Shown here in pieces: positions 1 through 64,000 of a DNA stretch of 64,000 nucleotides (position 1 is its first letter; each line of letters opens with the position of its first letter). Under the pieces are notes generated by a model that did not search any database, was not told where the DNA came from, and worked only from the letters and a program-made list of their open reading frames with translations. The position numbers and the translations under genes were made by a program. Source of the DNA: Aeromicrobium fastidiosum (lineage in GTDB: Bacteria > Actinomycetota > Actinomycetes > Propionibacteriales > Nocardioidaceae); the NCBI RefSeq assembly GCF_017876595.1, contig NZ_JAGIOG010000001.1:1302001-1366000 (forward strand), read 5' to 3'.

Positions 1-1
1 G

Positions 2-73
2 GCGTCGACGTCGACACATCACCGTGACGACCTGCTCGCGTCCGACGCCCTCCTGAGGGAGATCGTGACGTAG
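2..73 (+). CDS. C-terminal end of an upstream gene (partial)
   Basis: One frame is open from the window edge to a TAG at 71-73 and gives a 23-residue tail containing DDLLASDALLREIVT. This resembles the last residues of ABC-type exporter subunits, where a THxELLAxxGxY-like stretch follows the nucleotide-binding domain. The resemblance is short, so the family assignment is a guess. The following GNAT gene starts 11 bp downstream, which suggests co-transcription. Confidence 0.4.
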   Translation, partial: ASTSTHHRDDLLASDALLREIVT

Positions 74-84
74 CGTCGGGGCGC

Positions 85-1128
85 ATGAGCATCAGGATCG
101 ACGAGCTGCCGATGCCCCATGTCCCCGGCGGTGACGACTTCGCCGAGTATGCCGCGCTGAGCAATGACGTCGAGACCCACACGTTGGGCACCGACCTGCT
201 GGCGATGGGACAGCACGAGATGCTCTCGGAGTACGTCAGCACCGCCGTCCGCACTCGCCGTCACCTCGTGGCGCGCGACGGCGGCACCATGGTCGGACGG
301 GCGATGGTCACCACACGTCCGTTGACCCCCGAGGCCGGGGCCCACCTGATGGTCGACGTGCTGCCGACCCATCGACGGCGTGGCATCGGCGCGGCGCTGC
401 TCGAGGCCGCAGAGGCTCTTGCTACCCGGGCGGGCGCGCCGGTGCTCAAGGTGGCAGTGGCCCACTCGGTGCGGGACGACGCCGAGCGAGTGGAGCCGCC
501 GACCGGCTTCGGCGACCTGCCGGCGGACGATCCGGGCGTCCGGTTCCTGCTGGCCCACGGTTACGCGCTGGAGCAGGTGACCCGCATCAGCCTGCTCGAC
601 GCCGAACGGCTGCGCGACCAGGCGGCGTCCCCGGAGGTCCCGGACGACTACCGGTTGCTGGCCTGGGCCGGGCCTACCCCGCCTGAGTGGATGGACCAGC
701 TCGCGGCGCTGCGCACCCGCATGAGCACGGACGCCCCCTCGGCGGGGATGGTCGTGGTGCCCGACCCGTGGGACGCGGGCCGCGTCCGCGAGCACGACCA
801 GCGCATCGCATCGAGCGGACGGACGATGCTGACGACCGTCGCCGAGCACGTCCCGTCGGGCGTGCTGGCCGGGTTCACCGAGGTCGTCGTGTCCGACGGC
901 GACGCCGTCGCGGTGCAGGAGGACACGCTGGTGCTGACCGACCACCGCGGTCGCCGCCTCGGGATGCTGCTGAAGAAGGCCAATGCGCAGCAGCTCGTGG
1001 CCGCGTTCCCGGACGTCGAGGCCGTGGTCACGTGGAACGCCGAGGAGAACCGGCCGATGCTCGACGTCAACGAGCAGCTGGGGTTCCGGGAGATCGGCCG
1101 AGAGGGTGGCTGGCAGAAGCGCCTGTGA
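85..1128 (+). CDS. GNAT-family N-acetyltransferase, two tandem domains
   Basis: A 347-residue protein that probably transfers an acetyl group from acetyl-CoA to an amine. Residues about 85-120 read VDVLPTHRRRGIGAALLEAAE, with the R-R-x-x-G-I-G pyrophosphate-binding loop of GNAT motif A. A second, more degenerate half (about residues 270-345) has the same layout: VLTDHRGRRLGMLLKKAN, then an asparagine-rich stretch and a closing LGFREIGREGGW. Two-domain GNATs of this length are common in actinobacteria and include aminoglycoside- and mycothiol-acetylating enzymes; the substrate here cannot be told. The ATG at 85 was chosen because it closely follows the upstream stop codon. The alternative frames here are high-GC shadows. 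Confidence 0.85.
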   Translation: MSIRIDELPMPHVPGGDDFAEYAALSNDVETHTLGTDLLAMGQHEMLSEYVSTAVRTRRHLVARDGGTMVGRAMVTTRPLTPEAGAHLMVDVLPTHRRRGIGAALLEAAEALATRAGAPVLKVAVAHSVRDDAERVEPPTGFGDLPADDPGVRFLLAHGYALEQVTRISLLDAERLRDQAASPEVPDDYRLLAWAGPTPPEWMDQLAALRTRMSTDAPSAGMVVVPDPWDAGRVREHDQRIASSGRTMLTTVAEHVPSGVLAGFTEVVVSDGDAVAVQEDTLVLTDHRGRRLGMLLKKANAQQLVAAFPDVEAVVTWNAEENRPMLDVNEQLGFREIGREGGWQKRL

Positions 1129-1138
1129 CACGTCGCGC

Positions 1139-1250
1139 GGACGTCATCACCGATGTGGTGACTCAGGTACTGATGTGATGACGTCCGGACCGGCGCGGTG
1201 GGACGTCATCACGTCAGTACCTGCGATGCAGCGGACGTGATGACGTCCGC
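1139..1250. repeat. Cluster of four GGACGTCATCAC-type repeats with a long inverted repeat
   Basis: The gap between the GNAT and SDR genes contains four copies of the unit GGACGTCATCAC or its reverse complement, at 1139-1150, 1175-1186, 1201-1212 and 1233-1248. The second and third belong to a 23-bp inverted repeat (1164-1186 against 1201-1223) with one mismatch and a 14-nt loop. The fourth is itself a palindrome, GGACGT-GATG-ACGTCC. It could form a terminator-like hairpin, act as a multi-site operator, or be a REP-like element. No oligo-T tract follows, so I prefer a repeat or operator reading. Confidence 0.7.
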
Positions 1251-1300
1251 ACGACCGGTGCTGACGGAATGCTCGGCGTCCGGGCCTCGTTGACCACGAC

Positions 1301-2077
1301 ATGACCCACAACTCGTACGACTTCGCCGGCAAGACCGTCCTCGTCACGGGCGGAGGCACCGGCATCGGCCAGGCCATCGCCCTGGCCTTTCTCGCCAATG
1401 GTGCCAACGTCGCGATCTCCGGCCGCCGCGAGGACAAGCTGAGCGAGACCCTCGACGGTCAGCCCGAGGAGCGGACGCTGGCCGTCGTCTCGGACGTCGG
1501 CGACCCCGCGGACGCGAAGGCACTCGTGACCGCAGTCGTCGAGCGCTTCGGGCAGCTCGACGTCGTGGTCAACAACGCCGCGGCGTTCGCCAGCGGCGAG
1601 TTCACCGAGACCGCCGCGGAGCACTGGGAGCAGATCCGCACGACCAACATCGACGGCTTCGTGAACCTGGCGCTGCACGCCCTGCCCGAGCTGGAGAAGA
1701 CCGGCGGCAACCTGGTGGGCGTCTCGTCGGTGTCGGCGATGCGCGGCGACTGGGGTCAGTCGCTCTACAACGCGAGCAAGGCCGCCGTCCGCAACTTCAT
1801 CGAGTCGCTCGCACTCGACTACGGCGGACGTGGCGTGCGGCTCAACTCCGTGGCCCCGGCGTTCACGATCACGCCGATCACCGAGTCGATGACCGAGGAC
1901 GCCGAGCTGATCGCCAAGTTCACGAACCGCGTCGCGCTCGGACGTCCGGGCGTGCCGGAGGACGTCGCGCCGGCGGTGCTGTTCCTGGCCAGTGACGACG
2001 CGGCCTACATCACGGGTGCGACGCTGACGGTCGACGGCGGCACGAGCGCGTCGACGGGGCAGCCGCACATCCAGTAG
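1301..2077 (+). CDS. Short-chain dehydrogenase/reductase (SDR)
   Basis: A 258-residue classical SDR, an NAD(P)-dependent oxidoreductase of about the usual length. The Rossmann motif TGGGTGIG is at about residues 16-23, NNAA at about 90, the catalytic YNASK at about 157-161, and the C-terminal GATLTVDGG signature is present. Substrate specificity cannot be read from this. The ATG at 1301 lacks an obvious Shine-Dalgarno sequence. The gene is preceded by the repeat cluster at 1139-1250 and followed by a promoter region for the flavin monooxygenase genes, so it is probably monocistronic. Confidence 0.88.
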   Translation: MTHNSYDFAGKTVLVTGGGTGIGQAIALAFLANGANVAISGRREDKLSETLDGQPEERTLAVVSDVGDPADAKALVTAVVERFGQLDVVVNNAAAFASGEFTETAAEHWEQIRTTNIDGFVNLALHALPELEKTGGNLVGVSSVSAMRGDWGQSLYNASKAAVRNFIESLALDYGGRGVRLNSVAPAFTITPITESMTEDAELIAKFTNRVALGRPGVPEDVAPAVLFLASDDAAYITGATLTVDGGTSASTGQPHIQ

Positions 2078-2096
2078 CGCGGAATACCGGACGTGC

Positions 2097-2119
2097 TAAT
2101 CTAGTTGAAGATTAAACAA
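2097..2119. promoter_or_regulatory. Candidate promoter and MarR-type operator before the LLM/FMN-reductase operon
   Basis: TAATCT at 2097-2102 could be a -10 hexamer. It runs into an imperfect dyad, TAGTTGAA-GA-TTAAACAA (2102-2119, 6 of 8 positions paired). This AT-rich patch stands out from the surrounding GC-rich DNA and ends 31 bp before the chosen ATG. The AGTTGAA/TTnAAC form resembles MarR-family operators; which regulator binds is unknown, and none is adjacent. Confidence 0.45.
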
Positions 2120-2149
2120 GCCACCGAGGGTGTGGCGGAGGAGTTCGAC

Positions 2150-3307
2150 ATGGGCGGCAACAGCATGCAGTTCGGCATCTTCAGCGTCGGCGACCTGACG
2201 GTCGACCCGACGAGCGGCTCGATCCCGACCGAGCACGAGAAGCTCAAGGCGCTGGTCACGATCGCCAAGAAGGTCGAGGACATCGGCGGCGACGTCTTCG
2301 CGGTCGGCGAGCACCACGACTCCGGTTTCGTCCCGGGGTCGATCAGCACGCTGCACGCGTTCATCGCCGCGCAGACCGAGCGGATCATCCTGTCGACGTC
2401 GATCGCGCACATCACGACCAACGACCCGGTCAAGATGGCCGAGGACTACGCGACGCTGCAGCACCTCTCGGGCGGCCGCGCCGATCTCGTGCTGGGCCGC
2501 GGCAACACCGGACAGGTCTACCCGTGGTTCGGCAAGGACCCGTCCAAGGGCGTCGAGCTGACGATCGAGAACTACCAGCTGCTGCGCCGCCTCTGGGACG
2601 AGGACGTCGTCAACTGGGAGGGCAACTTCCGCACGCCGCTGCAGAGCTTCACGTCGATCCCGCGCCCGCTCGACGGCGTCGCGCCGTTCGTGTGGCACGG
2701 CTCGATCCGCACCCCCGAGGTCGCCGAGATCGCGGCGTACTACGGCGACGGCTACTTCGCCAACAACATCTTCTGGCCGAAGGAGCACTACATCCGGCTG
2801 ATCAACTTCTACCGGCAGCGCTACGAGCACTACGGGCACGGCACGCCCGAGCAGGCGATCGTCGGTCTCGGCGGCCAGTTCTTCATGCGCAAGAACAGCC
2901 AGGACGCGATCCGTGAGTTCAGGCCGTACTTCGACAACGCCCCGGTCTACGGGCACGGGCCGTCGCTGGAGGACTTCCAAGCCCAGACGCCGCTCGTCGT
3001 CGGCAGTCCGCAGGAGGTCATCGAGAAGACCTTGGCGTTCGCCGACTACTTCGGCGACTACCAGCGCCAGATGTTCTTGGTCGACCACGCGGGGCTGCCG
3101 CTCAAGACCGTCCTCGAGCAGCTCGACCTGCTGGGCGAGATCCTGCCAACGCTGCGCGCCGAGTTCGACGCCCGACGTCCGGCCGGGGTGCCCGACGCGC
3201 CCACGCACGCCAACCGCGTCGCGGCCCGTGACGCCAAGCTCGCCTCCGAGACCTCGCCCGTCGAGCCGACCTCGCCCGTTGAGCCTGTCGAAACGGTCAC
3301 CGCATGA
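2150..3307 (+). CDS. FMN-dependent luciferase-like monooxygenase (CE1758-like)
   Basis: A 385-residue member of the bacterial luciferase-like (LLM) flavin monooxygenases, which use reduced FMN from a partner reductase. The N-terminus MQFGIFSVGDLTVDP, the FAVGEHH stretch, and LGRGNTGQVYPWFG match the CE1758-like actinobacterial subgroup, normally encoded next to a CE1759-like FMN reductase, as here. The ATG at 2150 follows GGCGGAGGAG at good spacing; an ATG at 2165 is also possible, and a TTG at 2105 is less likely because it lies in the promoter. The stop overlaps the reductase ATG by 4 bp, so the pair is translationally coupled. The C-terminal tail is an odd SPVEP repeat (see the repeat entry). 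The substrate is unknown. Confidence 0.87.
   Translation: MGGNSMQFGIFSVGDLTVDPTSGSIPTEHEKLKALVTIAKKVEDIGGDVFAVGEHHDSGFVPGSISTLHAFIAAQTERIILSTSIAHITTNDPVKMAEDYATLQHLSGGRADLVLGRGNTGQVYPWFGKDPSKGVELTIENYQLLRRLWDEDVVNWEGNFRTPLQSFTSIPRPLDGVAPFVWHGSIRTPEVAEIAAYYGDGYFANNIFWPKEHYIRLINFYRQRYEHYGHGTPEQAIVGLGGQFFMRKNSQDAIREFRPYFDNAPVYGHGPSLEDFQAQTPLVVGSPQEVIEKTLAFADYFGDYQRQMFLVDHAGLPLKTVLEQLDLLGEILPTLRAEFDARRPAGVPDAPTHANRVAARDAKLASETSPVEPTSPVEPVETVTA
3253..3294. repeat. REP-like sequence inside the 3' end of the LLM gene
   Basis: Positions 3278-3294 read GTTGAGCCTGTCGAAAC, the complement of GTTTCGACAGGCTCAAC. I recall the latter as a frequent intergenic repeat in actinobacterial genomes. A diverged copy of its first half (CTCGCCCGTCGAGCC) lies at 3253-3267. 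Translated, they give the SPVEPTSPVEPVETV tail, which is not part of the LLM fold. It looks like a repeat captured into the reading frame. Confidence 0.5.
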
Positions 3308-3909
3308 CCACCGTCGTCGCGGTCACCGCGGGCCTGAGCGAGACCTCCAGCACGCGGCTGCTGACCGACCGGCTCGTGGAGTCGCTCGGACGTCAGACGG
3401 GTGAGGTGTCGGTGCAGGTCGTCTCGCTGCGCGAGCTCGCGCACGACGTCGTCGACGCGACGCTCACGGGCTTCGCCTCGCCGCGGCTGCAGGACGCGCT
3501 CGACAAGGTCGCCGCCGCCGACGGACTGATCGTCGCGACGCCGATCTACAAGGCGTCGTACCCGGGTCTGTTCAAGTCGTTCTTCGACGTCATGGAGACC
3601 GATGCCGTGATCGGCAAGCCCGTCCTGCTGGCCGCGACGGCCGGGACGGCGCGGCACTCGCTCGCGATCGAGCACACGCTGCGTCCGCTGTTCGCGTACA
3701 TGCAGGCGCTGGTCGTGCCGACGGGTGTGTTCGCATCAACCCACGACTGGGGTGCCGAGGGCGCGACGGCGTTGGAGCAGCGCATCGACCGCGCCACGGC
3801 CGAGCTGGCGAGCCTGCTCAAGGGTGCCGGCACGGGTCGCTCGCGCGACGACGAGTTCGACCTCTTCAGCGAGACGTTCCGCTCGATCGCGGAGGGCGGA
3901 CGGGCGTAG
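3304..3909 (+). CDS. NAD(P)H-dependent FMN reductase (CE1759-like)
   Basis: A 201-residue flavodoxin-fold flavin reductase that should supply FMNH2 to the monooxygenase directly upstream. The N-terminal VVAVTAGLSETSSTRLLTDRL is the phosphate-binding loop. ADGLIVATPIYKASYPGLFKSFFDV (about residues 75-100) is the conserved FMN-binding segment of the MsuE/SsuE group. Length and fold order fit that family. The start ATG overlaps the upstream TGA (ATGA). The gene is followed by an inverted repeat that may be the operon terminator. Confidence 0.9.
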   Translation: MTTVVAVTAGLSETSSTRLLTDRLVESLGRQTGEVSVQVVSLRELAHDVVDATLTGFASPRLQDALDKVAAADGLIVATPIYKASYPGLFKSFFDVMETDAVIGKPVLLAATAGTARHSLAIEHTLRPLFAYMQALVVPTGVFASTHDWGAEGATALEQRIDRATAELASLLKGAGTGRSRDDEFDLFSETFRSIAEGGRA

Positions 3910-3920
3910 CCCCATCCGCA

Positions 3921-3979
3921 CGATCTGTGACGCCTGCGGCGCCATCCCCGCTCGATGACGCCGTGAGCGTCACGGATCG
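3921..3979 (+). terminator. Intergenic inverted repeat, probable terminator
   Basis: Arms CGATCTGTGACGC (3921-3933) and GCGTCACGGATCG (3967-3979) pair at 12 of 13 positions, with a 33-nt interior. It lies directly after the FMN reductase gene. The ends resemble those of the hairpin at 59587-59633, which suggests a shared element type. Confidence 0.5.
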
Positions 3980-4011
3980 CGGACGTCGGGGGGCCGACCT
4001 AGGCTGACGTC

Positions 4012-5097
4012 GTGACCGACGACCTCGCCTCGCGGTTCCGGCTGACGTCAGCCGGGGCGCTGCGCGAGCCCGGGCACCGGTTCCGCCGCGTCGGCCTGCG
4101 CGCGGTCATCGCCGACCTCAACCGCACCGGGCGGCGCGCCGACGTGCCGGGCGAGGCGGTCGCCGAGGGGTTCACGTGGGACGCCCGCGACGTCGCCTCC
4201 GACCGCTGGTGGCCGCAGGGCATCACGACGTCCGCCGACGCCTACGGGCACGACGCCACGGCCGGGACGTTCGACGGCCGCGACGTGCTGCTGACCAGCT
4301 GGTACGCCCACGGACGGGTGGCCCGGCGGCTGCTCGGATCGCGCATCACGGTCGTCGTCGACATCGACGGTGCCGCCCCGGCGTACCGGCACGTGCTCCT
4401 GGTCGAGCCCGTCAAGGTCGGGCCCATGCACGTGCTGAAGCCCGTGCGGGTGCACGCCGGCGGCATCGTCTGGTACGGCGACCACCTGTTCGTGGCCGGC
4501 AGCGGAGCGGGCATCCGGGTGTTCCGGCTCGACGACATCACGCGCGTGCGCAACCGGGTGCACTCCCGCGGATACCGCTACGTCCTGCCGCAGGCGACGA
4601 CCTACGTGGCCGAGCAGGACCCCGACCACGCGCCGCTGACGTACTCGTTCCTGTCGCTCGACCGCGGCGAGCACGTCGACAGCCTCGTCGCCGGCGAGTA
4701 CGGCACGAAGGACAGCGCCAGCCACCGACTCGTGCGCTACCCGCTCGACCGTGACACGCAGCTGCTGCGCGGCGACGAGCGCGGCCGGTCGACGGCGCTC
4801 GAGCTGCACGACGGGCAGCCCCGCATGCAGGGTGCGACGCTCGTCGGGGACACCTGGGTCGTGACCGCCAGCGCCGGCGAGGGACGTGCGGGAGACCTGT
4901 GGGTCGGACGACCGGGGCACCTCCGCAAGCATCGGGGGGTCCTGCCGACCGGGCCGGAAGACGTCGCGCACTGGCCGCAGCGCGGTCAGGTGTGGTCGTT
5001 GACCGAGTGGCCCGGACGGCGCTGGGTGTTCGGCGTCGACGTCGACCCGTGGGTCACGCCGGCACCACCAGATCGGCCTGCTCCCGCCGGGCGATGA
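4012..5097 (+). CDS. Hypothetical protein, possible beta-propeller
   Basis: A 361-residue protein I do not recognise. It has no signal peptide and no membrane segment. The sequence is rich in short beta-strand-like runs separated by Gly/Asp turns, for example ITVVVDIDG, GGIVWYGDHLFVAGSGAGIRVFRLDDI and DLWVGRPGHL, compatible with a beta-propeller or similar all-beta fold. It starts at GTG 4012 (MTDDLASRFRLTSAG). Its 3' end overlaps the convergent kinase gene by 44 bp. Nothing in the neighbourhood indicates a role. Confidence 0.7.
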   Translation: MTDDLASRFRLTSAGALREPGHRFRRVGLRAVIADLNRTGRRADVPGEAVAEGFTWDARDVASDRWWPQGITTSADAYGHDATAGTFDGRDVLLTSWYAHGRVARRLLGSRITVVVDIDGAAPAYRHVLLVEPVKVGPMHVLKPVRVHAGGIVWYGDHLFVAGSGAGIRVFRLDDITRVRNRVHSRGYRYVLPQATTYVAEQDPDHAPLTYSFLSLDRGEHVDSLVAGEYGTKDSASHRLVRYPLDRDTQLLRGDERGRSTALELHDGQPRMQGATLVGDTWVVTASAGEGRAGDLWVGRPGHLRKHRGVLPTGPEDVAHWPQRGQVWSLTEWPGRRWVFGVDVDPWVTPAPPDRPAPAGR

Positions 5098-5683
5098 CGC
5101 GCTGCGCATTCGGCTCGTCGACCGTGTCGACCCACGCCTGCGCCTCGTCGCGCGCCTTGCCGTGCTTGACGTGCCGGTCGACCAGGCGTGAACGGCGGCG
5201 GCGCTCGTCGAGGTCGACGAACCACACCTCGTCCATCAGCGCCCGGGCCGCGGGCCACGGGGTGTCGGCGTCGAGCAGGTAGTTGCCCTCCGTCACGACG
5301 AGCGTCGCCGCCGGCGGGACGGTGATCGCGCCGGCGAGCGGCTGCTCGAGGTCGCGCTCGAAGGTGGGCGCGAGCACGTCGTGGTCCAGCTCGTCGCGGA
5401 TGCGGCGCAGGAGCCCGACGTACCCGTGACCGTCGAACGTCCCGATCGCGCCCTTGCTGGCGAGCAGCCCGCGCTCGACCAGCGCGCTGTCGGCGAGGTG
5501 GAACCCGTCCATCGGCACGTGCGTGGCCTCGATGCCGGCCGCGCGGAGGCGTCCGACGAGCTTGGCGGCGAGCGACGACTTGCCGACGCCGGGCGCTCCG
5601 CAGATGCCGAGGACGCCGCGGCGGCCCGGTCTGACGAGCGCTGCGGCGCGTGCGGTGAGGTCGTTCAGCGCGGTGGTGTCCAC
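5054..5683 (-). CDS. P-loop nucleoside/sugar kinase-like protein
   Basis: A 209-residue P-loop kinase of the uridine kinase/phosphoribulokinase-like group. The Walker A motif GAPGVGKSS is at about residues 28-36, MDGFHLAD at about 58-65 and VVTEGNYLL at about 130-138. This is the pattern of proteins annotated as nucleoside/nucleotide or fructose-transport-associated kinases. The GTG at 5683 (VDTTALNDL) is preferred; longer versions would read back towards the tRNA gene. The C-terminus overlaps the convergent hypothetical gene. The exact phosphate acceptor is not predictable. Confidence 0.8.
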   Translation of the reverse strand: MDTTALNDLTARAAALVRPGRRGVLGICGAPGVGKSSLAAKLVGRLRAAGIEATHVPMDGFHLADSALVERGLLASKGAIGTFDGHGYVGLLRRIRDELDHDVLAPTFERDLEQPLAGAITVPPAATLVVTEGNYLLDADTPWPAARALMDEVWFVDLDERRRRSRLVDRHVKHGKARDEAQAWVDTVDEPNAQRVIARREQADLVVPA

Positions 5684-5746
5684 CCGATCATTCTCGCGCA
5701 GGATGCCGGTTCGGACCCGCGGCGACGCTCGGGTAAGGTACTCCGC

Positions 5747-5833
5747 GGTGGCGTGTCCGAGCGGCCGAAGGTGCAACACTCGAAATGTTGTGTGGGTTCA
5801 CGCCCACCGTGGGTTCAAATCCCACCGCCACCG
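5747..5833 (+). tRNA. tRNA-Ser (anticodon CGA)
   Basis: An 87-nt class II tRNA. The acceptor stem is GGTGGCG/CGCCACC with a G discriminator. The anticodon arm is CAACA-CTCGAAA-TGTTG with anticodon CGA at 5781-5783. A long variable arm lies between the anticodon and T arms, and the T arm is GTGGG-TTCAAAT-CCCAC. CCA is not encoded. It reads UCG serine codons. Confidence 0.97.
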
Positions 5834-5839
5834 CGTGAC

Positions 5840-5885
5840 AGAGGCTCCATCTTTCCCTGCAATCGCAGAGAGAGATGGAGCCTCT
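5840..5885 (+). terminator. Terminator hairpin of the tRNA-Ser gene
   Basis: Arms 5840-5860 and 5865-5885 form a 21-bp stem (outer 13 bp perfect, two imperfect pairs inside) with the loop AATC, starting 7 nt after the tRNA. It is followed by a T-rich stretch (TTCGTCGTT). Confidence 0.85.
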
Positions 5886-6274
5886 TCGTCGTTCGCCCGT
5901 GCTCATGAGCACCATCTGCACCTACCTGTGTGATGTCGGGGCCATACGCCAGCCGTGGGACTCCGTCCCACAACTCGCGGATGGTGACCCGGTGGCCGTG
6001 TCGATCGCGTCGGTGTCGATCGCGATCGACTCGGCGCGGGCAACTGGACCGGCCTGTCGGCGCGGCTACGACCCGCGGGTGTGTCGCGTGTGGCGGGCGG
6101 ACGGACGGAGTCAGGGCCTCGTGAGGCTTGCAGGCTGTCGGGCAGGGACCGGCACGACATGGACCCATGCAACTTTTTTGTCCTTACTACTCTCCATATG
6201 GAAAGTTCTGGGCTAGAGTCTCGTCTACGCGATGTGGTGCACCGTCGCCATCCTTCGAGTTCACGAGGAGATCC
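5886..6274. other. Gene-free stretch between tRNA-Ser and the P450 operon
   Basis: I see no supportable gene in these 389 bases. It contains a small hairpin, GTGGGA-CTCCG-TCCCAC (5955-5971), and an imperfect tandem repeat based on GTGTCGATCGCG (5998-6009 and 6013-6024). There is a rare T6 run at 6174-6179, the palindrome at 6191-6204, and a possible -10 element TAGAGT at 6214-6219. The last part is the promoter of the following operon; the first part could be decayed coding sequence. Confidence 0.6.
6191..6204. promoter_or_regulatory. TCTCCATATGGAAA palindrome in the P450-operon promoter
   Basis: The 14-bp near-palindrome lies about 10 bp upstream of a possible -10 box and 70 bp before the first start codon of the operon. 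It has the same half-site architecture (TnTCCAnnTGGAnA) as the sites at 12215, 27934 and, more weakly, 30392. It is probably an operator; the regulator is not known. Confidence 0.4.
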
Positions 6275-6355
6275 ATGCGTTTTGCCGACGACGTCCGGAC
6301 GGACCTGTCGAGAACGTGGGCGTCTGCAGCGCCGCGCCGGGAGCGGACGTCATGA
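6275..6355 (+). CDS. Possible 26-residue leader ORF overlapping the reductase start
   Basis: The ATG at 6275 follows GAGGAG (6265-6270). It opens a 26-codon frame (MRFADDVRTDLSRTW...) whose TGA overlaps the next gene's ATG as ATGA. The RBS and exact coupling suggest that translation through this small frame may feed the reductase gene. It matches no family I know, and its R- and S-rich tail is typical of chance high-GC reading. It could be a leader peptide or an untranslated leader. Confidence 0.35.
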   Translation: MRFADDVRTDLSRTWASAAPRRERTS

Positions 6356-7611
6356 GCGCCGGGCCCCATGTCGCGATCATCGGCAGCGGTCCCGCCGGCT
6401 GCTACACCGCTCAGGCGCTGCGCAAGGACTGGCCGGACGCCGAGATCACGGTCATCGATCGACTTCCGGTCCCGTACGGGCTGATCCGCTACGGTGTCGC
6501 GGCCGACCACCAAGGTACGAAGGCCGTCACCAAGCAGTTCGATCGTCTCTTCGAGCGTGCCGGGGTGACGTTCTCCGGCGGCGTCGAGGTCGGCCTCGAC
6601 GTGACGCTCGAACAGCTGGCGGACCAGCATGACGCCGTCGTGCTGGCCACCGGGTGCGACCGCGACCGCGAGCTGGCCATCGCCGGATCCGATCTCCCCG
6701 AGGTGTACCCATCGGGCCCCCTGACGGCCTTGCTCAACGGGCATCCGGACTCCTCGACCCTCGTTCCGCGGCTCGGCGAGAACGTCGTGGTCGTCGGCAA
6801 CGGGAACGTGGCGGTCGATGTCGTGCGTCTGCTCGCGAAGCACCCGGACGACTTCGCCGGGTCGGACCTGCCCCTCGCGATCCATGACCTGGTGCATCGT
6901 CCGGGCGTCCTGGAGGTGACGGTGGTGGGGCGCGGGCCGGCTGAGACGTCACGGTTCGACGCGACGATGATCAAGGAGCTCGGGCAGCTCGAGGGTGTGC
7001 GTTTCGTCGTCGAGGACGTCAACGCCGATCGCGAGTCCGAGGTTCCGCAGATCGCGGCGCTGGCCCATCTGCTCGAGCACCAGGTGGGAGGCGACCGGGT
7101 CCAGGTCACGTTCCGGTTCGGGTGGCAACCTGAGTCGATCGGCGGCGACTCGCACGTCGAGGCGATCTCCTTCATCTCTCCGGACGGCCGCGTCCTGCGC
7201 CTGCCGACGGACAGCGTCGTCTCGGCGATCGGCTTCGACGCCTCGGCCCCGCTCGTCAGGGACGCCGGCGGAGACCTCACGACCGACGGGCGGCTCGCAC
7301 CGGGGCTCTACTGCGTCGGCTGGGCGCGGACCGGGCCACGCGGAGCGATCCCCGACGCCCGCGCCGACGCGCGGCTCGTGGCTAGCGCGATCACGGCCGA
7401 TCTTCGCGCCGCCCCGTGCAAAGGCGAGCACGACCCCGCTGCCCTGCGAGCGACGTGGCCCGCGGTCGACTTCGCCGCGTGGCAGCGCATCGACGACCAC
7501 GAGCGCGCGACGGCGAGCTCGGGTCGCGTTCGCAACAAGATCCTCGACCACGCCGAGCTCCGGCGGGTCGCCGCGACCACCAGCCTCACCTCCGAAGGGG
7601 AACAGCCATGA
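6352..7611 (+). CDS. FprA-type NADPH-ferredoxin/flavodoxin reductase
   Basis: A 419-residue FAD enzyme of the adrenodoxin-reductase/FprA family, which passes electrons from NADPH to ferredoxin or flavodoxin. The FAD motif IIGSGPAGCYTAQAL is at about residues 9-23, followed by PVPYGLIRYGVAADH. The NADPH domain has VVVGNGNVAVDVVRLL at about 146-161, and GWARTGPRGAIPDARADA near residue 325 is the C-terminal family signature. The ATG at 6352 matches the family N-terminus; an upstream in-frame ATG at 6232 would add an unrelated 40 residues. The stop overlaps the flavodoxin ATG (ATGA). The operon order makes it the electron donor for the P450 encoded two genes downstream. Confidence 0.92.
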   Translation: MSAGPHVAIIGSGPAGCYTAQALRKDWPDAEITVIDRLPVPYGLIRYGVAADHQGTKAVTKQFDRLFERAGVTFSGGVEVGLDVTLEQLADQHDAVVLATGCDRDRELAIAGSDLPEVYPSGPLTALLNGHPDSSTLVPRLGENVVVVGNGNVAVDVVRLLAKHPDDFAGSDLPLAIHDLVHRPGVLEVTVVGRGPAETSRFDATMIKELGQLEGVRFVVEDVNADRESEVPQIAALAHLLEHQVGGDRVQVTFRFGWQPESIGGDSHVEAISFISPDGRVLRLPTDSVVSAIGFDASAPLVRDAGGDLTTDGRLAPGLYCVGWARTGPRGAIPDARADARLVASAITADLRAAPCKGEHDPAALRATWPAVDFAAWQRIDDHERATASSGRVRNKILDHAELRRVAATTSLTSEGEQP

Positions 7612-8054
7612 GCATCACGATCCTGTACGGCACTGAGTCAGGCAATGCCGAGATGGCAGCCGACGAGTGCGCCGAGACACTGCCCGACGCCGTCGCCGTC
7701 GACCTGATGGACCTCGAGCCGGCCGACCTCGACCTCGGCGACACCTTCCTGATCGTCTGCTCGACCTACGGGGACGGTGAGCTGCCGGCATCCGCACAGC
7801 CGTTCGTCGACCGCCTCGTGGACCAGAAGCCCGACCTGAGCGAGATGCGATACGCGATCTTCGGCCTGGGCGACAGCGGTTACGCCGAGTCGTACGGGCT
7901 CGGCGGCACGCGTCTGGCCGAGCAGCTCGACGCCCTGGGCGCTCAGCGCTTCGGGGACTTCGGACGCCACGACGCCGCCGGCAGCGACGACCTGGTCGAG
8001 ACGGTCCTTGCCTGGGCCGAGTCCACGGTGGCTGCCGCCACCTCAGCCGCCTGA
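7608..8054 (+). CDS. Flavodoxin (redox partner of the P450)
   Basis: A 148-residue short-chain flavodoxin that should shuttle single electrons from the FprA-type reductase to the P450. The FMN phosphate loop LYGTESGNAEMAADE is at about residues 5-19. Isoalloxazine-binding segments CSTYGDGELPASAQPF (about 47-62) and FGLGDSGYAESYGLGG (about 84-99) follow. There is no signal peptide and no reductase fusion. The start overlaps the reductase stop; the P450 starts 17 bp after this stop. A flavodoxin instead of a ferredoxin as P450 donor is uncommon; the known example is cindoxin serving P450cin. Confidence 0.93.
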   Translation: MSITILYGTESGNAEMAADECAETLPDAVAVDLMDLEPADLDLGDTFLIVCSTYGDGELPASAQPFVDRLVDQKPDLSEMRYAIFGLGDSGYAESYGLGGTRLAEQLDALGAQRFGDFGRHDAAGSDDLVETVLAWAESTVAAATSAA

Positions 8055-8070
8055 GAGAGCGAGACACACC

Positions 8071-9258
8071 ATGACGATCGACACCACCATCACCGCAGGC
8101 GACCCGCTGCCGTTCCTGACGGACGAATACCGCACGGATCCGTACCCGTTCTACGCGGCGCTCCGTGCCGGGCAGCCGGTGTTCCAGCACCCTGCCGGGT
8201 TCTGGGCGATCACAGGCTATGCCGAGCTGAGCGAGCTGCTGTACAACCGCACGCTCGGCGTCGCCGACCTCGACTACGGTCCTGCGACCCCGCTCCACGA
8301 CAGCATGCTCGGGGCCGACGCTCCCAAGCACACGCGCGTGCGCCGGACCCACAGCCGGTGGTTCACCCCGAAGGCCGTGCAGCAGTGGTCGGAGTTCGCG
8401 CGTGGCGAGATCGCGACCCGACTGGACGCCATCGTGGCGTCAGGGGGCACCTTCGACGCCGTGCACGACCTGGCCTTTCCCGTCACCTTCGCCACGATCA
8501 GCAAGCTGCTCGGAGTACCGGCAGAGGACGGTGAAGAGGTCAGGCAGGCCACGCACGACATCGGTCGGAGCCTCGGGCTGGACCCCACCGCCGAGGAGGC
8601 GGCCGGCACCGAGAAGGCGTTCGCGTGGTTCATCGCCTACAACGAGCGGCTCGTCGCGGCCAAGCGGGCCGACCCCGGCGACGGCCTGCTCGACAGCTTC
8701 CTCGCCTTCGAGGACGACGGCACGATGTCGCACGACGAGGTCATCGCCTCCCTCACCCTGCTGTTCGCGGTGGGGCACCTCGACATCACCTACCTGATCG
8801 TCCACGGCATCAAGCTGATGATCGAGCAGCCGGCGATCTTCGCCACGTACCGGGACGAGCCCGATCGTCGGGCCGACATCGTGAACGAGATCCTGCGGAT
8901 CGACACGCCTGAGCAGTTCGTCGCTCGGATGACGACCCAGCCGATCACGGTCGGCGGCGTCGACATCCCAGCCGGCGAACCTCTCATCTTGTTCATCGGG
9001 GCAGGTAACCACGACCCCGCCGTCTTCGCTGATCCAGAGACGTTCGACATCGACCGCGACGCCGACCTCAGCAAGCACCTGGCATTCGGCGCGGGACCGC
9101 ACGGATGTGCCGGCCAGGTGCTGGCACGTGCGGAGGCGCACGACGTCTTCAGCGCACTCGTCGAGCGGTTCGATCGGATCGAGCTCGCCGGGCCGGTCAC
9201 CTACGGCCACTCGGAGTTCATCCGCTCCATCTCGTCCCTTCCCGTCTCGGTCTCCTGA
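8071..9258 (+). CDS. Cytochrome P450, probable demethylase of this operon
   Basis: A 395-residue soluble class I P450. The ExxR motif is E273-I-L-R276 and the heme loop is AFGAGPHGCAG with the thiolate ligand at C346. The I-helix is atypical: residues 231-240 read LFAVGHLDIT, where most P450s have (A/G)G-x-(D/E)-T-T, so the acid-alcohol pair used for O2 activation is replaced by Leu-Asp. P450s lacking this pair are known (P450cin, GcoA), often oxidising ethers or methoxy groups. Downstream folate genes imply that the reaction releases a one-carbon unit, that is, O- or N-demethylation; this is inference. The true start is the ATG at 8071; longer frames overlap the flavodoxin gene. Confidence 0.93.
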   Translation: MTIDTTITAGDPLPFLTDEYRTDPYPFYAALRAGQPVFQHPAGFWAITGYAELSELLYNRTLGVADLDYGPATPLHDSMLGADAPKHTRVRRTHSRWFTPKAVQQWSEFARGEIATRLDAIVASGGTFDAVHDLAFPVTFATISKLLGVPAEDGEEVRQATHDIGRSLGLDPTAEEAAGTEKAFAWFIAYNERLVAAKRADPGDGLLDSFLAFEDDGTMSHDEVIASLTLLFAVGHLDITYLIVHGIKLMIEQPAIFATYRDEPDRRADIVNEILRIDTPEQFVARMTTQPITVGGVDIPAGEPLILFIGAGNHDPAVFADPETFDIDRDADLSKHLAFGAGPHGCAGQVLARAEAHDVFSALVERFDRIELAGPVTYGHSEFIRSISSLPVSVS

Positions 9259-9310
9259 GCGATCCCGCAGACCCCACGACCACCCCGTACCCACTGAAAC
9301 GGAGCACGAC

Positions 9311-10435
9311 ATGACCGCACCATCCGACGCCACCACCGACCTGCGTCCGACCCCGTTCGCCGCACGGTTCCCCGAGACGGCGGGCGAAGCCATCGACGTC
9401 TACGGATTCGCCGTCCCGCTGTTCCTGGTCGACGTGGACGAGGAGTACGACGCCATCCGCCATCGCGTCGCGGTGCTCGAGTTCTCGATGCTGTTCAAGT
9501 GGGACGTCCGCGGCGCAGACGCCGTGGCCGTCGCCGACGCGGTGTTCTCTCGCAACCTGCGCGACCTGGCTGCGCGTCGCATCGCCTACGGGGTCGTGGT
9601 CGACGAGTCGGGCCACATGCTCGACGACGTCACCGGGACGGTGCTGGCCGACGACCACGTCCGCATCATCGGCGGCAACCCCGCGACGGTGGACGCCCTG
9701 CGGCGTCACGCCGAGGGGCGCGACGCCGAGGTCACCGAGATCCGCGACACCCTCGGGGTGCTGAGCGTGCAGGGCCCTCGCAGCCGCGAGCTCCTCCAGC
9801 GTCTGACCGACCGGGACATGTCGAACGAGGCGTTCCCCTACTACTCCTACGACCCCGCCATGACGGTCGCCGGCATCCCCGCCCACGTCAACCGCATGGG
9901 CTTCACCGCGGAGCTCGGCTACGAGGTCATGGTGCCGGTGGAGCGTGCCCTCGAGCTGTGGGACGCACTGTTCGAGGCCGGCCAGGACCTCGGAGTGCAG
10001 GCGGCGTCCGCGGGTGCGCTGATGGTCGCGCGCGTCGAGGCCGGGATGGTCATGGGCGAGGTCGAGTACGACGCCACGAGCACTCCGTTCGAGTGCCGGA
10101 TGGGCTGGGCGGTCGACTTCGACAAGGGCGACTTCCAGGGCCGCGAAGCTCTTCTGTCGCTCAAGGATGGGGTGAGCGCCCGCGTGGTGTCGGTCGTGGT
10201 GGATGCCGATCCGGACGCCGCCGACGGCGCGCGCCTGGTGGATGCCGGCGAGGACGTCGGCTGGGTCACGATGGCGGTGCCGTCGCCGGTCCTGGACGGC
10301 AAGACGCTCGGACTGGCGCGGGTCGCAGTCGGCTCGGCCAAGATCGGCACCACGCTGGCCTTGGCCGACGGAGCCGTGGCCACCGTGGTGCGCACGCCCG
10401 TCTACGACCCCGACCGCGACCGCGTCCGAAGCTGA
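9311..10435 (+). CDS. GcvT-like tetrahydrofolate aminomethyltransferase/demethylase
   Basis: A 374-residue member of the GcvT/DmgO/LigM-type folate family. It probably transfers a methyl or formaldehyde-level carbon to tetrahydrofolate. The sequence follows the GcvT pattern: [19 protein letters not shown] (about 95-113), [19 protein letters not shown] (about 148-166) and [15 protein letters not shown] (about 196-210). A C-terminal barrel with [23 protein letters not shown] follows. It is not next to GcvH or GcvP, so it does not belong to a glycine cleavage complex. Position between the P450 and PurU/FolD suggests it captures the carbon the P450 removes. The ATG at 9311 follows CGGAGC at proper spacing. 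Confidence 0.85.
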
Positions 10436-10449
10436 GAAGGAACCACGCC

Positions 10450-11295
10450 GTGAACAGATATGTCATGACCCTTCGATGCCCGGACCAGCCGGGCATCGTC
10501 CGTGCCTTCGCGCAGGGTGTGTCGTCCCTCAAGGGCAACATCGTCGACAACAACCAGTTCTCCGACCCGGACACCGACACGTTCTGCATGCGCACCGAGT
10601 TCGACTCTCCGGCGGACAGCTCGGCGGTCGTCCGCGCGGAGCTGACCCAGGCGCTGGGTGCGTTCGACCCGTTCCTGACGGTGCGAGACGTCTCGCACCG
10701 TCGCCGCGTGCTGCTGATGGTCTCCAAGTTCGACCACTGCCTGGTCGACCTGCTCTATCGTCACCGCACGGGCGACCTGCCGATCGACATCCCGGTGATC
10801 GTGTCCAACCACCCCGATCTCAAGCCCCTGGCCGATCAGGCCGGCATTCCCTTCGTCCTGATCCCCGTCACGAAGGACACCAAGCCGGAGGCGGAGGCGA
10901 AGCTGCTCGACCTGGTGACCGAGCACGACGTCGACCTCGTCGTGCTGGCGCGGTACATGCAGGTGCTGTCGGACGACCTGTGTCGCAAGCTCGCCGGACG
11001 CGCGATCAACATCCACCACTCGTTCCTCCCCGGTTTCAAGGGTGCGAAGCCCTACCACCAGGCGCATGCGCGAGGGGTCAAGCTCATCGGGGCCACCGCC
11101 CATTACGTCACGGCCGAGCTCGACGAGGGCCCGATCATCGAGCAGGACGTCCAGCGCGTGAACCATGCACGCAGCGCCGACCAGATGGTGGCACTGGGCC
11201 GGGACGTCGAGCGTGCCGTGCTCTCGCGCGCGGTCCGTCGCCATGCCGAGGACCGTGTGATCCTGGTGGGCGCACGCACGGTGGTCTTCGAGTGA
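10450..11295 (+). CDS. purU: Formyltetrahydrofolate deformylase
   Basis: A 281-residue PurU that hydrolyses 10-formyl-THF to formate and free THF. An N-terminal ACT-like domain ([20 protein letters not shown], about 6-25) precedes the formyltransferase domain. That domain has [31 protein letters not shown] (about 184-203) and [13 protein letters not shown] with the catalytic Asp. It starts at GTG 10450 after AAGGA. The stop overlaps the folD GTG by 4 bp. PurU-FolD pairs accompany sarcosine and dimethylglycine demethylation genes in Arthrobacter, which supports a role in recycling THF during demethylation. Confidence 0.95.
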
Positions 11296-12140
11296 GCGCC
11301 CGCATCCTCGACGGCACCGCCACGGCCAAGGCCATCAAGAACGAGCTGTCGGCCAGGGTGAGTGGCCTCCGGAGCAAGGGCGTGCGAGTGGGCCTCGGCA
11401 CGATCCTCGTCGGCGATGATCCGGGGTCGGCCTGGTACGTCGCGGGCAAGCACCGTGATTGCGCCGAGGTGGGCATCGAGTCGATTCGGATCGACCTGCC
11501 GGGCGATGCTCCGCAGAGTGCTGTCGAAGAAGCCGTGCTCCGGCTCAACGAGGACCCGTCGTGCACCGGCTACATCGTGCAGCTGCCCCTGCCGCCCCAC
11601 ATGGACGAGAACCACATCTTGGGTCTCATCGACCCGGCCAAGGATGCCGACGGCCTGCACCCGACCAATCTCGGCTGGTTGGTGCTCGGCAAGGATGCGC
11701 CGTTGCCCTGCACGCCCACGGGAATCGTGGAGCTGTTGAGACGTCACGACGTCGAGCTCGCCGGGGCCGAGGTGGTCGTCGTCGGTCGGGGGATCACGGT
11801 CGGTCGCCCACTGGGGTTGCTGTTGACCCGCCGGGCCGAGAACGCCACCGTCACGCTCTGCCACACCGGCACCAGGGACCTGGGCGCCCATACCCGTGAG
11901 GCTGACATCATCGTCGCGGCCGCAGGCGTTCCCGACATCATCACGGCCGACATGGTGAAGCCCGGAGCCGCCGTGATCGACGTAGGGGTCTCGCGCGACG
12001 CTGAAGGCAAGATCGCTGGCGACGTGGCGCTGGACGTCCGAGACGTCGCGGCATGGGTCTCCCCGAATCCAGGGGGTGTGGGGCCCATGACCCGTGCTCA
12101 GCTCCTGGCCAACGTCGTCGCGGCGGCGGAGCACCGGTAG
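11292..12140 (+). CDS. folD: Methylene-THF dehydrogenase/methenyl-THF cyclohydrolase
   Basis: A 282-residue bifunctional FolD that oxidises 5,10-methylene-THF to 10-formyl-THF, the substrate of PurU. Seen: [17 protein letters not shown] with the catalytic Lys (about residues 49-65), [31 protein letters not shown] and [10 protein letters not shown]. One departure: the NADP-loop motif GRSxxVGxP reads GRGITVGRP, with Gly at 167 instead of Ser. It starts at GTG 11292 inside the purU stop and is the last gene before a strong terminator. A house-keeping folD copy probably exists elsewhere. Confidence 0.95.
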
Positions 12141-12153
12141 GCCATCGGGCCCG

Positions 12154-12190
12154 CGACCTGACACGCCGTGACAGGCGGCGTGTCAGGTCG
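12154..12190 (+). terminator. Terminator of the P450-folD operon
   Basis: Perfect 15-bp stem, CGACCTGACACGCCG (12154-12168) pairing with 12176-12190 across a 7-nt loop, 13 bp after the folD stop. It separates the demethylase operon from the permease promoter. Confidence 0.85.
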
Positions 12191-12214
12191 GTTCGTCATG
12201 CACGAGCAGCAATG

Positions 12215-12228
12215 TTTCCATCTGGATA
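12215..12228. promoter_or_regulatory. TTTCCATCTGGATA palindrome upstream of the APC permease
   Basis: A 14-bp dyad (TTTCCA-TC-TGGATA), nearly identical to the site at 27934-27947 and similar to 6191-6204. TTGACA at 12246-12251, 18 bp downstream, could be a -35 box. The regulator is not identified. Confidence 0.4.
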
Positions 12229-12285
12229 ATTCTTGTCAGATTCTGTTGACAGTGGCACACATCACACTTCATTCTTGGGGTCCAA

Positions 12286-12303
12286 ACGTTCGCATCCGAA
12301 CGA
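12286..12303. promoter_or_regulatory. CGTTCG-type operator upstream of the APC permease
   Basis: ACGTTCGC-AT-CCGAACGA pairs at 6 of 8 arm positions and matches the 18-bp layout of the sites at 20842, 20914 and 23670. It ends 24 bp before the permease ATG. Confidence 0.5.
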
Positions 12304-12327
12304 AAACCTTCGTCCCTGGGAGTCGGC

Positions 12328-13776
12328 ATGACCGAAGCGACCTCGCCTGCTGTCGAGAAACATCAGACCCGCCTGAAGCCGAACTCACTCGGGGTGTTCG
12401 GGATCCTCTTCTTCGTCCTGTCGAGCCAGGCACCGCTCACCGGGATCGCCGGGGCCGTGCCGATCGCGATCGTGATCGGCAACGGGGCCGGCGTCCCGAC
12501 GGCCTACATCGCCGCCGGACTGATCATCTTCGTGTTCTCCATCGGCTTCGTCGCGATGGGGCGACATGTCGTCCACGCGGGTGCTTTCTATGCCTACATC
12601 GGCAAGGGCTTGGGGGAGACGACGGGGGTGTCGGGCGCCTTCGTCGCGCTCTTCGCCTACAACACCATCCAGGCCGCGATGTACGGCCTGTACGGCGTCA
12701 TCATGCAGGGGATCTTCGTGCATCACTTCAGCTTCGACCTGCCGTGGTGGGTCTGGGCGCTGGCGACCATGGCCGTCGTGCAGCTGCTGGGAGCGATGGG
12801 CGTCGACATCGGTGCCCGGGTGCTCGCCGTGCTCGTCGCCGCGGAGTTCAGCCTGCTGTCGCTGTTCGCCGTCGTGACGCTGTTCAAGGGCGGGGGCCCG
12901 GAGGGTTTCGGCATTGCCGACACGTTCAGCTTGAGCGCGGCGACAGCGGGCGCTCCCGGTGTCGCGCTGATGTTCGCGATCGCCTCGATGTTCGGCTTCG
13001 AGGCCACGGCGATCTACGGCGAGGAGGCGCGCGAGCCGCGCAAGACGGTGCCGCGTGCGACCTACCTCTCCGTGCTCATCATCACCGGCTTCTTCGCGTT
13101 CGTGACCTGGATGCTGGTCGCGTTCTACGGTCCGTCCCAGGTGGTGGGTGAGGCTGGCAAGGCGCTTGACTCCGGCGACGGTGCCACCTTCGTGTTCGCC
13201 GCGGTCGGATCACAGCTCGGCGGCTGGACCGGCGACGTCCTCGAAGTGCTGCTCGCGACGTCGCTGTTCGCAGGCATCCTGGCCTTCCACAACTCGATCA
13301 CGCGCTACTTGTTCTCGCTCAGCCGTGACCGTGTGATCCCTGCGTCGGTGTCCTTGCTCAACAAGCGCCACTCTCCCTGGGTGGCTGGTGCGGTCCAGAC
13401 CGTGCTCGTCGTCGTGCTGACGATGCCGTTCGCGATCCTCGGCAAGGACCCGGTCCTCACGCTGTTCTCGTGGTTCAGTGGCGTGGCCGTCCTGGGCATG
13501 ATGCTCCTGTACTTCATGACCAGCGTCTCGGTCGTCGCCTTCTTCCGCCGTACGCCCTCGGAGTCCTCGCTGGCGACCACGCTCGTGGCGCCGCTCGTGG
13601 GCTCGGTGGGCATCGGTATCGCCGTGTGGCTGATCCTCGCCAACTTCAAGACGCTGATCGGTGGAAGCGGCACCACGGCCTTCTGGCTCATCGTCACGGT
13701 TCCCGCCATTGCCGTGGTCGGCGCCCTGGTCGGCCATCTGCGACGAGGAGTCATCCGCGAAGAGCTCATCGACTGA
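12328..13776 (+). CDS. APC-superfamily amino acid/amine permease
   Basis: A 482-residue integral membrane transporter with about 12 hydrophobic segments, beginning LGVFGILFFVLSSQAPLTGIAGAVPIAIVIG (about residues 24-54). This contains the small-residue-rich first helix of APC carriers. The segment FGFEATAIYGEEAREPRKTVPRATY (about 223-247) is the characteristic helix 6 and loop signature. It imports an amino acid or amine by cation symport. Location before the ring-cleavage and gamma-glutamylation genes, under a related operator, makes it the likely uptake system for the pathway substrate. The ATG at 12328 follows GGGAG. Confidence 0.9.
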   Translation: MTEATSPAVEKHQTRLKPNSLGVFGILFFVLSSQAPLTGIAGAVPIAIVIGNGAGVPTAYIAAGLIIFVFSIGFVAMGRHVVHAGAFYAYIGKGLGETTGVSGAFVALFAYNTIQAAMYGLYGVIMQGIFVHHFSFDLPWWVWALATMAVVQLLGAMGVDIGARVLAVLVAAEFSLLSLFAVVTLFKGGGPEGFGIADTFSLSAATAGAPGVALMFAIASMFGFEATAIYGEEAREPRKTVPRATYLSVLIITGFFAFVTWMLVAFYGPSQVVGEAGKALDSGDGATFVFAAVGSQLGGWTGDVLEVLLATSLFAGILAFHNSITRYLFSLSRDRVIPASVSLLNKRHSPWVAGAVQTVLVVVLTMPFAILGKDPVLTLFSWFSGVAVLGMMLLYFMTSVSVVAFFRRTPSESSLATTLVAPLVGSVGIGIAVWLILANFKTLIGGSGTTAFWLIVTVPAIAVVGALVGHLRRGVIREELID

Positions 13777-13793
13777 GCAACGGCGCGACGAGA

Positions 13794-13839
13794 CGCCCCG
13801 ATCCGCCAGGTGCCGCAGCGCCGATGGCGGCCCGGGGCG
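13794..13839 (+). terminator. Possible terminator after the APC permease
   Basis: Arms 13794-13808 and 13825-13839 pair at 13 of 15 positions with a 16-nt loop, 18 bp after the permease stop. There is no T-tract. Confidence 0.45.
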
Positions 13840-13902
13840 TTCCGGCGTCCGGGTGCTGAGAGGGCTCCTGCGGGGGCTTGACGTCGAGCACCGACGCGAA
13901 TA

Positions 13903-13918
13903 CGTTTGGGGCCAAACG
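13903..13918. promoter_or_regulatory. Operator CGTTTGG-GG-CCAAACG before the ring-cleavage operon
   Basis: A perfect 7-bp-arm palindrome ending 14 bp before the first ATG (13933), between the promoter and the RBS GGAGG. It is the most symmetric of the five related sites in this region. Binding here would block transcription start or elongation, as expected for a MarR- or TetR-type repressor. Confidence 0.6.
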
Positions 13919-13932
13919 ATCTGGAGGATCTG

Positions 13933-15408
13933 ATGCCGCACCACGAGTCTGCGATCGTCGACGGAGTCACTGTCGACCTCCGCCACTGGATCGGAGGGAC
14001 GCGCATCTCATCGCCGACGACGTTCCCCGACTACTCGCCGCTGGACGAGTCACTGCTGGGCGATGTTGCCGCAGGTGGGGCGAACGAGGTCGACGAGGCC
14101 GTCTCGGCAGCACGGGCGGCGTTCCCGGCCTGGGCCGCTCTGCCGGTCGCCGAGCGGTCGGCCATCCTGCGTCGCGTCGCCGACGGGATCGACGCGCGCG
14201 TCGAGGACCTGTCGCGTCTGGAGACCAGGGACAACGGGTCTCTGATCCGCAGCCACCGCCGCGGCGTGATGCCCCGTGTCGCGATGAACTTCCGCGCTTT
14301 CGCCGACTTCGCCGAGCAGCAGCTGGGCCACCCCGACCTGGAGGTCCGCGACCACCGGGAGCGCATCACGTACGAGCCCGCAGGGGTCGTCGCGATCATC
14401 ACGCCGTGGAACGCCCCCCTGATGCTGGCCACCTGGCGCATCGGGCCTGCACTGGCCGCGGGCAACACCGTCGTCCTGAAGCCGCCGGAGTGGGCACCCC
14501 TGACGGCCAGCCTGCTCGCCGAGATCAGCGCCGAGGCGGGTCTTCCGCCCGGCGTGTTCAACGTCGTGCAGGGGCTCGGTGCCGAGGCGGGGGCAGCGCT
14601 GACAGCACACCCCGACATCAACCGCCTGGCGTTCACCGGATCGGTCCCGACGGCGGGCACCATCTCGAAGGCAGCGGCCGAGAACATCGTGCCGCTGTCG
14701 TACGAGCTCGGCGGCAAGTCGCCGCTGGTCGTCCTCGAGGACGCCGACCTCGACCTTGCCGTCTCGATCGCGGTCGAGCAGTTCGACAACGCCGGGCAGG
14801 TCTGCCTGAAGGCCGCTCGCATGCTGGTGCACTCCTCGCTCGTCCAGGAGTTCACGGAGCGGGTCGTCGAAGGTGCGGCCACGCTCCGTCAGGGAGACCC
14901 CCGGGACGAGGCGACCGACGTGTCCGCTCTGATCTCGCGGCGTCACTTCGAGCAGATCGACGGTTTCGTCGAGCGGGCACTTGCTGACGGTGCCCGCGCG
15001 CTGCTGGGAGGGGGTCCCAACGAAGAGCTCGGTGGCCTGTACTACCGGCCGACCGTCCTGGTCGATGCCCCGCCCGGATCCGAAGTACTCACCGAAGAGG
15101 TCTTCGGCCCCGTCGTCACGATCGAGTCGTTCGAGACCGAGGCGCAAGCCGTCCAGATGGCCAACGACAGCCGCTTCGGTCTGGCCGCCACCCTCGTGAC
15201 GGGCGACCGGACGCGCGCAGAGCGCGTGTCCGCGCAGCTCGACGCAGGGACGGTCTGGGTGAACTGCTTCTTCGTCCGCGACCTCGAAGCGCCGTTCGGC
15301 GGCAACGGGCGCTCCGGCATCGGCCGCGAGGGCGGCATCTGGTCGTTCGACTTCTACACCAACATCAAGAACAGCGTCTTCAGCCCTCAGGGCTGGAAGG
15401 AGAACTGA
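13933..15408 (+). CDS. hpaE: 5-carboxymethyl-2-hydroxymuconate semialdehyde dehydrogenase-like ALDH
   Basis: A 491-residue NAD(P)-dependent aldehyde dehydrogenase. Conserved are ITPWNAPLMLATWR (Rossmann/Asn), ELGGKSPLVVLEDADLD (general base Glu), the catalytic C291 in FDNAGQVCLKAAR, and EEVFGPVVTIE. The C-terminus VNCFFVRDLEAPFGGNGRSGIGREGGIWSFDFYTNIKN is the HpaE-type ending. HpaE oxidises the ring-cleavage product of homoprotocatechuate. The downstream extradiol dioxygenase and FAH genes support this role. The ATG at 13933 has GGAGG 6 bp upstream; a TTG at 13906 lies inside the operator and is rejected. The next gene starts 2 bp after the stop. Confidence 0.85.
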   Translation: MPHHESAIVDGVTVDLRHWIGGTRISSPTTFPDYSPLDESLLGDVAAGGANEVDEAVSAARAAFPAWAALPVAERSAILRRVADGIDARVEDLSRLETRDNGSLIRSHRRGVMPRVAMNFRAFADFAEQQLGHPDLEVRDHRERITYEPAGVVAIITPWNAPLMLATWRIGPALAAGNTVVLKPPEWAPLTASLLAEISAEAGLPPGVFNVVQGLGAEAGAALTAHPDINRLAFTGSVPTAGTISKAAAENIVPLSYELGGKSPLVVLEDADLDLAVSIAVEQFDNAGQVCLKAARMLVHSSLVQEFTERVVEGAATLRQGDPRDEATDVSALISRRHFEQIDGFVERALADGARALLGGGPNEELGGLYYRPTVLVDAPPGSEVLTEEVFGPVVTIESFETEAQAVQMANDSRFGLAATLVTGDRTRAERVSAQLDAGTVWVNCFFVRDLEAPFGGNGRSGIGREGGIWSFDFYTNIKNSVFSPQGWKEN

Positions 15409-15410
15409 CC

Positions 15411-16370
15411 ATGGGTGAAGTGGTGGGCGCAGGCCTTGTCGCGCACGTGCCGACGATCGTCCTGCCCGAGGAGATCCGCCGAGAGCTCAACGGGGGCGAG
15501 GACTCGACCTTGGTGTCGGGCCTGCACCAGCTGCGGGCCGAGGTGTTCGACACCCTCGACTACGACACCGTCGTCGTGCTGGACTCGCACTGGGCGACCA
15601 CCGTCGAGTGGGTCGTCACGGCGCAGGACCGCCGATCGGGACTGTTCACGTCGGAGGAGCTGCCGCGAGGGATGCAGCGCCGTCCGTACGACTTCGCCGG
15701 CGATCCCGAGCTCGCGCACCTCATCGCGAGCAAGGCGACCGAGCACTCGACCTGGATCACCCCGATCGACGACAACCACCTGCCGATCTTCTACGCGACG
15801 ACCAACGTCTGGGAGTTCCTCGGCCAGGGCCTGCCCGACAAGCGCTGGATCTCGATCGGCGTCTGCCAGACCGGCGACGCAGAGGACGCCCTGCGACTCG
15901 GACGCGCCCTCGGCACCGCCATCGCCGAGTCCGATCGCAAGGTCCTGTTGATCGCCTCGGGTGCTCTGTCGCACACCTTCTGGCCGTTGCGGCAGCTGCG
16001 AGACCACGAAGGCGCCGGTCACGACCACATCTTCACCGCCGAGGCACTCGCCGCCGACCTCGAACGCATCGAGTGGATGAAGGAGGGCGATCACCGCCGC
16101 ATCCTCGACACTCTGCCGGAGTTCTACCGTTTCAAGCCGGAGGCCCGCTTCCAGCACTACCTGATGATGATGGGCGCGATCGGCGAGCAGGACTGCACCG
16201 CGCGCGGCCGTCAGTACGGCGAGTACGAGAACTCGATCGGCACCGGCCAGGTGCACGTCTGGTTCGACCGACCCGACGGCGGCTTCCCGGCCGCCCGCAC
16301 CACCCCCACCGACCCCGACTTCGTCCGACAGACGGCCGCGCCCGGCACCGACGTGCCGGCCGCTGGCTGA
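15411..16370 (+). CDS. hpaD: LigB-type extradiol dioxygenase, homoprotocatechuate 2,3-dioxygenase-like
   Basis: A 319-residue class III (LigB superfamily) non-heme iron dioxygenase. The N-terminus VVGAGLVAHVPTIVLPEE matches the iron-ligand His region of 3,4-dihydroxyphenylacetate 2,3-dioxygenases of the E. coli HpaD type. VVVLDSHWATTVEW (about 44-57) contains the next conserved His. SGALSHTFWPLR (about 183-194) and YLMMMGAIGEQ near residue 250 also follow the family. It should open the ring of homoprotocatechuate or a close analogue next to one hydroxyl. It is followed by an FAH-family gene 10 bp downstream. Assignment to this substrate rests on family resemblance and operon context. Confidence 0.82.
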   Translation: MGEVVGAGLVAHVPTIVLPEEIRRELNGGEDSTLVSGLHQLRAEVFDTLDYDTVVVLDSHWATTVEWVVTAQDRRSGLFTSEELPRGMQRRPYDFAGDPELAHLIASKATEHSTWITPIDDNHLPIFYATTNVWEFLGQGLPDKRWISIGVCQTGDAEDALRLGRALGTAIAESDRKVLLIASGALSHTFWPLRQLRDHEGAGHDHIFTAEALAADLERIEWMKEGDHRRILDTLPEFYRFKPEARFQHYLMMMGAIGEQDCTARGRQYGEYENSIGTGQVHVWFDRPDGGFPAARTTPTDPDFVRQTAAPGTDVPAAG

Positions 16371-16380
16371 AAGGAATCCC

Positions 16381-17244
16381 ATGACCACCATCCGTGAGAC
16401 ACGCCGCATCCTGCTCGACGGCAACCCCGTCGACGTCGTCCGCCAGGGCGAGACCCTCGTCGCCGGGGACGGCCGCACGGTCGCGATCGCCGACGCGCAC
16501 CACCTCCCGCCCGTCACGCCGTCCAAGATCATCTGCGTCCACCTGAACTACATCAGCCGGGTCAAGGAGATGCAGACGACGCTGCCTCCGGCACCGACGT
16601 ACTTCCACAAGCCGGTCTCGGCGCTCAACTCGCACGACGCGGCGGTCGTGCGTCCCGACGGGTGCAGCTGGCTCAACTACGAGGGCGAGATCGCCATCGT
16701 CATCGGACGCACCGCGCGCAACATCTCGCCTGCCGAGGCCGGTGACTACATCCGCGGGTTCACGGTCGCCAACGACTACGGCCTCCACGACTTCCGTGAC
16801 ACCGACTCGGGGTCGATGCTGCGCGTCAAGGGTGCGGACACGTTGTGCCCCGTCGGACCCGGTGTGGTCGAGGGCTGGGACTTCCGCGGCAAGCAGATTC
16901 GGACGCTCGTCAACGGCGAGGTGCGCCAGGACGGCAACACCGACGAGATGGAGTGGGACATGCACTACCTCGTCGCCGACATCGCGCGGACCATCACGCT
17001 GCAGCCCGGCGACCTGCTGCTGTCGGGCACGCCGGCCATCTCCCGAACGGTGTACCCCGGCGACGTCGTCGAGGTCGAGGTCGAAGGACTCGGCACGCTC
17101 CGCAATCACATCGTGACGGGGCCGACGCCGATCCGCACCGACGTCGGCGCGCAGGTCACCGAGTCCGAGGAGGTCCTCTCGACTGCCCAAGGCGGCGACT
17201 GGGAGTTCCGCGGCATCCGCAAGCCGCAGCCCGCGGCACACTGA
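16381..17244 (+). CDS. Fumarylacetoacetate-hydrolase-family enzyme (HpaG-like)
   Basis: A 287-residue FAH-family protein. The family metal-binding triad is seen as YEGEIAIVIGR (Glu-x-Glu, about residues 100-110) with the downstream Asp in GFTVANDYGLHDFRD. GDLLLSGTPA near residue 217 is the other hallmark. In the homoprotocatechuate pathway, HpaG decarboxylates and isomerises the HpaE product. In E. coli two FAH domains are fused; here there is only one, so it may do one of the two steps. It starts at ATG 16381 after AAAGGA. Confidence 0.85.
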   Translation: MTTIRETRRILLDGNPVDVVRQGETLVAGDGRTVAIADAHHLPPVTPSKIICVHLNYISRVKEMQTTLPPAPTYFHKPVSALNSHDAAVVRPDGCSWLNYEGEIAIVIGRTARNISPAEAGDYIRGFTVANDYGLHDFRDTDSGSMLRVKGADTLCPVGPGVVEGWDFRGKQIRTLVNGEVRQDGNTDEMEWDMHYLVADIARTITLQPGDLLLSGTPAISRTVYPGDVVEVEVEGLGTLRNHIVTGPTPIRTDVGAQVTESEEVLSTAQGGDWEFRGIRKPQPAAH

Positions 17245-17263
17245 CCGGAAGCGAGCGTCTCGG

Positions 17264-18763
17264 ATGACTGTCACCGACATCGTCACGACCACTGACTGGG
17301 TGCGCCGAGCCAAGGACATGGTCGTCCCGGCCGGCATCTTCGTCGACGGCGAGATGCGCGCCGCCGCCGGCACGCGCGCGATTCGCACGCCGCGGGACGG
17401 GAGCGTCATCGGAGAGCTCGCCTGGGCGGGGGAGGGCGACGTGGACGTCGCTGTCGCGGCCGCGCGTCGAGCGTTCGACCATGGTCCATGGCCGCGCATG
17501 CACCCGCGAGAGCGCGGAGAGATCCTGCAGGCGTTCTCCGCACTCGTGCACGAGCACCGCGACGAGCTCGCACTGCTGGTGAGCCTGGAGATGGGCAAGC
17601 CGATCCGTGCCGCTCACGACATCGAGCTGCGTGCCCTGGTCAGGACCCTGCGCTACTACGGCGAGATCGCCGACAAGGAGCATGGCGAGGTCACGCCGAC
17701 GACCGACGGCGAGCTCTCGCTCGTCACTCGCGAGCCGTCCGGGGTGGTCGCGTCCGTCGTCAGCTGGAACTTTCCTCTGACCCTCGCAGGATGGAAGTTC
17801 GCCCCGGCCCTGGCCGCCGGTTGCGCGGTCGTGCTGAAGACCGCCGAGCAGTCGCCTCTGTCGATGCAGCGGGTGGCTGAGCTCGGGGCGCAGGCGGGCC
17901 TGCCGCCGGGCGTCCTGAACGTCCTGAGCGGCGACGGAGTCGTCGTGGGCCGGGCTCTGGGACTGCACCGCGACGTCGACGTGCTGACGTTCACGGGATC
18001 GACCGCCGTCGGGCGACACTTCCTGCGGTACTCGGCCGACTCCAACCTCAAGCGCGTCCAGCTCGAGCTCGGTGGCAAGTCGCCCAACATCATCTTCCCG
18101 GACGCACCGGATCTGGACGCGGCTGCCGACACCGCAGCCTGGGCGATCTTCTTCAACAGCGGCGAGATGTGCACCGCGGGGTCTCGTCTCGTCGTGCACC
18201 GCGATGTGGCGGACCAGGTGGTCGACCGGATCGTCCGGACCAGCGCGTCGTGGGCACCAGGGGACCCTCTGGATCCCACGACGACGATGGGGCCGCTGGT
18301 CGACCAGTCGGCGCTCGATCGCGTCCTCGGCCAGCTCGAGGAGGGCATCGCAGCGGGTGGACGCGTGCTCACCGGCGGCCGGCAGGCGCGGCCGGACAGT
18401 GGTGGGCCCTACCTCGAGCCGACCGTGGTGACGGGTCTTGGTCGTGACAACCTGCTCGTCCGCGAAGAGCTCTTCGCCCCGGTGCTGTCGGTGCTGGAGG
18501 TGGCCGACGAGGACGAGGCCGTCGCGGTGGCCGGTGACACTCCCTACGGTCTCGCGGCTGCGGTGTGGACCTCGGACCTGGGCACTGCCCACCGGGTGGC
18601 CAAGCGTCTCAAGGCCGGGACCGTGTGGGTCAACTGCTACGAGGAGGGTGACCTGAGCGTCCCGTTCGGGGGGGTGAAGCTGTCGGGCTTCGGACGCGAC
18701 AAGTCGCGACACGCCCTCGACGAGTACACCGACCTCAAGACGACGTGGATCGCCCATGGGTGA
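17264..18763 (+). CDS. PuuC-like gamma-glutamyl-aminoaldehyde dehydrogenase
   Basis: A 499-residue aldehyde dehydrogenase with VVSWNFPLTLAGWK, ELGGKSPNIIF and catalytic C303 in FFNSGEMCTAGSR. The C-terminus VPFGGVKLSGFGRDKSRHALDEYTDLKTTWI closely follows PuuC, which oxidises gamma-glutamyl-gamma-aminobutyraldehyde. Co-location with a PuuD-like amidase and a gamma-glutamylamine ligase in the same probable regulon supports oxidation of a gamma-glutamylated aldehyde. It could instead act on a free arylacetaldehyde. Its stop overlaps the puuD-like ATG by 8 bp. Confidence 0.85.
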   Translation: MTVTDIVTTTDWVRRAKDMVVPAGIFVDGEMRAAAGTRAIRTPRDGSVIGELAWAGEGDVDVAVAAARRAFDHGPWPRMHPRERGEILQAFSALVHEHRDELALLVSLEMGKPIRAAHDIELRALVRTLRYYGEIADKEHGEVTPTTDGELSLVTREPSGVVASVVSWNFPLTLAGWKFAPALAAGCAVVLKTAEQSPLSMQRVAELGAQAGLPPGVLNVLSGDGVVVGRALGLHRDVDVLTFTGSTAVGRHFLRYSADSNLKRVQLELGGKSPNIIFPDAPDLDAAADTAAWAIFFNSGEMCTAGSRLVVHRDVADQVVDRIVRTSASWAPGDPLDPTTTMGPLVDQSALDRVLGQLEEGIAAGGRVLTGGRQARPDSGGPYLEPTVVTGLGRDNLLVREELFAPVLSVLEVADEDEAVAVAGDTPYGLAAAVWTSDLGTAHRVAKRLKAGTVWVNCYEEGDLSVPFGGVKLSGFGRDKSRHALDEYTDLKTTWIAHG

Positions 18764-19511
18764 GCACTCGTCGTCGCCCCGCCCGCGCATCGTCATCCCG
18801 GCGCGATTCTCGGAGGGTGCGACGGCCCTGCGCTACGCGGCGGAGGTGACCTCCCGCAAGCTCGTCGAGGCGGTCTGGGCCGCTGGCGGCGAACCTCTGG
18901 TGATGCACCCCAGCGCGCCCGGGGCGATCGTCGACGACGCGGACGTCCTCGGGCGGCTCGCGGTAGCCGACGGCGTGCTCCTTCCGGGAGGCGGCGACCT
19001 GTCCTCGCGGTGGACGGGCCAGGAGCATCACGACACGCTGTACGACGTCGACGAGGAGCAGGACGCCTTCGACCTGGCGTTGGCACGAGTGTGCCTGACC
19101 ACCGGTTTGCCGCTGCTGGCCGTGTGCAGGGGGCTCCAGGTGGTCAACGCGCTCCGGGGCGGGCGCATCGTGCAGGACATGGACGAGGAGCTGGGCGAGG
19201 AGCGCCACCACCGTCACCGCGTGCACGACGTCTCCGTCGCCTCGGGCTCGACCCTCCACGGCATCGTTGGCCAGGGTGTGCGAGCGTCCTGCTACCACCA
19301 CCAGTGCATCGCGTCGACCGGAGAGGGGCTCCGTCCGGTCGCGTGGTCCGAGGACGGTGTGGTCGAGGCCGTCGAGACCGACGGCCCCGGCTGGTTCGTC
19401 GGAGTCCAATGGCATCCCGAAGACACCTGGGAGACCGAGTCGCAGCAACGGGCACTGTTCGTCGCCCTCGTGCAGGCCAGCGCGGGCCGGCTCTCGTCAG
19501 TCGAGCTCTGA
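18756..19511 (+). CDS. PuuD-like gamma-glutamyl amide hydrolase (class I GATase fold)
   Basis: A 251-residue class I glutamine-amidotransferase-fold hydrolase. The nucleophile is C124 in LLAVCRGLQVVN and the His-Glu pair is H220 and E222 in VQWHPEDTW; DGVLLPGGGDL (about 69-79) forms the oxyanion region. PuuD releases glutamate from gamma-glutamyl-GABA. Here it would release glutamate from the product of the upstream dehydrogenase. The HHHRHRVHDVSV stretch also follows PuuD. It is the last gene of the operon; the 3' end overlaps the convergent marR gene by 15 bp. Confidence 0.88.
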   Translation: MGEHSSSPRPRIVIPARFSEGATALRYAAEVTSRKLVEAVWAAGGEPLVMHPSAPGAIVDDADVLGRLAVADGVLLPGGGDLSSRWTGQEHHDTLYDVDEEQDAFDLALARVCLTTGLPLLAVCRGLQVVNALRGGRIVQDMDEELGEERHHRHRVHDVSVASGSTLHGIVGQGVRASCYHHQCIASTGEGLRPVAWSEDGVVEAVETDGPGWFVGVQWHPEDTWETESQQRALFVALVQASAGRLSSVEL

Positions 19512-19994
19512 GGTCTCGACGAGCGTGCGCAGGGCCTGTGTCATGGCGTCGACCTGCGCCGCGTCGAGACCGCCGACGAGATCGGACTCGGCCCGGTTGA
19601 ACTCCGGGTATATGCGGTCCATCAGGGCGAGACCGTCAGAACTGAGCCGCAGGTTCACCAGACGTCGGTCGACCGTGCTGGGAATCCGCTCGATGAGGTT
19701 GCGCGCCGACAAGGTCTTGGCGACACCGGTCAGAGTGCCCTTGCTGATGCCGACCGAGTCGGCGATGTCCCGGGTCTCCATCGAGTCCCAGATCCACAAC
19801 GTCCACAGCACCAGGAATCCGGTCCAGGTCAGGTCGTTCGGTCGAAGCACCTTGGTCGTCAGATTGCTCCTGACGGCGTTGGCCGCTCGGTACAGGCTGA
19901 GCAGGGCGTGCGATGCGCCGTAGTCGAGCGGGAGGTGCTTGACGCGCTGTCGGGTCGCCTGCTCAGTCTCTTCGAGTGAGTGGTGGTCGGGCAT
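19497..19994 (-). CDS. MarR-family transcriptional regulator
   Basis: A 165-residue winged-helix regulator of the usual MarR length. The helix-turn-helix is around residues 75-98 (TRDIADSVGISKGTLTGVAKTLSARNLI) and the wing is RIPSTVDRRLVNLRLSSDG (about 99-117). It is convergent with the puuD-like gene and sits in the middle of the amine/aromatic region. That makes it the best candidate for binding the CGTTYGG-NN-CCRAACG palindromes nearby. No such site is visible before its own start, so it may not be autoregulated. The effector is unknown. Confidence 0.9.
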   Translation of the reverse strand: MPDHHSLEETEQATRQRVKHLPLDYGASHALLSLYRAANAVRSNLTTKVLRPNDLTWTGFLVLWTLWIWDSMETRDIADSVGISKGTLTGVAKTLSARNLIERIPSTVDRRLVNLRLSSDGLALMDRIYPEFNRAESDLVGGLDAAQVDAMTQALRTLVETSELD

Positions 19995-20029
19995 GTGAGG
20001 ACTCTATGCCCGACCACCCGCGTGCCCGA

Positions 20030-20827
20030 TCAGGACGTGATCTTCGCCAAGGTGGTGCCGCCGTCCCACTGCACGCCGACCTGCCGGTAGTAGCCGCCGA
20101 TCATCTCGTCGACCGTCAGGTCGGCCAGCTCCTCGGTGGGTGCGTCGAACAGTCGCAGCTCGGCGTCGCCGGTCCACGTCTGTCCGCCCTCTGCTGCCTT
20201 GGCGCCGGTCGCGATCAGCTCGGAGTAGGCGTCCCCGGTGCCGGCGATGTCGGGGAGCACCCGGTGGTGCGCCATGGGGTGACCGTTGACGAAGCCGTTG
20301 GTGGCCGCTGGCTCCTTGAGCGTCACGACCGCCTCGGCGAGCCTGCGATCCGATGCCGACAACGTGGCGCCGAACATGCCGCCCGCGGCGATCTGCGGCG
20401 CGGCTTGGGCGAACGGGTGAGGGCGTGTCTGCCACATCGACCCGAGCTTCTTCGGGTAGCCCTGGTGCAGGCCGCGGCCGATCGCGAAGTCCTTGTCGAC
20501 CCAGATGAAGACGCAGCGCGAGTAGGTGACTCCCTGGAAGGAGCACCGCACGACCACGAAGGCCTCCTTGTACTGGGAGCGGACAGGGTCGAGCAGCTCG
20601 GCTCGGTCGGTCGAGCACGACTGCCAGTCGGCCCAGATGAACGCGACAGCGCCTGGGTCGTCGGGAGCAAGCTCGAGCGGAGCCGGCAGCAGGGCCTTGA
20701 CCCGCGCCGGGTCCGTCCGGTACTCGACGGTGAGCAGGTCGCCGGAGTAGAACCACGGCGGCGAGGGGATCAGCGAGGATGCGCCGGACTGCGTCCGTGG
20801 GTAGAGGAAGCCCTGCATGTCCGTCAT
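20030..20827 (-). CDS. Acetoacetate-decarboxylase-family enzyme
   Basis: A 265-residue ADC-family (PF06314-type) protein. The conserved GYPKKLG (K126 and K127) corresponds to the Schiff-base lysine region of clostridial acetoacetate decarboxylase. YRTDPARVKALLPAPLEL at the N-terminus and a WQT-type loop also fit. Family members catalyse decarboxylation, hydration/dehydration or aldol chemistry on oxo acids. It is transcribed divergently from the gamma-glutamylamine ligase, and both promoters carry identical operators, so it should belong to the same pathway. It might replace a missing step after ring cleavage; that is inference. The start is ATG 20827. Confidence 0.85.
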   Translation of the reverse strand: MTDMQGFLYPRTQSGASSLIPSPPWFYSGDLLTVEYRTDPARVKALLPAPLELAPDDPGAVAFIWADWQSCSTDRAELLDPVRSQYKEAFVVVRCSFQGVTYSRCVFIWVDKDFAIGRGLHQGYPKKLGSMWQTRPHPFAQAAPQIAAGGMFGATLSASDRRLAEAVVTLKEPAATNGFVNGHPMAHHRVLPDIAGTGDAYSELIATGAKAAEGGQTWTGDAELRLFDAPTEELADLTVDEMIGGYYRQVGVQWDGGTTLAKITS

Positions 20828-20841
20828 GTTCACTCCTGGAT

Positions 20842-20859
20842 TCGTTTGGCTCCGAACGA
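20842..20859. promoter_or_regulatory. Operator TCGTTTGG-CT-CCGAACGA (decarboxylase promoter)
   Basis: The 18-bp near-palindrome (7 of 8 arm positions paired) lies 14 bp before the decarboxylase ATG. The same 22-bp sequence occurs in inverted orientation at 20912-20933 for the divergent gene. Confidence 0.65.
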
Positions 20860-20913
20860 TACCGCGCGCCCGGGATCTTGAAAAGCCCTTGTGCTGGGGA
20901 CTCCACTCGATTA

Positions 20914-20931
20914 TCGTTCGGAGCCAAACGA
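20914..20931. promoter_or_regulatory. Operator TCGTTCGG-AG-CCAAACGA (ligase promoter)
   Basis: Exact reverse complement of the site at 20842-20859, ending 16 bp before the GTG start of the glutamine-synthetase-like gene. Each divergent gene therefore has its own operator at the same distance from its start codon. Confidence 0.65.
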
Positions 20932-20947
20932 ATTGGAAGGACGCCCC

Positions 20948-22297
20948 GTGCACCCTGACCTCGCAGGCCTCGAACAGGCTCAGCGCCAGCTCGAGGAACA
21001 AGGCATCGACGTCGTGCGTGTCGGCTATGCCGACCTGATCGGGGCCGACCGAGGACGCGACGTCCTGGTCAGCCACTTCGGGCGGACCGTCGGCGGCGGC
21101 CTGGCGTTCTGTCGCTCGGTGTTCGCGACGACGCCCGGTGGAGAGGTCGTCGACTTCGAGGGCGGCATGTCGGACGGCCTCCCGGACGTCAAGGTGGTCC
21201 CCGACCTGTCGACGCTGCGGCCCGTCCCGTGGGAGCCCGGCGTCGCACACTGCATCGCTGACGTGTTCGACCCCGACGGCACGCCCTCGGCCGAAGGGCC
21301 ACGCCACGTCCTCCGCCAGCTCCTCGCCGAGTTCGCCGCGCTGGGGCTGTCGCCGATCATCGGTCCCGAGCTCGAGTTCTTCGTGCTCGAGAAGAGCGAC
21401 AAGACCGCCACGGGGTGGCACCGGTACGGCGAGGCCACCGGCAACGTCTACACCGCGGGCCTCAAGGGCGACCCCGACAGCATCACGCTCGAGACGCTGC
21501 GCACGTTGGGCGACTACGGGCTGGACGTCATCTCGGCCAACCACGAGTTCTCGTCCGGTCAGTTCGAGATCAACCTGTGGCACGGCGAGGCGCTGGACGC
21601 CGCCGACCGGGCCCACCGCTTCAAGACGGCGATCAAGGAGCTCGCGCACCGGCGCGGGCAGCTCGCGACCTTCATGCCCAAGCCGTTCAACGACGAGGGC
21701 GGGTCGGGGTATCACCTCCACTTCTCGATGCTCGACGACCAGGGCAATGCCCTGTTCGACGACCCCTCCGCCCCTCACGGCCTCTCGACCATGGCGCAGC
21801 ACGCCATCGGCGGGATCCTGGCCCACGCGCCTGCTGCCGCGGCCCTGTCGAACCCCACGATCAACTCGTACAAGCGCTTCGGGCCCGACACCCTCGCGCC
21901 CTGGCTCATCGACTGGGGGCTCGACAACCGCAGCGCGATGCTGCGCATCCCGCCCGAGCGGGGTGCTGCGTCGCGGATCGAGCTGAGGCTCGGCGATGCC
22001 AGCGCCAACTCGTACCTCGTGATCGCGGCGATGCTCGCGGCGGCCCTCCTGGGCATCCGCAACGAGATCGAGCCACCGGAGCCGTTGGTGGGCTACGGCT
22101 ACGACGTCGCCAAGGCCGCCCAGCTGCCCAGCACGCTCGCCACGGCGCTCGACGCCCTGGAGGCCGATCAGGAGATGACCGCGCTGCTCGGCCCCAAGTT
22201 CGTCGCGGCCTTCCTGGCCTACAAGCGCGACGAGGTCGCCCGGTTCCAGCGGTGGACCACCGACTGGGAGTTCGCCGAGTACGCCTACCACATCTGA
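20948..22297 (+). CDS. Glutamine-synthetase-like gamma-glutamylamine ligase (PuuA/IpuC type)
   Basis: A 449-residue GS-family protein. GPELEFFVLEK (about 139-149), HEFSSGQFEINL, GGSGYHLHFSM, INSYKRFGPDTLAPW and RIELRLGDASANSYL follow the GS fold. The catalytic GSGMHCHQS motif of true glutamine synthetases reads GSGYHLHFS, as in PuuA/GlnA3-type enzymes that couple glutamate to amines with ATP. It probably activates an imported amine as its gamma-glutamyl derivative. The GTG at 20948 follows GGAAGG. It is co-operonic with the P450 46 bp downstream and divergent from the decarboxylase. Confidence 0.88.
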   Translation: MHPDLAGLEQAQRQLEEQGIDVVRVGYADLIGADRGRDVLVSHFGRTVGGGLAFCRSVFATTPGGEVVDFEGGMSDGLPDVKVVPDLSTLRPVPWEPGVAHCIADVFDPDGTPSAEGPRHVLRQLLAEFAALGLSPIIGPELEFFVLEKSDKTATGWHRYGEATGNVYTAGLKGDPDSITLETLRTLGDYGLDVISANHEFSSGQFEINLWHGEALDAADRAHRFKTAIKELAHRRGQLATFMPKPFNDEGGSGYHLHFSMLDDQGNALFDDPSAPHGLSTMAQHAIGGILAHAPAAAALSNPTINSYKRFGPDTLAPWLIDWGLDNRSAMLRIPPERGAASRIELRLGDASANSYLVIAAMLAAALLGIRNEIEPPEPLVGYGYDVAKAAQLPSTLATALDALEADQEMTALLGPKFVAAFLAYKRDEVARFQRWTTDWEFAEYAYHI

Positions 22298-22343
22298 TCT
22301 GCACGACCGCCGAACGAGCACCGCACGACGAGAGGACACCCCC

Positions 22344-23624
22344 ATGCCCCGATACGAGCCCGTACCGCTCGAGGACGTCGACCTGTCCGACATCGACGGC
22401 TTCTCCGATCTGCGCGGATTCGCCCAGTTCGACACGCTGCGCGCCGAGGACCCGGTCCACTGGACCGAGGAGGCGGACGGTGCCGGCTTCTGGGCCGTCA
22501 CACGGTACGAGGACATCTGGTCGGTGGACAAGGACGCCGAGTCGTTCACGTCCGCGGCCTTCGTCGGCCTCGAGGACGTCGACGACGATCTGCGGGACTT
22601 CCGCCGATCGATGCTGGAGATGGACGGGGCGCGGCACCACGCCCTTCGCAAGCTCGTCCAGCGCGAGCTGTCGCCGCGCAACCTGATGAAGAACTACGAG
22701 GGGTTCCTGCGCGAGCTGACGCGCGACACGGTCGAGAGGGCGCTTGCCGAGGCAGCCGACAACGACGGCGTCATCGACTTCGTCGCCTCGATCAGTGCGG
22801 ACTTCCCCATCCAGGTGCTGGCGCGCCTGCTGGACGTGCCGAAGGAGGACACCGCCCAGCTCATCGCCTGGGGCAACGAGATGGTCGCGAACACCGACCC
22901 CGACTACGCCACGGTGCGCGCGGACCTCGACGAGTCGGACCAGTACCGGCACCTTCCGTTCCGCTCTCCGGTCATCCAGGACGTCTGGGACTACGGCAAC
23001 GAGCTACGTGCCCGGCGAATCGGCGGCGACGGCACCGACCTCATCTCCATCCTGGCCAACCGCATGCCCGACGACCATGTCCCGCTGACGCAGCAGGACT
23101 TCAACAACTACTTCTCGCTGCTCGTGATCGCCGGCAACGAGACGACTCGCCACGCGATCAGCAACTCGATGCTCGGCCTGATCGAGCAGCCCGAGCAGCT
23201 CCAGCGACTGAAGAGCGAGCCCGAGCTGATGACAGGTGCCGTCGAGGAGCTCCTGCGGTGGGCCTCCCCGGTCTACCACTTCCGGCGCACCGCCACCCGC
23301 GATCTGGAGCTGGGGGGCAAGCAGATCGCCGAGGGCGACAAGGTCGTCATGTGGTTCGCATCAGGTAACCGCGACGACACGGTGTTCGACGATCCGTACT
23401 CGATCGACGTCACGCGCACCAACGTCGACCACATGACGTTCGGCAAGGGCAGCCCTCACCTGTGCTTGGGCAACGCTCTGGCCCGCATGGAGATCCGGCT
23501 CATGTTCGAGGAGCTGCTGCCACGGCTGGCGGACATCCAGGTCGCCGGCGACGTGAAGCGGATCCGCAGCAACTTCGTCAACGGCATCAAGAAGTTCCCG
23601 GTCCGCATCACGCCGGCCTCGTGA
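22344..23624 (+). CDS. Cytochrome P450 co-transcribed with the gamma-glutamylamine ligase
   Basis: A 426-residue soluble P450 with standard catalytic residues: I-helix A263-G-N-E-T-T268, an ELLRW ExxR helix, and FGKGSPHLCLG with the heme thiolate C374. The heme-loop spacing (FGxGxPHxC) and the length resemble actinobacterial CYP families that act on bulky or CoA-linked substrates. The gene follows the gamma-glutamyl ligase in the same operon, so it may oxidise the gamma-glutamylated amine or its ring; this is inference. The likely electron donor is the reductase encoded at 23715. The start is ATG 22344 with GAGAGGAC upstream. Confidence 0.92.
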   Translation: MPRYEPVPLEDVDLSDIDGFSDLRGFAQFDTLRAEDPVHWTEEADGAGFWAVTRYEDIWSVDKDAESFTSAAFVGLEDVDDDLRDFRRSMLEMDGARHHALRKLVQRELSPRNLMKNYEGFLRELTRDTVERALAEAADNDGVIDFVASISADFPIQVLARLLDVPKEDTAQLIAWGNEMVANTDPDYATVRADLDESDQYRHLPFRSPVIQDVWDYGNELRARRIGGDGTDLISILANRMPDDHVPLTQQDFNNYFSLLVIAGNETTRHAISNSMLGLIEQPEQLQRLKSEPELMTGAVEELLRWASPVYHFRRTATRDLELGGKQIAEGDKVVMWFASGNRDDTVFDDPYSIDVTRTNVDHMTFGKGSPHLCLGNALARMEIRLMFEELLPRLADIQVAGDVKRIRSNFVNGIKKFPVRITPAS

Positions 23625-23669
23625 TCCCGGCATGACGCGGGTGGTGGACGGCAGGGGCGCGACCAGATA

Positions 23670-23687
23670 TCGTTTGGATACAAACGA
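23670..23687. promoter_or_regulatory. Operator TCGTTTGG-AT-ACAAACGA before the reductase
   Basis: An 18-bp dyad with 7 of 8 arm positions paired, the same layout as 20842 and 20914, ending 27 bp before the chosen ATG. It places the reductase in the same regulon as the ligase/P450 operon. Confidence 0.6.
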
Positions 23688-23714
23688 AAGTGGTGAGACG
23701 AAGTGGAGCAGCTG

Positions 23715-24671
23715 ATGTCGGTGAAGGCCGTCGAGATCGAGACGGTCGCGATCGTCGCCAGTCTGGTGCAGGTCGCCCAGGACGTCGTCGAGCTGACCCT
23801 CGTGCCGGCCGACGGTGCGCAACTGCCCCCGTGGGAGCCCGGAGCGCATCTCGATGTCGTGCTCGGCGACGGACTGGTCCGTCAGTACTCCCTGTGCGGG
23901 AGTCCGTCGGTGCGCGACTCCTACACGGTCGCGGTGCTGCGTGCGCCGGACAGTCGCGGGGGATCCGAGGCCGTCCACCGGCTCGCCGAGGGCCAGCGTG
24001 TCACCATCCGCGGGCCCCGCAACCACTTCGGACTCGAGGACAGCGCGCGTTACGTGTTCATCGCGGGCGGTATCGGGATCACCCCGATCATCCCGATGAT
24101 CGAGCAGGCGGACGCCTCCGGCGCTGACTGGATCCTGCACTACGGAGGCCGGACGAGCGGGTCGATGGCCTACCGCGAGCGCCTGGCCGCGCACGGTGAT
24201 CGGGTCCGGTGCGTCCCCGGCGACGAGCGCGGTCGCATCGACCTCGAGGCGGCGCTCGACGTCGAGACCGCTGACACGCTGGTGTACTGCTGTGGCCCCG
24301 AGTCGTTGCTGGCGGCCGTCGAGGAGCGCTGTGCCGGATGGCCTGCGGGCTCCCTCCACCTCGAGAGGTTCTCGCCCCGTGAGCATGAGCTGGACGGCGA
24401 GGACTCCGCGTTCGAGGTCGTGCTCGAGCAGTCCGGGATGACCTTGACCGTCGAGCCCGGCGTCACGGTCTTCGACACGATGCGCGCCGCAGGGGTCGCG
24501 GTGCTCGGCTCCTGCCTGGAAGGCGTCTGCGGCACGTGCGAGCAGGGCGTGCTCGCCGGGGAGGTCGATCACCGTGACTCGGTGCTGGACGACGACGAGC
24601 GTGCTGCCAACGACTGCATGATGGTGTGCGTCTCCCGTGCCAGGAGCCCACGCCTCGTCCTCGACGCCTAG
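23715..24671 (+). CDS. VanB/phthalate-dioxygenase-reductase-type flavin 2Fe-2S reductase
   Basis: A 318-residue reductase with three modules: a flavin domain (RQYSLCGSPS, about residues 58-67), an NAD(P)H domain (IAGGIGITPIIPMI, about 118-131), and a C-terminal plant-type 2Fe-2S domain. The last has cysteines in CLEGVCGTC and a final CMMVC. Such enzymes usually feed Rieske oxygenases. No Rieske subunit is in the window, so the P450 just upstream (22344-23624) is its probable partner, as in fused P450RhF-type systems. The ATG at 23715 follows GGAG at 7 bp; the GTG at 23703 is a weaker alternative. Confidence 0.9.
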   Translation: MSVKAVEIETVAIVASLVQVAQDVVELTLVPADGAQLPPWEPGAHLDVVLGDGLVRQYSLCGSPSVRDSYTVAVLRAPDSRGGSEAVHRLAEGQRVTIRGPRNHFGLEDSARYVFIAGGIGITPIIPMIEQADASGADWILHYGGRTSGSMAYRERLAAHGDRVRCVPGDERGRIDLEAALDVETADTLVYCCGPESLLAAVEERCAGWPAGSLHLERFSPREHELDGEDSAFEVVLEQSGMTLTVEPGVTVFDTMRAAGVAVLGSCLEGVCGTCEQGVLAGEVDHRDSVLDDDERAANDCMMVCVSRARSPRLVLDA

Positions 24672-24702
24672 GTGTGACGGGTCGTTCGAGGGGGCCGACC
24701 TG

Positions 24703-25740
24703 TCAGCGGGATGGGTCGATCATCGTCATGCCGGCGACGGTGGCCCGGTCGAAACGGGGGAGGAGCTGCGCGGCTTGTTCGAGGCCGATGGTGCGTTCGA
24801 CCAGGTCCTGCGGCCGCAGCGCACCCTGAGCGATGAGTGCGAGCATCCCGGGGTAGTCGACAGTCGCCATTCCGTGGCAGCCGAGGACGTCGAGCTCCCA
24901 CCCGATGACACGCTCCATCGGCACGCGTGGCTCACCCTGGATCGGGGGGAGGAGCCCGATCTGGACGTGGCGGCCACGGCGGCGGAGGCTGTGGATCGCC
25001 ACTGAGCAGGTCTCCTCGCTACCGACCGCGTCGACGGACACGTGGGTCCCGGCACCTGCGATGTCCCTGACCACCTGGATCAGGTCCGGGTGATCGGCCA
25101 ACAAGACGTGATCGGCACCGAGTGAGGCCGCAGCGTCCAGGGCCTCGCGGTTCCTGTCCACGACCACCACGTGGGCGCCGAGCGCCTTGGCGATCATGAC
25201 GGCGCTCAGCCCGACTCCTCCGGCACCGACGACCGTGACCCACTCGCCGGCGACGAGGTGTGCGCGACCGATCAGTGCGCGGTACGCCGTGGCGAACCGG
25301 CAGCCCAGGCTCGCGGCCGTCGCGAAGTCCACCTCGTCCGGGATCGCGATGAGGTTGACGTCGGCCGCGACCAGCGCCACGCGCTCGGCGAACGAGCCCC
25401 AGTCGCTGAAACCGGGCTGTCGCTGCTGCGGGCACACCTGGGCGTCGCCGGCCAAGCACCACTCGCACGTCCCGCAGCCGCAGACGAACGGGACCGTGAC
25501 ACGGTCGCCGACGCCCCAGCGGGCAACTCCCGTGCCGACCTCGACGACGACGCCTGCGAGCTCGTGCCCGGGGACGTGTGGAAAGGTGACGCCCTCGTGG
25601 CCGGCCCAGGCGTGCCAGTCGCTGCGGCACAACCCTGTGGCCCGAACCTCGACGACGACTCCGCCGTCGGGTGCGACGGGTACGGCGACCTCTCGGACCT
25701 CGGGTGCTGCAGCGACGGACGGGACCACGATGGCACGCAT
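24703..25740 (-). CDS. Zinc-dependent alcohol dehydrogenase (MDR)
   Basis: A 345-residue medium-chain alcohol dehydrogenase. The catalytic zinc region is GLCRSDWHAWAGH and PHVPGHELAGVV (about 34-65), with the structural zinc cysteines in CGCGTCEWCLAGDAQVC (about 90-106). The coenzyme loop VTVVGAGGVGLSAVMIAKALGAHVVVVDRN (about 167-196) ends in Asp, which favours NAD. It converges with the flavin reductase and diverges from the MFS gene. The start is ATG 25740; the longer frame runs through the divergent promoter. The substrate is not predictable. Confidence 0.9.
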   Translation of the reverse strand: MRAIVVPSVAAAPEVREVAVPVAPDGGVVVEVRATGLCRSDWHAWAGHEGVTFPHVPGHELAGVVVEVGTGVARWGVGDRVTVPFVCGCGTCEWCLAGDAQVCPQQRQPGFSDWGSFAERVALVAADVNLIAIPDEVDFATAASLGCRFATAYRALIGRAHLVAGEWVTVVGAGGVGLSAVMIAKALGAHVVVVDRNREALDAAASLGADHVLLADHPDLIQVVRDIAGAGTHVSVDAVGSEETCSVAIHSLRRRGRHVQIGLLPPIQGEPRVPMERVIGWELDVLGCHGMATVDYPGMLALIAQGALRPQDLVERTIGLEQAAQLLPRFDRATVAGMTMIDPSR

Positions 25741-25805
25741 CCGTCCATTGTGCCCGGCCCGGGAGGCCGATGGCGGTGCTGCCGAGACGTGTCTTGAATC
25801 GATAT

Positions 25806-25825
25806 TATACTGACCATCAGGTATA
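25806..25825. promoter_or_regulatory. TetR-type operator TATACTGACCATCAGGTATA before the MFS exporter
   Basis: TATAC/GTATA arms with an inner TGA/TCA pair, in an AT-rich patch 9 bp before the MFS ATG and 65 bp before the divergent ADH start. It is the expected target of the TetR encoded after the exporter. Confidence 0.55.
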
Positions 25826-25834
25826 GTTTGGTCC

Positions 25835-27361
25835 ATGAGCCCGGCGACTGCGACCTTGTCGAGCCGTCGCCGCTGGTTCGCCCTCGCCATCTTGATGCTT
25901 GCCGCGCTGCTGCTGTCGATCGACGGAACTGTGCTCGCCCTGGCGGTCCCTGCCCTCACCGCGGGTCTGTCGCCCAGCGCCGAGCAGGTGCTGTGGATCG
26001 GTGACATCTACTCGTTGGCGCTGGCTGGGCTGCTCGTGCTGATGGGTAATCTGTCCGACCGCTTCGGACGCAAGCGGCTGCTCCTGACGGGCAGTGCCGC
26101 ATTCGGCTCGGCGTCGGTGCTGGCGGCGTTCTCCACGACCCCCGAGATGCTGATCGCCGCGAGGCTCCTGCTGGGTGTCGCGGGGGCCATGGTGATGCCG
26201 TCGACGCTGTCGCTGATCCGAAACATCTTCACCGACGATGCCGAGCGCACCCGAGCCATCGCCTTGTGGGCGACGTCGTTCGGTGCAGGCTCGGCGATCG
26301 GCCCGCTGACCGGCGGGGTCCTGCTCGAGCACTTCTGGTGGGGCTCGGTCTTCCTGATCAACGTCCCGGTGATGGTCATCGTCCTGATCGGCGGTGCCTG
26401 GTTGCTGCCGGAGTCGAAGAATCCGGACCCCGGTCGCTTCGATCTTCTCTCGGCCGTCCTGTCGATCGTGTCGTTGACGTCGACGGTGTTCGTCATCAAG
26501 CACACCGTGGCCGAGGGGATGGGGGCGGAGGCCGGAGCGGTGGCGCTGGCAGCTGTTGCGACCTCGGTCGCCTTCGTCCGCCGGCAGCGTCGCATCGACG
26601 ACCCGCTGCTCGATCTGGCTCTGTTCAGGTATCGATCGTTCTCGGGGGCTGTCGTGTCGAGCATGATCGCGCTGTTCGCCCTGGTCGGCCTGCTCTTCTT
26701 CTTCTCGCAGTACCTCCAGCTGGGTCGTGGGATGACGCCGTTGCAGGCGGGGTTGGCCGAGCTGCCGATCACGGTGGCCTCGATCGTGGTCGTGATCGTG
26801 ATATCGGCGACCGTCCGTAGCCTGGGTTACGGCCGGACGATCGCCACCGGTCTGGCACTCGCGGCCGTCGGCCTGGGTGGTGTGTCGCTGGCGGCCGGCA
26901 GCGCAGACTACCTCTGGCTGGCCGTGGTCATGGTGCCCATCGGTCTGGGCCTTGGCCTGGCCATGACCGTGGCGGCCGACGTCGTGCTGGCGGCCGTGCC
27001 GCCGAGACGCGCAGGAGCGGCCTCGGCCGTCACGGAGACGGCCAACGAGCTGGGCGTCGTGCTGGGGATCTCGGTGCTCGGATCGCTGATGTCACTGGTG
27101 TACCGCCACTCCTTGTCGCTCCCGGACTCGATCGCCGGCGCGACGCGAGCGACGGTCGAGGACTCGTTCGCGTCCGCCGTGAGGGTGCTTGCGCCGGGGT
27201 CGCCGCAGCTGGCCGGGACGCGCGAGGCGTTCGTCGACTCCGTGCAGGCGACGGCTCTCGTGGCTGCTGCTGCCGCCGGGTTGGCTGCAGTCGTCGCGTG
27301 GCGGCTCATCCCGAGCGGCCGCGACGTGACCGCGATCGATCGCGCGATCGATCCCGCGTAG
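25835..27361 (+). CDS. MFS transporter, DHA2 (EmrB/QacA-like) family
   Basis: A 508-residue drug:H+ antiporter-type transporter with about 14 hydrophobic segments. Motif D1-like LLLSIDGTVLALAVPALT is in TM1. Motif A, GNLSDRFGRKRLLLTGS (about residues 70-86), lies between TM2 and TM3. Motif C-like GAGSAIGPLTGGVLLE (about 150-165) is in TM5. It probably exports a toxic compound. It forms an operon with the TetR 9 bp downstream. Confidence 0.92.
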   Translation: MSPATATLSSRRRWFALAILMLAALLLSIDGTVLALAVPALTAGLSPSAEQVLWIGDIYSLALAGLLVLMGNLSDRFGRKRLLLTGSAAFGSASVLAAFSTTPEMLIAARLLLGVAGAMVMPSTLSLIRNIFTDDAERTRAIALWATSFGAGSAIGPLTGGVLLEHFWWGSVFLINVPVMVIVLIGGAWLLPESKNPDPGRFDLLSAVLSIVSLTSTVFVIKHTVAEGMGAEAGAVALAAVATSVAFVRRQRRIDDPLLDLALFRYRSFSGAVVSSMIALFALVGLLFFFSQYLQLGRGMTPLQAGLAELPITVASIVVVIVISATVRSLGYGRTIATGLALAAVGLGGVSLAAGSADYLWLAVVMVPIGLGLGLAMTVAADVVLAAVPPRRAGAASAVTETANELGVVLGISVLGSLMSLVYRHSLSLPDSIAGATRATVEDSFASAVRVLAPGSPQLAGTREAFVDSVQATALVAAAAAGLAAVVAWRLIPSGRDVTAIDRAIDPA

Positions 27362-27370
27362 GGTCATCCG

Positions 27371-27928
27371 ATGGGACGGACTGCGGGACGGTCACCGGAC
27401 GGCACGCGGCGGGTCATCCTCGACGCCGCAGCTGACGCACTGGTGCAGAGGGGGAGATCGGCCAGTCTGGCCGACATCGCTCGTGCGGCCGGCGTGACCA
27501 AGGGCGGGCTGCTCTACCACTTCGGCAGCAAGGAAGACCTGTTGGTCGCTGTGGCCACCGACATCATGCAGTCGTACGAAGACCTCGTGGAGGGGTTGAT
27601 CGATCCGGACGACCATGAGCCGGGACGCTTCTGCCGTGCCTACGTCCGCTCGTGCTTCGTCCCCTGGACGCCATCGGAGTCGGCGGGGATGAGCCCGATC
27701 GTGATGGCCATGGTGCTGGACGAGCCGCGCACCGTGGCCGTCGTGGGCCGCTTCACGGACCGGCTCGACGAGCGCCTGCGCGGTGACAGGCTGCCCGACG
27801 AGATCGTGGCCGTCGTGGTGGCGGCGGCCGACGGTGCGTCGATGCAGCCGCTGTGGTGGGCCGGAACGGACCCGGTGCGCCGCTCCGCGCTCGAGCAGCA
27901 GCTGCTGGCGATGACGCATCAGCCTTGA
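27371..27928 (+). CDS. TetR-family regulator of the MFS exporter
   Basis: A 185-residue TetR protein. The N-terminal helix-turn-helix is RSASLADIARAAGVTKGGLLYHFGSKEDLLVAV (about residues 29-61). The C-terminal ligand domain resembles the TetR_C_6 type. The local exporter-regulator operon and the palindrome at 25806 suggest self-regulated, ligand-induced efflux. It could also influence the cupin gene just downstream. Confidence 0.9.
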   Translation: MGRTAGRSPDGTRRVILDAAADALVQRGRSASLADIARAAGVTKGGLLYHFGSKEDLLVAVATDIMQSYEDLVEGLIDPDDHEPGRFCRAYVRSCFVPWTPSESAGMSPIVMAMVLDEPRTVAVVGRFTDRLDERLRGDRLPDEIVAVVVAAADGASMQPLWWAGTDPVRRSALEQQLLAMTHQP

Positions 27929-27933
27929 CGAAG

Positions 27934-27947
27934 TATCCATCTGGATA
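27934..27947. promoter_or_regulatory. TATCCATCTGGATA palindrome before the cupin gene
   Basis: A near-perfect dyad (TATCCA-TC-TGGATA; all six arm positions paired) 6 bp after the TetR stop and 50 bp before the cupin ATG. It shares 13 of 14 bases with the site at 12215-12228. Confidence 0.5.
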
Positions 27948-27997
27948 GATGCTGATCGTGCCGGTCTCGGCGACCTCGACTCAGAAGGAGCGTGCTC

Positions 27998-28363
27998 ATG
28001 ACCTTGGACAAGATCCCCGCCAGTCCCCTGGACACCTCCGCCTCTCCCATGCCGGGACGAGCCATCATCGAGCCTTCGCCCCACGGGTGGGTCGGTGTCG
28101 CCATGACGGAGTGGGAGCTCCGAGCGGCCGAATGGACCGACCAGCATCCCTTCGACGAGTACAACTTCGTCCTCGCTGGTGAGCTGCACGTGGAGTCCGA
28201 TGGGCAGGTCGCGGTCGCGGCGGTGGGCGACACGATCAGGGTGCGCGCCGGATCGACCGGACGATACTGGGCACCGGTGTACGCGCGAATGCTGTCTATC
28301 TACGCCCCCAACCCCGAGGGTCTCGATTCGCAGTCGATGGGCCTGCGCCGGCTGGACGGCTGA
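27998..28363 (+). CDS. Small cupin-domain protein
   Basis: A 121-residue single-cupin protein. The fold signature is HPFDEYNFVLAGELHVESDGQVAVAAVGDTIRVRAG (about 50-85). The usual cupin metal triad (HxHxnE) is incomplete, since the first His pair is replaced by HPFDEYN. The function may be binding or regulatory instead of catalytic; EutQ-like and sugar-binding cupins are of this kind. The ATG at 27998 follows AAGGAG at 7 bp. The end nearly touches the convergent esterase gene. Confidence 0.8.
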   Translation: MTLDKIPASPLDTSASPMPGRAIIEPSPHGWVGVAMTEWELRAAEWTDQHPFDEYNFVLAGELHVESDGQVAVAAVGDTIRVRAGSTGRYWAPVYARMLSIYAPNPEGLDSQSMGLRRLDG

Positions 28364-28367
28364 CGGT

Positions 28368-29576
28368 TCAGACCGTGCGGCGGGTGCGGGGCATCCTGAG
28401 AGCCGGGGCGAAGGCACCGCCGAGGGGGGTGGAAGCATCGCGCGCGAGGTCGGCGAACCTTCGTGCGATCACCGCAGAGCCCTCTTCGCCGGGGTGCAGT
28501 CCGTCCGGCAGCAGGTGCGCGTCGTCTTCTCCGAGGAGCGACAGTCCGTCGACCACGTGAAGCGTCGGGTCGCCGCGCAGCTCGGCGACGTCCTGGATCA
28601 CCCGGCGCACCTCGCTCAGGGTGAGTCGGTCGGCCACGCCGTGCGACGGGACGAAGAACTGGCCCGTCTCGAGGTCGATGTCGATCGGCCCCGGACTGTG
28701 CTCATGCATCCCGCACCAGATCGGCGTGATGAGGGCGAGCGGCGTGGCAGGATGTCCCGCCCGTACGAGGTCGAGGAATCCGTGCAGGGCTGGGGCCAGG
28801 GTGCGCGCGGTGAAGGCATCCCAGTTCACGACGTTGATGCCGATCTTCAACGTGATCACGTCGGCTGGGAGCGCGCTGATCGTCGTCGCCACGAATGGGT
28901 CGAGCAGCGCGTTGCCGGCCAGGCCGAGATTGATCGCGTCCATCCCCAGTTGCTCGGACGCCGTGACGGGCCAGATGTCACGAGGACTGGCGATGTCGGA
29001 GCCGTGACTGATGGACGAGCCGTAGTGGACCCAGCGCGGCCCGGCGACGGATCGCGGATGTGCGGACACAGGGCCGTCGGCGCGAATCGCGAAGATGCGG
29101 GTCTGCGCAGTGTGCGGCAACCACACGCGGACTGGGCGGGCGACCGAGCTGGTGCCGAGCGAGAACGTGATGGTGGACGCCGGTCCTGGGCGGAGCTCGA
29201 ACACGTCAGCGGGCAGCGCGAACACCAGATCTCCCGCCGACGCATCGCTGTCGACCGTGGTGCTGTGGTCAGGCGTCTCGGCCACCCACTGCGCAGGTCC
29301 GGCGCTGTCGCCGTACGTGAAACGCGTCAGATGGGCGTCGATCTCCAGCACGTTCGCCGAGGTGATCAGCTCGATCGAGATGCCGGCGGCCTGGGCGCTC
29401 ACCAGCTCGAACCCGCTGAAGTGTGCGCGACGTGCCAGCTCGGGATCCAGCCGGCGGGGGACCACGCCACCATCGGCGCTGGCCTCGACGTGCACGGCAC
29501 CGCGGATCGAGGTCTCGATCGCGGCGACGTCGAGGTTGAACATGCCGGTCCGAGAGGACCCTGTCGAGTCGGTCAT
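28368..29576 (-). CDS. SGNH/GDSL hydrolase with N-terminal beta-sandwich domain
   Basis: A 402-residue two-domain esterase. The C-terminal SGNH domain starts near residue 175. Block I is VHYGSSISHG with the nucleophile Ser, block II LGLAGNALL, block III KIGINVVN, and block V LLPDGLHPGEEG with the Asp-x-x-His pair. The N-terminal 150 residues look like a jelly-roll, as in CE2-like acetylesterases. No signal peptide is seen, so it is cytoplasmic and may deacetylate imported glycosides. It lies next to the rhamnoside locus and is followed on the same strand by a TetR gene upstream of it. The start is ATG 29576. Confidence 0.85.
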   Translation of the reverse strand: MTDSTGSSRTGMFNLDVAAIETSIRGAVHVEASADGGVVPRRLDPELARRAHFSGFELVSAQAAGISIELITSANVLEIDAHLTRFTYGDSAGPAQWVAETPDHSTTVDSDASAGDLVFALPADVFELRPGPASTITFSLGTSSVARPVRVWLPHTAQTRIFAIRADGPVSAHPRSVAGPRWVHYGSSISHGSDIASPRDIWPVTASEQLGMDAINLGLAGNALLDPFVATTISALPADVITLKIGINVVNWDAFTARTLAPALHGFLDLVRAGHPATPLALITPIWCGMHEHSPGPIDIDLETGQFFVPSHGVADRLTLSEVRRVIQDVAELRGDPTLHVVDGLSLLGEDDAHLLPDGLHPGEEGSAVIARRFADLARDASTPLGGAFAPALRMPRTRRTV

Positions 29577-29591
29577 GGAGGCGTCCCCGGG

Positions 29592-30182
29592 TCAGAGGCT
29601 GGCATCGCGCAGACCGATGAGTATCGTTCGCAGTCGCTCGATCGCCCGCCCCATGCGGTCTTCGTCGATACCCTGGGTCAGCTGATCGAACACGAGACCG
29701 TCGAGTGCGGCGAAGACAAGATCGGTCAACGCGGGGTCGTCTCCGAGTCCCATGGCGACGAGCGCCCGCTGAGTCGCTTCGCGATAGCTGGCGTAGAGAC
29801 GTTCGGTCAGGTGAGCGAGCGCAGGCGTCCGGCGGGCCTCGAGCATGAGCTCGTACTGGAAGGCCTGCGTCTCGGGCTTGAGACTCACGGCGGCTGGAAG
29901 GCTGGCAGAGAAGTCAGCCAGCTCGCCGGTCGCGGGCTCCAAGGCACCTTCCTCCATGCTCGTGGCGATGGAGTGCTCCAGGGCCGCCTCGATCAAGGCG
30001 TCGCGTGTGCCGAAGTGGTGTCGGACGAGGCCGTGCGTCATTCCTGCCTGGGTGGCCACCGCGCGGAACGTCAGGTTGCGCAGACCGCGAGTCGCCACGA
30101 CGTGGACGGCTGCGCGAAGAAGGGCCTCGCGCCCCCCGCCGTATGCGGGACGTACTGCTGGCGTGGCCTCGCCCTCGTTCAC
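29592..30182 (-). CDS. TetR-family regulator next to the SGNH esterase
   Basis: A 196-residue TetR protein with helix-turn-helix GLRNLTFRAVATQAGMTHGLVRHHFGTRDALIEAAL (about residues 32-66). The GTG at 30182 is preceded by GAGGAG on the minus strand; the longer frame runs 32 residues further into the divergent region without support. It is 15 bp from the esterase start and probably in the same transcript, diverging from the ABC importer operon. It may sense an acylated glycoside or aglycone, which is inference. Confidence 0.88.
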   Translation of the reverse strand: MNEGEATPAVRPAYGGGREALLRAAVHVVATRGLRNLTFRAVATQAGMTHGLVRHHFGTRDALIEAALEHSIATSMEEGALEPATGELADFSASLPAAVSLKPETQAFQYELMLEARRTPALAHLTERLYASYREATQRALVAMGLGDDPALTDLVFAALDGLVFDQLTQGIDEDRMGRAIERLRTILIGLRDASL

Positions 30183-30333
30183 CGGAACTCCTCGTCGTCG
30201 CGGCAAGCCTAGTGGCCTGAAGTCCGGGCCTGCCAACTGACAGACCCGCAGGGTGGCCAGATCGGCCGGTGGACACATTTCTGCGTGATGTGGTTGCCGT
30301 CACGCCTGAATCCGGGGTACGGTCACTCGATCG

Positions 30334-30347
30334 TAAAAACGATTCAA
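30334..30347. promoter_or_regulatory. LacI-like operator TAAAAACGATTCAA before the importer operon
   Basis: On the minus strand it reads TTGAATCGTTTTTA, with the central CG of LacI/GalR operators. It matches the site TTGAAACGATTTAA at 43145-43158 at 11 of 14 positions. It lies 88 bp before the binding-protein GTG, in an AT-rich promoter region. Confidence 0.5.
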
Positions 30348-30391
30348 TTGATTCAGCGGATCGCTGGCCAAGATGATCCCGCACACACTAC

Positions 30392-30405
30392 TGTCCAAAC
30401 GGATA
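30392..30405. promoter_or_regulatory. TGTCCAAACGGATA dyad before the binding-protein gene
   Basis: A partial palindrome (TGTCC-AAAC-GGATA) 30 bp before the GTG. It fits the outer positions of the TATCC/GGATA family but not the inner ones, so membership is doubtful. Confidence 0.3.
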
Positions 30406-30435
30406 GAATGCCAACCGCCATCATTGGAGCCACCC

Positions 30436-32040
30436 GTGAGCCAAGACCTCGACCTGAATCGTCGCAACTTCCTGCGCATTGGCGCCGCCATCGGCCTGAC
30501 GCTCACAGCCGGAGGTGCCCTTGCCGCCTGCGACAGCGGTTCGACCCCGGGCTCGCAGGCAGCTCCGGGTTACCAGAAGCCGAAGCAGGGTGGACAGTTC
30601 GTGCGCGGCATCGTCGGCGACGGACCCGAGTTCGGGTGGAACCCCTTCAATGCTGGTGGGCTCGGTGACTACGTGCGCAACGTCGCGGTCTACGACACCC
30701 TGGTCTTCGCCGGTGTGAAGGAATCTCAGCCCGCACTCCTGACGTCTTGGGACGTCAGCGAGGACTCGATGACCTGGACCCTGCACCTGCGTGAGAACGT
30801 GACGTGGCACGACGGATCGCCGTTCATCGCGGACGACGTGGTCTTCTCCCTCAACGCGATGGCGACGTCGTTCTTCGGCGCGTCCGTTGTGACGAACGTC
30901 GACGTGAAGAAGATCCGCGCGGTCGACTCCCTGACGGTCGAGGTGCCGATGAAGGTCGCCGATGCCGGCTGGATCGCACTCACGACCTCGGCGAATGCCG
31001 CCATCGTCAAGAACGGTACGACTGACTTCAGCAAGCCCAACGGCACGGGCGCGTTCGTCTTCGCATCGGGCACCCCGGGTCAGCGCGCGACGTTCAAGCG
31101 CAACGACACGTACTGGGTGCCCGGGGCGCCGTATCCCGACACCTTGATCATCGTGGCCATCGCGGACGACAACGCGGCTCTGAGCGCCGTACGTGCGGGC
31201 CAGATCGATGCTGTGTCCATCCCGCTCAATCTCGCCCGGAGCGCCAAGGATCTGCAGGTCACCAAGTCGAACCCGCCAGCCATTGCCAACAGCGGCCTCG
31301 TCATGAAGGTGGATGCGGCACCGTTCGATGACGTTCGAGTGCGGCAGGCCATGGCGCTCGCGGTGGACAGGGAGCTGATCAACCGGCAGATGTTCCTCGG
31401 CGAGGGCATCATCATGAACGACCTGATCGGCAAGGGCAAGGAGTTCAACCTGCCCTTCTACGATGACAGCCTCGCGCAACGCACGTACGACCCCAAGGCC
31501 GCCCGAGCGCTGCTCAAGCAGGCAGGTCACGACCGGCTCTCGGTCGAGCTCGTGGTCACCCCGTTGTTCGGCGCTGACCAGCTCGGTGCGTTGGTCAAGG
31601 AGTCGGCCAAGGCCGCAGGATTCGACGTCACGTTGAAGTCCGTGTCGCCCGACGCGTACTTCAACCCGCAGCAGGGGTATCTCTCCCGCCCGTTCACCGT
31701 CGCGATCTGGCCGGCTGACTCCCTGCGGGCCTTCTACGACCAGGCACTCGGGTCGGCTGCGACGTCGAACGAGTCGAGCTTCAAGGACTCGACCTACGAC
31801 ACGCTGTTCGCCTCCGCGAGAGCGGAACGCGACGAGGCTGCGGCGACCGAGAAGTGGGCAGCTGTCCAGAAGTACGTGCACGAGCAGGTCCCCTACATCT
31901 GGCCGGCGAACGGTCCTGCTGCGAACGTCTACGCCAAGAAGGTGCACAACGTCTTTGCGGACTACACCCCGGACAAGAAGTTCCCGACTGCTCAGATCGG
32001 GAGCGCCCCGAGCGGCTGGCAGTACCTCTGGGTCGAGTGA
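30436..32040 (+). CDS. Opp/Dpp-family ABC transporter binding protein, Tat lipoprotein
   Basis: A 534-residue extracytoplasmic solute-binding protein (family 5). The N-terminus carries a twin-arginine signal, NRRNFLRIG (about residues 8-16), then a hydrophobic stretch and the lipobox LAAC with the lipidated Cys at about 33. It is thus exported folded by Tat and anchored. WTLHLRENVTWHDGSPFIADDVVFSLNAM (about 116-144) is the SBP_bac_5 signature. In this locus it likely binds rhamnose-containing oligosaccharides or glycosides rather than peptides. The GTG at 30436 has TTGGAG upstream; the longer frame would mask the Tat signal. Confidence 0.93.
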   Translation: MSQDLDLNRRNFLRIGAAIGLTLTAGGALAACDSGSTPGSQAAPGYQKPKQGGQFVRGIVGDGPEFGWNPFNAGGLGDYVRNVAVYDTLVFAGVKESQPALLTSWDVSEDSMTWTLHLRENVTWHDGSPFIADDVVFSLNAMATSFFGASVVTNVDVKKIRAVDSLTVEVPMKVADAGWIALTTSANAAIVKNGTTDFSKPNGTGAFVFASGTPGQRATFKRNDTYWVPGAPYPDTLIIVAIADDNAALSAVRAGQIDAVSIPLNLARSAKDLQVTKSNPPAIANSGLVMKVDAAPFDDVRVRQAMALAVDRELINRQMFLGEGIIMNDLIGKGKEFNLPFYDDSLAQRTYDPKAARALLKQAGHDRLSVELVVTPLFGADQLGALVKESAKAAGFDVTLKSVSPDAYFNPQQGYLSRPFTVAIWPADSLRAFYDQALGSAATSNESSFKDSTYDTLFASARAERDEAAATEKWAAVQKYVHEQVPYIWPANGPAANVYAKKVHNVFADYTPDKKFPTAQIGSAPSGWQYLWVE

Positions 32041-32042
32041 GC

Positions 32043-33008
32043 ATGGCAACCTACCTTCTGCGTCGCCTCGGCATCGCCGTCGCAACCCTCTTGGCACTGT
32101 CGTTCCTCGTCTTCTCAGCCCTGGAGGCGCTGCCCGGCGACCTTGCCAGCAGGATCCTCGGTCGTGGTGCCACGCCCCGAGCAGTCGCCGAGCTGAACGC
32201 TCAGCTCGGTCTGGACCAGCCGTTCCTGTCGAGGTACTTCTCGTGGCTCGGAAACTTCCTGCAGGGTGACTTTGGCACGTTGGTCGGCAAAGGCTCCAAC
32301 TCCAGCGCCACGGTCAGCGGGCTGTTGGCCAATCAGGGGGTGAACTCCCTGCTGCTGGGCGGCGTGACGCTGTTGCTGCTGGTGCCGATCGTGCTCGTGG
32401 TCGGTTCGGTGACGGCTGTGCGTGCCGGCGGGGTGACCGACAGCGTCATCAGCGGGCTCAGCTTCGTCTTCTTGTCCGTGCCCGAGTTCGTCGTCGGCAC
32501 CGTCTTGATCTACCTGCTCTCAGTGCGGCTCGACCTGCTGCCGCCTCTTTCACTGTTGGGCCAGGGTGAGTCCCCCATCACCCAACCTGAGGTTCTGGTG
32601 CTGCCGGTCCTGACTCTTCTCCTTGGTCTGGTGGCATTCGCCGGACGATTCCTGCGCGCCAGCATGATCGACGTCCTGACATCCGAGTTCGTGCAGTCGG
32701 CTCGATTGAATGGCACCCCAGAGCGTCGGATCGTGTGGAAGATCGCCCTGCGCAGCGCCTTGGTACCCACCGTGCAGATCATCGCCATGCTCGTCCCGTA
32801 CCTCGTAGGAGGCCTCATCATCGTGGAGACTGTCTTCAGCTATCCGGGCATCGGGTCGCAGTTCTCGGCAGGTGTGCTGAGCGGCGAGATCCGCCTCGTC
32901 CAGGCAGTCGCTGTGCTCAGCGCAGCCATGACCGTGTTCGCCAATCTCGGCGCCGATCTCCTCGTGATGTTCCTCGTCCCCAAGCTCCGTCCCGGAGCGT
33001 CACGATGA
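32043..33008 (+). CDS. ABC transporter permease, Opp/Dpp B-type
   Basis: A 321-residue permease with six hydrophobic segments. It starts YLLRRLGIAVATLLALSFLVFSALEALPGD, as in DppB/OppB, and has the EAA-loop segment VQSARLNGTPERRIVWKIALRSALVP (about residues 219-244). YPGIGSQFSAGVL near the end is typical of the B subunit. It forms a heterodimer with the next gene product. The ATG at 32043 is 2 bp after the binding-protein stop; the stop overlaps the next ATG by 4 bp. Confidence 0.93.
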   Translation: MATYLLRRLGIAVATLLALSFLVFSALEALPGDLASRILGRGATPRAVAELNAQLGLDQPFLSRYFSWLGNFLQGDFGTLVGKGSNSSATVSGLLANQGVNSLLLGGVTLLLLVPIVLVVGSVTAVRAGGVTDSVISGLSFVFLSVPEFVVGTVLIYLLSVRLDLLPPLSLLGQGESPITQPEVLVLPVLTLLLGLVAFAGRFLRASMIDVLTSEFVQSARLNGTPERRIVWKIALRSALVPTVQIIAMLVPYLVGGLIIVETVFSYPGIGSQFSAGVLSGEIRLVQAVAVLSAAMTVFANLGADLLVMFLVPKLRPGASR

Positions 33009-33820
33009 AGCGCATGGTCCGCTTTCGCGGCATGACCGGAATCGGAGCGGGGCTCTTGGCGCTGGTGGCGCTGATTGCGGTCTTCGGCCCATTGATCTCA
33101 CCGCACTCTCCGAATGCTGCGCTCGGGATTCCGGCGACCGGGCCGGCTTCGGGCCTTCCGTTCGGCACTGATGTGCTGGGACGGGATGTCTTGAGCCGGA
33201 CGCTCTCAGGCGGCCGCGTCATCCTGGCCATCGCGCTCGTGGCCACGGTGGTCGCCTATTCGGTGGGGGGAGCGTTGGGACTCTTCGCGGCCTTCCGGCG
33301 CGGCAGGACCGATCGCACCGTCATGTCGGTGGTGGATCTCTTCCTCGCGTTCCCCAGTCTGCTCCTCCTGCTGCTCACCATCGCTGCTCTCGGCGCGGGC
33401 AGCGTCAGCGTCCTGGTGGGAGCGATCTTTGCTCAGATTCCTGTGATTGCCCGGTACGTCCGCACCATCTCGCTGGAGGTCGGCACGACGACCTACGTCG
33501 AGGCAGCGGCACTACGCGGAGAGAGGACCACTGCCGTCCTGCGGCGCGAGATCATCCCCAACATCTCGCGCCCGCTGCTGGCCGACATCCCCCTGCGGTT
33601 CATCATCAGCATGTTCCTCGTGACCTCTGCCAGCTTCCTGGGCGCGGGTTCTGCCCCGCCCGCGGCGGACTGGGGGCGAATGATCCTCGAGAACCAGCAG
33701 ATCTTCTCGCTGAACCCGCTGGCCGTGCTCCTGCCGGTCATCCCGATCGCCTTGGCGACGATCGGTGCCAACTTGCTCGGCGAGGGCCTGGCCCGAGGAT
33801 TGGATCGATCACATGTCTGA
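33005..33820 (+). CDS. ABC transporter permease, Opp/Dpp C-type
   Basis: A 271-residue permease. The periplasmic segment ISPHSPNAALGIPATGPASGLPFGTDVLGRDVLSR (about 31-65) is the DppC/OppC signature. The EAA loop YVEAAALRGERTTAVLRREIIPNISRPLL (about 165-193) follows. Translation is coupled to the B-type permease (ATGA), and its stop overlaps the ATPase start by 8 bp. Confidence 0.93.
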   Translation: MKRMVRFRGMTGIGAGLLALVALIAVFGPLISPHSPNAALGIPATGPASGLPFGTDVLGRDVLSRTLSGGRVILAIALVATVVAYSVGGALGLFAAFRRGRTDRTVMSVVDLFLAFPSLLLLLLTIAALGAGSVSVLVGAIFAQIPVIARYVRTISLEVGTTTYVEAAALRGERTTAVLRREIIPNISRPLLADIPLRFIISMFLVTSASFLGAGSAPPAADWGRMILENQQIFSLNPLAVLLPVIPIALATIGANLLGEGLARGLDRSHV

Positions 33821-35576
33821 CCACGACGTACTCCGCCTGGAAGGCTTCCGGGCGACGATCACGAGCGGTCGCGCCATCGTCGACGACGTGAGTCTGTCAG
33901 TCAGGGGCGGCGAGGTCCTGGCGGTCGTCGGCGAGTCCGGATCCGGCAAGTCGACCATGGCCCTGGGACTTCTGGGTTTCGCGAAGCCGGGTGTCGAGAT
34001 CACCAGCCGGTCGCTGGTGATCGGCGGCGAGGACGTGCCTCTGGACGACGAACCCCTGGCACGCACGTATCGTGGCCAGAAGATCTCGTACGTCCCTCAG
34101 GACCCGTCGACGGCCCTGAACCCTGTCCACCGGGTCGGCAAGCTCATCAAGGAGATGCGCCACGTCCACGGCCTCGCGGTCGATGACGCCTTCGTCGCCC
34201 GCCAGCTGGAGCGTGTCGGGCTGCCAGGATCTGCCGAGTTCCGTTCACGATTCCCGCATCAGCTGTCAGGTGGTCAGCGCCAGCGACTGGCCATCGCCGT
34301 GTCGTTGGCCTGCGACCCTCAGGTGTTGGTCCTTGACGAGCCGACGACAGCGCTCGACGTGCTGGCGCAGGGACAGTTCCTCGTCGAGCTCGACCGGCTG
34401 AGGCGCGACGAGGGCGTTGCGATCGTGTACATCACGCACGACATCGCCTCGATCGCTGAGCTGGCCGACACGATCGTCGTCATGTACGACGGCCGGATCG
34501 TGGAGCGAGGCCCTGCTGCCTCGGTCCTGCACCGACCGCAGCACCCTTACACGGCAGCGCTGCTGGCATGCGCGCCCGATGTCGAGGTGCGTCGCAAGCT
34601 GGTGCCGATTCCCGGCGAGAGCGCCAGTGGGGTCCCACAGACCGGTTGCCCGTACGTGACGCGCTGCACCCTAGGGGTGGCGCGCTGCACAGAGTCCATG
34701 CCAGACGAGAGTCTGGTCGGTCCGGCCCACAGTGTGCGCTGCTTCGAGTCGTCGAAGGTGACCGTGGTCGACATCGAACTGCTTGACGTCCCCGCGTCTC
34801 TTCGTGGATCGGCCGTTCTCGAGGTGCAGGACTTGACCGTGCAGTACCGGCAGCGCGGCAAGGTCGTGGCGTCGGTCGACGACGTCTCGCTGTCCGTGGG
34901 ACGAGGCGAGTGCGTCGCAGTGGTCGGCGCGTCAGGCAGCGGCAAGACCACGGTGGCCCGCGCCGTCATGGGCCTGACACCGGCTCGCGGGGGACGGGTG
35001 CTCTTGCGAGGCGAACTGCTCTCCAGCGGGATCGATCGACGCACGGTCGCGCAGATGCAGTCGATCCAGATGGTGTTCCAGAACCCGTTCGAATCGCTCA
35101 ACCCACGCCGATCGGTCCTGGACCAGGTGGCTCGGCCGGCGATCACCCTGCGCGGGTCTCGCGCCAAGGACGCCGACACCGCGGCTCAACGACTGCTCGA
35201 CATGGTCCGCCTGCCGGCGGCGAAGTACCGGCTGCTGCCGCGCGAGCTCTCTGGAGGCGAGCGGCAACGCGTCGCCTTGGCGCGTGCGCTGGTCAGCGAC
35301 CCGGAGGTCCTCGTGTGCGACGAGATCACCTCCGCCCTCGACGTGTCCGTTCAGGCTGCTGTGCTGGAGACGTTGCGAGACCTGTCAGAACAGCTCGGTC
35401 TGGCGGTCCTCTTCATCACCCACGACCTGGGTGTCGTCGCCTCGATCGCTGACCGTGTCGTCGTCCTCGAGTCCGGTCGGGTTCGCGAGACCGGAACGAC
35501 CGACCAGGTACTTCGCAACCCGGAGAACGACTACACCCGTGAGCTCATCGCGGCCGCCCCGCGCATTCAGCGATGA
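33813..35576 (+). CDS. Fused OppD-OppF-type ABC ATPase
   Basis: A 587-residue protein with two complete nucleotide-binding domains in tandem, supplying both ATPases of the importer. Domain 1 has Walker A GESGSGKST (about 38-46), signature LSGGQRQRLAIA and Walker B VLVLDEPTTALD, and ends with the PYTAALL and CxxRC-like region of OppD. Domain 2 has Walker A GASGSGKTT (about 371-379), signature LSGGERQRVALA and Walker B VLVCDEITSALD. Fused forms are common in actinobacterial glycoside and peptide importers. The ATG at 33813 overlaps the permease stop. Confidence 0.94.
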   Translation: MSDHDVLRLEGFRATITSGRAIVDDVSLSVRGGEVLAVVGESGSGKSTMALGLLGFAKPGVEITSRSLVIGGEDVPLDDEPLARTYRGQKISYVPQDPSTALNPVHRVGKLIKEMRHVHGLAVDDAFVARQLERVGLPGSAEFRSRFPHQLSGGQRQRLAIAVSLACDPQVLVLDEPTTALDVLAQGQFLVELDRLRRDEGVAIVYITHDIASIAELADTIVVMYDGRIVERGPAASVLHRPQHPYTAALLACAPDVEVRRKLVPIPGESASGVPQTGCPYVTRCTLGVARCTESMPDESLVGPAHSVRCFESSKVTVVDIELLDVPASLRGSAVLEVQDLTVQYRQRGKVVASVDDVSLSVGRGECVAVVGASGSGKTTVARAVMGLTPARGGRVLLRGELLSSGIDRRTVAQMQSIQMVFQNPFESLNPRRSVLDQVARPAITLRGSRAKDADTAAQRLLDMVRLPAAKYRLLPRELSGGERQRVALARALVSDPEVLVCDEITSALDVSVQAAVLETLRDLSEQLGLAVLFITHDLGVVASIADRVVVLESGRVRETGTTDQVLRNPENDYTRELIAAAPRIQR

Positions 35577-35586
35577 GGGCGGCAGC

Positions 35587-37086
35587 GTGACCGGACATGG
35601 AACTCGCACCTCGCCCGTCGTCGTGACGCCGCTGGGCGCAGTGAGGGGAGTCGCGCGCGACGGATCCGAGGCATTCCTCGGCATCCCGTTCGCGGAAGCG
35701 CCGGTCGGACCTCTGCGGTTCGCGGCACCCACGCCGGTGTCGCCCTGGGCCGGCGTTCGCGACGCGTCGCACCACGGTCCGACCCCCCAACGCGGAGTGG
35801 CTGCGATGCCGACGCTCATCCCCGAACCATCCGTGCCTGGAGACGCGACGCTCAACGTCAATGTGTTCAGGCCGTCGGTGACGAGCGACGAGCTGCGGCC
35901 GGTCCTCGTCTGGATCCATGGGGGCGGGTTCGTCTCCGGGTCGCCGGCGAGCCCCTGGTACGACGGCGAGGCGTTCAATCGCGATGGAGTCGTCAGCGTG
36001 GTGGTGTCGTACCGGCTCGGCTTCGAGGGATTCGGCTGGATCGAGGACGCACCTGTCAACCGTGCCGTTCTCGACTGGGTTGCGGCGCTGCAGTGGGTGC
36101 AGCGGTGCATCTCGGCTTTCGGCGGTGATCCGGCCCGGGTGACGATCGCGGGTCAGTCGGCCGGCGGCACCGCCGTCCTCACCCTGATGGGGATGGAGTC
36201 TGCGCGGGGGCTCTTCTCAGGTGCCATCGCTCTGTCACCGGCAGCCTTCCACTGTCCTGCCTCGCGGGCGCAGGCGACAGGACGACGGATGGCCGAGCTC
36301 GCCGGCGTGCCGGCCACTGTCGCGGGATGGCGGACCATCCCCGAAACCGTCGTGATGGAGTTGCAGGAGCAGCTGCTGGCTCCCGGCGACTCGGACGACG
36401 CCGCCCAGACCACTGCCGACTTCATCACCGACGGGATGGGTTGGGGTCCGTGGATCGACGGGGACCTGATCCAGGTGCCGAGTCTGTCCGCTGCAACCTC
36501 GGACGCCGCGCTCGATGTTCCACTGGTGATCGGAAGCACCGATGACGAGTTCACCCAGGTGTTCGCGGCTGACCCCGGCGTGGTCGGTGTCGCCCCTGCT
36601 GAGGTGCTTCGGCGGATCGGGGTGAGCCCCGCCGCAGCGTCGACGTATCTCGCCAGTCGCGATGACGCAGCACCCGAGGTGATCGGGCAGATCGCCACGG
36701 ACCTCATCTTCCGCGCCCCCGCGCACGACGTGGCCGCTCGCCGGTCCGAGCGAGGGTCCGTCACGTGGCTCTACCGGTTCGCGTGGCCGTCTGGCTCCGT
36801 GGGCTCGGCCGTCCACTGCGTCGACGTCCCGTTCTTCTTCGACCTGCTCGATCGCGAGGACGTGACAGCCTTGCTCGGCGACGCTCCGCCCCACGACCTG
36901 GCGCGTCACGTCCATGGGGCCGCGGCCATGTTCATCGTCAGCAGAGCTGCCAGCTGGCCGGCGTACACCCCGGACGAGCCGTCGGTCATGATCTTCGACG
37001 TCCCTTCGCGGGTCGTCCGCGACAGCGGGGAAGCGCTGCGCGGTCTCCTGTCATCCGATCCCGAAGCTCGTCACATCAGTGGTTGA
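35587..37086 (+). CDS. Type B carboxylesterase
   Basis: A 499-residue alpha/beta-hydrolase of the carboxylesterase B family. Seen: FLGIPFAEAPVGPLRF near the N-terminus, the oxyanion motif WIHGGGFVSGS (about 114-124), the nucleophile S191 in IAGQSAGGTAV, an acidic residue in GSTDDEFTQ, and the His in SAVHCVDVPFFF. No signal peptide is present, so the enzyme acts inside the cell. Between the importer and the rhamnosidase, it would remove acyl groups from imported glycosides. It starts at GTG 35587; its stop lies 10 bp before the rhamnosidase ATG. Confidence 0.9.
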   Translation: MTGHGTRTSPVVVTPLGAVRGVARDGSEAFLGIPFAEAPVGPLRFAAPTPVSPWAGVRDASHHGPTPQRGVAAMPTLIPEPSVPGDATLNVNVFRPSVTSDELRPVLVWIHGGGFVSGSPASPWYDGEAFNRDGVVSVVVSYRLGFEGFGWIEDAPVNRAVLDWVAALQWVQRCISAFGGDPARVTIAGQSAGGTAVLTLMGMESARGLFSGAIALSPAAFHCPASRAQATGRRMAELAGVPATVAGWRTIPETVVMELQEQLLAPGDSDDAAQTTADFITDGMGWGPWIDGDLIQVPSLSAATSDAALDVPLVIGSTDDEFTQVFAADPGVVGVAPAEVLRRIGVSPAAASTYLASRDDAAPEVIGQIATDLIFRAPAHDVAARRSERGSVTWLYRFAWPSGSVGSAVHCVDVPFFFDLLDREDVTALLGDAPPHDLARHVHGAAAMFIVSRAASWPAYTPDEPSVMIFDVPSRVVRDSGEALRGLLSSDPEARHISG

Positions 37087-37096
37087 GAGGCCCGTC

Positions 37097-39376
37097 ATGA
37101 AAAGCAGCGCGGTCGATCCATGGTCAGCCACGATGATCACTCCGGCTGTGGACCTTGCCGTGGCACCGCTGTTCCGGAAGGAGCTGACACTCGATGACGG
37201 TCATGGGCACGTGGAGTCGGCGATCTTGCGCGTCAGCAGCCTGGGCGTGCACGACGTCCGCGTCAATGGTGCTCCGGTGTCAGACGACGTCCTCAGTCCG
37301 GGGTGGAGCAGCTACGAGTGGCGGCTGAGGTACCGCACGCACGACGTCAGCCGCCTGGTCGCGAACACGACCGTCGTCACTGCGCTCGTCGGCAACGGGT
37401 GGCACCGTGGCCGGCTCGGCTTCATGGCGGGACGGGCGTTCTACGGTCAGCGGCTCGGGCTGATCGCGGAGCTGGAGGTCACGTTTGGTGACGGGCACGT
37501 CCAGACGGTCCTCACGGACGATTCATGGACGGCACATCCGTCGGACGTCCTCGAGAATGATCTGTACGACGGTCAGACGATCGACGCTGGTCGCCGTGCA
37601 GCAGCCTGGTACGAGCCGGGTGCCCAGCCAGACCTCACCATTCCCACCATCGGCATCGATTTCGACACCACACGACTTGCTCCATATGTCGGACCGCCGG
37701 TGACTCGGCAGGACGTGATCACACCGGTCGCGGTGTGGACCTCGCCATCGGGTCGCACGTTGGTCGACTTCGGCCAGAACCTGGTCGGATGGTTGCGCTT
37801 CACCGTCAGGGGCCCGGCAGGCAGCGAGATCAGGGTCCGTCACGCCGAGGTGCTCGAACATGACGAGCTGGGCGTTCGGCCGCTCCAGGACGCACGGGCC
37901 ACCGATCGGTTCATCCTCAGCGGTGACAGCGATTTCTTCGAGCCGACCATGACCTTCCACGGCTTCCGGTACGCCGAGATCACGGGCTGGCCGACGGCCG
38001 TCGCCGGGGAGCTGACGCCGGAGTCACTCGAAGCCGTCGTCGTGCATTCTCGGATCGAGCGGACTGGCCGGTTCGAGTGCTCGGATCCGATGCTCAACCA
38101 GCTGCACAGCAATGTCGTCTGGGGAACCAAGGGCAACTTTCTCGACCTGCCGACTGATTGCCCCCAGCGCAACGAGCGGCTCGGCTGGACCGGCGACATC
38201 AGTGTCTTCGCACCCACTGCCGCGTACCTCTTCGACGTCGACTCGTTCCTGTCCGACTGGCTGGTCGACCTCGCGCTCGAGCAGGAGCACGCGAACGGCG
38301 TGGTGCCATTCGTGGTCCCTGACATCTTCAAGATGAACCCCCCTGTCGAGGGCTTCGGTGAACCCGACAGCACGGCCTTCTGGTCGGACGCCGCGGTGTG
38401 GGTGCCGTGGGCGCTGTGGCAGGCCTACGGCGACCGATCGGTGCTGGAGCGGCAGTACCCCTCGATGGCGGCTCACGTCAGACGGGTGCGTTCGCTGCTG
38501 TCTCCTACCGGCCTGTGGGACACCAGCTTCCAGTTCGGCGACTGGCTCGACCCAGATGCGCCCCCGGAGAACCCCTACCAGGCGAAGGCTGACGAAGGGG
38601 TCGTCTCGACTGCCGCTCTCTTCCGGTCGGCAACGCTGGTCGCCGAGACCGCTGACGTTCTCGGCCTCGAGGCCGACGCTGCCGAGTTCTCGGCGCTCGC
38701 TCTGTCCACCCGGACGGCGTTCAACGAGCACTATGTCGCTGCTGATGGCCGGGTGGCGTCTGATTGTCCGACGGTCTACTCACTGGCGATCGTCTTCGGG
38801 CTGCTCGATGCGGAGACGTCCGCGGCTGCCGGACAACGGCTCGCCGAGCTGGTGCACGACAATGCCTACCGTGTGTCGACCGGCTTCGCCGGCACGCCCT
38901 ACATCTGCGACGCTCTCGCGCAAACCGGTCATCTCGACCATGCCTACCGGCTCCTCACCGAACGTGGGTGCCCCTCGTGGCTGTATCCGGTCACCATGGG
39001 AGCGACCACGATCTGGGAGCGCTGGGACTCGATGCTGCCGGACGGAACCATCAATCCGGGTGAGATGACGAGCTTCAACCACTACGCGCTGGGAGCCGTC
39101 GCCGACTGGATGCATCGAACCATTGGCGGTATTGCGCCCTTGGAACCCGGCTATTCGCGGGTGCACATCGCCCCGCGGCCCGGCGGCGGAATCACGTGGT
39201 CCAAGGCCGCTCTGGACACCCGGCACGGCACGGTCGAGGTGTGCTGGAAGCTCTCGGACGACATCTTGACCGTGACGTCGACCATACCGACCGGCATGAC
39301 TGGGGTTGTCTCGTTCGACGGTCAGGCTGAGATCCACCTGGGGCCAGGAACCTACGTGCACGAGACACCTGCATGA
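37097..39376 (+). CDS. Alpha-L-rhamnosidase, glycoside hydrolase family 78
   Basis: A 759-residue GH78 enzyme that hydrolyses terminal alpha-L-rhamnose from glycosides by inversion. N-terminal beta-sandwich domains contain the VNGAPVSDDVLSPGW and VDFGQNLVGWLRF stretches. The (alpha/alpha)6 catalytic domain holds D354-C-P-Q-R-N-E-R-L-G-W-T-G-D367 and the catalytic Glu641 in TTIWERWDS. No signal peptide: the substrate must be imported first, consistent with the ABC system upstream. The ATG at 37097 follows GAGAGG; the GTG at 37079 overlaps the previous stop. Likely substrates are rutinose- or neohesperidose-type glycosides, an inference from the neighbouring GH1. Confidence 0.94.
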   Translation: MKSSAVDPWSATMITPAVDLAVAPLFRKELTLDDGHGHVESAILRVSSLGVHDVRVNGAPVSDDVLSPGWSSYEWRLRYRTHDVSRLVANTTVVTALVGNGWHRGRLGFMAGRAFYGQRLGLIAELEVTFGDGHVQTVLTDDSWTAHPSDVLENDLYDGQTIDAGRRAAAWYEPGAQPDLTIPTIGIDFDTTRLAPYVGPPVTRQDVITPVAVWTSPSGRTLVDFGQNLVGWLRFTVRGPAGSEIRVRHAEVLEHDELGVRPLQDARATDRFILSGDSDFFEPTMTFHGFRYAEITGWPTAVAGELTPESLEAVVVHSRIERTGRFECSDPMLNQLHSNVVWGTKGNFLDLPTDCPQRNERLGWTGDISVFAPTAAYLFDVDSFLSDWLVDLALEQEHANGVVPFVVPDIFKMNPPVEGFGEPDSTAFWSDAAVWVPWALWQAYGDRSVLERQYPSMAAHVRRVRSLLSPTGLWDTSFQFGDWLDPDAPPENPYQAKADEGVVSTAALFRSATLVAETADVLGLEADAAEFSALALSTRTAFNEHYVAADGRVASDCPTVYSLAIVFGLLDAETSAAAGQRLAELVHDNAYRVSTGFAGTPYICDALAQTGHLDHAYRLLTERGCPSWLYPVTMGATTIWERWDSMLPDGTINPGEMTSFNHYALGAVADWMHRTIGGIAPLEPGYSRVHIAPRPGGGITWSKAALDTRHGTVEVCWKLSDDILTVTSTIPTGMTGVVSFDGQAEIHLGPGTYVHETPA

Positions 39377-39502
39377 AACTCGAGACCCCCGCATGCGCTG
39401 GCACGACGAGTGGTCCAGCGACGGCCGCGCATGACGGCCGCGGATTCTTCACTGACGCACGGCGACCACCCGGTCGCCTGCCTGACGAGCCAGGAGCTTG
39501 AG

Positions 39503-39715
39503 ATGCTGCGACAACTGGGACCGACCGAGATCCTGATCATCCTGGGAGTGGTGCTGCTCCTGTTCGGTGGCAAGAAGCTCCCGGACCTCGCTCGGGGCTC
39601 CGGACAGGCGCTGCGCATCTTCAGGTCAGAGGTCAGGGAGCTGTCCGAGGATGCTGACGAAGCTGAGTCAGTCGCCGACGGTCGTCCTGCCTCCCACGGA
39701 AAGAGCGCACCATGA
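39503..39715 (+). CDS. tatA: TatA-family twin-arginine translocase component
   Basis: A 70-residue protein with a single N-terminal membrane helix, LGPTEILIILGVVLLLFGGKKLPDLARGSGQALRIF, then an amphipathic helix and a charged tail. This is the complete TatA layout (helix, FGxKKLP hinge, amphipathic helix). The ATG at 39503 follows AGGAG; the longer frame from 39410 adds an unrelated 31 residues. It sits inside the glycoside operon, overlapping the GH1 gene (ATGA), far from any tatC. The Tat-dependent lipoprotein of the same operon is a plausible client. Confidence 0.9.
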   Translation: MLRQLGPTEILIILGVVLLLFGGKKLPDLARGSGQALRIFRSEVRELSEDADEAESVADGRPASHGKSAP

Positions 39716-41073
39716 CCGACATGCCCATCCCCGACGGGTTCGTCCTGGGGGTCGCCACCAGCGCCTACCAGGTGGAGGGTGCCGCCTCGACCGGCGGCCG
39801 CGGCCCGTCGATCTGGGACACCTTCACCCACGTTCCCGGCAACACGCACGACGACGTTCCTGGAGACCGCGGGTCGGAGGCGTATGCCCGTCTTGACGAA
39901 GATCTCGGGATCCTGGCCGATCTCGGAGTTGATTCCTATCGGTTCTCGATCAGCTGGTCCCGCCTCATCCCCGACGGCGTGGGCGAGCTCAATCCGGAGG
40001 GGGTCGACTACTACAACCGGCTCATCGACGGACTGCTCGCGCTGGGCATCTCACCGAACGTCACCCTCTACCACTGGGACCTGCCGCAGGCTCTCGAGGA
40101 CCGGGGCGGATGGGCCAACCGGGAGGTGGTGGAGTGGTTCGCCGCCTACGCGCGACGAGCCTTCGAGCTGTTCGGTGACCGGGTTCCGATGTGGGCCACG
40201 CTCAACGAGCCCATCGCCATCTGGGTCGGTTACGGCCTGGGATTCTTCGCGCCCGGCATCGCGGACCCCAAGACCGGCCGACAGGCGATGCATCACGCGA
40301 TGGTGGCGCACGGGCGCGCCGTCCAGGAGTTCCGCGCGTCCGGTGCCACCGGCAGCATCGGCATCGTCGTGGACGTCTGGAAGCGCCACAGCGTCGCGCC
40401 CACCGACGAGAACCAAGTGCTTGCCGATGAGGGAGAGGACGAGTCGTTCCGCTTCTTCTTCGCTGAGCTGTTCGCAGGCGGCCTCAGCGGCCGGCAGGTC
40501 CGGCTCTTCGGCCGTTCGGACACGATGCCTCACATCGCGCCTACCGACTACGAGGTGGCCGGGACGCCCATCGACTTCTTGGGCATCAACGTCTACGGCC
40601 GGGTCATGGTCGATTCGACGAACTTCAATCCGTACTGGTGGGAGCAGGCCGACACGATGCCCGGCGGCAACTTCTTGTCGAATGGGACCGAGCTCTACCC
40701 GGATGCGCTGACCGAAGCCGTGCAGACCGCCCGCAGCGACTACGACGTCACGGTACCCATCTACATCACCGAGAACGGAACGCCAGTCGACGACGGTGTC
40801 GTGGAGGACGGCGTCGTCCACGATGACGATCGCATCAAGTACATGTCGGCCTTCCTGCGGCGAGCGATCGAAGCACATGACGCCGGTCTCGGCGTCGAGG
40901 GCTACTACGCATGGACGCTGCTCGACAACTACGAGTGGACCGCCGCGTACTCGTCACGATTCGGGCTGGTCCACGTCGACACTGATGGCACGTTCGATCG
41001 AACCTACAAGATGTCGGCTCACTGGTACCGGGACGTGGCGCACCATCGACGTCTGCCGGTGGGCGACCAGTGA
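39712..41073 (+). CDS. Beta-glucosidase, glycoside hydrolase family 1
   Basis: A 453-residue retaining GH1 enzyme. The N-terminal signature is FVLGVATSAYQVEGAASTGGRGPSIWDTF; the acid/base is E166 in TLNEP, and the nucleophile is E354 in YITENG. WTLLDNYEWTAAYSSRFGLVHVD near the end is the aglycone/sugar-binding loop. It is cytoplasmic (no signal). After the rhamnosidase removes rhamnose, this enzyme would release glucose from the remaining glucoside. The start overlaps tatA and the stop overlaps the next gene by 4 bp. Confidence 0.95.
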   Translation: MTDMPIPDGFVLGVATSAYQVEGAASTGGRGPSIWDTFTHVPGNTHDDVPGDRGSEAYARLDEDLGILADLGVDSYRFSISWSRLIPDGVGELNPEGVDYYNRLIDGLLALGISPNVTLYHWDLPQALEDRGGWANREVVEWFAAYARRAFELFGDRVPMWATLNEPIAIWVGYGLGFFAPGIADPKTGRQAMHHAMVAHGRAVQEFRASGATGSIGIVVDVWKRHSVAPTDENQVLADEGEDESFRFFFAELFAGGLSGRQVRLFGRSDTMPHIAPTDYEVAGTPIDFLGINVYGRVMVDSTNFNPYWWEQADTMPGGNFLSNGTELYPDALTEAVQTARSDYDVTVPIYITENGTPVDDGVVEDGVVHDDDRIKYMSAFLRRAIEAHDAGLGVEGYYAWTLLDNYEWTAAYSSRFGLVHVDTDGTFDRTYKMSAHWYRDVAHHRRLPVGDQ

Positions 41074-42035
41074 CTCCAGTCAGCACGCCGCTCTCGCCAC
41101 GACCGCTGGGCGCGTCCGGGCTCGTCGTCACTGGGCTCGGCGTGGGCGGAAGCCCGCTCGGCGGGGCTTCTGCCGTCTACGGGCACGACACCTCGGCAGA
41201 CGAGGGCGTCGCGACGGTTTCGCGCGTGTTCGACGGACCGATCACCTTTCTCGACACGTCCAACGCCTACTCGGGCGGCGACAGCGAGCGTCGTGTCGGC
41301 GAGGCAATCGATCGCGCCGATGGCCTGCCGGTCGGGTTCGTCCTCTCCACCAAGGTCGACGCCGACCCGTCCACGGGAGTCTTCGACGGGAGCCGCGTGC
41401 GAAGGTCTCTCGAGGAGAGTCTTGAACGGCTCGGTCTGGACCGTGTCCCTCTTCTGCACCTGCACGACCCGGAGGAGCACCTCGCCTTCTCGGACGCCAT
41501 GGGCCGAGGAGGTGCCGTCGAGGCACTCGTGGCGATCAAGCGCGAGGGTCTCGTCGATGCCATTGGCATCGCGGGGGGACGAGTCGAGGAGATGAGGCGA
41601 TATGTCCAGACCGGTGCCTTCGACGTCTTGCTCACCCACAACCGCATGACTCTGGTCGACAGATCCGCTCGGCCGCTGATCGAAGCGGCAACCGAGAGAA
41701 GCATGGGGGTCATCAACGCGGCCCCGTTCGGCGGCGGCGTCCTGGCGCGCAATCCTCGCCCGGACGATCTCTACGCCTACGGCCTGGGAACCGCGTCTCA
41801 GGTCGACGCCGCACGTCGCATGTCGCAGGTGTGCGAACGGTACGGCGTGTCGCTCGCTGCCGCGGCACTGCAGTTCGCGGTACACGCGCCGGGAGTCGAT
41901 GCCGTGCTGGTGGGTGCCTCGAGCCCGCAGCGGGTGGACGAGCTCGTCGAGCTGGCAGGCGCCGTGATCCCCGACGAGCTGTCGAACCAGCTCGAGGACC
42001 TGGTCCCGCCGTCCAGTGAGTGGATAGCCAGCTGA
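41070..42035 (+). CDS. Aldo/keto reductase
   Basis: A 321-residue AKR with the TIM-barrel pattern. FLDTSNAYSGGDSERRVGEAI (about 56-76) has the catalytic Asp and Tyr, FVLSTKVD the Lys, and LLHLHDPE the His-containing strand. VINAAPFGGGVL and VLVGASSPQRVDEL form the cofactor side. It resembles D-threo-aldose/L-fucose dehydrogenase-type AKRs and probably oxidises or reduces a sugar released in this pathway. It starts at GTG 41070 inside the GH1 stop (GTGA) and is the last gene of the operon, convergent with lacI. Confidence 0.88.
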   Translation: MTPVSTPLSPRPLGASGLVVTGLGVGGSPLGGASAVYGHDTSADEGVATVSRVFDGPITFLDTSNAYSGGDSERRVGEAIDRADGLPVGFVLSTKVDADPSTGVFDGSRVRRSLEESLERLGLDRVPLLHLHDPEEHLAFSDAMGRGGAVEALVAIKREGLVDAIGIAGGRVEEMRRYVQTGAFDVLLTHNRMTLVDRSARPLIEAATERSMGVINAAPFGGGVLARNPRPDDLYAYGLGTASQVDAARRMSQVCERYGVSLAAAALQFAVHAPGVDAVLVGASSPQRVDELVELAGAVIPDELSNQLEDLVPPSSEWIAS

Positions 42036-42060
42036 GCTGACGGGAGTCGACCTCGGGGCT

Positions 42061-43068
42061 TCAGAGCGACGTCGACTGGCGAACGACCAGCTCTGGCTCC
42101 AGCATCACGTGGCGGACGTCTGACCTCTCAGGGCTGGCAATGGCCTCCAGCAGCAACGAAGCAGCCGTGGAACCAAGCTGCCGGGCCGGCTGCCTGACCG
42201 ACGTCAACGGGATCGCGGCCGACGCGGCGAAGTCGATGTCGTCGTAGCCGACGATCGCGATGTCGTCTGGGACGCGGACCCCCGCAAGCGTGAGCGCTTG
42301 CAGAACGCCGAGCGCTACCATGTCGTTCGCTGCGAACACCGCATCCGGTCGCTCACGGATCGGGACGTCGAGTAGGCGTCCCATGCCGCTCCGGCCCGCG
42401 GCGACGTCCATCGCCGCGCTCTCGATCGGCAGGATGGTGCCGCCACCGTGCTGCTCCACCGCTGCCCGGGCCGCGGAGAGACGATTGCCGACCTGGCTCA
42501 GGCTGGTCGGGCCACCGATGAAGCCGATGCGTCGACGACCGATCTCGAGAAGGTGCTCGGTCGCAAGCCGTCCACCGATCTGGTCGTCGATCGACACCGA
42601 CGAGAACTCGTCGGTCTGGGTCAGGCGATCGACCAGCACGACTGAGGTGCCGCGGTCGCGCAGGCGACGCAGCCGGTCCATGACGTCTCCGACCGGCGTG
42701 ATGAGCACCCCGCTCATGTGCTGCTCCTCGAACAGGTCGAGATACGTCGTCTCGCGCGACTCCTGCTGGGCGCTGTTCCCGAGGATCAAGGGACGACCGG
42801 GCTCGATGAGCGTGTCCTCGACCCCGCGTGCGACGTCGGTGAAGAAGGGGTTGGCGATATCGAGCACGATCATGCCGATGGCGCGGTTCGTGCCGACGCG
42901 GAGCTGACGGGCAGCGTCGTTGCGGATGTAGCCGAGCTCGTCGATCGCCGCCTGGATGCGGGTCAGTGTGGACGGGGACACCTTCGACGGGTGGTTCAGG
43001 GCGTTGGACACGGTGCCTGCAGAGACGCCCGCCAGGGCTGCCACGTCACGCACTTGAGCCACTGCCAT
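42061..43068 (-). CDS. LacI-family transcriptional regulator of the rhamnose genes
   Basis: A 335-residue LacI/GalR protein. The N-terminal HTH with hinge reads VRDVAALAGVSAGTVSNALNHPSKVSPSTLTRIQAAIDELGYIRN (about 6-50), followed by a periplasmic-binding-protein-like sensor (IGMIVLDIANPFF, AIVGYDDIDFA). It is divergent from rhamnose isomerase and convergent with the glycoside operon. An operator-like palindrome lies in its divergent promoter, and a related one before the importer. It probably represses both units in the absence of L-rhamnose or a derivative. Confidence 0.93.
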   Translation of the reverse strand: MAVAQVRDVAALAGVSAGTVSNALNHPSKVSPSTLTRIQAAIDELGYIRNDAARQLRVGTNRAIGMIVLDIANPFFTDVARGVEDTLIEPGRPLILGNSAQQESRETTYLDLFEEQHMSGVLITPVGDVMDRLRRLRDRGTSVVLVDRLTQTDEFSSVSIDDQIGGRLATEHLLEIGRRRIGFIGGPTSLSQVGNRLSAARAAVEQHGGGTILPIESAAMDVAAGRSGMGRLLDVPIRERPDAVFAANDMVALGVLQALTLAGVRVPDDIAIVGYDDIDFAASAAIPLTSVRQPARQLGSTAASLLLEAIASPERSDVRHVMLEPELVVRQSTSL

Positions 43069-43144
43069 GGCTGCGAGGTTAACAGGATCGCCCCGGCATG
43101 GGTTGACGTGGGCCGGTGCGTCCGCCTAGTCTCCAAACGTCTTA

Positions 43145-43158
43145 TTGAAACGATTTAA
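43145..43158. promoter_or_regulatory. LacI-like operator TTGAAACGATTTAA in the lacI/rhaI promoter
   Basis: An AT-rich dyad with the central CG expected of LacI-family sites (10 of 14 positions symmetric), 38 bp before the rhaI ATG and 77 bp before the lacI start. It resembles the site at 30334-30347. Confidence 0.55.
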
Positions 43159-43195
43159 GATATGTTGACCCCGGTGATTCGCGGGGACGCTCACG

Positions 43196-44374
43196 ATGGA
43201 AGAAGTGACTGTGACGAGGTTCGACGACATCGCCGTGAGGCTTGAGGCCCAAGCCATCGAGGTTCCGTCCTGGGCCTACGGCAACTCCGGCACCCGCTTC
43301 AAGGTGTTCGGCTCAGCAGGCACCCCGCGCACCGTCGAGGAGAAGATCGCCGACGCTGCCACGGTCCACCGCTTCACCGGCTTGTCACCGTTGGTCTCGC
43401 TGCACATCCCGTGGGACCTCGTGGACGACTTCGCGGCGCTGCGTCGCTACGCCGAGGACCTCGGCATCGGGCTCGGCACGATCAACTCCAACACCTTCCA
43501 GGACGACGACTACAAGCTGGGTGCCCTGACCCACACCGACCGCCGGATCCGCCAGAAGGCGATCGATCACCACCTCGCGTGCATCGACGTCATGGACCAG
43601 ACGGGCTCCCGCGACCTCAAGATCTGGCTCGCCGAGGGCACCAACTACCCCGGCCAGGGCGACATGCGCGGACGGCAGGACCGGCTCGCTGAGTCGCTGG
43701 CCACGATCTACGAGCGCCTCGGCGACGACCAGCGCCTCGTGCTCGAGTACAAGTTCTTCGAGCCGGCGTTCTACCACACCGACGTCCCCGACTGGGGCAC
43801 GTCGTACGTGCAGGTGGCGGCTCTCGGCGACAAGGCGTTCGTGTGCCTCGACACCGGGCACCACGCGCCCGGCACGAACATCGAGTTCATCGTCGCCCAG
43901 CTGCTGCGGCTGGGGAAGCTCGGCTCGTTCGACTTCAACTCGCGGTTCTACGCCGACGACGACCTGATCGTGGGTTCTGCCGATCCGTTCCAGCTCTTCC
44001 GCATCATGTACGAGGTGGTTCGTGGCGGTGCCCTCGACCCCGACAGCGACGTCGCCTTCATGCTCGACCAGTGCCACAACATCGAGGACAAGATCCCCGG
44101 ACAGATCCGCTCGGTGCTCAACGTCCAGGAGATGACGGCCCGTGCGCTGCTCGTCGACACCGAGGCGCTCGCCGCTGCACAGGAGTCCGGTGACGTGCTG
44201 GGCGCGAACGCCGTCTTCATGGACGCCTTCTACACCGACGTGCGCCCCGACCTCGCCACGTGGCGCGAGGAGCGCGGGCTTCCGGGTGACCCCGTGCGGG
44301 CGTACGCGGACAGCGGCCACCAGAAGCAGATCGAGGCCGACCGCGTCGGCGGCACCCAGGCCAGCTGGAACTGA
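43196..44374 (+). CDS. rhaI: L-rhamnose isomerase (RhaI type)
   Basis: A 392-residue TIM-barrel isomerase converting L-rhamnose to L-rhamnulose. SWAYGNSGTRFKVFGSAGTPRTVEEKIADAA (about residues 20-50) and LSPLVSLHIPWDLVDD match the RhaI group found in Pseudomonas stutzeri and rhizobia. Metal-ligand regions are LVLEYKFFEPAFY, LDTGHHAPGTN (His/Asp), FDFNSRFYADDD and MLDQCHN. The ATG at 43196 is used; a GTG at 43211 after GGAAGA gives a shorter form and could be the real start. It heads the operon rhaI, aldolase/dehydrogenase, rhamnulokinase. Confidence 0.93.
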   Translation: MEEVTVTRFDDIAVRLEAQAIEVPSWAYGNSGTRFKVFGSAGTPRTVEEKIADAATVHRFTGLSPLVSLHIPWDLVDDFAALRRYAEDLGIGLGTINSNTFQDDDYKLGALTHTDRRIRQKAIDHHLACIDVMDQTGSRDLKIWLAEGTNYPGQGDMRGRQDRLAESLATIYERLGDDQRLVLEYKFFEPAFYHTDVPDWGTSYVQVAALGDKAFVCLDTGHHAPGTNIEFIVAQLLRLGKLGSFDFNSRFYADDDLIVGSADPFQLFRIMYEVVRGGALDPDSDVAFMLDQCHNIEDKIPGQIRSVLNVQEMTARALLVDTEALAAAQESGDVLGANAVFMDAFYTDVRPDLATWREERGLPGDPVRAYADSGHQKQIEADRVGGTQASWN

Positions 44375-44401
44375 CACCTCACCCACGTCTTAGGGACACC
44401 C

Positions 44402-46453
44402 ATGACTGACAGCACCGCAGCAGAGCTCATCGGCCGGTCGAATCGACTCGGGGCCGACGCCCGCAACACCAACTACGCCGGCGGCAACACGTCCGCCAAG
44501 GGCACCGCGACCGATCCGGTCACGGGCGAGGACGTCGAGCTCCTCTGGGTCAAGGGCTCCGGCGGGGACCTCGGCACGCTCAAGGAGGCGGGCCTCGCGG
44601 TCCTGCGGCTCGACCGCATGCGCGCGCTCGTCGACGTCTACCCGGGCCTCGACCGCGAGGACGAGATGGTCGCCGCGTTCGACTACTGCCTGCACGGCAA
44701 GGGTGGCGCCGCGCCGTCGATCGACACCGCGATGCACGGCCTGGTGGACGCCAAGCACGTCGACCACCTTCACCCCGACTCGGGAATCGCGATCGCGACG
44801 GCCGCCGACGGCGAGCAGCTGACCGAGACGGTCTTCGGCGGGAGGGTCGTGTGGGTGCCGTGGCGTCGTCCCGGCTTCCAGCTGGGGCTCGACATCGCCG
44901 CGATCAAGGCCGAGAACCCCGACGCGATCGGCTGCATCCTGGGCGGCCACGGCATCACGGCCTGGGGCGACACGTCCGACGAGGCCGAGAAGAACTCGTT
45001 GTGGATCATCGAGACCGCGGCCGCGTACATCGAGGCCCACTCGCGTCCGGAGCCGTTCGGCCCGGCGCTCGACGGCTTCGCCGCCCTGCCTGAGAACGAC
45101 CGTCGCGCGAAGGCCACCGCCCTGGTGCCGACGATCCGCTCGATCGCGTCGCAGGACAAGGCCATGGTGGGTCACTTCACCGACAGCGACGTCGTCCTCG
45201 ACTTCCTCGCCGCCGCCGAGCACCCGCGCCTGGCGGCCCTCGGCACGAGCTGCCCGGATCACTTCCTGCGCACGAAGGTCAAGCCGTTGGTGCTCGACCT
45301 GCCCGCCGACGCGTCCGTCGAGGACTCGATCGCCCGCCTGCGCGAGCTGCACGTCGCTTACCGCGACGACTACCAGGGCTACTACGACCGCAACGCCGTC
45401 GAGGACTCGCCCGCGATCCGCGGCGCCGACCCGCTGATCGTCCTGGTGCCGGGGGTCGGCATGTTCAGCTTCGGCAAGGACAAGCAGACCGCTCGCGTCG
45501 CCGGCGAGTTCTACGTCAACGCGATCAACGTCATGCGAGGCGCCGAGGGTCTGTCGACGTATGCCCCGATCGACGAGGCCGAGAAGTTCCGTATCGAGTA
45601 CTGGGCGCTCGAAGAGGCCAAGCTGCAGCGCATGCCCGCGCCGAAGCCCCTCGCGACCCGCATCGCGCTGGTCACCGGCGCTGCTTCCGGCATCGGCAAG
45701 GCCATCGCGAAGAAGCTCGCCTCCCAGGGTGCGGTCGTCGCGATCGCCGACCTGGACCTCGAGAAGGCCCGGGCCGCCGCCGCCGAGATCGTCACAGAGC
45801 TGAATCTCGGGGCAGACGTCGTGATCGGCGTGCAGGCCGACGTCAGCGACGAGGACGCCGTCAAGGACGCCGTCGACGCGACCCTGCTGGCGTTCGGCGG
45901 CCTCGACCTGGTCGTCAACAACGCCGGTCTGTCGCTCAGCAAGTCGCTGCTGGACACGACGGTCGCGGACTGGGACCTGCAGCACAACGTGATGGCCAAG
46001 GGGTCGTTCCTGATCTCGCGCACCGCGGCGAAGGCGCTGATCGAGCAGGGCCTGGGCGGGGACATCGTCTACATCTCGAGCAAGAACTCGGTGTTCGCAG
46101 GCCCCAACAACATCGCGTACTCCGCGACCAAGGCCGACCAGGCGCACCAGGTGCGCCTGCTGGCCGCCGAGCTGGGTGAGCACGGCGTCCGCGTCAACGG
46201 CATCAACCCCGACGGAGTCGTGCAGGGCTCCGGCATCTTCTCGAGCGGCTGGGGTGCCAACCGTGCCGCGGTCTACGGTGTCGACGAGAAGGACCTGGGA
46301 GCGTTCTACGCCCAGCGCACGCTGTTGAAGCGCGAGGTGCTGCCCGATCACGTCGCCAACGCGGTGTACGCGCTCGTCGGCCCCGATCTCACTCAGACGA
46401 CGGGTCTGCACATCCCTGTGGACGCCGGCGTCGCCGCCGCGTTCCTGCGATAG
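44402..46453 (+). CDS. Bifunctional rhamnulose-1-phosphate aldolase/L-lactaldehyde dehydrogenase
   Basis: A 683-residue two-domain enzyme. The N-terminal half (to about residue 410) is a class II aldolase: GGNTSAKG, MHGLVDAKHVDHLHPDSG with the zinc His residues, and CILGGHGITAWG. The C-terminal half is an SDR: ALVTGAASGIGKAIAKKLAS (about 422-441), VNNAGLS, and YSATKADQ with the catalytic Tyr-Lys. It cleaves rhamnulose-1-phosphate to DHAP and L-lactaldehyde and converts the lactaldehyde. This fused form replaces separate RhaD plus aldehyde dehydrogenase in many actinobacteria. The gap to rhaI is 27 bp. Confidence 0.95.
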   Translation: MTDSTAAELIGRSNRLGADARNTNYAGGNTSAKGTATDPVTGEDVELLWVKGSGGDLGTLKEAGLAVLRLDRMRALVDVYPGLDREDEMVAAFDYCLHGKGGAAPSIDTAMHGLVDAKHVDHLHPDSGIAIATAADGEQLTETVFGGRVVWVPWRRPGFQLGLDIAAIKAENPDAIGCILGGHGITAWGDTSDEAEKNSLWIIETAAAYIEAHSRPEPFGPALDGFAALPENDRRAKATALVPTIRSIASQDKAMVGHFTDSDVVLDFLAAAEHPRLAALGTSCPDHFLRTKVKPLVLDLPADASVEDSIARLRELHVAYRDDYQGYYDRNAVEDSPAIRGADPLIVLVPGVGMFSFGKDKQTARVAGEFYVNAINVMRGAEGLSTYAPIDEAEKFRIEYWALEEAKLQRMPAPKPLATRIALVTGAASGIGKAIAKKLASQGAVVAIADLDLEKARAAAAEIVTELNLGADVVIGVQADVSDEDAVKDAVDATLLAFGGLDLVVNNAGLSLSKSLLDTTVADWDLQHNVMAKGSFLISRTAAKALIEQGLGGDIVYISSKNSVFAGPNNIAYSATKADQAHQVRLLAAELGEHGVRVNGINPDGVVQGSGIFSSGWGANRAAVYGVDEKDLGAFYAQRTLLKREVLPDHVANAVYALVGPDLTQTTGLHIPVDAGVAAAFLR

Positions 46454-46467
46454 GCGCACGACCCGTG

Positions 46468-47877
46468 ATGTCCGTATCCGTCGCCGCCGTCGACCTGGGC
46501 GCTTCGAGCGGCCGGGTCATGGTCGGCGATGTCGGTCCCGGTCGTCTGGCGCTGCGTGCCGTCGCACGCTTCGCCAACGAGCCCGTCGCGCTCGCCGACG
46601 GGTTGCACTGGGACCCCCTCGATCTCTACCGCCACGCTCTCGACGGACTGTGGACAGCCGCCAACTCGTCACCCGACGGGCTCGCGAGCGTGGCGGTGGA
46701 CTCCTGGGCGGTCGACTACGCCCTGATGCGTTCTGGCCACATGCTGGGCGTGCCGTTCCACTATCGCGACGGCCGGACGGCCCGGGGGGTCGCGCGCGTC
46801 CACGCCACGGTTCCTGCCGCAGAGCTGTACGCCCGCAACGGTCTGCAGTTCCTGCCGTTCAACACGCTCTACCAGCTGGCCGCAGACGATCTGGTCGGGT
46901 TCGCCGACCAGCTCCTGCTGGTCCCCGACCTCATCGGCTACTGGCTGACGGGGCGCTTCGTCGCGGAACGTACCAATGCTTCGACCACCGGCCTGCTCGA
47001 CGCCACGACACGGCAGTGGGACACCAGGCTCGCGGCCAGCTTCGACGTGCAGGCGTCGATGCTGCCCGAGCTCATCGACCCCGGTGTGCGCATCGGGAAG
47101 GTCACGTCGTCTGTCGGCAAGCGCATCGGTGCCCCCGGCTTGGCCGTCACGGCCGTCGGCTCGCACGACACCGCATCAGCGGTGGTCGGCGTACCGATGC
47201 TGACCGACGACGCCGCCTACATCTCGTGCGGCACGTGGGGGCTGGTCGGCGTCGAGCTCGACGCCCCCGTCCTCACCGACGAGGCGCGGGCCGCCAACTT
47301 CACCAATGAGGGCGGTGTCGACGGCACGACCCGGTTCTTGACCAACGTCATGGGTACATGGCTGATCAGCGAGACGCTGCGCACCTGGGAGCGCGATGGT
47401 GCAGGCGTCGAGCTGACCAAGCTGTTGCCCGCAGCCGCTGAGGTCACCGACGAGGTCACGGTGTTCGACGTCCAGGATCCACGGTTCATGGCACCCGGAG
47501 ACATGCCGAAGCGCATCCTCGACTGGTGCCGCGAGCACGGCAAGCCCATGCCCGTCGGCAAGCCGGAGATTCTCCGCAGCATCATCGAGAGTCTCGCCTC
47601 GGCGTTCGCGCAAGCGCTCGACACGGCCCAGACGCTGGCTCGTCGTCCGATCCGTCGGGTGCACATCGTCGGCGGCGGTTCGCTCAACCGTGTGCTGTGC
47701 CAGGCAGTGGCCGACCGCAGCGGTCGGCCGGTCGTGGCCGGGCCCGTCGAGGCGACCGCACTCGGCAACGTCCTGGTGCAGGCGCGCGCACTCGGTGCCG
47801 TCGACGGCGACCTGGCTGATCTTCGCGAGCTCATCGCCGCGACCCATTCTCTCGAGGTCTTCACCCCCCGGCGCTGA
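46468..47877 (+). CDS. rhaB: Rhamnulokinase
   Basis: A 469-residue FGGY-family sugar kinase phosphorylating L-rhamnulose. The N-terminal phosphate motif is AVDLGASSGRVMVGD (about 7-21), substrate region VDSWAVDYALM, then GSHDTASAV (about 231-239) and YISCGTWGLVGVE. The C-terminal adenine-binding segment VHIVGGGSLNRVLCQAVADRSGRPVVAGPVEATALGN (about 394-430) follows. The ATG at 46468 is used; the adjacent GTG at 46465 differs by one residue. It is the last gene of the rhamnose operon, followed by a strong bidirectional terminator. Confidence 0.94.
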   Translation: MSVSVAAVDLGASSGRVMVGDVGPGRLALRAVARFANEPVALADGLHWDPLDLYRHALDGLWTAANSSPDGLASVAVDSWAVDYALMRSGHMLGVPFHYRDGRTARGVARVHATVPAAELYARNGLQFLPFNTLYQLAADDLVGFADQLLLVPDLIGYWLTGRFVAERTNASTTGLLDATTRQWDTRLAASFDVQASMLPELIDPGVRIGKVTSSVGKRIGAPGLAVTAVGSHDTASAVVGVPMLTDDAAYISCGTWGLVGVELDAPVLTDEARAANFTNEGGVDGTTRFLTNVMGTWLISETLRTWERDGAGVELTKLLPAAAEVTDEVTVFDVQDPRFMAPGDMPKRILDWCREHGKPMPVGKPEILRSIIESLASAFAQALDTAQTLARRPIRRVHIVGGGSLNRVLCQAVADRSGRPVVAGPVEATALGNVLVQARALGAVDGDLADLRELIAATHSLEVFTPRR

Positions 47878-47899
47878 TCCGTGCTCGGGGGCTCGAGCA

Positions 47900-47942
47900 G
47901 GGGAAGGGGCCAGCGCACACGCCGTGCGCTGGCCCCTTCCCC
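47900..47942. terminator. Bidirectional terminator between rhaB and the lactate dehydrogenase
   Basis: A perfect 19-bp stem (47900-47918 with 47924-47942, GGGGAAGGGG outer part) and a 5-nt loop ACGCC, located in the gap between two convergent genes. Confidence 0.9.
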
Positions 47943-47954
47943 GTCCACCAGGCG

Positions 47955-49199
47955 TCAGCCGTGGCGGCGTGGGCGTGGCGTCAGTCGCTCTAGCTGGGTC
48001 ACGTGTGCGGGCTCGAGCTCGTCGATCGAGGCGGCTCCCAGCAGCTTCATGGTGCGGACCATCTCGTCCTCGAGGATCGCGATGGTGCGGTCGACGCCGG
48101 CGCGTCCACCGGCCATGAGGCCGTAGAGATAGGCGCGCCCGATCATCGAGAAGTCGGCACCGAGAGCGGAAGCAGCCACGATGTCCGCGCCCGACATGAT
48201 GCCGGTGTCGACGCCGATCTCGAGGGCCGAGCCAACCTCGCGCTTGACGTCAGGCAGCAGGTGGAAGGGGATGGGGGCGCGGTCCAGCTGGCGTCCGCCG
48301 TGGTTGCTCAGGATGATGCCGTCGACACCCTGGGTCGCGAGCTGCTTGGCGTCCTCGAGGTTCTGCACGCCCTTGACCACGATCTTGCCGGGCCAGATCT
48401 CGCGAATGACGTCGAGGTCGGCGTACGAGATGGTCGGGTCCATCGCCGAGTCGAGCAGCTCGCCCACGGTTCCGCCGGTCGAGCTGAGCGACGCGAACTC
48501 GAGCTTCGGTGTGGTCAGGAAGTCGTACCACCACCACGGACGGACGGCCGCGTTCACGATGGTTCGCAGCGAGATCTGCGGCGGGATCGAGAAGCCATTG
48601 CGCTTGTCGCGCAGTCGGGCACCCGCGACGGGGGTGTCGACGGTGAACTGCAGGGTGTCGAAGCCGGCCGCAGCGGCTCGCCGCGCCAGCTCGTAGGAGA
48701 TCTCGCGGTCTCGCATGACGTAGAGCTGGAACCAGTTGCGGCCGTGCGGGTTGGCCGCCTGGACGGCCTCGATCGAGCACGTGCCGAGCGTGGAGAGGGT
48801 GAAGGGGATGCCTGCAGCGCCAGCGGCACCGGCTCCAGCGATCTCCCCCTCGGTCTGCATGAGGCGCGTGAAACCGGTGGGGGCGATCGCGAACGGGAGA
48901 CGCGAGGGGCCTCCGAGGATCGTGGTCGACGTGTCGACCTTCGCGGCGGGTCGCAGCACGCGGGGGCTGAACTCGACGTCCTCGAACGCCTGACGGGCGC
49001 GGGCCAGAGACAGTTCCCCCTCGGCGGCACCGTCGGTGTAGTCGAAGGCCGCCCGGGGCGTGCGGCGCTTGGCGATCGTCCGCAGGTCATGGATCGTCAA
49101 GGCCTTCTCGAGGCGTCGACGCCTGGGGTCGAGGACCGGCTTCTTGAACTTCAGCAGGTCGAAGATCTCGACAGGGCGGGGGAGCTGGCGCTGGACCAT
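47955..49199 (-). CDS. lldD: FMN-dependent L-lactate dehydrogenase
   Basis: A 414-residue FMN alpha-hydroxyacid dehydrogenase of LldD type, oxidising L-lactate to pyruvate with electrons to the quinone pool. [15 protein letters not shown] (about 50-64), [25 protein letters not shown], and the active-site [12 protein letters not shown] (catalytic His) with [18 protein letters not shown] (phosphate-binding) are conserved. L-lactate is the expected end product of rhamnose breakdown, so the location fits. The FCD regulator gene upstream on the minus strand overlaps its start by one base. Confidence 0.92.
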
Positions 49200-49867
49200 C
49201 AGGTCACCTTCTGGGCGGTGGGGTGGGTGGAGTCGTAGTGGGCGACGAGCTGATCGCGCGAGGCCAGAACGTGCTGGCGGGCGAGGGCGCTGGCTCCGGC
49301 GACGTCGCCTGCCGCGATCGCGTCGAGGATGGCCTGGTGCTCGGCGACGATCTCGTCGCTCGACCGCAACCGGTGCGCCTCGATCTGAGCGATGCCCAGC
49401 TCGATCTCACCCATCAGCAGGTCGTGCAGCCTGGGCAGGCGCGTCGACGTGGTGCCGTGGACGAGTGATCGGTGGAATGCGAGGTCGGCCTCGGCGTAGG
49501 AGCCCCCGGAGGGTCGCTCGCGCAACGTGCAGTGTGCCGTCGTGGCCTCGGCAGGGACGGTGGCGGTTGAGGCGAGGAGCTCGACGGCGGCCACTTCGAT
49601 CGCTGCGCGGCTCACGAAGAGGTCGATGATGTCATCGCGGTCGAGCACGCGAACGCGTGCCGCGTGGTGCGGCTTGCGCACCAGTATCCCGTCTGCGACC
49701 AGCTTGTCGATCGCGATCCGAGCGGTGGGTCGGGCCACGCCGAACGTCCGGGCGACATAGGCCTCCGTGACTGCGGTGTCACGTGCCAGCTCGCGTGACA
49801 GGACTGCTCTGCGCAGGCCGTCGACGACTGAGTCGGGACGGACGGCGACATCCTGGGCGGGCAACAT
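49199..49867 (-). CDS. GntR-family (FCD) regulator of lactate dehydrogenase
   Basis: A 222-residue regulator: N-terminal winged helix ([33 protein letters not shown], about residues 33-65) and C-terminal all-helical FCD domain ([40 protein letters not shown]). LldR-type regulators of this family control lactate utilisation. The ATG at 49867 lies inside the first of two operators, so autorepression is very likely. The stop overlaps the lldD start. Longer starts would read through the operators. Confidence 0.92.
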
Positions 49868-49896
49868 TGTCTGACAATAACAGATTGTCTGACAAC
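49866..49896. promoter_or_regulatory. Two tandem FCD-type operators ATTGTCTGACAAY
   Basis: ATTGTC-T-GACAAT (49866-49878, perfect palindrome around the central T) and ATTGTC-T-GACAAC (49884-49896) are 18 bp apart centre to centre. They fit the TNGTNNNACNA pattern of FadR/LldR-type GntR operators. They cover the start codon and promoter of the regulator gene. Confidence 0.75.
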
Positions 49897-50409
49897 CTAT
49901 GCGAGTCGGCCGCCGAGGTCTCGGCAATGCGGCCGACACATCTCAACGGGGTACCGGAGGCGGAGGTCGTGGCGAGCTGCATCGTGGAACGATTGACGGG
50001 CGACGTTGATCTCCGCGACGAGGGCATCCCAGGTGTCCGCGGTCAGGTGCTGGGCGTCGCGGTCGAGCTGCTTGCGCGTGTCGTTCACCTCTCCAGCCCA
50101 CACGCGAGCCGCCGCTATCAAGCTCGGGTCGCCGACCACGAGCATCGGCTCGAAGGCGACGTCGCGGCGTTGGAAGACGCCGGCGAACAGCAGGACTGCT
50201 TGGTCGGGAGCGAGTGGGTCCGGCTGTTGGTCCAGGCCGTGCCAAGCGGCGACCCGGTAGAGCAGAGCCATCAGCGACTTCAGCTCGATCGCGAGGTCCG
50301 TGTACGCGCGGCGCCGTTGATCGCGCCACCGGGAGTCCTCCTCGCGCCGGTACTTGACCCGGTCGCCCCGGTACGTCGTAGTGAACGAGACGGCTGATCC
50401 GACGAGCAC
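49897..50409 (-). CDS. Hypothetical protein with N-terminal hydrophobic segment
   Basis: A 170-residue protein I do not recognise. The preferred GTG at 50409 gives VLVGSAVSFTTTYRGDRVKYRREEDSRWRDQRRRAYTDLAIELKSL. This is a short hydrophobic N-terminus followed by a basic/acidic helix, the layout of small actinobacterial membrane-anchored proteins of unknown function (E-D-x-R-W-x-D-Q-R-R-x-A-Y). The rest is helical. It ends one base from the FCD operators. No functional link to its neighbours is visible. Confidence 0.6.
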   Translation of the reverse strand: MLVGSAVSFTTTYRGDRVKYRREEDSRWRDQRRRAYTDLAIELKSLMALLYRVAAWHGLDQQPDPLAPDQAVLLFAGVFQRRDVAFEPMLVVGDPSLIAAARVWAGEVNDTRKQLDRDAQHLTADTWDALVAEINVARQSFHDAARHDLRLRYPVEMCRPHCRDLGGRLA

Positions 50410-50464
50410 GGACCTGACACGCCGCTCGCCGCGCTTCACCGGCCGGGGCGCTCGCGATCGGGGT

Positions 50465-51091
50465 CTACGGCGATGGGCACACCAGCAGGTCGAGCAGCCG
50501 GACGCAGTCGTCACCGATGCGGTCGAGGGCCCCGAGATCGCCGGCCATGAACGCCACGAGTGCCTGCTCGAACGTCCCGTCGTAAGTCGAGTAGGCGAGC
50601 GCGGGTCGGACCGAGACCGTGGTGCCGAGCAGCCCGGCGTAGCGGCTGACGACCGACCAGATCATCTCCTCGAGCAGGGTGTCGATCTCCTGGATGACCG
50701 GTCGCAGCTCGGCGTCGAACATGCTCTGGTTGCGCAGGTCGTACCAGAGGCGGTGCATCGAGGCCTCGTCGCGCAGCGTGCCGGTCATGGCGTCGGCGAA
50801 GCGCGACTTCAGCTCGTCGGCGGTCGTGGCCGTCTCGACGATGTCGTCGTAGTGCTTCGCGCAGTCGAGCTTGTACTGGCGCACGCAGTGCTGGATGAGG
50901 TCGTTCTTGTCCTTGAAGTAGTAGTGCAGGACGCCGTGGGAGAACTCGGAGTTGTCGGCGATGTCGCGCAGGCCCGTGTTGGCGTAGCCGCGCTCGGCCA
51001 GGGTCACGAGGGCGGAGGTCGCGAGCTGCTCGCGTCGCCGACCGAACTTGTCGGTGCCGGCCCTGCTCGCCCGGTCGTCGTACGTCGCCAT
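50465..51091 (-). CDS. TetR-family regulator divergent from the SDR operon
   Basis: A 208-residue TetR protein. The HTH is GYANTGLRDIADNSEFSHGVLHYYFKDKNDLIQHCV (about residues 29-64), followed by a helical ligand domain with DELRP-like and E-rich segments. The ATG at 51091 is at good distance from GAGGGG; the ATG at 51097 lies too close. It is divergent from the SDR/saccharopine-like/acyl-CoA synthetase operon, with a dyad between them that is its likely target. Confidence 0.9.
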   Translation of the reverse strand: MATYDDRASRAGTDKFGRRREQLATSALVTLAERGYANTGLRDIADNSEFSHGVLHYYFKDKNDLIQHCVRQYKLDCAKHYDDIVETATTADELKSRFADAMTGTLRDEASMHRLWYDLRNQSMFDAELRPVIQEIDTLLEEMIWSVVSRYAGLLGTTVSVRPALAYSTYDGTFEQALVAFMAGDLGALDRIGDDCVRLLDLLVCPSP

Positions 51092-51186
51092 CGTCATCCC
51101 CTCTCGTGTGGTCGCCCCGCGGGTCCCGCGTCGGGTCGAGTCTAGGCGGAAACGACCGGCATCGTCGGCTCTCAGCCAGTTCTTTT

Positions 51187-51218
51187 GACAGTCGTCAAGA
51201 TTTCTCTTGTCAACTGTC
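51187..51218. promoter_or_regulatory. 32-bp dyad operator between tetR and the SDR operon
   Basis: Arms GACAGTCGTCAAGA (51187-51200) and TCTTGTCAACTGTC (51205-51218) pair at 11 of 14 positions around TTTC. The left arm also overlaps a smaller palindrome, TTGAC-AGTC-GTCAA (51185-51198). It is probably bound by two TetR dimers. Confidence 0.6.
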
Positions 51219-51273
51219 CAGTTTTCTGTTCTGCTGTGACCCAGGTCATAACCACTTCGGAAGGAACTTCGAC

Positions 51274-52077
51274 ATGGCAACGTGCGATCTCAGCGGCCGC
51301 AAGGTGCTCATCACAGGCGGTGCCCGCGGTCTCGGGCTCAAGATGGCCGAGACGGTGGCCACCCAGGGAGCCTCGGTCGTCATCGCCGACCTCGACGCCG
51401 AGACGGGTGCCGCGAGTGCCGCCGCTCTCGCCGAGGCCGGCCACCAGGCTGCGTTCGTGCACCTCGACGTCACCGACGACGCCTCGTGGGAGGCCGCGAT
51501 GCCCGACGTGCTGGCCTCGCTCGGCGGGCTCGACGTCGTGGTCAACAACGCCGGCATCGAGATCACCGAGCTCTTCGTCGACCTCGACCCCGCCAGCGTC
51601 CGCAAGATCATGGACGTCAACGTGCTCGGCACGATGCTCGGCATCAAGCACGCCTTCCGGGCGATGCGTCCCGAAGGTCCAGCCGGAGCCGGCGGTGCCG
51701 TCGTCAACATCGCCTCGGTCGCCGCGACCATCGCGTTCCCGGGCATCGGTGCCTACTCCGCCTCGAAGTCGGCCATCGACCGGCTCACCCGCGTCGCCGC
51801 CGCCGAGTCGGGCCGGCTCGGCTACGGCGTGCGGGTCAACGCGGTGTGCCCCGGGCTCGTCCCCAACGCGATGGGCGGACAGCTCGCCAACGACACCGCG
51901 AACCTCGGTCTGTTCGGCTCGCCCGACGAGGCCGTCGGCGCGGTCATCTCGCTGACCCCGTCGGGCCGGCTCGCGACCGAGCAGGACATCGCCAACGGCG
52001 TCGCGTTCCTCGCGTCCGACGACTCGGCCTTCGTCAACGGCGTCTCCCTGTCGGTCGACGGCGGCATGGGCATGTAG
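51274..52077 (+). CDS. Short-chain dehydrogenase/reductase
   Basis: A 267-residue classical SDR. TGGARGLG (about 14-21), NNAG at about 93, catalytic YSASK at about 164-168, and DGGMGM at the C-terminus. It belongs to the 3-oxoacyl/hydroxysteroid dehydrogenase-like SDRs; the acidic residue after beta-strand 2 (VIADLD) favours NAD. It starts at ATG 51274 after GGAAGGAAC. It is the first gene of a TetR-controlled operon that also has an acyl-CoA synthetase, which suggests an oxidised acyl or alcohol substrate. Confidence 0.9.
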   Translation: MATCDLSGRKVLITGGARGLGLKMAETVATQGASVVIADLDAETGAASAAALAEAGHQAAFVHLDVTDDASWEAAMPDVLASLGGLDVVVNNAGIEITELFVDLDPASVRKIMDVNVLGTMLGIKHAFRAMRPEGPAGAGGAVVNIASVAATIAFPGIGAYSASKSAIDRLTRVAAAESGRLGYGVRVNAVCPGLVPNAMGGQLANDTANLGLFGSPDEAVGAVISLTPSGRLATEQDIANGVAFLASDDSAFVNGVSLSVDGGMGM

Positions 52078-52147
52078 CCCACCCGCCCCGTCCGTCCGTC
52101 CGTCACAGCACAGACCCACCTCCCACCGTTCAGCAAAGGACCATCAC

Positions 52148-53272
52148 ATGAGTGACAAGCCCGTCGTCGTCTACGGAGCCTCCGGATACACCGGACGCCT
52201 GATCTGCGAGTACCTCCGCGAGTACAACATCCCCTTCGTCGCCGCCGGCCGCGACGAGGACAAGCTCACCGACTCGATGACGTCGTGGGTGCCCGGCATC
52301 GAGACCGCCAGCTACGAGGTCGTCCAGGTCGAGCACGAGGTCGGCGCGCTCACGAAGCTGTTCTCCGGCGCGTCCGTCGTGCTCAACACCGTCGGCCCGT
52401 TCAGCAAGTTCGGCCCCGAGGTCGTCGAGGCGTCACTGGCCGCCGGTGTCCACTACACCGACACGACCGGCGAGCAGGACTGGGTCATGCGGTGCGACGA
52501 GGAGTACGGCAGCGACTTCGCCGCCGCCGGCCTGCTGCTGTCGCCGGGCCTCGCGCAGATGTACACGACCGGCGAGATCGCCGCCGAGATCGCACTCGAG
52601 AAGCCGGGCCTCGACACGCTCGACATCGCGGTGTTCTGGGGCGGCAGCCCCACGGTCGCCTCGACCCAGACGATTCTGTTCAACGCCGCGCTGTCGGGCG
52701 CCAACTACCTCGAGCAGGACACGTACGTGCCGTTCGATCCCGACGCCGGCCACTACCACCTCACCATCCCCGGCCAGCACGAAGTCGCGCTCGCCCTGCC
52801 GTGGGGAGGGACGTCCCACCCGGTCTGGTACCGCCGCGACCCCCGCGTCGCCAACGTCAAGGCGCTCGGCGGCGTGTTCAACCGCGGCCTGATGCTGGCC
52901 GTGCCGCAGATCGTGGCCGGTGCCATCAAGGCCACCGAGGGCATGGGCGTGGAGGAGAAGTACGCCGCGCTGGCGGCCACGGCCGCACAGGTCATGGGCG
53001 AGATGCCGCCGCGCGAGAACCCGCGCGTCAACAAGTCGATGGACTCCGTCCACGCCTCCGGACCGCTCGGCCGCGCGCACGTCGTGATCCACGGCAAGGA
53101 GAACTACAAGCAGACCGGCCTGCTGCAGGCCTACGCCGCGTACGCGCTGCTCCAGCAGCCGCCGCGACGGGTCGGCTTCGCCTCGGGCTGCCAGGCGTTC
53201 GGGCACCGCGAGCTGCTGGGTCAGCTGCAGGGCTTCGGGCTCGTCCAGGCACCTGTCGTCACGATCGGCTGA
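52148..53272 (+). CDS. Saccharopine-dehydrogenase-like NAD(P)-binding protein
   Basis: A 374-residue protein with an N-terminal Rossmann domain (VVVYGASGYTGRLICEYL, about residues 6-23), then VLNTVGPFSKFGPEVVEASLAAGVHYTDTTGE (about 79-110). This pattern is shared by saccharopine-dehydrogenase-like and trans-acting enoyl-reductase-like proteins. The C-terminal half is not recognised beyond that superfamily. It could reduce an acyl or enoyl substrate with the SDR next to it. The ATG at 52148 follows AAAGGA. A strong hairpin follows the gene. Confidence 0.8.
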   Translation: MSDKPVVVYGASGYTGRLICEYLREYNIPFVAAGRDEDKLTDSMTSWVPGIETASYEVVQVEHEVGALTKLFSGASVVLNTVGPFSKFGPEVVEASLAAGVHYTDTTGEQDWVMRCDEEYGSDFAAAGLLLSPGLAQMYTTGEIAAEIALEKPGLDTLDIAVFWGGSPTVASTQTILFNAALSGANYLEQDTYVPFDPDAGHYHLTIPGQHEVALALPWGGTSHPVWYRRDPRVANVKALGGVFNRGLMLAVPQIVAGAIKATEGMGVEEKYAALAATAAQVMGEMPPRENPRVNKSMDSVHASGPLGRAHVVIHGKENYKQTGLLQAYAAYALLQQPPRRVGFASGCQAFGHRELLGQLQGFGLVQAPVVTIG

Positions 53273-53284
53273 CGACACCCCAGC

Positions 53285-53323
53285 TCGTCCGCGGGGCGTG
53301 ACCGCACACCGCCCCGCGGACGA
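53285..53323 (+). terminator. Hairpin between the saccharopine-like and acyl-CoA synthetase genes
   Basis: A perfect 14-bp stem, TCGTCCGCGGGGCG (53285-53298) with 53310-53323, and an 11-nt loop. It lies between two co-directional genes, so it may terminate or attenuate transcription. Confidence 0.7.
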
Positions 53324-53353
53324 CCGCCACCTGTTCCACCGCGAAAGGACCCC

Positions 53354-54814
53354 ATGCACTTCTCGACACTTCCCGACGACCGCGCCGCCGCAGAGCCGGA
53401 CGCTCCGGCGATCGCGGACGACACGACGACGCTGACCAACGCCCAGCTCGCCGAACGGGTGAGAGCGGCCGCGGGAGCCCTCGTCGACCACGGCGTGGTC
53501 GGCGGCGACGTCGTGGCGGTGCAGCTGGCCAACCGGGTCGAGCTGCTGCTCGTCCTGTTCGCGGCGTGGCGCATCGGCGTGACGGTCAACCCGCTCAACC
53601 CGGTGCTGACCGGTGCCGAGGCGACCCATCAGGTGCTCGACGCGCGGTCCGTCCTGCTCGTGACGGCAGACGGCACCGGACCGGTGGAGGGCGTGACGAC
53701 CATCGGCGTCGCCGCCCTCGACTCGACCACGCCGACAACCCCCGCCGTCCCGGCGAGCGACGACCTCGCGCTGCTGATCTACACCAGCGGAACCACCGGT
53801 CAGCCCAAGGGCGTGATGCTGACGCACGCCAACCTCGACGCCATGACGGAGTCGTTCATCGAGTGGCTCGACATCACGTCCGACGACCACAGCATGCTGG
53901 TGCTGCCGCTGTTCCACGCCAACGGGATCGTGCTCGGCACCCTCACGCCCCTGCGCGCCGGTGGCCGGGTCTCGATCACCGGCAGGTTCTCACGCGACCG
54001 GTTCTTCGCGGACGTCGAACGGCTGCGGCCCACCTACTTCTCGGCCGTCCCGGCGATCTACGCGATGCTCAGCGCGCTGCCCGACGACGTCCACCCCGAC
54101 ACCTCGTCGCTGCGCATGGCGGTGTGCGGTGCCGCGCCGATGCCGGCCCAGCTGATCCGGCGCTTCGAGGAACGGTTCGGCCTGACCCTGGTCGAGGGCT
54201 ACGGGCTCTCCGAGACGACGTGCGCCTCGACGATCAACCCGCTGCACGGCACGCGCAAGCCCGGCACGGTCGGGCTGCCGCTGCCCGGCCAGCGCGTCGA
54301 CGTCGTCGACCCCGAGGGTCGCCACCTGCCCGCCGGCGAGGTGGGAGAGGTGGTCATCGCCGGGCCGACCGTCATGGCCGGCTACCTCCACAAGCCGGAG
54401 GAGACGGCTCGCTCTATCGTCGACGGCTGGCTGCGCACGGGCGACGTCGGTCGCTTCGACGAGGACGGCTACCTGGTGCTGGTCGACCGGGTCAAGGACA
54501 TGATCATCCGCGGCGGCGAGAACATCTATCCCAAGGAGATCGAGTCGGTGCTCTACCGGCATCCCGACGTGCTGGAGGCCGCCGTGGTCGGGCGGCCGGA
54601 CGACGTGCTCGGCGAGGTGCCGACCGCCTTCGTCTCGCTGCGGCCCGGCGCGACGGCCGACGCCGAAGCCCTGCTCGACCTGTGCCGCGGCGTGCTCAGC
54701 GCGTACAAGCTGCCGGTGCACATCGAGCTGGTCGGCGAGCTGCCGAAGAACCCGGTCGGCAAGATCGACAAGCCGGCACTGCGCAGGGACCTGTCGCCGA
54801 CGCCGATGAGCTAG
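53354..54814 (+). CDS. AMP-dependent acyl-CoA synthetase
   Basis: A 486-residue member of the adenylate-forming family. The P-loop LLIYTSGTTGQPKGVMLTH is at about residues 138-156, EGYGLSET at about 281-288, DGWLRTGDVGRFDEDGYL at about 356-373, and the C-terminal lysine motif PKNPVGKIDKPALR. It activates a carboxylic acid to its CoA thioester via an acyl-AMP. Chain length or aromatic preference cannot be read. The ATG at 53354 follows GAAAGGA. It follows the TetR-controlled operon but is separated by a hairpin. Confidence 0.92.
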   Translation: MHFSTLPDDRAAAEPDAPAIADDTTTLTNAQLAERVRAAAGALVDHGVVGGDVVAVQLANRVELLLVLFAAWRIGVTVNPLNPVLTGAEATHQVLDARSVLLVTADGTGPVEGVTTIGVAALDSTTPTTPAVPASDDLALLIYTSGTTGQPKGVMLTHANLDAMTESFIEWLDITSDDHSMLVLPLFHANGIVLGTLTPLRAGGRVSITGRFSRDRFFADVERLRPTYFSAVPAIYAMLSALPDDVHPDTSSLRMAVCGAAPMPAQLIRRFEERFGLTLVEGYGLSETTCASTINPLHGTRKPGTVGLPLPGQRVDVVDPEGRHLPAGEVGEVVIAGPTVMAGYLHKPEETARSIVDGWLRTGDVGRFDEDGYLVLVDRVKDMIIRGGENIYPKEIESVLYRHPDVLEAAVVGRPDDVLGEVPTAFVSLRPGATADAEALLDLCRGVLSAYKLPVHIELVGELPKNPVGKIDKPALRRDLSPTPMS

Positions 54815-54826
54815 GGGGCAGGAAGA

Positions 54827-54841
54827 GTTCGGTGAACGAAC
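54827..54841. promoter_or_regulatory. GTTCGGTGAACGAAC palindrome before the amine oxidase
   Basis: An odd-length 15-bp dyad (GTTCG-GTGAA-CGAAC) 43 bp before the start. It has the same layout as the GTCCGCTGAGCGGAC sites further on, but differs at several positions, so it may be a separate or weaker site. Confidence 0.4.
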
Positions 54842-54884
54842 CTCCCCGTTGGGGGACGGGCTGTCAGCGTGGCACGGTCTCTGC

Positions 54885-56792
54885 ATGCACTCCGCCCTCT
54901 TCGACTCCCTGACGGCCAGCGAGATCTCCCGTGCCTCGGCGCTCATCAAGAAGCACGGCATCGCCGGTGACCGGCCGGGGTTCGGCTCGCTGTTCGTCAA
55001 CGAGCCCGACAAGGCGAAGGTGCGCGCAGGAGAGGCCATCAGCCGCCAGGCCCGCGCGATCGTGCTCGACCGCAGGTCGGCCGCCACGTGGAACGTCGTG
55101 GTCGACCTCGACGCGGAGACGATCGTGTCGTCCGAACAGCTCACCGAGGGCAGCGCGCAGATGCTGGCCGGGGAGGTCGAGATCGTCGACACCCTCGCCA
55201 AGGCCGACCCGCGCTTCGTCGAGGCCCTCGCCAAGCGGGGCATCACCGACCTGACGCTCGTGCAGCTCGATCCGTTCGGCGTCGGCAACCGAGCCGATCT
55301 CGACCTGACGGGCAAGCGGCTCTGGGCGGGCGTCACCTACTTCCGCCACTTCGAGGACGACAACGCGTACGCCCACATCGTCGAGGGTGTCATCGTCCTC
55401 GTCGACACCGTCGCCGGCGAGGTCGTCGCGGTCGAGGACGCCGGAGTGCGTCCGATGCCCATGACGTGCGGCAACTACACCGCCGAGCACAACCTGCCGA
55501 TGCGAGCCGACGTCGCGCCGCTGGAGATCACCCAGCCGAACGGCCCGGGCTTCGTCCTGGACGGCCCGCAGATGACGTGGCAGAAGTGGCGCTTCCGTAT
55601 CGGCATGCACCCCATCGACGGCCTCGTGCTGACGGGCGTCGAGTACAAGGACGGCGACGACTACCGCTCGATCATCCACCGTGCCGCGGTCGGCGAGATG
55701 ATCGTGCCCTACGGCATCCCGCAGGACGCCCACTACTTCCGCAGTGCCTTCGACGCCGGCGAGTACGGCCTCGGCAGGATGGCCAACTCGCTCGTGCTGG
55801 GCTGCGACTGCCTCGGTGACATCACCTACATGGATGCCGTCATGGCCGACGACGACGGCAACCCGGTCACGATCGAGAACGCGATCTGCATCCACGAGGA
55901 GGACGCCGGCATCCTGTGGAAGCACACCGACTGGGTGACGGGCAAGGTCGACGTGCGGCGCTCGCGCAAGCTCGTCGTCAGCTTCATCGCGACGGTCGGC
56001 AACTACCACTACGGCTTCTACTGGAACTTCTTCCAGGACGGCCACATCGAGGTCGACACCAAGCTCATGGGCATCGTGCAGACCATCGCCTACGAGGGTG
56101 ACCTGCCGGGCCAGGCGAGCCCCGTGGCCGAGAACCTCGCCGCGACGTGGCACCAGCACCTGTTCAACTTCCGGCTCGACATGGAGGTCGACGGCTGGCA
56201 GAACACCGTCTACCAGACCGACGTCGACGGCGAGCCGGTCGGACCGACCAACCCGTACGGCAACGCGATCCGGGTGACCAAGACCCCCATCAGGAACGAG
56301 CTGGACGGCGACGGGCTCACCAACCCGCAGACCTCCCGCACGTGGACGGTCGTCAACCCGCACAAGACCAACCAGTGGGGCGTCCCCGTCGGCTACAAGC
56401 TGCTGCCCGGCTGGGCATCGGACACCCTCATCGCCCAAGAGCCCTCGCTGATGGTCAAGCGTGCGGGCTTCGCCACCAAGAACGTGTGGGTCACGCCGTA
56501 CTCGCCCGACGAGATCCATGCCGCGGGCGACCACCCCAACATGGACACGTCGGGCAACGGCCTGGCCCTGTGGTCGGCCGCGAACCGGCCGGTCGAGGAC
56601 ACCGACGTCGTGCTCTGGCACACGCTCGGCGTGACCCACATCCCTCGTTCGGAGGACTGGCCCGTCATGCCCAACGAGGTCGCGAGCTTCATGCTGCTGC
56701 CGGCCAACTTCTTCGACCGCAGCCCCGCGCTCGACGTGCCCGCGGCCGGGTGCAGCCACTGCCCGCCCGGGCAGTGCACCTGCTCGCACTGA
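54885..56792 (+). CDS. Copper amine oxidase (topaquinone enzyme)
   Basis: A 635-residue copper/TPQ amine oxidase that converts primary amines (for example phenethylamine or tyramine) to aldehydes, NH3 and H2O2. The catalytic base is D290 in SAFDAGEYGLG. The TPQ precursor is Y374 in VGNYHYGFY, and copper ligands are H423 and H425 (WHQHLF) and H585 (GVTHIPRSEDWP). The TPQ motif usually reads N-Y-(D/E)-Y; here the third residue is His375. The C-terminal tail, AAGCSHCPPGQCTCSH, is unusually rich in Cys and His. No signal peptide is present. The ATG at 54885 matches the family start. Confidence 0.94.
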   Translation: MHSALFDSLTASEISRASALIKKHGIAGDRPGFGSLFVNEPDKAKVRAGEAISRQARAIVLDRRSAATWNVVVDLDAETIVSSEQLTEGSAQMLAGEVEIVDTLAKADPRFVEALAKRGITDLTLVQLDPFGVGNRADLDLTGKRLWAGVTYFRHFEDDNAYAHIVEGVIVLVDTVAGEVVAVEDAGVRPMPMTCGNYTAEHNLPMRADVAPLEITQPNGPGFVLDGPQMTWQKWRFRIGMHPIDGLVLTGVEYKDGDDYRSIIHRAAVGEMIVPYGIPQDAHYFRSAFDAGEYGLGRMANSLVLGCDCLGDITYMDAVMADDDGNPVTIENAICIHEEDAGILWKHTDWVTGKVDVRRSRKLVVSFIATVGNYHYGFYWNFFQDGHIEVDTKLMGIVQTIAYEGDLPGQASPVAENLAATWHQHLFNFRLDMEVDGWQNTVYQTDVDGEPVGPTNPYGNAIRVTKTPIRNELDGDGLTNPQTSRTWTVVNPHKTNQWGVPVGYKLLPGWASDTLIAQEPSLMVKRAGFATKNVWVTPYSPDEIHAAGDHPNMDTSGNGLALWSAANRPVEDTDVVLWHTLGVTHIPRSEDWPVMPNEVASFMLLPANFFDRSPALDVPAAGCSHCPPGQCTCSH

Positions 56793-56809
56793 TCGGTCAG
56801 GAGCGGTGC

Positions 56810-56826
56810 GGTCCGGTGAGCGGGCC
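56810..56826. promoter_or_regulatory. GGTCCGGTGAGCGGGCC palindrome before the amidohydrolase
   Basis: Matches the consensus GGTCCGCTGAGCGGACC at 15 of 17 positions and lies 64 bp upstream of the ATG, the same distance as the related sites of other genes in this region. Confidence 0.55.
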
Positions 56827-56890
56827 GCCTCGATGGCGTGGCCGGCCGTGATGACGTTGCATGGGCACGACCACGACGAGAGGTGCCCGC

Positions 56891-58450
56891 ATGACCACGG
56901 CCTATGTCAACGCAGCCGTCTACACCGGCGATCCCGAGCGTCCTTGGGCGTCGAGCCTCGTCGAGCGCGACGGTGTCGTCATCGCTGTTGGTGACCACGC
57001 CGAGACGGCCGATGAGGTCGCCGCGGCCGATGAGATCGTCGACGTCGGCGGTCGCATGATCATGCCGGGGGTGCACGACGCCCACACCCACCTGGTCAGC
57101 GGTCTCAACCGGTGGGAGGTCTCGTTCGCGACCGACGCCGGAGAGGCCGAGATCCTCGAGGCGTTGAGGGCGTGGGACGGTCCACGGCCCGTGGACGCGC
57201 ACGGCAACCGTTGGCTCGTGGGCGGCCGCTACTGGCCCGAGTCGCTCGCTGCGAACGGGCCGGACCGGGCCTTCCTCGACGAGGCGTTCCCCGACGAGCC
57301 GGTCATGCTCCACGACCGCTCGGCGCACAACGTGCTGGTCAACTCCACGGCACTCGAGCTGGCCGGCATCGACGCGTCGACGCCCGACACCAAGAACGGC
57401 AAGGTCGTCCGCGACGCCGCCGGCCGGGTCACGGGCGAGCTGTACGAGCAGGCCCGCTGGCCCGTGTTCCGGGTCATGGGAGTGCACGATGACGACGTCA
57501 TGGGTCTCGCGGTGCGTCACGCCCGCGACCTCAACCACCGGTACGGCGTCACCTCGGTGCAGGACGCCTCCTCGACCGCCCAGCTGCTGCGGGTGCTGCG
57601 GTCGCTCGACGAGTCCGACGAGCTCGGCCTGCACGTCGCCGCGCACCTCGTGTGGCGCGAGGAGTCGTTCGGGATGGCGGGCCTCGACGAGCTCGACCGG
57701 ATGATCGAGCACCACGACGACTACTCGTCACGGCACGTCGACACGCGGTTCGTGAAGTTCTGGCTCGACGGCTCGCCCATCCCGCCGTACTGGACGCACT
57801 CGTGCATTCACGACGACGGGACCGTCGACGAGGAGCACCTGCTCATCCCGCAGGACGAGATGAACGCCGCGATGGTGCGCTTCGACGCCGCCGGCCTGAC
57901 GGTCAAGGTGCACTGCGGAGGCGAGGGAGCGATCCGGCGCGCCCTGGACGCGATCGAGAACGCCCGGGCTGTCAACGGCCCCGACGGGCCGCGCCACGAG
58001 CTGGCCCACTGCTGCCTCGTGGACCCCGCCGACTTCGGCCGGTTCGCCCCACTGCGCGTGGGTGCCGAGATGTCGCCGGCGGTGTGGCACCTCGCCGAGC
58101 ACGACGTGACCCACCTCTACGAGTTCGACACCATCGTCGCGTCGGGAGCCGAGATGACCTTCGGCACCGACTGGAGCGTCGCCGAGACGCCCAACCTTTT
58201 CCCGGCCCTGCAGGGCGCGATCCAGCACGGCGACCACTCGATCGACCTCGCGACGGGGCTCGCCGCCATGACGGTGAACGGTGCGCGCGCCGTCGGTCAT
58301 GACGACCGGCGGGGCACGCTCGCCCCCGGCAAGGCCGCCGACCTCATCGTGCTCGACCGCAACCTGTTCGAGATCCCGACCGATGAGATCGGCAGTACCG
58401 TCGTGCTCCGGACCGTGGTCGGCGGGCGGACGGTGCACGACCTGCTGTGA
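56891..58450 (+). CDS. Amidohydrolase (Amidohydro_3/YtcJ-like)
   Basis: A 519-residue metal-dependent hydrolase. VDVGGRMIMPGVHDAHTHLV (about 52-71) carries the HxH metal motif. The middle contains VTSVQDASST and VKFWLDGS with the further ligand region, VKVHCGGEGAIRRALDAIE the next His, and FGTDWSVAE the catalytic Asp. The C-terminal GTLAPGKAADLIVLDRN closes the composite beta-sandwich. The family hydrolyses exocyclic amides or similar bonds (YtcJ, NfdA). The substrate is unknown. The ATG at 56891 follows GAGAGG. Confidence 0.9.
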   Translation: MTTAYVNAAVYTGDPERPWASSLVERDGVVIAVGDHAETADEVAAADEIVDVGGRMIMPGVHDAHTHLVSGLNRWEVSFATDAGEAEILEALRAWDGPRPVDAHGNRWLVGGRYWPESLAANGPDRAFLDEAFPDEPVMLHDRSAHNVLVNSTALELAGIDASTPDTKNGKVVRDAAGRVTGELYEQARWPVFRVMGVHDDDVMGLAVRHARDLNHRYGVTSVQDASSTAQLLRVLRSLDESDELGLHVAAHLVWREESFGMAGLDELDRMIEHHDDYSSRHVDTRFVKFWLDGSPIPPYWTHSCIHDDGTVDEEHLLIPQDEMNAAMVRFDAAGLTVKVHCGGEGAIRRALDAIENARAVNGPDGPRHELAHCCLVDPADFGRFAPLRVGAEMSPAVWHLAEHDVTHLYEFDTIVASGAEMTFGTDWSVAETPNLFPALQGAIQHGDHSIDLATGLAAMTVNGARAVGHDDRRGTLAPGKAADLIVLDRNLFEIPTDEIGSTVVLRTVVGGRTVHDLL

Positions 58451-58518
58451 CGGTGCGTGGGACTGCTGAGCGAGACAGCTGCGTTTACTCCCGCCGCTGC
58501 GAGGGCCATCGTGTTCGC

Positions 58519-58599
58519 ATGACCGTGAACCGGGGCAACATCACGTCCGCCGCCCAGCGTCTCGCGCAGGCCGCCGGCCGTGCTGGCGGTTGGGCGTGA
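58519..58599 (+). CDS. Possible 26-residue ORF before the MDR reductase
   Basis: The ATG at 58519 opens a 26-codon frame (MTVNRGNITSAAQRL...) ending at a TGA that overlaps the GTG of the next gene. The ITSAAQRLAQA piece recalls the first helix of LysR HTH domains, but it is too short to judge. It is either a coupling leader, a relic, or chance. Confidence 0.25.
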   Translation: MTVNRGNITSAAQRLAQAAGRAGGWA

Positions 58600-59573
58600 A
58601 GGCCCTCAGGATCCACGCATGGGGCGAGCCGCCACGGCTCGAGGAGGTCGAGGTTCCGCGGCCCGGCCCCGGCGAGGCGCTGGTCGAGGTCGCGGCCGCG
58701 AGCCTCTCGCACTTTGACCTGACGGTCGCGAGCGGCGAGTTCGGTATCCGACCCGAGCTGCCGTACGTCCCCGGCGTCGAGGGGGCTGGGACGGTCGTGC
58801 AGTCCGACGTGTTCGTACCGGGTGCCCGGGTGTCGATCCGCGGAGGAGGGGTCGGCGTCACGACGCCCGGCACGTGGGCCGAGCTCGTCGTCGTCCCGCA
58901 CGGCTCCCTCGCCGAGGTGCCCGAAGGCCTCGACCTCGATCTCGCGGCCGTCGCCCACGACCCCCTCACGACGGCGCACGTGAGCCTGCACGGTGTCGGA
59001 CGCCTGGGGGACTGGGCCGATGCGGGCGTCGAGTCGGTCGCCGACGAGGTCGTCCTGGTGACGGGCGCGGCCGGTGGCGTCGGCTCGATGGTCGTGCAGC
59101 TGGCGCTGCGGGCCGGCGCACGCGTCATCGCGTTGGTCTCGTCCGACGTGCGCTTCCCGTTGGTGCCGAAGGGCGCCGAGATCGTGTCGATGCAGGACGC
59201 CGGTCGCGCGGCCCAGCTGGCAGCCGACCCCGCCGTGACCCTGGTCGTCGACACGGTCGGTGGCGAGCACCTCGCCGAGCGCGTGGCGTGGGTACGACCG
59301 GGCGGTCGCGTGGCCGTCGTCGGCTACACGGCAGGCACGTCCGCGACCCTCGACCTGCCCAACTGGCTGCTGGCCGACGTCTCGGTGCTGCCGGTCAACC
59401 TGCTGCGCCGTGCCGGTGAGGGCGATGCCGTGGTCGGCGAGCTGACCCGTCTGCTCGTCGACGGTGAGCTGACCGTGGCCCTCGAGACCTTCGCGATGAG
59501 CGATGTCGCCGGGGCGCTCGACCGTCTGACCACGGGCCGCGTCAACGGCAAGGCCGTGCTGCACCCGCGCTAG
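58596..59573 (+). CDS. Quinone-oxidoreductase-like MDR enzyme
   Basis: A 325-residue zinc-independent medium-chain reductase. It has the typical start VKALRIHAWGEPPRLEEVEVPRPGPGEALVEVAAASLSHFD, no zinc-binding cysteine cluster, and the cofactor loop VLVTGAAGGVGSMVVQLAL (about 151-169). The C-terminal LTTGRVNGKAVLHPR is family-typical. It reduces quinones or enones with NADPH. The start GTG at 58596 replaces a TTG at 58590. The gene is followed by a perfect terminator. Confidence 0.88.
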   Translation: MKALRIHAWGEPPRLEEVEVPRPGPGEALVEVAAASLSHFDLTVASGEFGIRPELPYVPGVEGAGTVVQSDVFVPGARVSIRGGGVGVTTPGTWAELVVVPHGSLAEVPEGLDLDLAAVAHDPLTTAHVSLHGVGRLGDWADAGVESVADEVVLVTGAAGGVGSMVVQLALRAGARVIALVSSDVRFPLVPKGAEIVSMQDAGRAAQLAADPAVTLVVDTVGGEHLAERVAWVRPGGRVAVVGYTAGTSATLDLPNWLLADVSVLPVNLLRRAGEGDAVVGELTRLLVDGELTVALETFAMSDVAGALDRLTTGRVNGKAVLHPR

Positions 59574-59586
59574 GCCCTCGCGATTC

Positions 59587-59633
59587 GTGACGCTCTGCCC
59601 CGGTCCTCATCGAGGACCGGGGCAGAGCGTCAC
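59587..59633. terminator. Perfect 22-bp terminator hairpin between convergent genes
   Basis: Arms 59587-59608 and 59612-59633 pair perfectly around ATC; the outer part is GTGACGCTCTGCCCCGG. It separates the MDR reductase from the convergent GMC oxidoreductase. The termini and flanks (CGATTCGTGACGC and GCGTCACACATCGCGG) resemble the hairpin at 3921-3979. Confidence 0.9.
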
Positions 59634-59646
59634 ACATCGCGGGGTG

Positions 59647-61611
59647 TCAGCCGCGGGCGCTCCAGTCGTCGATGACGTGCTGGGCCGTCTTGCTGGCGAA
59701 GGCCTCGATCGAGACCATCGGGTTGACGCCGGGTGCCGTGGGCAGCGCCGAGGCGTCCACGACGTAGACGCCGGCGCAGTCGTGCAGCTGGCCGCGTCCG
59801 TCGACGACCGAGGTGGCGGGGTCGGTGCCGGTCGCGCAGGTGCCGCTCTGGTGGGCCGACAGCGTCAGCACGTCGTCCTTCTCCAGCGAGCCGAGGACGT
59901 CGAGGAACGCCTCGAAGTCCTCGCCCTCGCGCCAGCGTGGATCACCGGGGAGGAACGTGAAGACCTCCTTGGCGCCAGAGGCCTTGATGATGCGGGCGAG
60001 CTCTTGGTGCGTGCGGCGCACGATCGCGAGGTCGACGGGGTCGTCGAGGCCCCACGTCGCGACGGGCATCCCATCGGCGTCGCGCTCGATGTGACCTGCC
60101 CCGTGGTCGCGGGCGAAGCCCCAGACGCCCGACACGTGCTTGAGCCTCAGCTGCTCGCGCTTGTGCTGCTCGCCGTCGTGCCAGGGCGTCAGCCCGGTCC
60201 AGAAGCCGAGGCCCATGGGTGCGGCCTCGACGACGAACCCGTGGCCGTCCTCGACCTGGTTGAAGTCGTGGCAGACGCTCGTCAGGATCTGACCCGCCCA
60301 CCCCTCGACGACCTCGTCGTAGACGCCGCTCATGAAGTACGACGGGTGCACGTGCAGGTTCTGTCCCACCGCCGGACCGCCGAGGCCCGAGCCCTGCAGC
60401 AGCGTCGGTGATGCCAGCGCTCCAGCCGCCACGACCACGACGGATGCCTCGATGACGACCTCGCGCTCCCCGTCGGGCGTGCGGACGAGGGCCCGCACTC
60501 CCGTCGCGCGCCCGTCGTCGTGCAGGACCTCGCGCACGTCGCAGTCGGCCAGCAGTCGTCCGCCGGAGTCGCTGGCGTCCTGCAGGAAGGTCTTCATCGT
60601 CGACTGCTTGCAGCCCACCAGGCAGCCCGCGTTGCACTCGCCGCAGAAGCGCGCGTCGTCGTCGCGGGCGTTGCGGGCGAGGGTCTCGTGCGTCATGCCC
60701 GCCGCGTCGAAGCCCCGGTTGAGGATCTGGTTGACGCGGTTGTGCACGGTGTTGGACGGGACGGCGTTGATGCGTCGCATGACCGACTCGATGTGGGGTC
60801 TCAGCTCGTCCCGCGTGGCGCCCACCATGCCGGCGGCCGCCCACTCGTCGAGGACGTAGTCGGGTGTCGGGAGGCAGGCCATCGAGTTGACGGTCGTGCC
60901 GCCGCCGACCGTGGAGCCGGCGAGCATGCCGACGCTGGCGTCGGTCGACCAGATGAAGCCGCCACCGAGGTAGAGGTTCGGGAACGACAGGGCCTCGAGC
61001 TGCGGGAGGTCGGGCTCGTTGCGGTAGGAGCCCTTCTCGAGCACCAGCACGTCGAGACCGGCATGGGCCAGACGGGCCGCCGCGACGCCGCCGCCGGCAC
61101 CGGAACCGACGACCACGACATCGGCCTGCAGCGTCTGCTCGACGTCGGTCGGCAGCTCCTCGGTGCGCAGCGTCTTGGGGAAGGCCTCCTCCGAGGGAGG
61201 TGCCAGCAACGGTCCCGGGAACCCCAGCGCCGGCCACGTCGGGTTGGACATCTGCTCGTCGGGGACCGTGTAGAACATCGCCAGCACGGTGCTCTGCAGG
61301 ACGAGGGCTCCGGGCCGGGTCGCGTCGGACTCGAGCGCATCCCGCCACACCGCGACGCGGCGATCGGCGTCGGCGTCGGCGAAGTCGTCACCGAGGGCGG
61401 TGAGCGTCGTCGTGACGAGGGTCTGCACATGGGGTGCCCACAGCGGGAGCACCGACGCCAGGATCTGGTCGACGGCCAGGTCCGTCGCGCTCGTGGTCCA
61501 GAGGGTGCGCTCGGCAGCGTCCTCGGCCGGGACGTCGATCGCCGGGACGATGGTGTCGCACAGGGCGCTGAGCAGGCGGATGTCGGTGGTGGGCGTCGTG
61601 TCGACGGTCAC
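59647..61611 (-). CDS. GMC-type FAD oxidoreductase with gluconate-2-dehydrogenase-subunit-3-like N-terminus
   Basis: A 654-residue flavoprotein. The first 130 residues (LLSALCDTIVPAIDVPAEDAAERTL...) resemble the small subunit fused in long-chain alcohol oxidase-like proteins. The FAD motif VVVGSGAGGGVAAARLAHAGLDVLVLEKG follows at about residues 165-193. The cysteine-rich RFCGECNAGCLVGCKQST (about 319-336) is typical of this fatty-alcohol/terpene oxidase branch. HQSGTCATGTDP and the C-terminal VDASALPTAPGVNPMVSIEAFA form the catalytic side. It oxidises an alcohol. It starts at GTG 61611 after AAGGAG. Confidence 0.9.
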   Translation of the reverse strand: MTVDTTPTTDIRLLSALCDTIVPAIDVPAEDAAERTLWTTSATDLAVDQILASVLPLWAPHVQTLVTTTLTALGDDFADADADRRVAVWRDALESDATRPGALVLQSTVLAMFYTVPDEQMSNPTWPALGFPGPLLAPPSEEAFPKTLRTEELPTDVEQTLQADVVVVGSGAGGGVAAARLAHAGLDVLVLEKGSYRNEPDLPQLEALSFPNLYLGGGFIWSTDASVGMLAGSTVGGGTTVNSMACLPTPDYVLDEWAAAGMVGATRDELRPHIESVMRRINAVPSNTVHNRVNQILNRGFDAAGMTHETLARNARDDDARFCGECNAGCLVGCKQSTMKTFLQDASDSGGRLLADCDVREVLHDDGRATGVRALVRTPDGEREVVIEASVVVVAAGALASPTLLQGSGLGGPAVGQNLHVHPSYFMSGVYDEVVEGWAGQILTSVCHDFNQVEDGHGFVVEAAPMGLGFWTGLTPWHDGEQHKREQLRLKHVSGVWGFARDHGAGHIERDADGMPVATWGLDDPVDLAIVRRTHQELARIIKASGAKEVFTFLPGDPRWREGEDFEAFLDVLGSLEKDDVLTLSAHQSGTCATGTDPATSVVDGRGQLHDCAGVYVVDASALPTAPGVNPMVSIEAFASKTAQHVIDDWSARG

Positions 61612-61674
61612 GGGGGCTCCTTCTCCGGGGGGACTCCCATGGTGATCGATGCCACGTCGTAGTCACCTCCCGGT

Positions 61675-61691
61675 GGTCCGATGAGCGGACC
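61675..61691. promoter_or_regulatory. GGTCCGATGAGCGGACC palindrome before the GMC oxidoreductase
   Basis: An odd-length 17-bp palindrome (7 of 8 arm positions paired) 63 bp upstream of the GMC start. It is 1 mismatch from the consensus GGTCCGCTGAGCGGACC. Confidence 0.65.
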
Positions 61692-61718
61692 GCTGGAGAA
61701 TCGCACCAGGGCGTGCAG

Positions 61719-62525
61719 CTATCGCCCGAGGAAGGACTCCACGGCGTCGACGACCTCGCGGCTCTTGGTCTCCATCAGCGGGATGGTCCCGCCGGGGATG
61801 ATCGCCTGCTCCACGCGCTCGGCGTTGACCAGGTGCTCGGCGAGCCTGGCCACCGACGGCAGGGCGAACGGGTCGTCGCTCGCGCCGATCAGGAGCGTCG
61901 GGGCGACGACGCGACCGATCCGGTCCTCCATGACGTAGCGACCGCAGGCCATGTGGCCCTCGGCGGGCGTGACGCCCGGTGCCAGCGCGTCGCGCACGAA
62001 CCGGTCGAGGAGATCGGGGCGGCTGGCCGGGTAGTACGGCTGCCGCAGTGCCCACAACGTCGTCAGGTGCGAGCCGTCGTCGGCGACGTCCGCCTCGTCG
62101 ACCCCCGGACCGCCGGCGTGGGCATCGCGGTACGCGGCGTCCGCCCACGGAGCGGACGACAGGAGCAGCGAGCGGATGCGCTGGGGGGATCGAGCAGCGA
62201 TCTCCACGGCCACGGCACCGCCGGTGTGGTGTCCGAGCAGGTCGGTGGTCTCGATCGAGAGGGCGTCGAGGAACGCCAGCACACCGTCGGCGATGGCCTC
62301 GATCGACTGCGGCGCCGCGATCTCGTAGCTGAGGCCGAAGCCGGGCATGTCGATCGCCAGGACGCGGTGGGACTCCGCGAGCAGCGGCAGGACCTCGCGG
62401 AACTCGTCGAAGGACCGCGGCGTCTGGTGCATCAGGACGATCGCGGGACCCTCGCCCTGCTCGACGTAGTGGACCTGCCCGAGGGCCGTGTCGGCGTAGG
62501 CGCGTCGCGGGGTGCTGATGCTCAT
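61719..62525 (-). CDS. Alpha/beta-hydrolase-fold protein lacking the usual nucleophile
   Basis: A 268-residue alpha/beta-hydrolase. The fold is clear (VLMHQTPRSFDEFREVLPLLAESHRVLAIDMPGFGLS, then VAPTLLIGASDDPFALPS). The nucleophile elbow reads LLGHHTGG (residues 96-103), with His100 where GxSxG enzymes have Ser. The expected catalytic His near the C-terminus (GGHxxP) is Thr247 in IPGGTIPLMET. An Asp is present at about 217-218. It is either non-hydrolytic or uses other chemistry. The start is ATG 62525. It is on its own promoter with a palindrome upstream. Confidence 0.88.
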   Translation of the reverse strand: MSISTPRRAYADTALGQVHYVEQGEGPAIVLMHQTPRSFDEFREVLPLLAESHRVLAIDMPGFGLSYEIAAPQSIEAIADGVLAFLDALSIETTDLLGHHTGGAVAVEIAARSPQRIRSLLLSSAPWADAAYRDAHAGGPGVDEADVADDGSHLTTLWALRQPYYPASRPDLLDRFVRDALAPGVTPAEGHMACGRYVMEDRIGRVVAPTLLIGASDDPFALPSVARLAEHLVNAERVEQAIIPGGTIPLMETKSREVVDAVESFLGR

Positions 62526-62595
62526 GAGGGGTCTCCGTCACCTGGTTGGGGGTCATCGCAGTATCGGCGAGTCGTGCGTGCCCGGCACCGCGACC

Positions 62596-62612
62596 GGTCC
62601 GCTCAGTGGTCC
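62596..62612. promoter_or_regulatory. GGTCCGCTCAGTGGTCC palindrome before the hydrolase-fold gene
   Basis: Same odd-length layout as 61675-61691, 6 of 8 arm positions paired, 70 bp before the minus-strand ATG at 62525. Confidence 0.55.
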
Positions 62613-62665
62613 ATCGCCAGCTGTCGAGCGGCCCCGGTGACGCCGCGGTTTCGGCGATGTTTCGA

Positions 62666-62680
62666 GTCCGCTGAGCGGAC
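62666..62680. promoter_or_regulatory. GTCCGCTGAGCGGAC perfect palindrome before the ABC ATPase
   Basis: A perfect 7-bp-arm palindrome with a central G, 92 bp before the plus-strand ATG at 62773. It shares the divergent promoter with 62596-62612. Confidence 0.65.
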
Positions 62681-62772
62681 CATGTCATGCACGACACGTC
62701 GGCGACCGCTGTCACTGTGAGGCCACTTCGAGGCATTCGGAGTCTCGCAGCGAGCAGGAACGAGGACGATCG

Positions 62773-64000
62773 ATGAGCGTGCAGGACGACGCGGTTCGGA
62801 CCACACCGTTGGTGCAGGTGGTGGGTGCCGTGCGCCGCTACCCCGGAGTCGTCGCGCTCAGAGGGGTCGACCTGACGATCCATGCCGGCGAGGTGCTGTC
62901 GCTGACCGGCGAGAACGGATCGGGCAAGTCGACCCTCGCCAAGATCATCGGCGGTGTCGAGCAGCCCGACGAGGGGCGCATCCTGGTCGACGGTCGCGAG
63001 ACCGTCATCGCCGACCCCTCGGCGGCACGCGACCTCGGGATCGTGATGATCAGCCAGGAGCTGACGCTCGCGCCGTCCCTCACGGTCGCCGAGAACGTCA
63101 TGATGGGACGCCTGCCCCAGCGGCGCGGTCGCGTCGACTGGTCCTCGGCCCGCCGGCAGGCCCGGGAGGTCCTGGACCAGCTCGACGTGCACATCTCGGT
63201 CGACACGCCGGTCCGCGAGCTCAGCGTGGAGCTGCAGCAGGAGGTCGAGATCGCTCGTGCGATCTCGTCCCGGGCCCGGCTGCTGATCCTCGACGAGGCG
63301 ACCAGCTCGCTGTCGGAGGCCGCGACCGACCGGCTGCTCGAGCTCGTGCGGCTGCAGGCCGAGCGCGGCGTGGCCGTCCTGATGATCTCCCACCGCATGC
63401 CCGAGCTCTACTCGACGGCGCAGCGCGCGACGGTCCTGCGCGACGGGACGCTCGTCGGATCGGTGCCGCTGCCCTCGACGCCGGAGTCGCAGCTGGTGCG
63501 CATGATGGTCGGCCGCGACCTCGGCGACTACTACGGGTCACGCGAGGTCACGATCGGCGAGACCGTGCTCGAGGTCGACGGCCTGGTCTCGGCCGACGGC
63601 GAGATGAGCCCGACGTCGTTCACCGTCAGCGCCGGCGAGGTGCTGGGCGTCGCGGGGCTCGTCGGATCGGGCAAGGCCCAGCTCGCGATGTCGCTCGGTG
63701 GCGCGATCCCCGCCACCGGAACGGTCCGGGTGCGCGGCAAGGACGTGGCGCTCGGGGATCCGAGGCGGGTCATCGCCGCGGGCATCGGCTACGTCCCCGA
63801 CGACCGTCGCAAGTCGGCCCTCCTGCCGGTCCGCAGCGTGTCCGACAATTTCTCGGTCTCGTGGCTGCGACGGATGGGTCGCGGCGGCATCATCCGCACC
63901 TCGGTCGAGCGCCGACGCGTCAAGGACGCGATCGAGCGGTACGGCGTCAAGACGTCGTCGCCCAGCAAGCGGATCACCCTGCTGTCGGGCGGCAACCAGC
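62773..64000 (+). CDS. Sugar-type (RbsA/MglA-like) ABC ATPase, truncated by the window edge
   Basis: The first 409 codons of a two-domain ATPase for a ribose/galactoside-type importer. Domain 1 has Walker A GENGSGKST (about residues 44-52), the RbsA-like signature ELSVELQQEVEIARA and Walker B LLILDEATSSL, and MISHRMPEL with the switch His. Domain 2 begins near residue 265 and has the degenerate P-loop GLVGSGKAQL and YVPDDRRKSALLP, typical of RbsA second domains. It runs to LLSGGNQ at the window end, just before the second domain's Walker B. The ATG is at 62773. Permease and binding-protein genes should follow outside the window. Confidence 0.93.
   Translation, partial: MSVQDDAVRTTPLVQVVGAVRRYPGVVALRGVDLTIHAGEVLSLTGENGSGKSTLAKIIGGVEQPDEGRILVDGRETVIADPSAARDLGIVMISQELTLAPSLTVAENVMMGRLPQRRGRVDWSSARRQAREVLDQLDVHISVDTPVRELSVELQQEVEIARAISSRARLLILDEATSSLSEAATDRLLELVRLQAERGVAVLMISHRMPELYSTAQRATVLRDGTLVGSVPLPSTPESQLVRMMVGRDLGDYYGSREVTIGETVLEVDGLVSADGEMSPTSFTVSAGEVLGVAGLVGSGKAQLAMSLGGAIPATGTVRVRGKDVALGDPRRVIAAGIGYVPDDRRKSALLPVRSVSDNFSVSWLRRMGRGGIIRTSVERRRVKDAIERYGVKTSSPSKRITLLSGGNQ

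Follow-up and report, generated by a model that had tools for sequence, protein, structure and literature searches.

A conserved gene set in Aeromicrobium fastidiosum that may degrade N-methylated phenethylamines by opening the ring of a gamma-glutamyl amide

Gene content of the locus

We analysed a 64-kb window (the whole stretch of DNA, 64,000 nucleotides) from the soil bacterium Aeromicrobium fastidiosum, in which positions 6352-24671 hold the genes described here. A sequence-only reading had listed two P450s with their redox systems, GcvT-like, PurU and FolD proteins, an APC permease, a ligase, PuuC- and PuuD-like enzymes and HpaE-, HpaD- and HpaG-like proteins. This inventory was confirmed, every named gene being an intact frame, with family assignments of uneven strength. 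Two genes of the locus had been overlooked, one for a MarR-family regulator (19497-19994; 51% identity to the MarR type of relatives) and one for a protein of the acetoacetate decarboxylase (ADC) fold (20030-20827; PF06314, 199 bits). These two lie on the reverse strand and all others on the forward strand.

The two P450s are encoded with different redox partners. An adrenodoxin-reductase-type FNR (6352-7611) and a flavodoxin (7608-8054) adjoin P450a (8071-9258), and a PDR-type reductase (23703-24671) adjoins P450b (22344-23624), which is conserved beside the ligase; from gene position, we infer that the FNR and flavodoxin serve P450a and the PDR-type reductase P450b. P450a matched PDB 8q5j best (443 bits) and XplA with 277 bits, and was 49-50% identical to a P450 of the Streptomyces canus cluster. 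It shared 37% identity with the P450 part of a fused, XplA-like flavodoxin-P450 of Gordonia KTR9, the flavodoxin 43% with the flavodoxin half, and the FNR 41% with the adjoining FAD oxidoreductase. The KTR9 fused gene is taken by us to be XplA, solely on the P450a PDB match and the fused architecture. In a comparison of 149 family genomes, limited to 12 scored candidates in each, only its own genome gave a P450a match at E<=1e-90. The top PDB matches of P450b were CYP125-type (360 bits), CYP153-type and CYP124-type, which do not point to an enzyme that hydroxylates the ring of a small amide.

Downstream of P450a lie genes for a GcvT-like tetrahydrofolate (THF) protein (9311-10435), resembling Thermotoga maritima-type GcvT (1woo), TMAO demethylase and sarcosine oxidase alpha, the formyl-THF deformylase PurU (10450-11295), the methylene-THF dehydrogenase/cyclohydrolase FolD (11292-12140) and the APC-family permease (12328-13776), whose copies in the S. 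canus cluster and in a genome of the same genus (G109) are 68% and 57% identical. PurU (391 bits against 223) and FolD (468 against 401, NF010789) passed the curated NCBIfam cut-offs. The HpaE-, HpaD-, HpaG-, PuuC-, PuuD-, GcvT- and GS-like proteins fell below those of their best models, and are thus to be regarded as relatives rather than certified orthologues. The GcvT-like protein scored 177.5 bits against NF001567 (glycine cleavage T protein; cut-off 300). The HpaE/D/G-like set is divergent. Its aldehyde dehydrogenase (13933-15408) reached 500 bits with the HpaE model (cut-off 638) and 41-44% identity to two annotated HpaE proteins; the LigB-type, HpaD_Fe-like extradiol dioxygenase (15411-16370) reached 134.3 bits with TIGR02298, the 3,4-dihydroxyphenylacetate 2,3-dioxygenase equivalog (cut-off 315.95); and the HpaG-like protein (16381-17244) has the only FAH domain at the locus. 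The PuuC-like aldehyde dehydrogenase (17264-18763) was 45% identical to E. coli PuuC and 36% to an HpaE, and scored 513.7 bits against PRK09847 (cut-off 850), still its top NCBIfam model. The PuuD-like class I glutamine-amidotransferase-type hydrolase (18756-19511) was 27% identical to E. coli PuuD and 36% to a GATase beside ipuC on pTC1, with PRK11366 likewise its top model (62 bits, cut-off 266). The GS-like ligase (20891-22297) scored 306 bits against the type III GS model (cut-off 470) and passed no other NCBIfam cut-off either.

Conservation of the gene set

Among 46 dioxygenase relatives with full flanks, the ligase was found near the dioxygenase in 40, the ADC gene in 40 and both in 36, in varying gene order. 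An HpaE-like gene was present in 42 of these loci, an HpaG-like one in 40, the MarR type in 35 and P450b in 33, a P450b at >=36% identity being absent from the other 13. The dioxygenase-ligase association persists where P450b is lacking at this threshold (e.g., L037, L047-L049, and L051). None of eight control hpaD/hpcB-type loci contained the window's ligase, ADC, PuuD, P450b or one-carbon proteins by tblastn, and seven of the eight had at least one of HpaF, HpaH and HpaI annotated. The clustering exceeds chance: the core recurs rearranged in sequences whose record titles name Actinomycetota, Acidobacteriota and Pseudomonadota, and a Streptomyces canus plasmid carries nearly the entire set, including the one-carbon genes but with other redox partners. 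Only 12 of 80 loci had a PuuC-like gene at >=45% identity, and 20 of the 46 full-flank loci had no amidase of the PuuD or GAT2 type; the final steps of the pathway may therefore differ or be encoded elsewhere. The gene set is conserved and apparently undescribed.

The one-carbon set was complete in only three examined dioxygenase-bearing loci, namely the window, S. canus and G109, the last with GcvT, PurU, FolD and APC genes in the same order as in the window. Partial sets comprised GcvT alone (L069) or PurU alone (L012 and L036). The GcvT-like gene occurred in two of the 149 family genomes, both among the seven that are dioxygenase-positive. As the window's own genome was ascertained, the fair chance figure for this co-occurrence is 6/148 (~0.04).

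Genes near the core also bear on the substrate. A gene of the aromatic-amino-acid-decarboxylase type was found in 11 of 84 loci, one of them a close relative of DOPA decarboxylase. The 11 genes form two clusters; within the first, identity to the L043 copy is no higher than 27-34%. No ligase was seen in three of these loci (L021, L035, and L063). In L064, L073 and L075 the dioxygenase gene is followed by genes for a class III aminotransferase and an aldehyde dehydrogenase, and in L074 this pair lies about 6 kb further on, together with a decarboxylase. The aminotransferase scored 376 bits against the GABA-transaminase model, below its cut-off of 507, and best against a generic subfamily model.

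The ring-cleavage, ADC-fold and ligase proteins

The dioxygenase matched PF02900 (LigB fold) at 84 bits and also 2-aminophenol dioxygenase beta subunits (45 bits). Residues H12, H60, H188 and E244, presumably the metal and acid-base residues, were common to all six canonical controls and to >95% of 89 family rows. The family branches as a clade of its own. The dioxygenase is 27-32% identical to the six annotated hpaD/hpcB controls, and 22 alignment columns, including three gaps, show a pattern of conservation that differs from the canonical set. Profile searches of the complete genome found neither HpaF nor HpaI, and only a match below cut-off for HpaH; the HpaF model recovered all three control records. 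No gene of the locus was assigned to the tautomerisation (HpaF) step.

The closest PDB matches of the ADC-fold protein were MppR (4jm3, 159 bits), 4zbo/6eej (158 bits) and 5upb (101 bits), followed by 3bh2 (30 bits) and 3bgt (27 bits). Its K126, which we take to be the Schiff-base lysine, aligned with a lysine in all 66 homologues of L005-L088. By nearest characterised relatives and this lysine, the protein probably belongs to the aldolase/dehydratase (MppR-type) branch of the superfamily, and it would stand in for HpaH/HpaI. An aldolase activity is described for MppR, and proteins of the ADC type are co-induced during phenol meta-cleavage in Saccharolobus, where they are proposed to serve as aldolase (PMC7820114).

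The ligase was aligned with two GlnA-type proteins of the same genome, E. coli PuuA and pTC1 IpuC, the relevant columns being assumed to be the GS catalytic DGS motif and the Glu-flap position. The former is replaced by a PuuA/IpuC-like insert and the flap glutamate by leucine. Loss of the GS catalytic Asp50' and of the Glu-flap glutamate is stated for glutamyl organic-amine synthetases (GoaS) in PMC11335346, and the ligase appears to have lost both features in the same way. Whole-sequence identities (IpuC 37%, PuuA 31%, both GlnA-type proteins 32%) set no group apart, and the top PDB match was a glutamate-methylamine ligase (234 bits), with glutamine synthetases close behind.

Proposed pathway

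From family-level gene identities, conservation of the set and conserved catalytic residues, we infer a scheme of substrates and steps that we regard as somewhat better than evenly supported: catabolism of a plant-type, N-methylated (possibly O-methylated) phenethylamine, with ring opening taking place on the gamma-glutamyl amide that protects the amine. The APC permease would import an amine such as hordenine or N-methyltyramine, and P450a, receiving electrons through flavodoxin and FNR, would strip its methyl groups. The GcvT-like protein would load the formaldehyde on THF as 5,10-methylene-THF, FolD would oxidise it and PurU would free formate. The ligase would then convert tyramine to its gamma-glutamyl amide, and P450b with the PDR-type reductase would hydroxylate the ring to the catechol gamma-glutamyl-dopamine. 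The HpaD-like dioxygenase would open the 2,3 bond, the HpaE-like enzyme would oxidise the semialdehyde and the FAH protein would decarboxylate the product. The ADC-fold enzyme might hydrate the 2-oxo-3-enoate and, by retro-aldol cleavage through its Schiff-base lysine, release pyruvate and gamma-glutamyl-4-aminobutanal. This product follows from carbon counting: with CH2CH2NH-Glu in place of CH2COOH, the HpaD-I chemistry would end not in succinic semialdehyde, which HpaI normally yields, but in gamma-glutamyl-4-aminobutanal, the named substrate of E. coli PuuC. The PuuC-like enzyme would yield gamma-glutamyl-GABA, from which the PuuD-like hydrolase would free glutamate and GABA, so that GABA, glutamate and pyruvate, all ordinary nutrients, would be the end products.

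Alternative readings

That ring cleavage occurs on the gamma-glutamyl amide seems probable to us. The sequence-only reading had the substrate oxidised to an arylacetate and opened by the homoprotocatechuate route. In such a route P450b would act at the alpha carbon of the gamma-glutamyl amide, and the PuuC-like enzyme would convert the released arylacetaldehyde. The presence of HpaE/D/G-like families fits this, and a P450 gene that lies with ferredoxin, reductase and GATase-type genes next to ipuC on pTC1 suggests that P450s oxidise gamma-glutamyl amides. We nevertheless consider it improbable, given that HpaF and HpaI were not found in the genome and HpaH only below cut-off, and given the separate, differently conserved dioxygenase clade and the persistence of the dioxygenase-ligase link where P450b at >=36% identity is lacking. 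It also leaves the ADC protein and PuuD without a role, and with side-chain oxidation preceding ring opening there would be no evident need for a gamma-glutamyl ligase and an amidase. The rest of that reading, an imported methylated phenethylamine-type amine with P450 demethylation, folate disposal, gamma-glutamylation and extradiol cleavage as one unit, was supported, the modules being linked by conservation and decarboxylase-type genes recurring near the core. We are confident that the locus encodes a single conserved pathway acting on an arylethylamine. That the 6-12 kb block with P450a and the one-carbon genes and the 12-25 kb block serve unrelated substrates as accidental neighbours is very unlikely: one-carbon genes are indeed absent from the examined stretch of most core relatives, but the pairing recurs in S. 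canus, of another family, and in G109, and co-occurrence of GcvT and dioxygenase by chance is improbable.

As for the methyl group, an N-methyl or a methoxy substrate had been suggested, and we judge N- rather than O-demethylation to be likely. In G109, an oxidoreductase resembling trimethylamine dehydrogenase replaces the P450 trio upstream of GcvT-PurU-FolD-APC, which makes N-demethylation the most likely task of the one-carbon set. It is 59-61% identical to oxidoreductases directly preceding GcvT relatives in Aminobacter and Gemmobacter; the aminomethyltransferase encoded at a Paracoccus locus shares only 28% identity with the window's GcvT-like protein. Removal of an O-methyl group by P450a, for instance from 3-methoxytyramine or similar, with masked ring cleavage retained, is less likely. 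Aryl-ether demethylation by P450s is common, the THF set could also use formaldehyde from an O-methyl group, and 12 rows belonging to relatives have VanA_C-family proteins encoded next to the PDR gene. By the motifs that we assume to mark Rieske and mononuclear iron ligands, however, all 12 lack complete ligand sets and are thus poor evidence for O-demethylation; moreover, N-methyl groups would have to leave before a GS-like ligase acts. The sequence does not fix the side-chain length, and a benzylamine would give gamma-glutamyl-beta-alanine. A vanillylamine/benzylamine-type substrate, or a substituted aniline as in the AtdA1/NpaA1 pathways, is nonetheless quite improbable. Beta-alanine could be taken by the class III aminotransferase, and members of the ligase family act on anilines and naphthylamine (PMC11335346). 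Against this, the decarboxylase-type genes would make arylethylamines, and in the naphthylamine pathway a dioxygenase gives a dihydroxylated ring from the glutamylated amine; a PuuC-type aldehyde dehydrogenase would also have no role.

Relation to known systems and implications

The masked-amide scheme borrows from several known pathways. The E. coli Puu route for putrescine (PuuA-C-D) has the same types of ligase, aldehyde dehydrogenase and gamma-glutamyl-GABA hydrolase, and its last two steps are identical to those proposed here; it uses the PuuB oxidase, which the present cluster lacks, and its aldehyde comes from the second amine rather than from the proposed ring cleavage and retro-aldol reaction. 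The homoprotocatechuate (4-hydroxyphenylacetate) pathway (HpaD-I) uses enzymes of the HpaD, HpaE and HpaG types in the order that we propose here, but on an arylacetate where we propose an amide, and the present set differs in its dioxygenase clade, the missing HpaF and HpaI, the ADC-fold protein and the additional ligase and amidase. GoaS-type pathways for isopropylamine (ipuC), aniline (AtdA) and 1-naphthylamine (NpaA) share the GS-like ligase, a GATase-type amidase and an oxygenase acting on the glutamylated amine; for 1-naphthylamine, the dioxygenase first produces 1,2-dihydroxynaphthalene, which no longer carries glutamate, and only then does ring opening follow, whereas in our scheme the glutamate would still be in place during cleavage. 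THF-dependent N-demethylation systems (TMAO demethylase, sarcosine and dimethylglycine oxidases, and loci pairing TMADH-like proteins with GcvT) share the GcvT fold; here PurU and FolD would handle the formaldehyde and, unlike in those systems, the oxidant would be a three-component P450/flavodoxin/FNR. XplA-type P450s are known for explosive degradation; XplA is a flavodoxin-P450 fusion, whereas the present flavodoxin and P450a are separate genes and their proposed setting is natural amine catabolism.

We tentatively suggest, as a possibility falling short of a favoured conclusion, a new type of meta-cleavage pathway, with amide-retained ring opening, an ADC-fold hydratase-aldolase in place of HpaH/HpaI and a merger with the putrescine route at gamma-glutamyl-4-aminobutanal. 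In this bacterium, an N-demethylase built on a split XplA-like P450 and coupled to folate disposal would precede it and make it a route for hordenine-type root alkaloids. If true, bacteria could degrade tyramine, dopamine and their N-methyl derivatives without passing through the reactive arylacetaldehyde, and aromatic and polyamine catabolism would meet at one intermediate. A natural setting would also be suggested for XplA-type P450s. The family also has copies in metagenome-assembled genomes whose titles name Acidimicrobiales, Acidobacteria and Gammaproteobacteria, and the scheme, if true, would assign roles to its many members now annotated as '3,4-dihydroxyphenylacetate dioxygenase', 'catechol 1,2-dioxygenase' and 'acetoacetate decarboxylase'.

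Gene organization and conservation of the cluster

The cluster (6352-24671) lies in a 3.93 Mb genome assembled as one contig. Genes for FNR, a flavodoxin, a cytochrome P450 (P450a, 8071-9258), a GcvT-like protein, PurU, and FolD follow one another on the plus strand with intergenic gaps of -4 to 52 bases, and an APC permease gene comes after a further 187 bases. A run of HpaE-, HpaD-, HpaG-, PuuC-, and PuuD-like genes begins 156 bases beyond it on the same strand (gaps of -8 to 19 bases). Facing this run on the minus strand are genes for a MarR regulator (19497-19994) and an acetoacetate-decarboxylase-fold (ADC) protein (20030-20827), after which a divergent plus-strand run encodes a glutamine synthetase (GS)-like ligase (20891-22297), a second P450 (P450b, 22344-23624), and a PDR reductase, with gaps of 46 and 78 bases. 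The genes named by a sequence-only reading were confirmed here, and its list is extended by the ADC and MarR genes. That reading held that the amine is oxidised to an arylacetate whose ring is opened by the homoprotocatechuate route; its links between modules are backed by comparative evidence, but the homoprotocatechuate route is not, as HpaI and HpaF were not found in the genome.

A genome scan with the dioxygenase yielded 116 relatives, of which the best 80 were taken as loci. Reading frames in these loci came from a crude caller and include some spurious ones. Arrangements were counted at identity thresholds of our choosing in the 46 loci with full flanks, leaving out 34 of the 80 with short flanks. 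Among these 46 (from the best 80 of 116 relatives), the ligase was present in 40, ADC in 40, and both in 36; HpaE-like genes were found in 42, HpaG-like in 40, MarR in 35, and P450b in 33. PuuD-like (20/46), APC (19/46), and PuuC-like (10/46) genes were counted in the same set, as was a second class I glutamine-amidotransferase-type protein near the core (GAT2, 17/46; L010, L026, L031, L105, and others), and 20 of the 46 had neither amidase type. With the GAT2 query, the window itself gave no hit at E 1e-6. As gene order and strand vary between groups of relatives, the linkage is not merely common descent of a single segment. Comparison of these sequences supports the core genes as one conserved unit, for which we infer the mechanism below.

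A plasmid of S. canus carries a P450, the ligase, ADC, HpaE/D/G, a P450a homologue (49%), APC, PuuC, PuuD, FolD, PurU, and GcvT; the place of flavodoxin is taken there by ferredoxins and a ferredoxin-reductase-type protein. S. lunaelactis pSLUN1 has the core and a decarboxylase-type gene, and P450s and one-carbon genes are absent from the stretch examined. Cultivated relatives that carry the core include Nocardioides sp. SLBN-35 and Pimelobacter simplex 3E. An LLM-class oxidoreductase recurs in 12 of the 46 full-flank loci (L085, L026, L028, L036, L038, and others), its S. canus copy being annotated as F420-dependent. Sulfatase-like genes lie near dioxygenase relatives in seven loci from Acidobacteriota and Gammaproteobacteria metagenome-assembled genomes (L069, L071, L072, L079, L081-L083), six of which also have tripartite tricarboxylate transporter-like genes, both family names being given by eye from sequence starts. 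These neighbours perhaps reflect a sulfated form of the substrate.

Proposed ring cleavage with glutamate attached

For comparison with the homoprotocatechuate pathway, eight hpaD/hpcB-type control loci were picked for variety from 42 plasmid records at <60% identity, one of which (L117) is truncated at the start of its record. At least one of HpaF, HpaH, and HpaI appears in the annotation of seven, and none of them in that of L121. Because the gene table of the controls is incomplete, they were also searched by tblastn (E 1e-5): the window ligase, ADC, PuuD, P450s, GcvT, PurU, FolD, and APC were unmatched in all eight, while the HpaE-like and HpaG-like queries matched seven and the dioxygenase eight. 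In the genome of A. fastidiosum itself, HpaI had no match, HpaH had a sub-cut-off match only, outside the window, and HpaF had none at E <= 0.001, with a model that matched 0 of 14 control genomes but all three records known to contain the gene.

The window dioxygenase (15411-16370) is 27-32% identical to six canonical sequences, which are mutually 50-88% identical. Putative iron and acid-base residues are common to both, and conservation differs between the two types at 22 alignment columns, of which three are gaps. Residues specific to the window clade include T64, F247, H249, Y250, E273, and H282. In a maximum-likelihood tree, which like the alignment was built without eight duplicate loci (L094-L097, L099, L100, L108, L110), all 89 window-type rows were separate from the canonical set, with long branches between. 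A Sphingobium row (39% identical), with HpaH-/HpaI-type genes and no ligase, fell on the window side on a long, unsure branch, and a Roseateles dioxygenase was placed within the canonical side.

In the known pathway, the CH2COOH side chain of the substrate becomes part of succinic semialdehyde. A CH2CH2NH-Glu side chain taken through the same steps would yield gamma-glutamyl-4-aminobutanal, the substrate of PuuC, and the PuuC- and PuuD-like genes lie directly behind the ring-cleavage genes. The two aldehyde dehydrogenases of the cluster differ in kind: one shares 41-44% identity with HpaE, the other 45% with E. coli PuuC. We consider it somewhat probable that the ring is cleaved while the amine is gamma-glutamylated, a mechanism inferred from these steps. 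This scheme would provide one step for nearly every core gene, tautomerisation alone having none, and would account both for the ligase accompanying the dioxygenase even without P450b and for the two different kinds of aldehyde dehydrogenase. The genome's own GabT is canonical (664 bits, over the cut-off) but was set aside as proof of GABA formation, as some 13 kb separate it from the window, which is too great a distance. The combination was not described in the title or abstract start of any paper listed in searches of open-licence papers, which is weak evidence of novelty, and the terms looked for were not present in the main text of the rhizoSMASH paper (PMC12462448).

Candidate enzymes for amine masking and the retro-aldol step

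The ligase is 37% identical to IpuC of pTC1, 31% to PuuA, and 32% to both GlnA-type proteins of the same genome, so that overall identity is undiscriminating. In the PDB it scores highest against a glutamate-methylamine ligase (234 bits), and glutamine synthetases follow from 230 bits downwards. In the alignment columns that we take to be the GS catalytic Asp motif and Glu-flap residue, both features are missing from the window ligase and retained by both GlnA-type proteins. Their loss is described for organic-amine ligases in part of PMC11335346. By these residues, the predicted enzyme shows the marks of an organic-amine ligase. The ipuC neighbourhood of pTC1 contains P450, ferredoxin, reductase, and GATase-type genes, a parallel for P450 oxidation of gamma-glutamyl amides.

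The best PDB matches of the ADC protein were MppR (4jm3), 6eej/4zbo, and 5upb (159-101 bits), with 3bh2 and 3bgt at 30 and 27 bits. A lysine aligned with that of MppR which presumably forms the Schiff base is kept in all 66 ADC homologues of loci L005-L088, and in 73 of 74 sequences when duplicates and the window are included, the remaining alignment stopping short of the position. According to PMC7820114, MppR has aldolase activity with pyruvate plus an aldehyde, and two strongly phenol-induced ADC-superfamily proteins were proposed on this precedent to be involved in Saccharolobus phenol degradation. Because of the likeness to MppR and the Saccharolobus precedent, we assign to the ADC protein the hydration/retro-aldol step, which would normally be the work of HpaH and HpaI; as a replacement for these enzymes it is a candidate by homology.

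Proposed demethylation and the one-carbon module

The GcvT-like protein is nearest to 1woo GcvT, TMAO demethylase, and sarcosine oxidase domains. Its gene was found in 2 of 149 genomes of the family, both dioxygenase-positive, in scans for P450a and GcvT that considered at most 12-13 candidates per genome. The complete one-carbon set was present in only three dioxygenase-bearing loci among those examined. In the related cluster of a same-genus genome (G109), the order is a TMADH-like oxidoreductase, GcvT, PurU, FolD, APC, a third P450, two regulators, PuuD, PuuC, ADC, and HpaE/D/G. The label of this oxidoreductase, which has a C-x2-C-x3-C-x11-C cluster, follows a motif that we take to be that of TMADH; its best NCBIfam naming is OYE-family. 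Its counterparts encoded immediately ahead of GcvT relatives share 61% identity with it in Gemmobacter fulvus and 59% in Aminobacter aminovorans, where the protein is annotated as two pieces. A Paracoccus aminovorans relative (46%) has ETF and a distant aminomethyltransferase (28%) in its neighbourhood, and one from Rhodococcus (47%) adjoins a P450 and a PDR reductase in a stretch that lacks GcvT.

Because G109 has this oxidoreductase in exchange for the P450a trio upstream of GcvT-PurU-FolD-APC, and because methyl groups must leave the nitrogen before a GS-like ligase can modify it, removal of an N-methyl group seems rather likelier than O-demethylation. For the latter, a VanA_C/Rieske-family protein was considered as an alternative O-demethylase to P450a. 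It is encoded next to the PDR gene in those stretches that extend far enough (L005, L007, L008, L011-L014, L016, L017, L104, L106, L109; two of the genomes are represented twice or almost so, L014 and L109 being the same gene) and was dropped, since its [2Fe-2S] and mononuclear iron ligand sets, judged by motifs that we assume to be diagnostic, are incomplete in 12 of 12 aligned rows. This protein, which is conserved among relatives, is possibly a metal-free pseudo-Rieske protein.

P450a, the proposed demethylase, matched 8q5j first (443 bits) and XplA structures second (277 bits) in the PDB. On Gordonia KTR9 pGKT2, the reductase shares 41% identity with the FNR, and the fused flavodoxin-P450 shares 43% with the flavodoxin and 37% with P450a over the corresponding halves. 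The trio (6352-9258) appears to be related to the XplAB system, with its components unfused. Whereas XplB/XplA degrade explosives, the window proteins would represent a natural setting in amine catabolism.

Substrate class and distribution

Group II PLP decarboxylase-type genes occur in 11 of 84 loci (L005-L088) and form two clusters. Members of the first share only 27-34% identity with the L043 copy, which belongs to it, and the second is tyrosine-decarboxylase-like, far under the cut-off. Four of the 11 copies were searched in detail against PDB or Pfam. The L043 copy matched DOPA decarboxylase 7xin at 745 bits, that of L074 matched 4obu and tyrosine decarboxylase 6eei, and that of L021 had 4obu and 7xin as best matches, with several non-aromatic decarboxylases scoring nearly as well. 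In three of the 11 loci, namely L021, L035, and L063, of which two lie on short contigs, the ligase was not seen. Two PF00282 genes in the genome of A. fastidiosum itself, 27-28% identical to the cluster type, were too far off and were not used.

A class III aminotransferase and an aldehyde dehydrogenase come after the dioxygenase in L064, L073, and L075 and about 6 kb further on, with a decarboxylase, in L074; others are in L006 and L009. The L074 aminotransferase, the sole cluster-linked one scored, was under the GABA-transaminase cut-off. Together, the decarboxylase, aminotransferase, and aldehyde dehydrogenase genes fit a route from aromatic amino acid through amine to GABA. P450b was not seen in five decarboxylase loci (L035, L037, L086, and the short L040 and L063), an absence that would be compatible with a substrate, for instance dopamine, whose ring is a catechol from the outset. 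The top PDB matches of P450b are of CYP125, CYP153, and CYP124 type, which counts against its proposed role as ring hydroxylase.

Elsewhere in the window, rhamnoside-utilisation genes (37079-47877) encode an alpha-L-rhamnosidase, GH1, a weak RhaA-like protein, a class II aldolase-SDR fusion, and an FGGY kinase, and a substrate-binding protein and permease, recognised by inspection, lie upstream of them. These genes point to a plant-associated diet. Within the family, the dioxygenase is present in 7 of 149 genomes, and the trait is thus sporadic.
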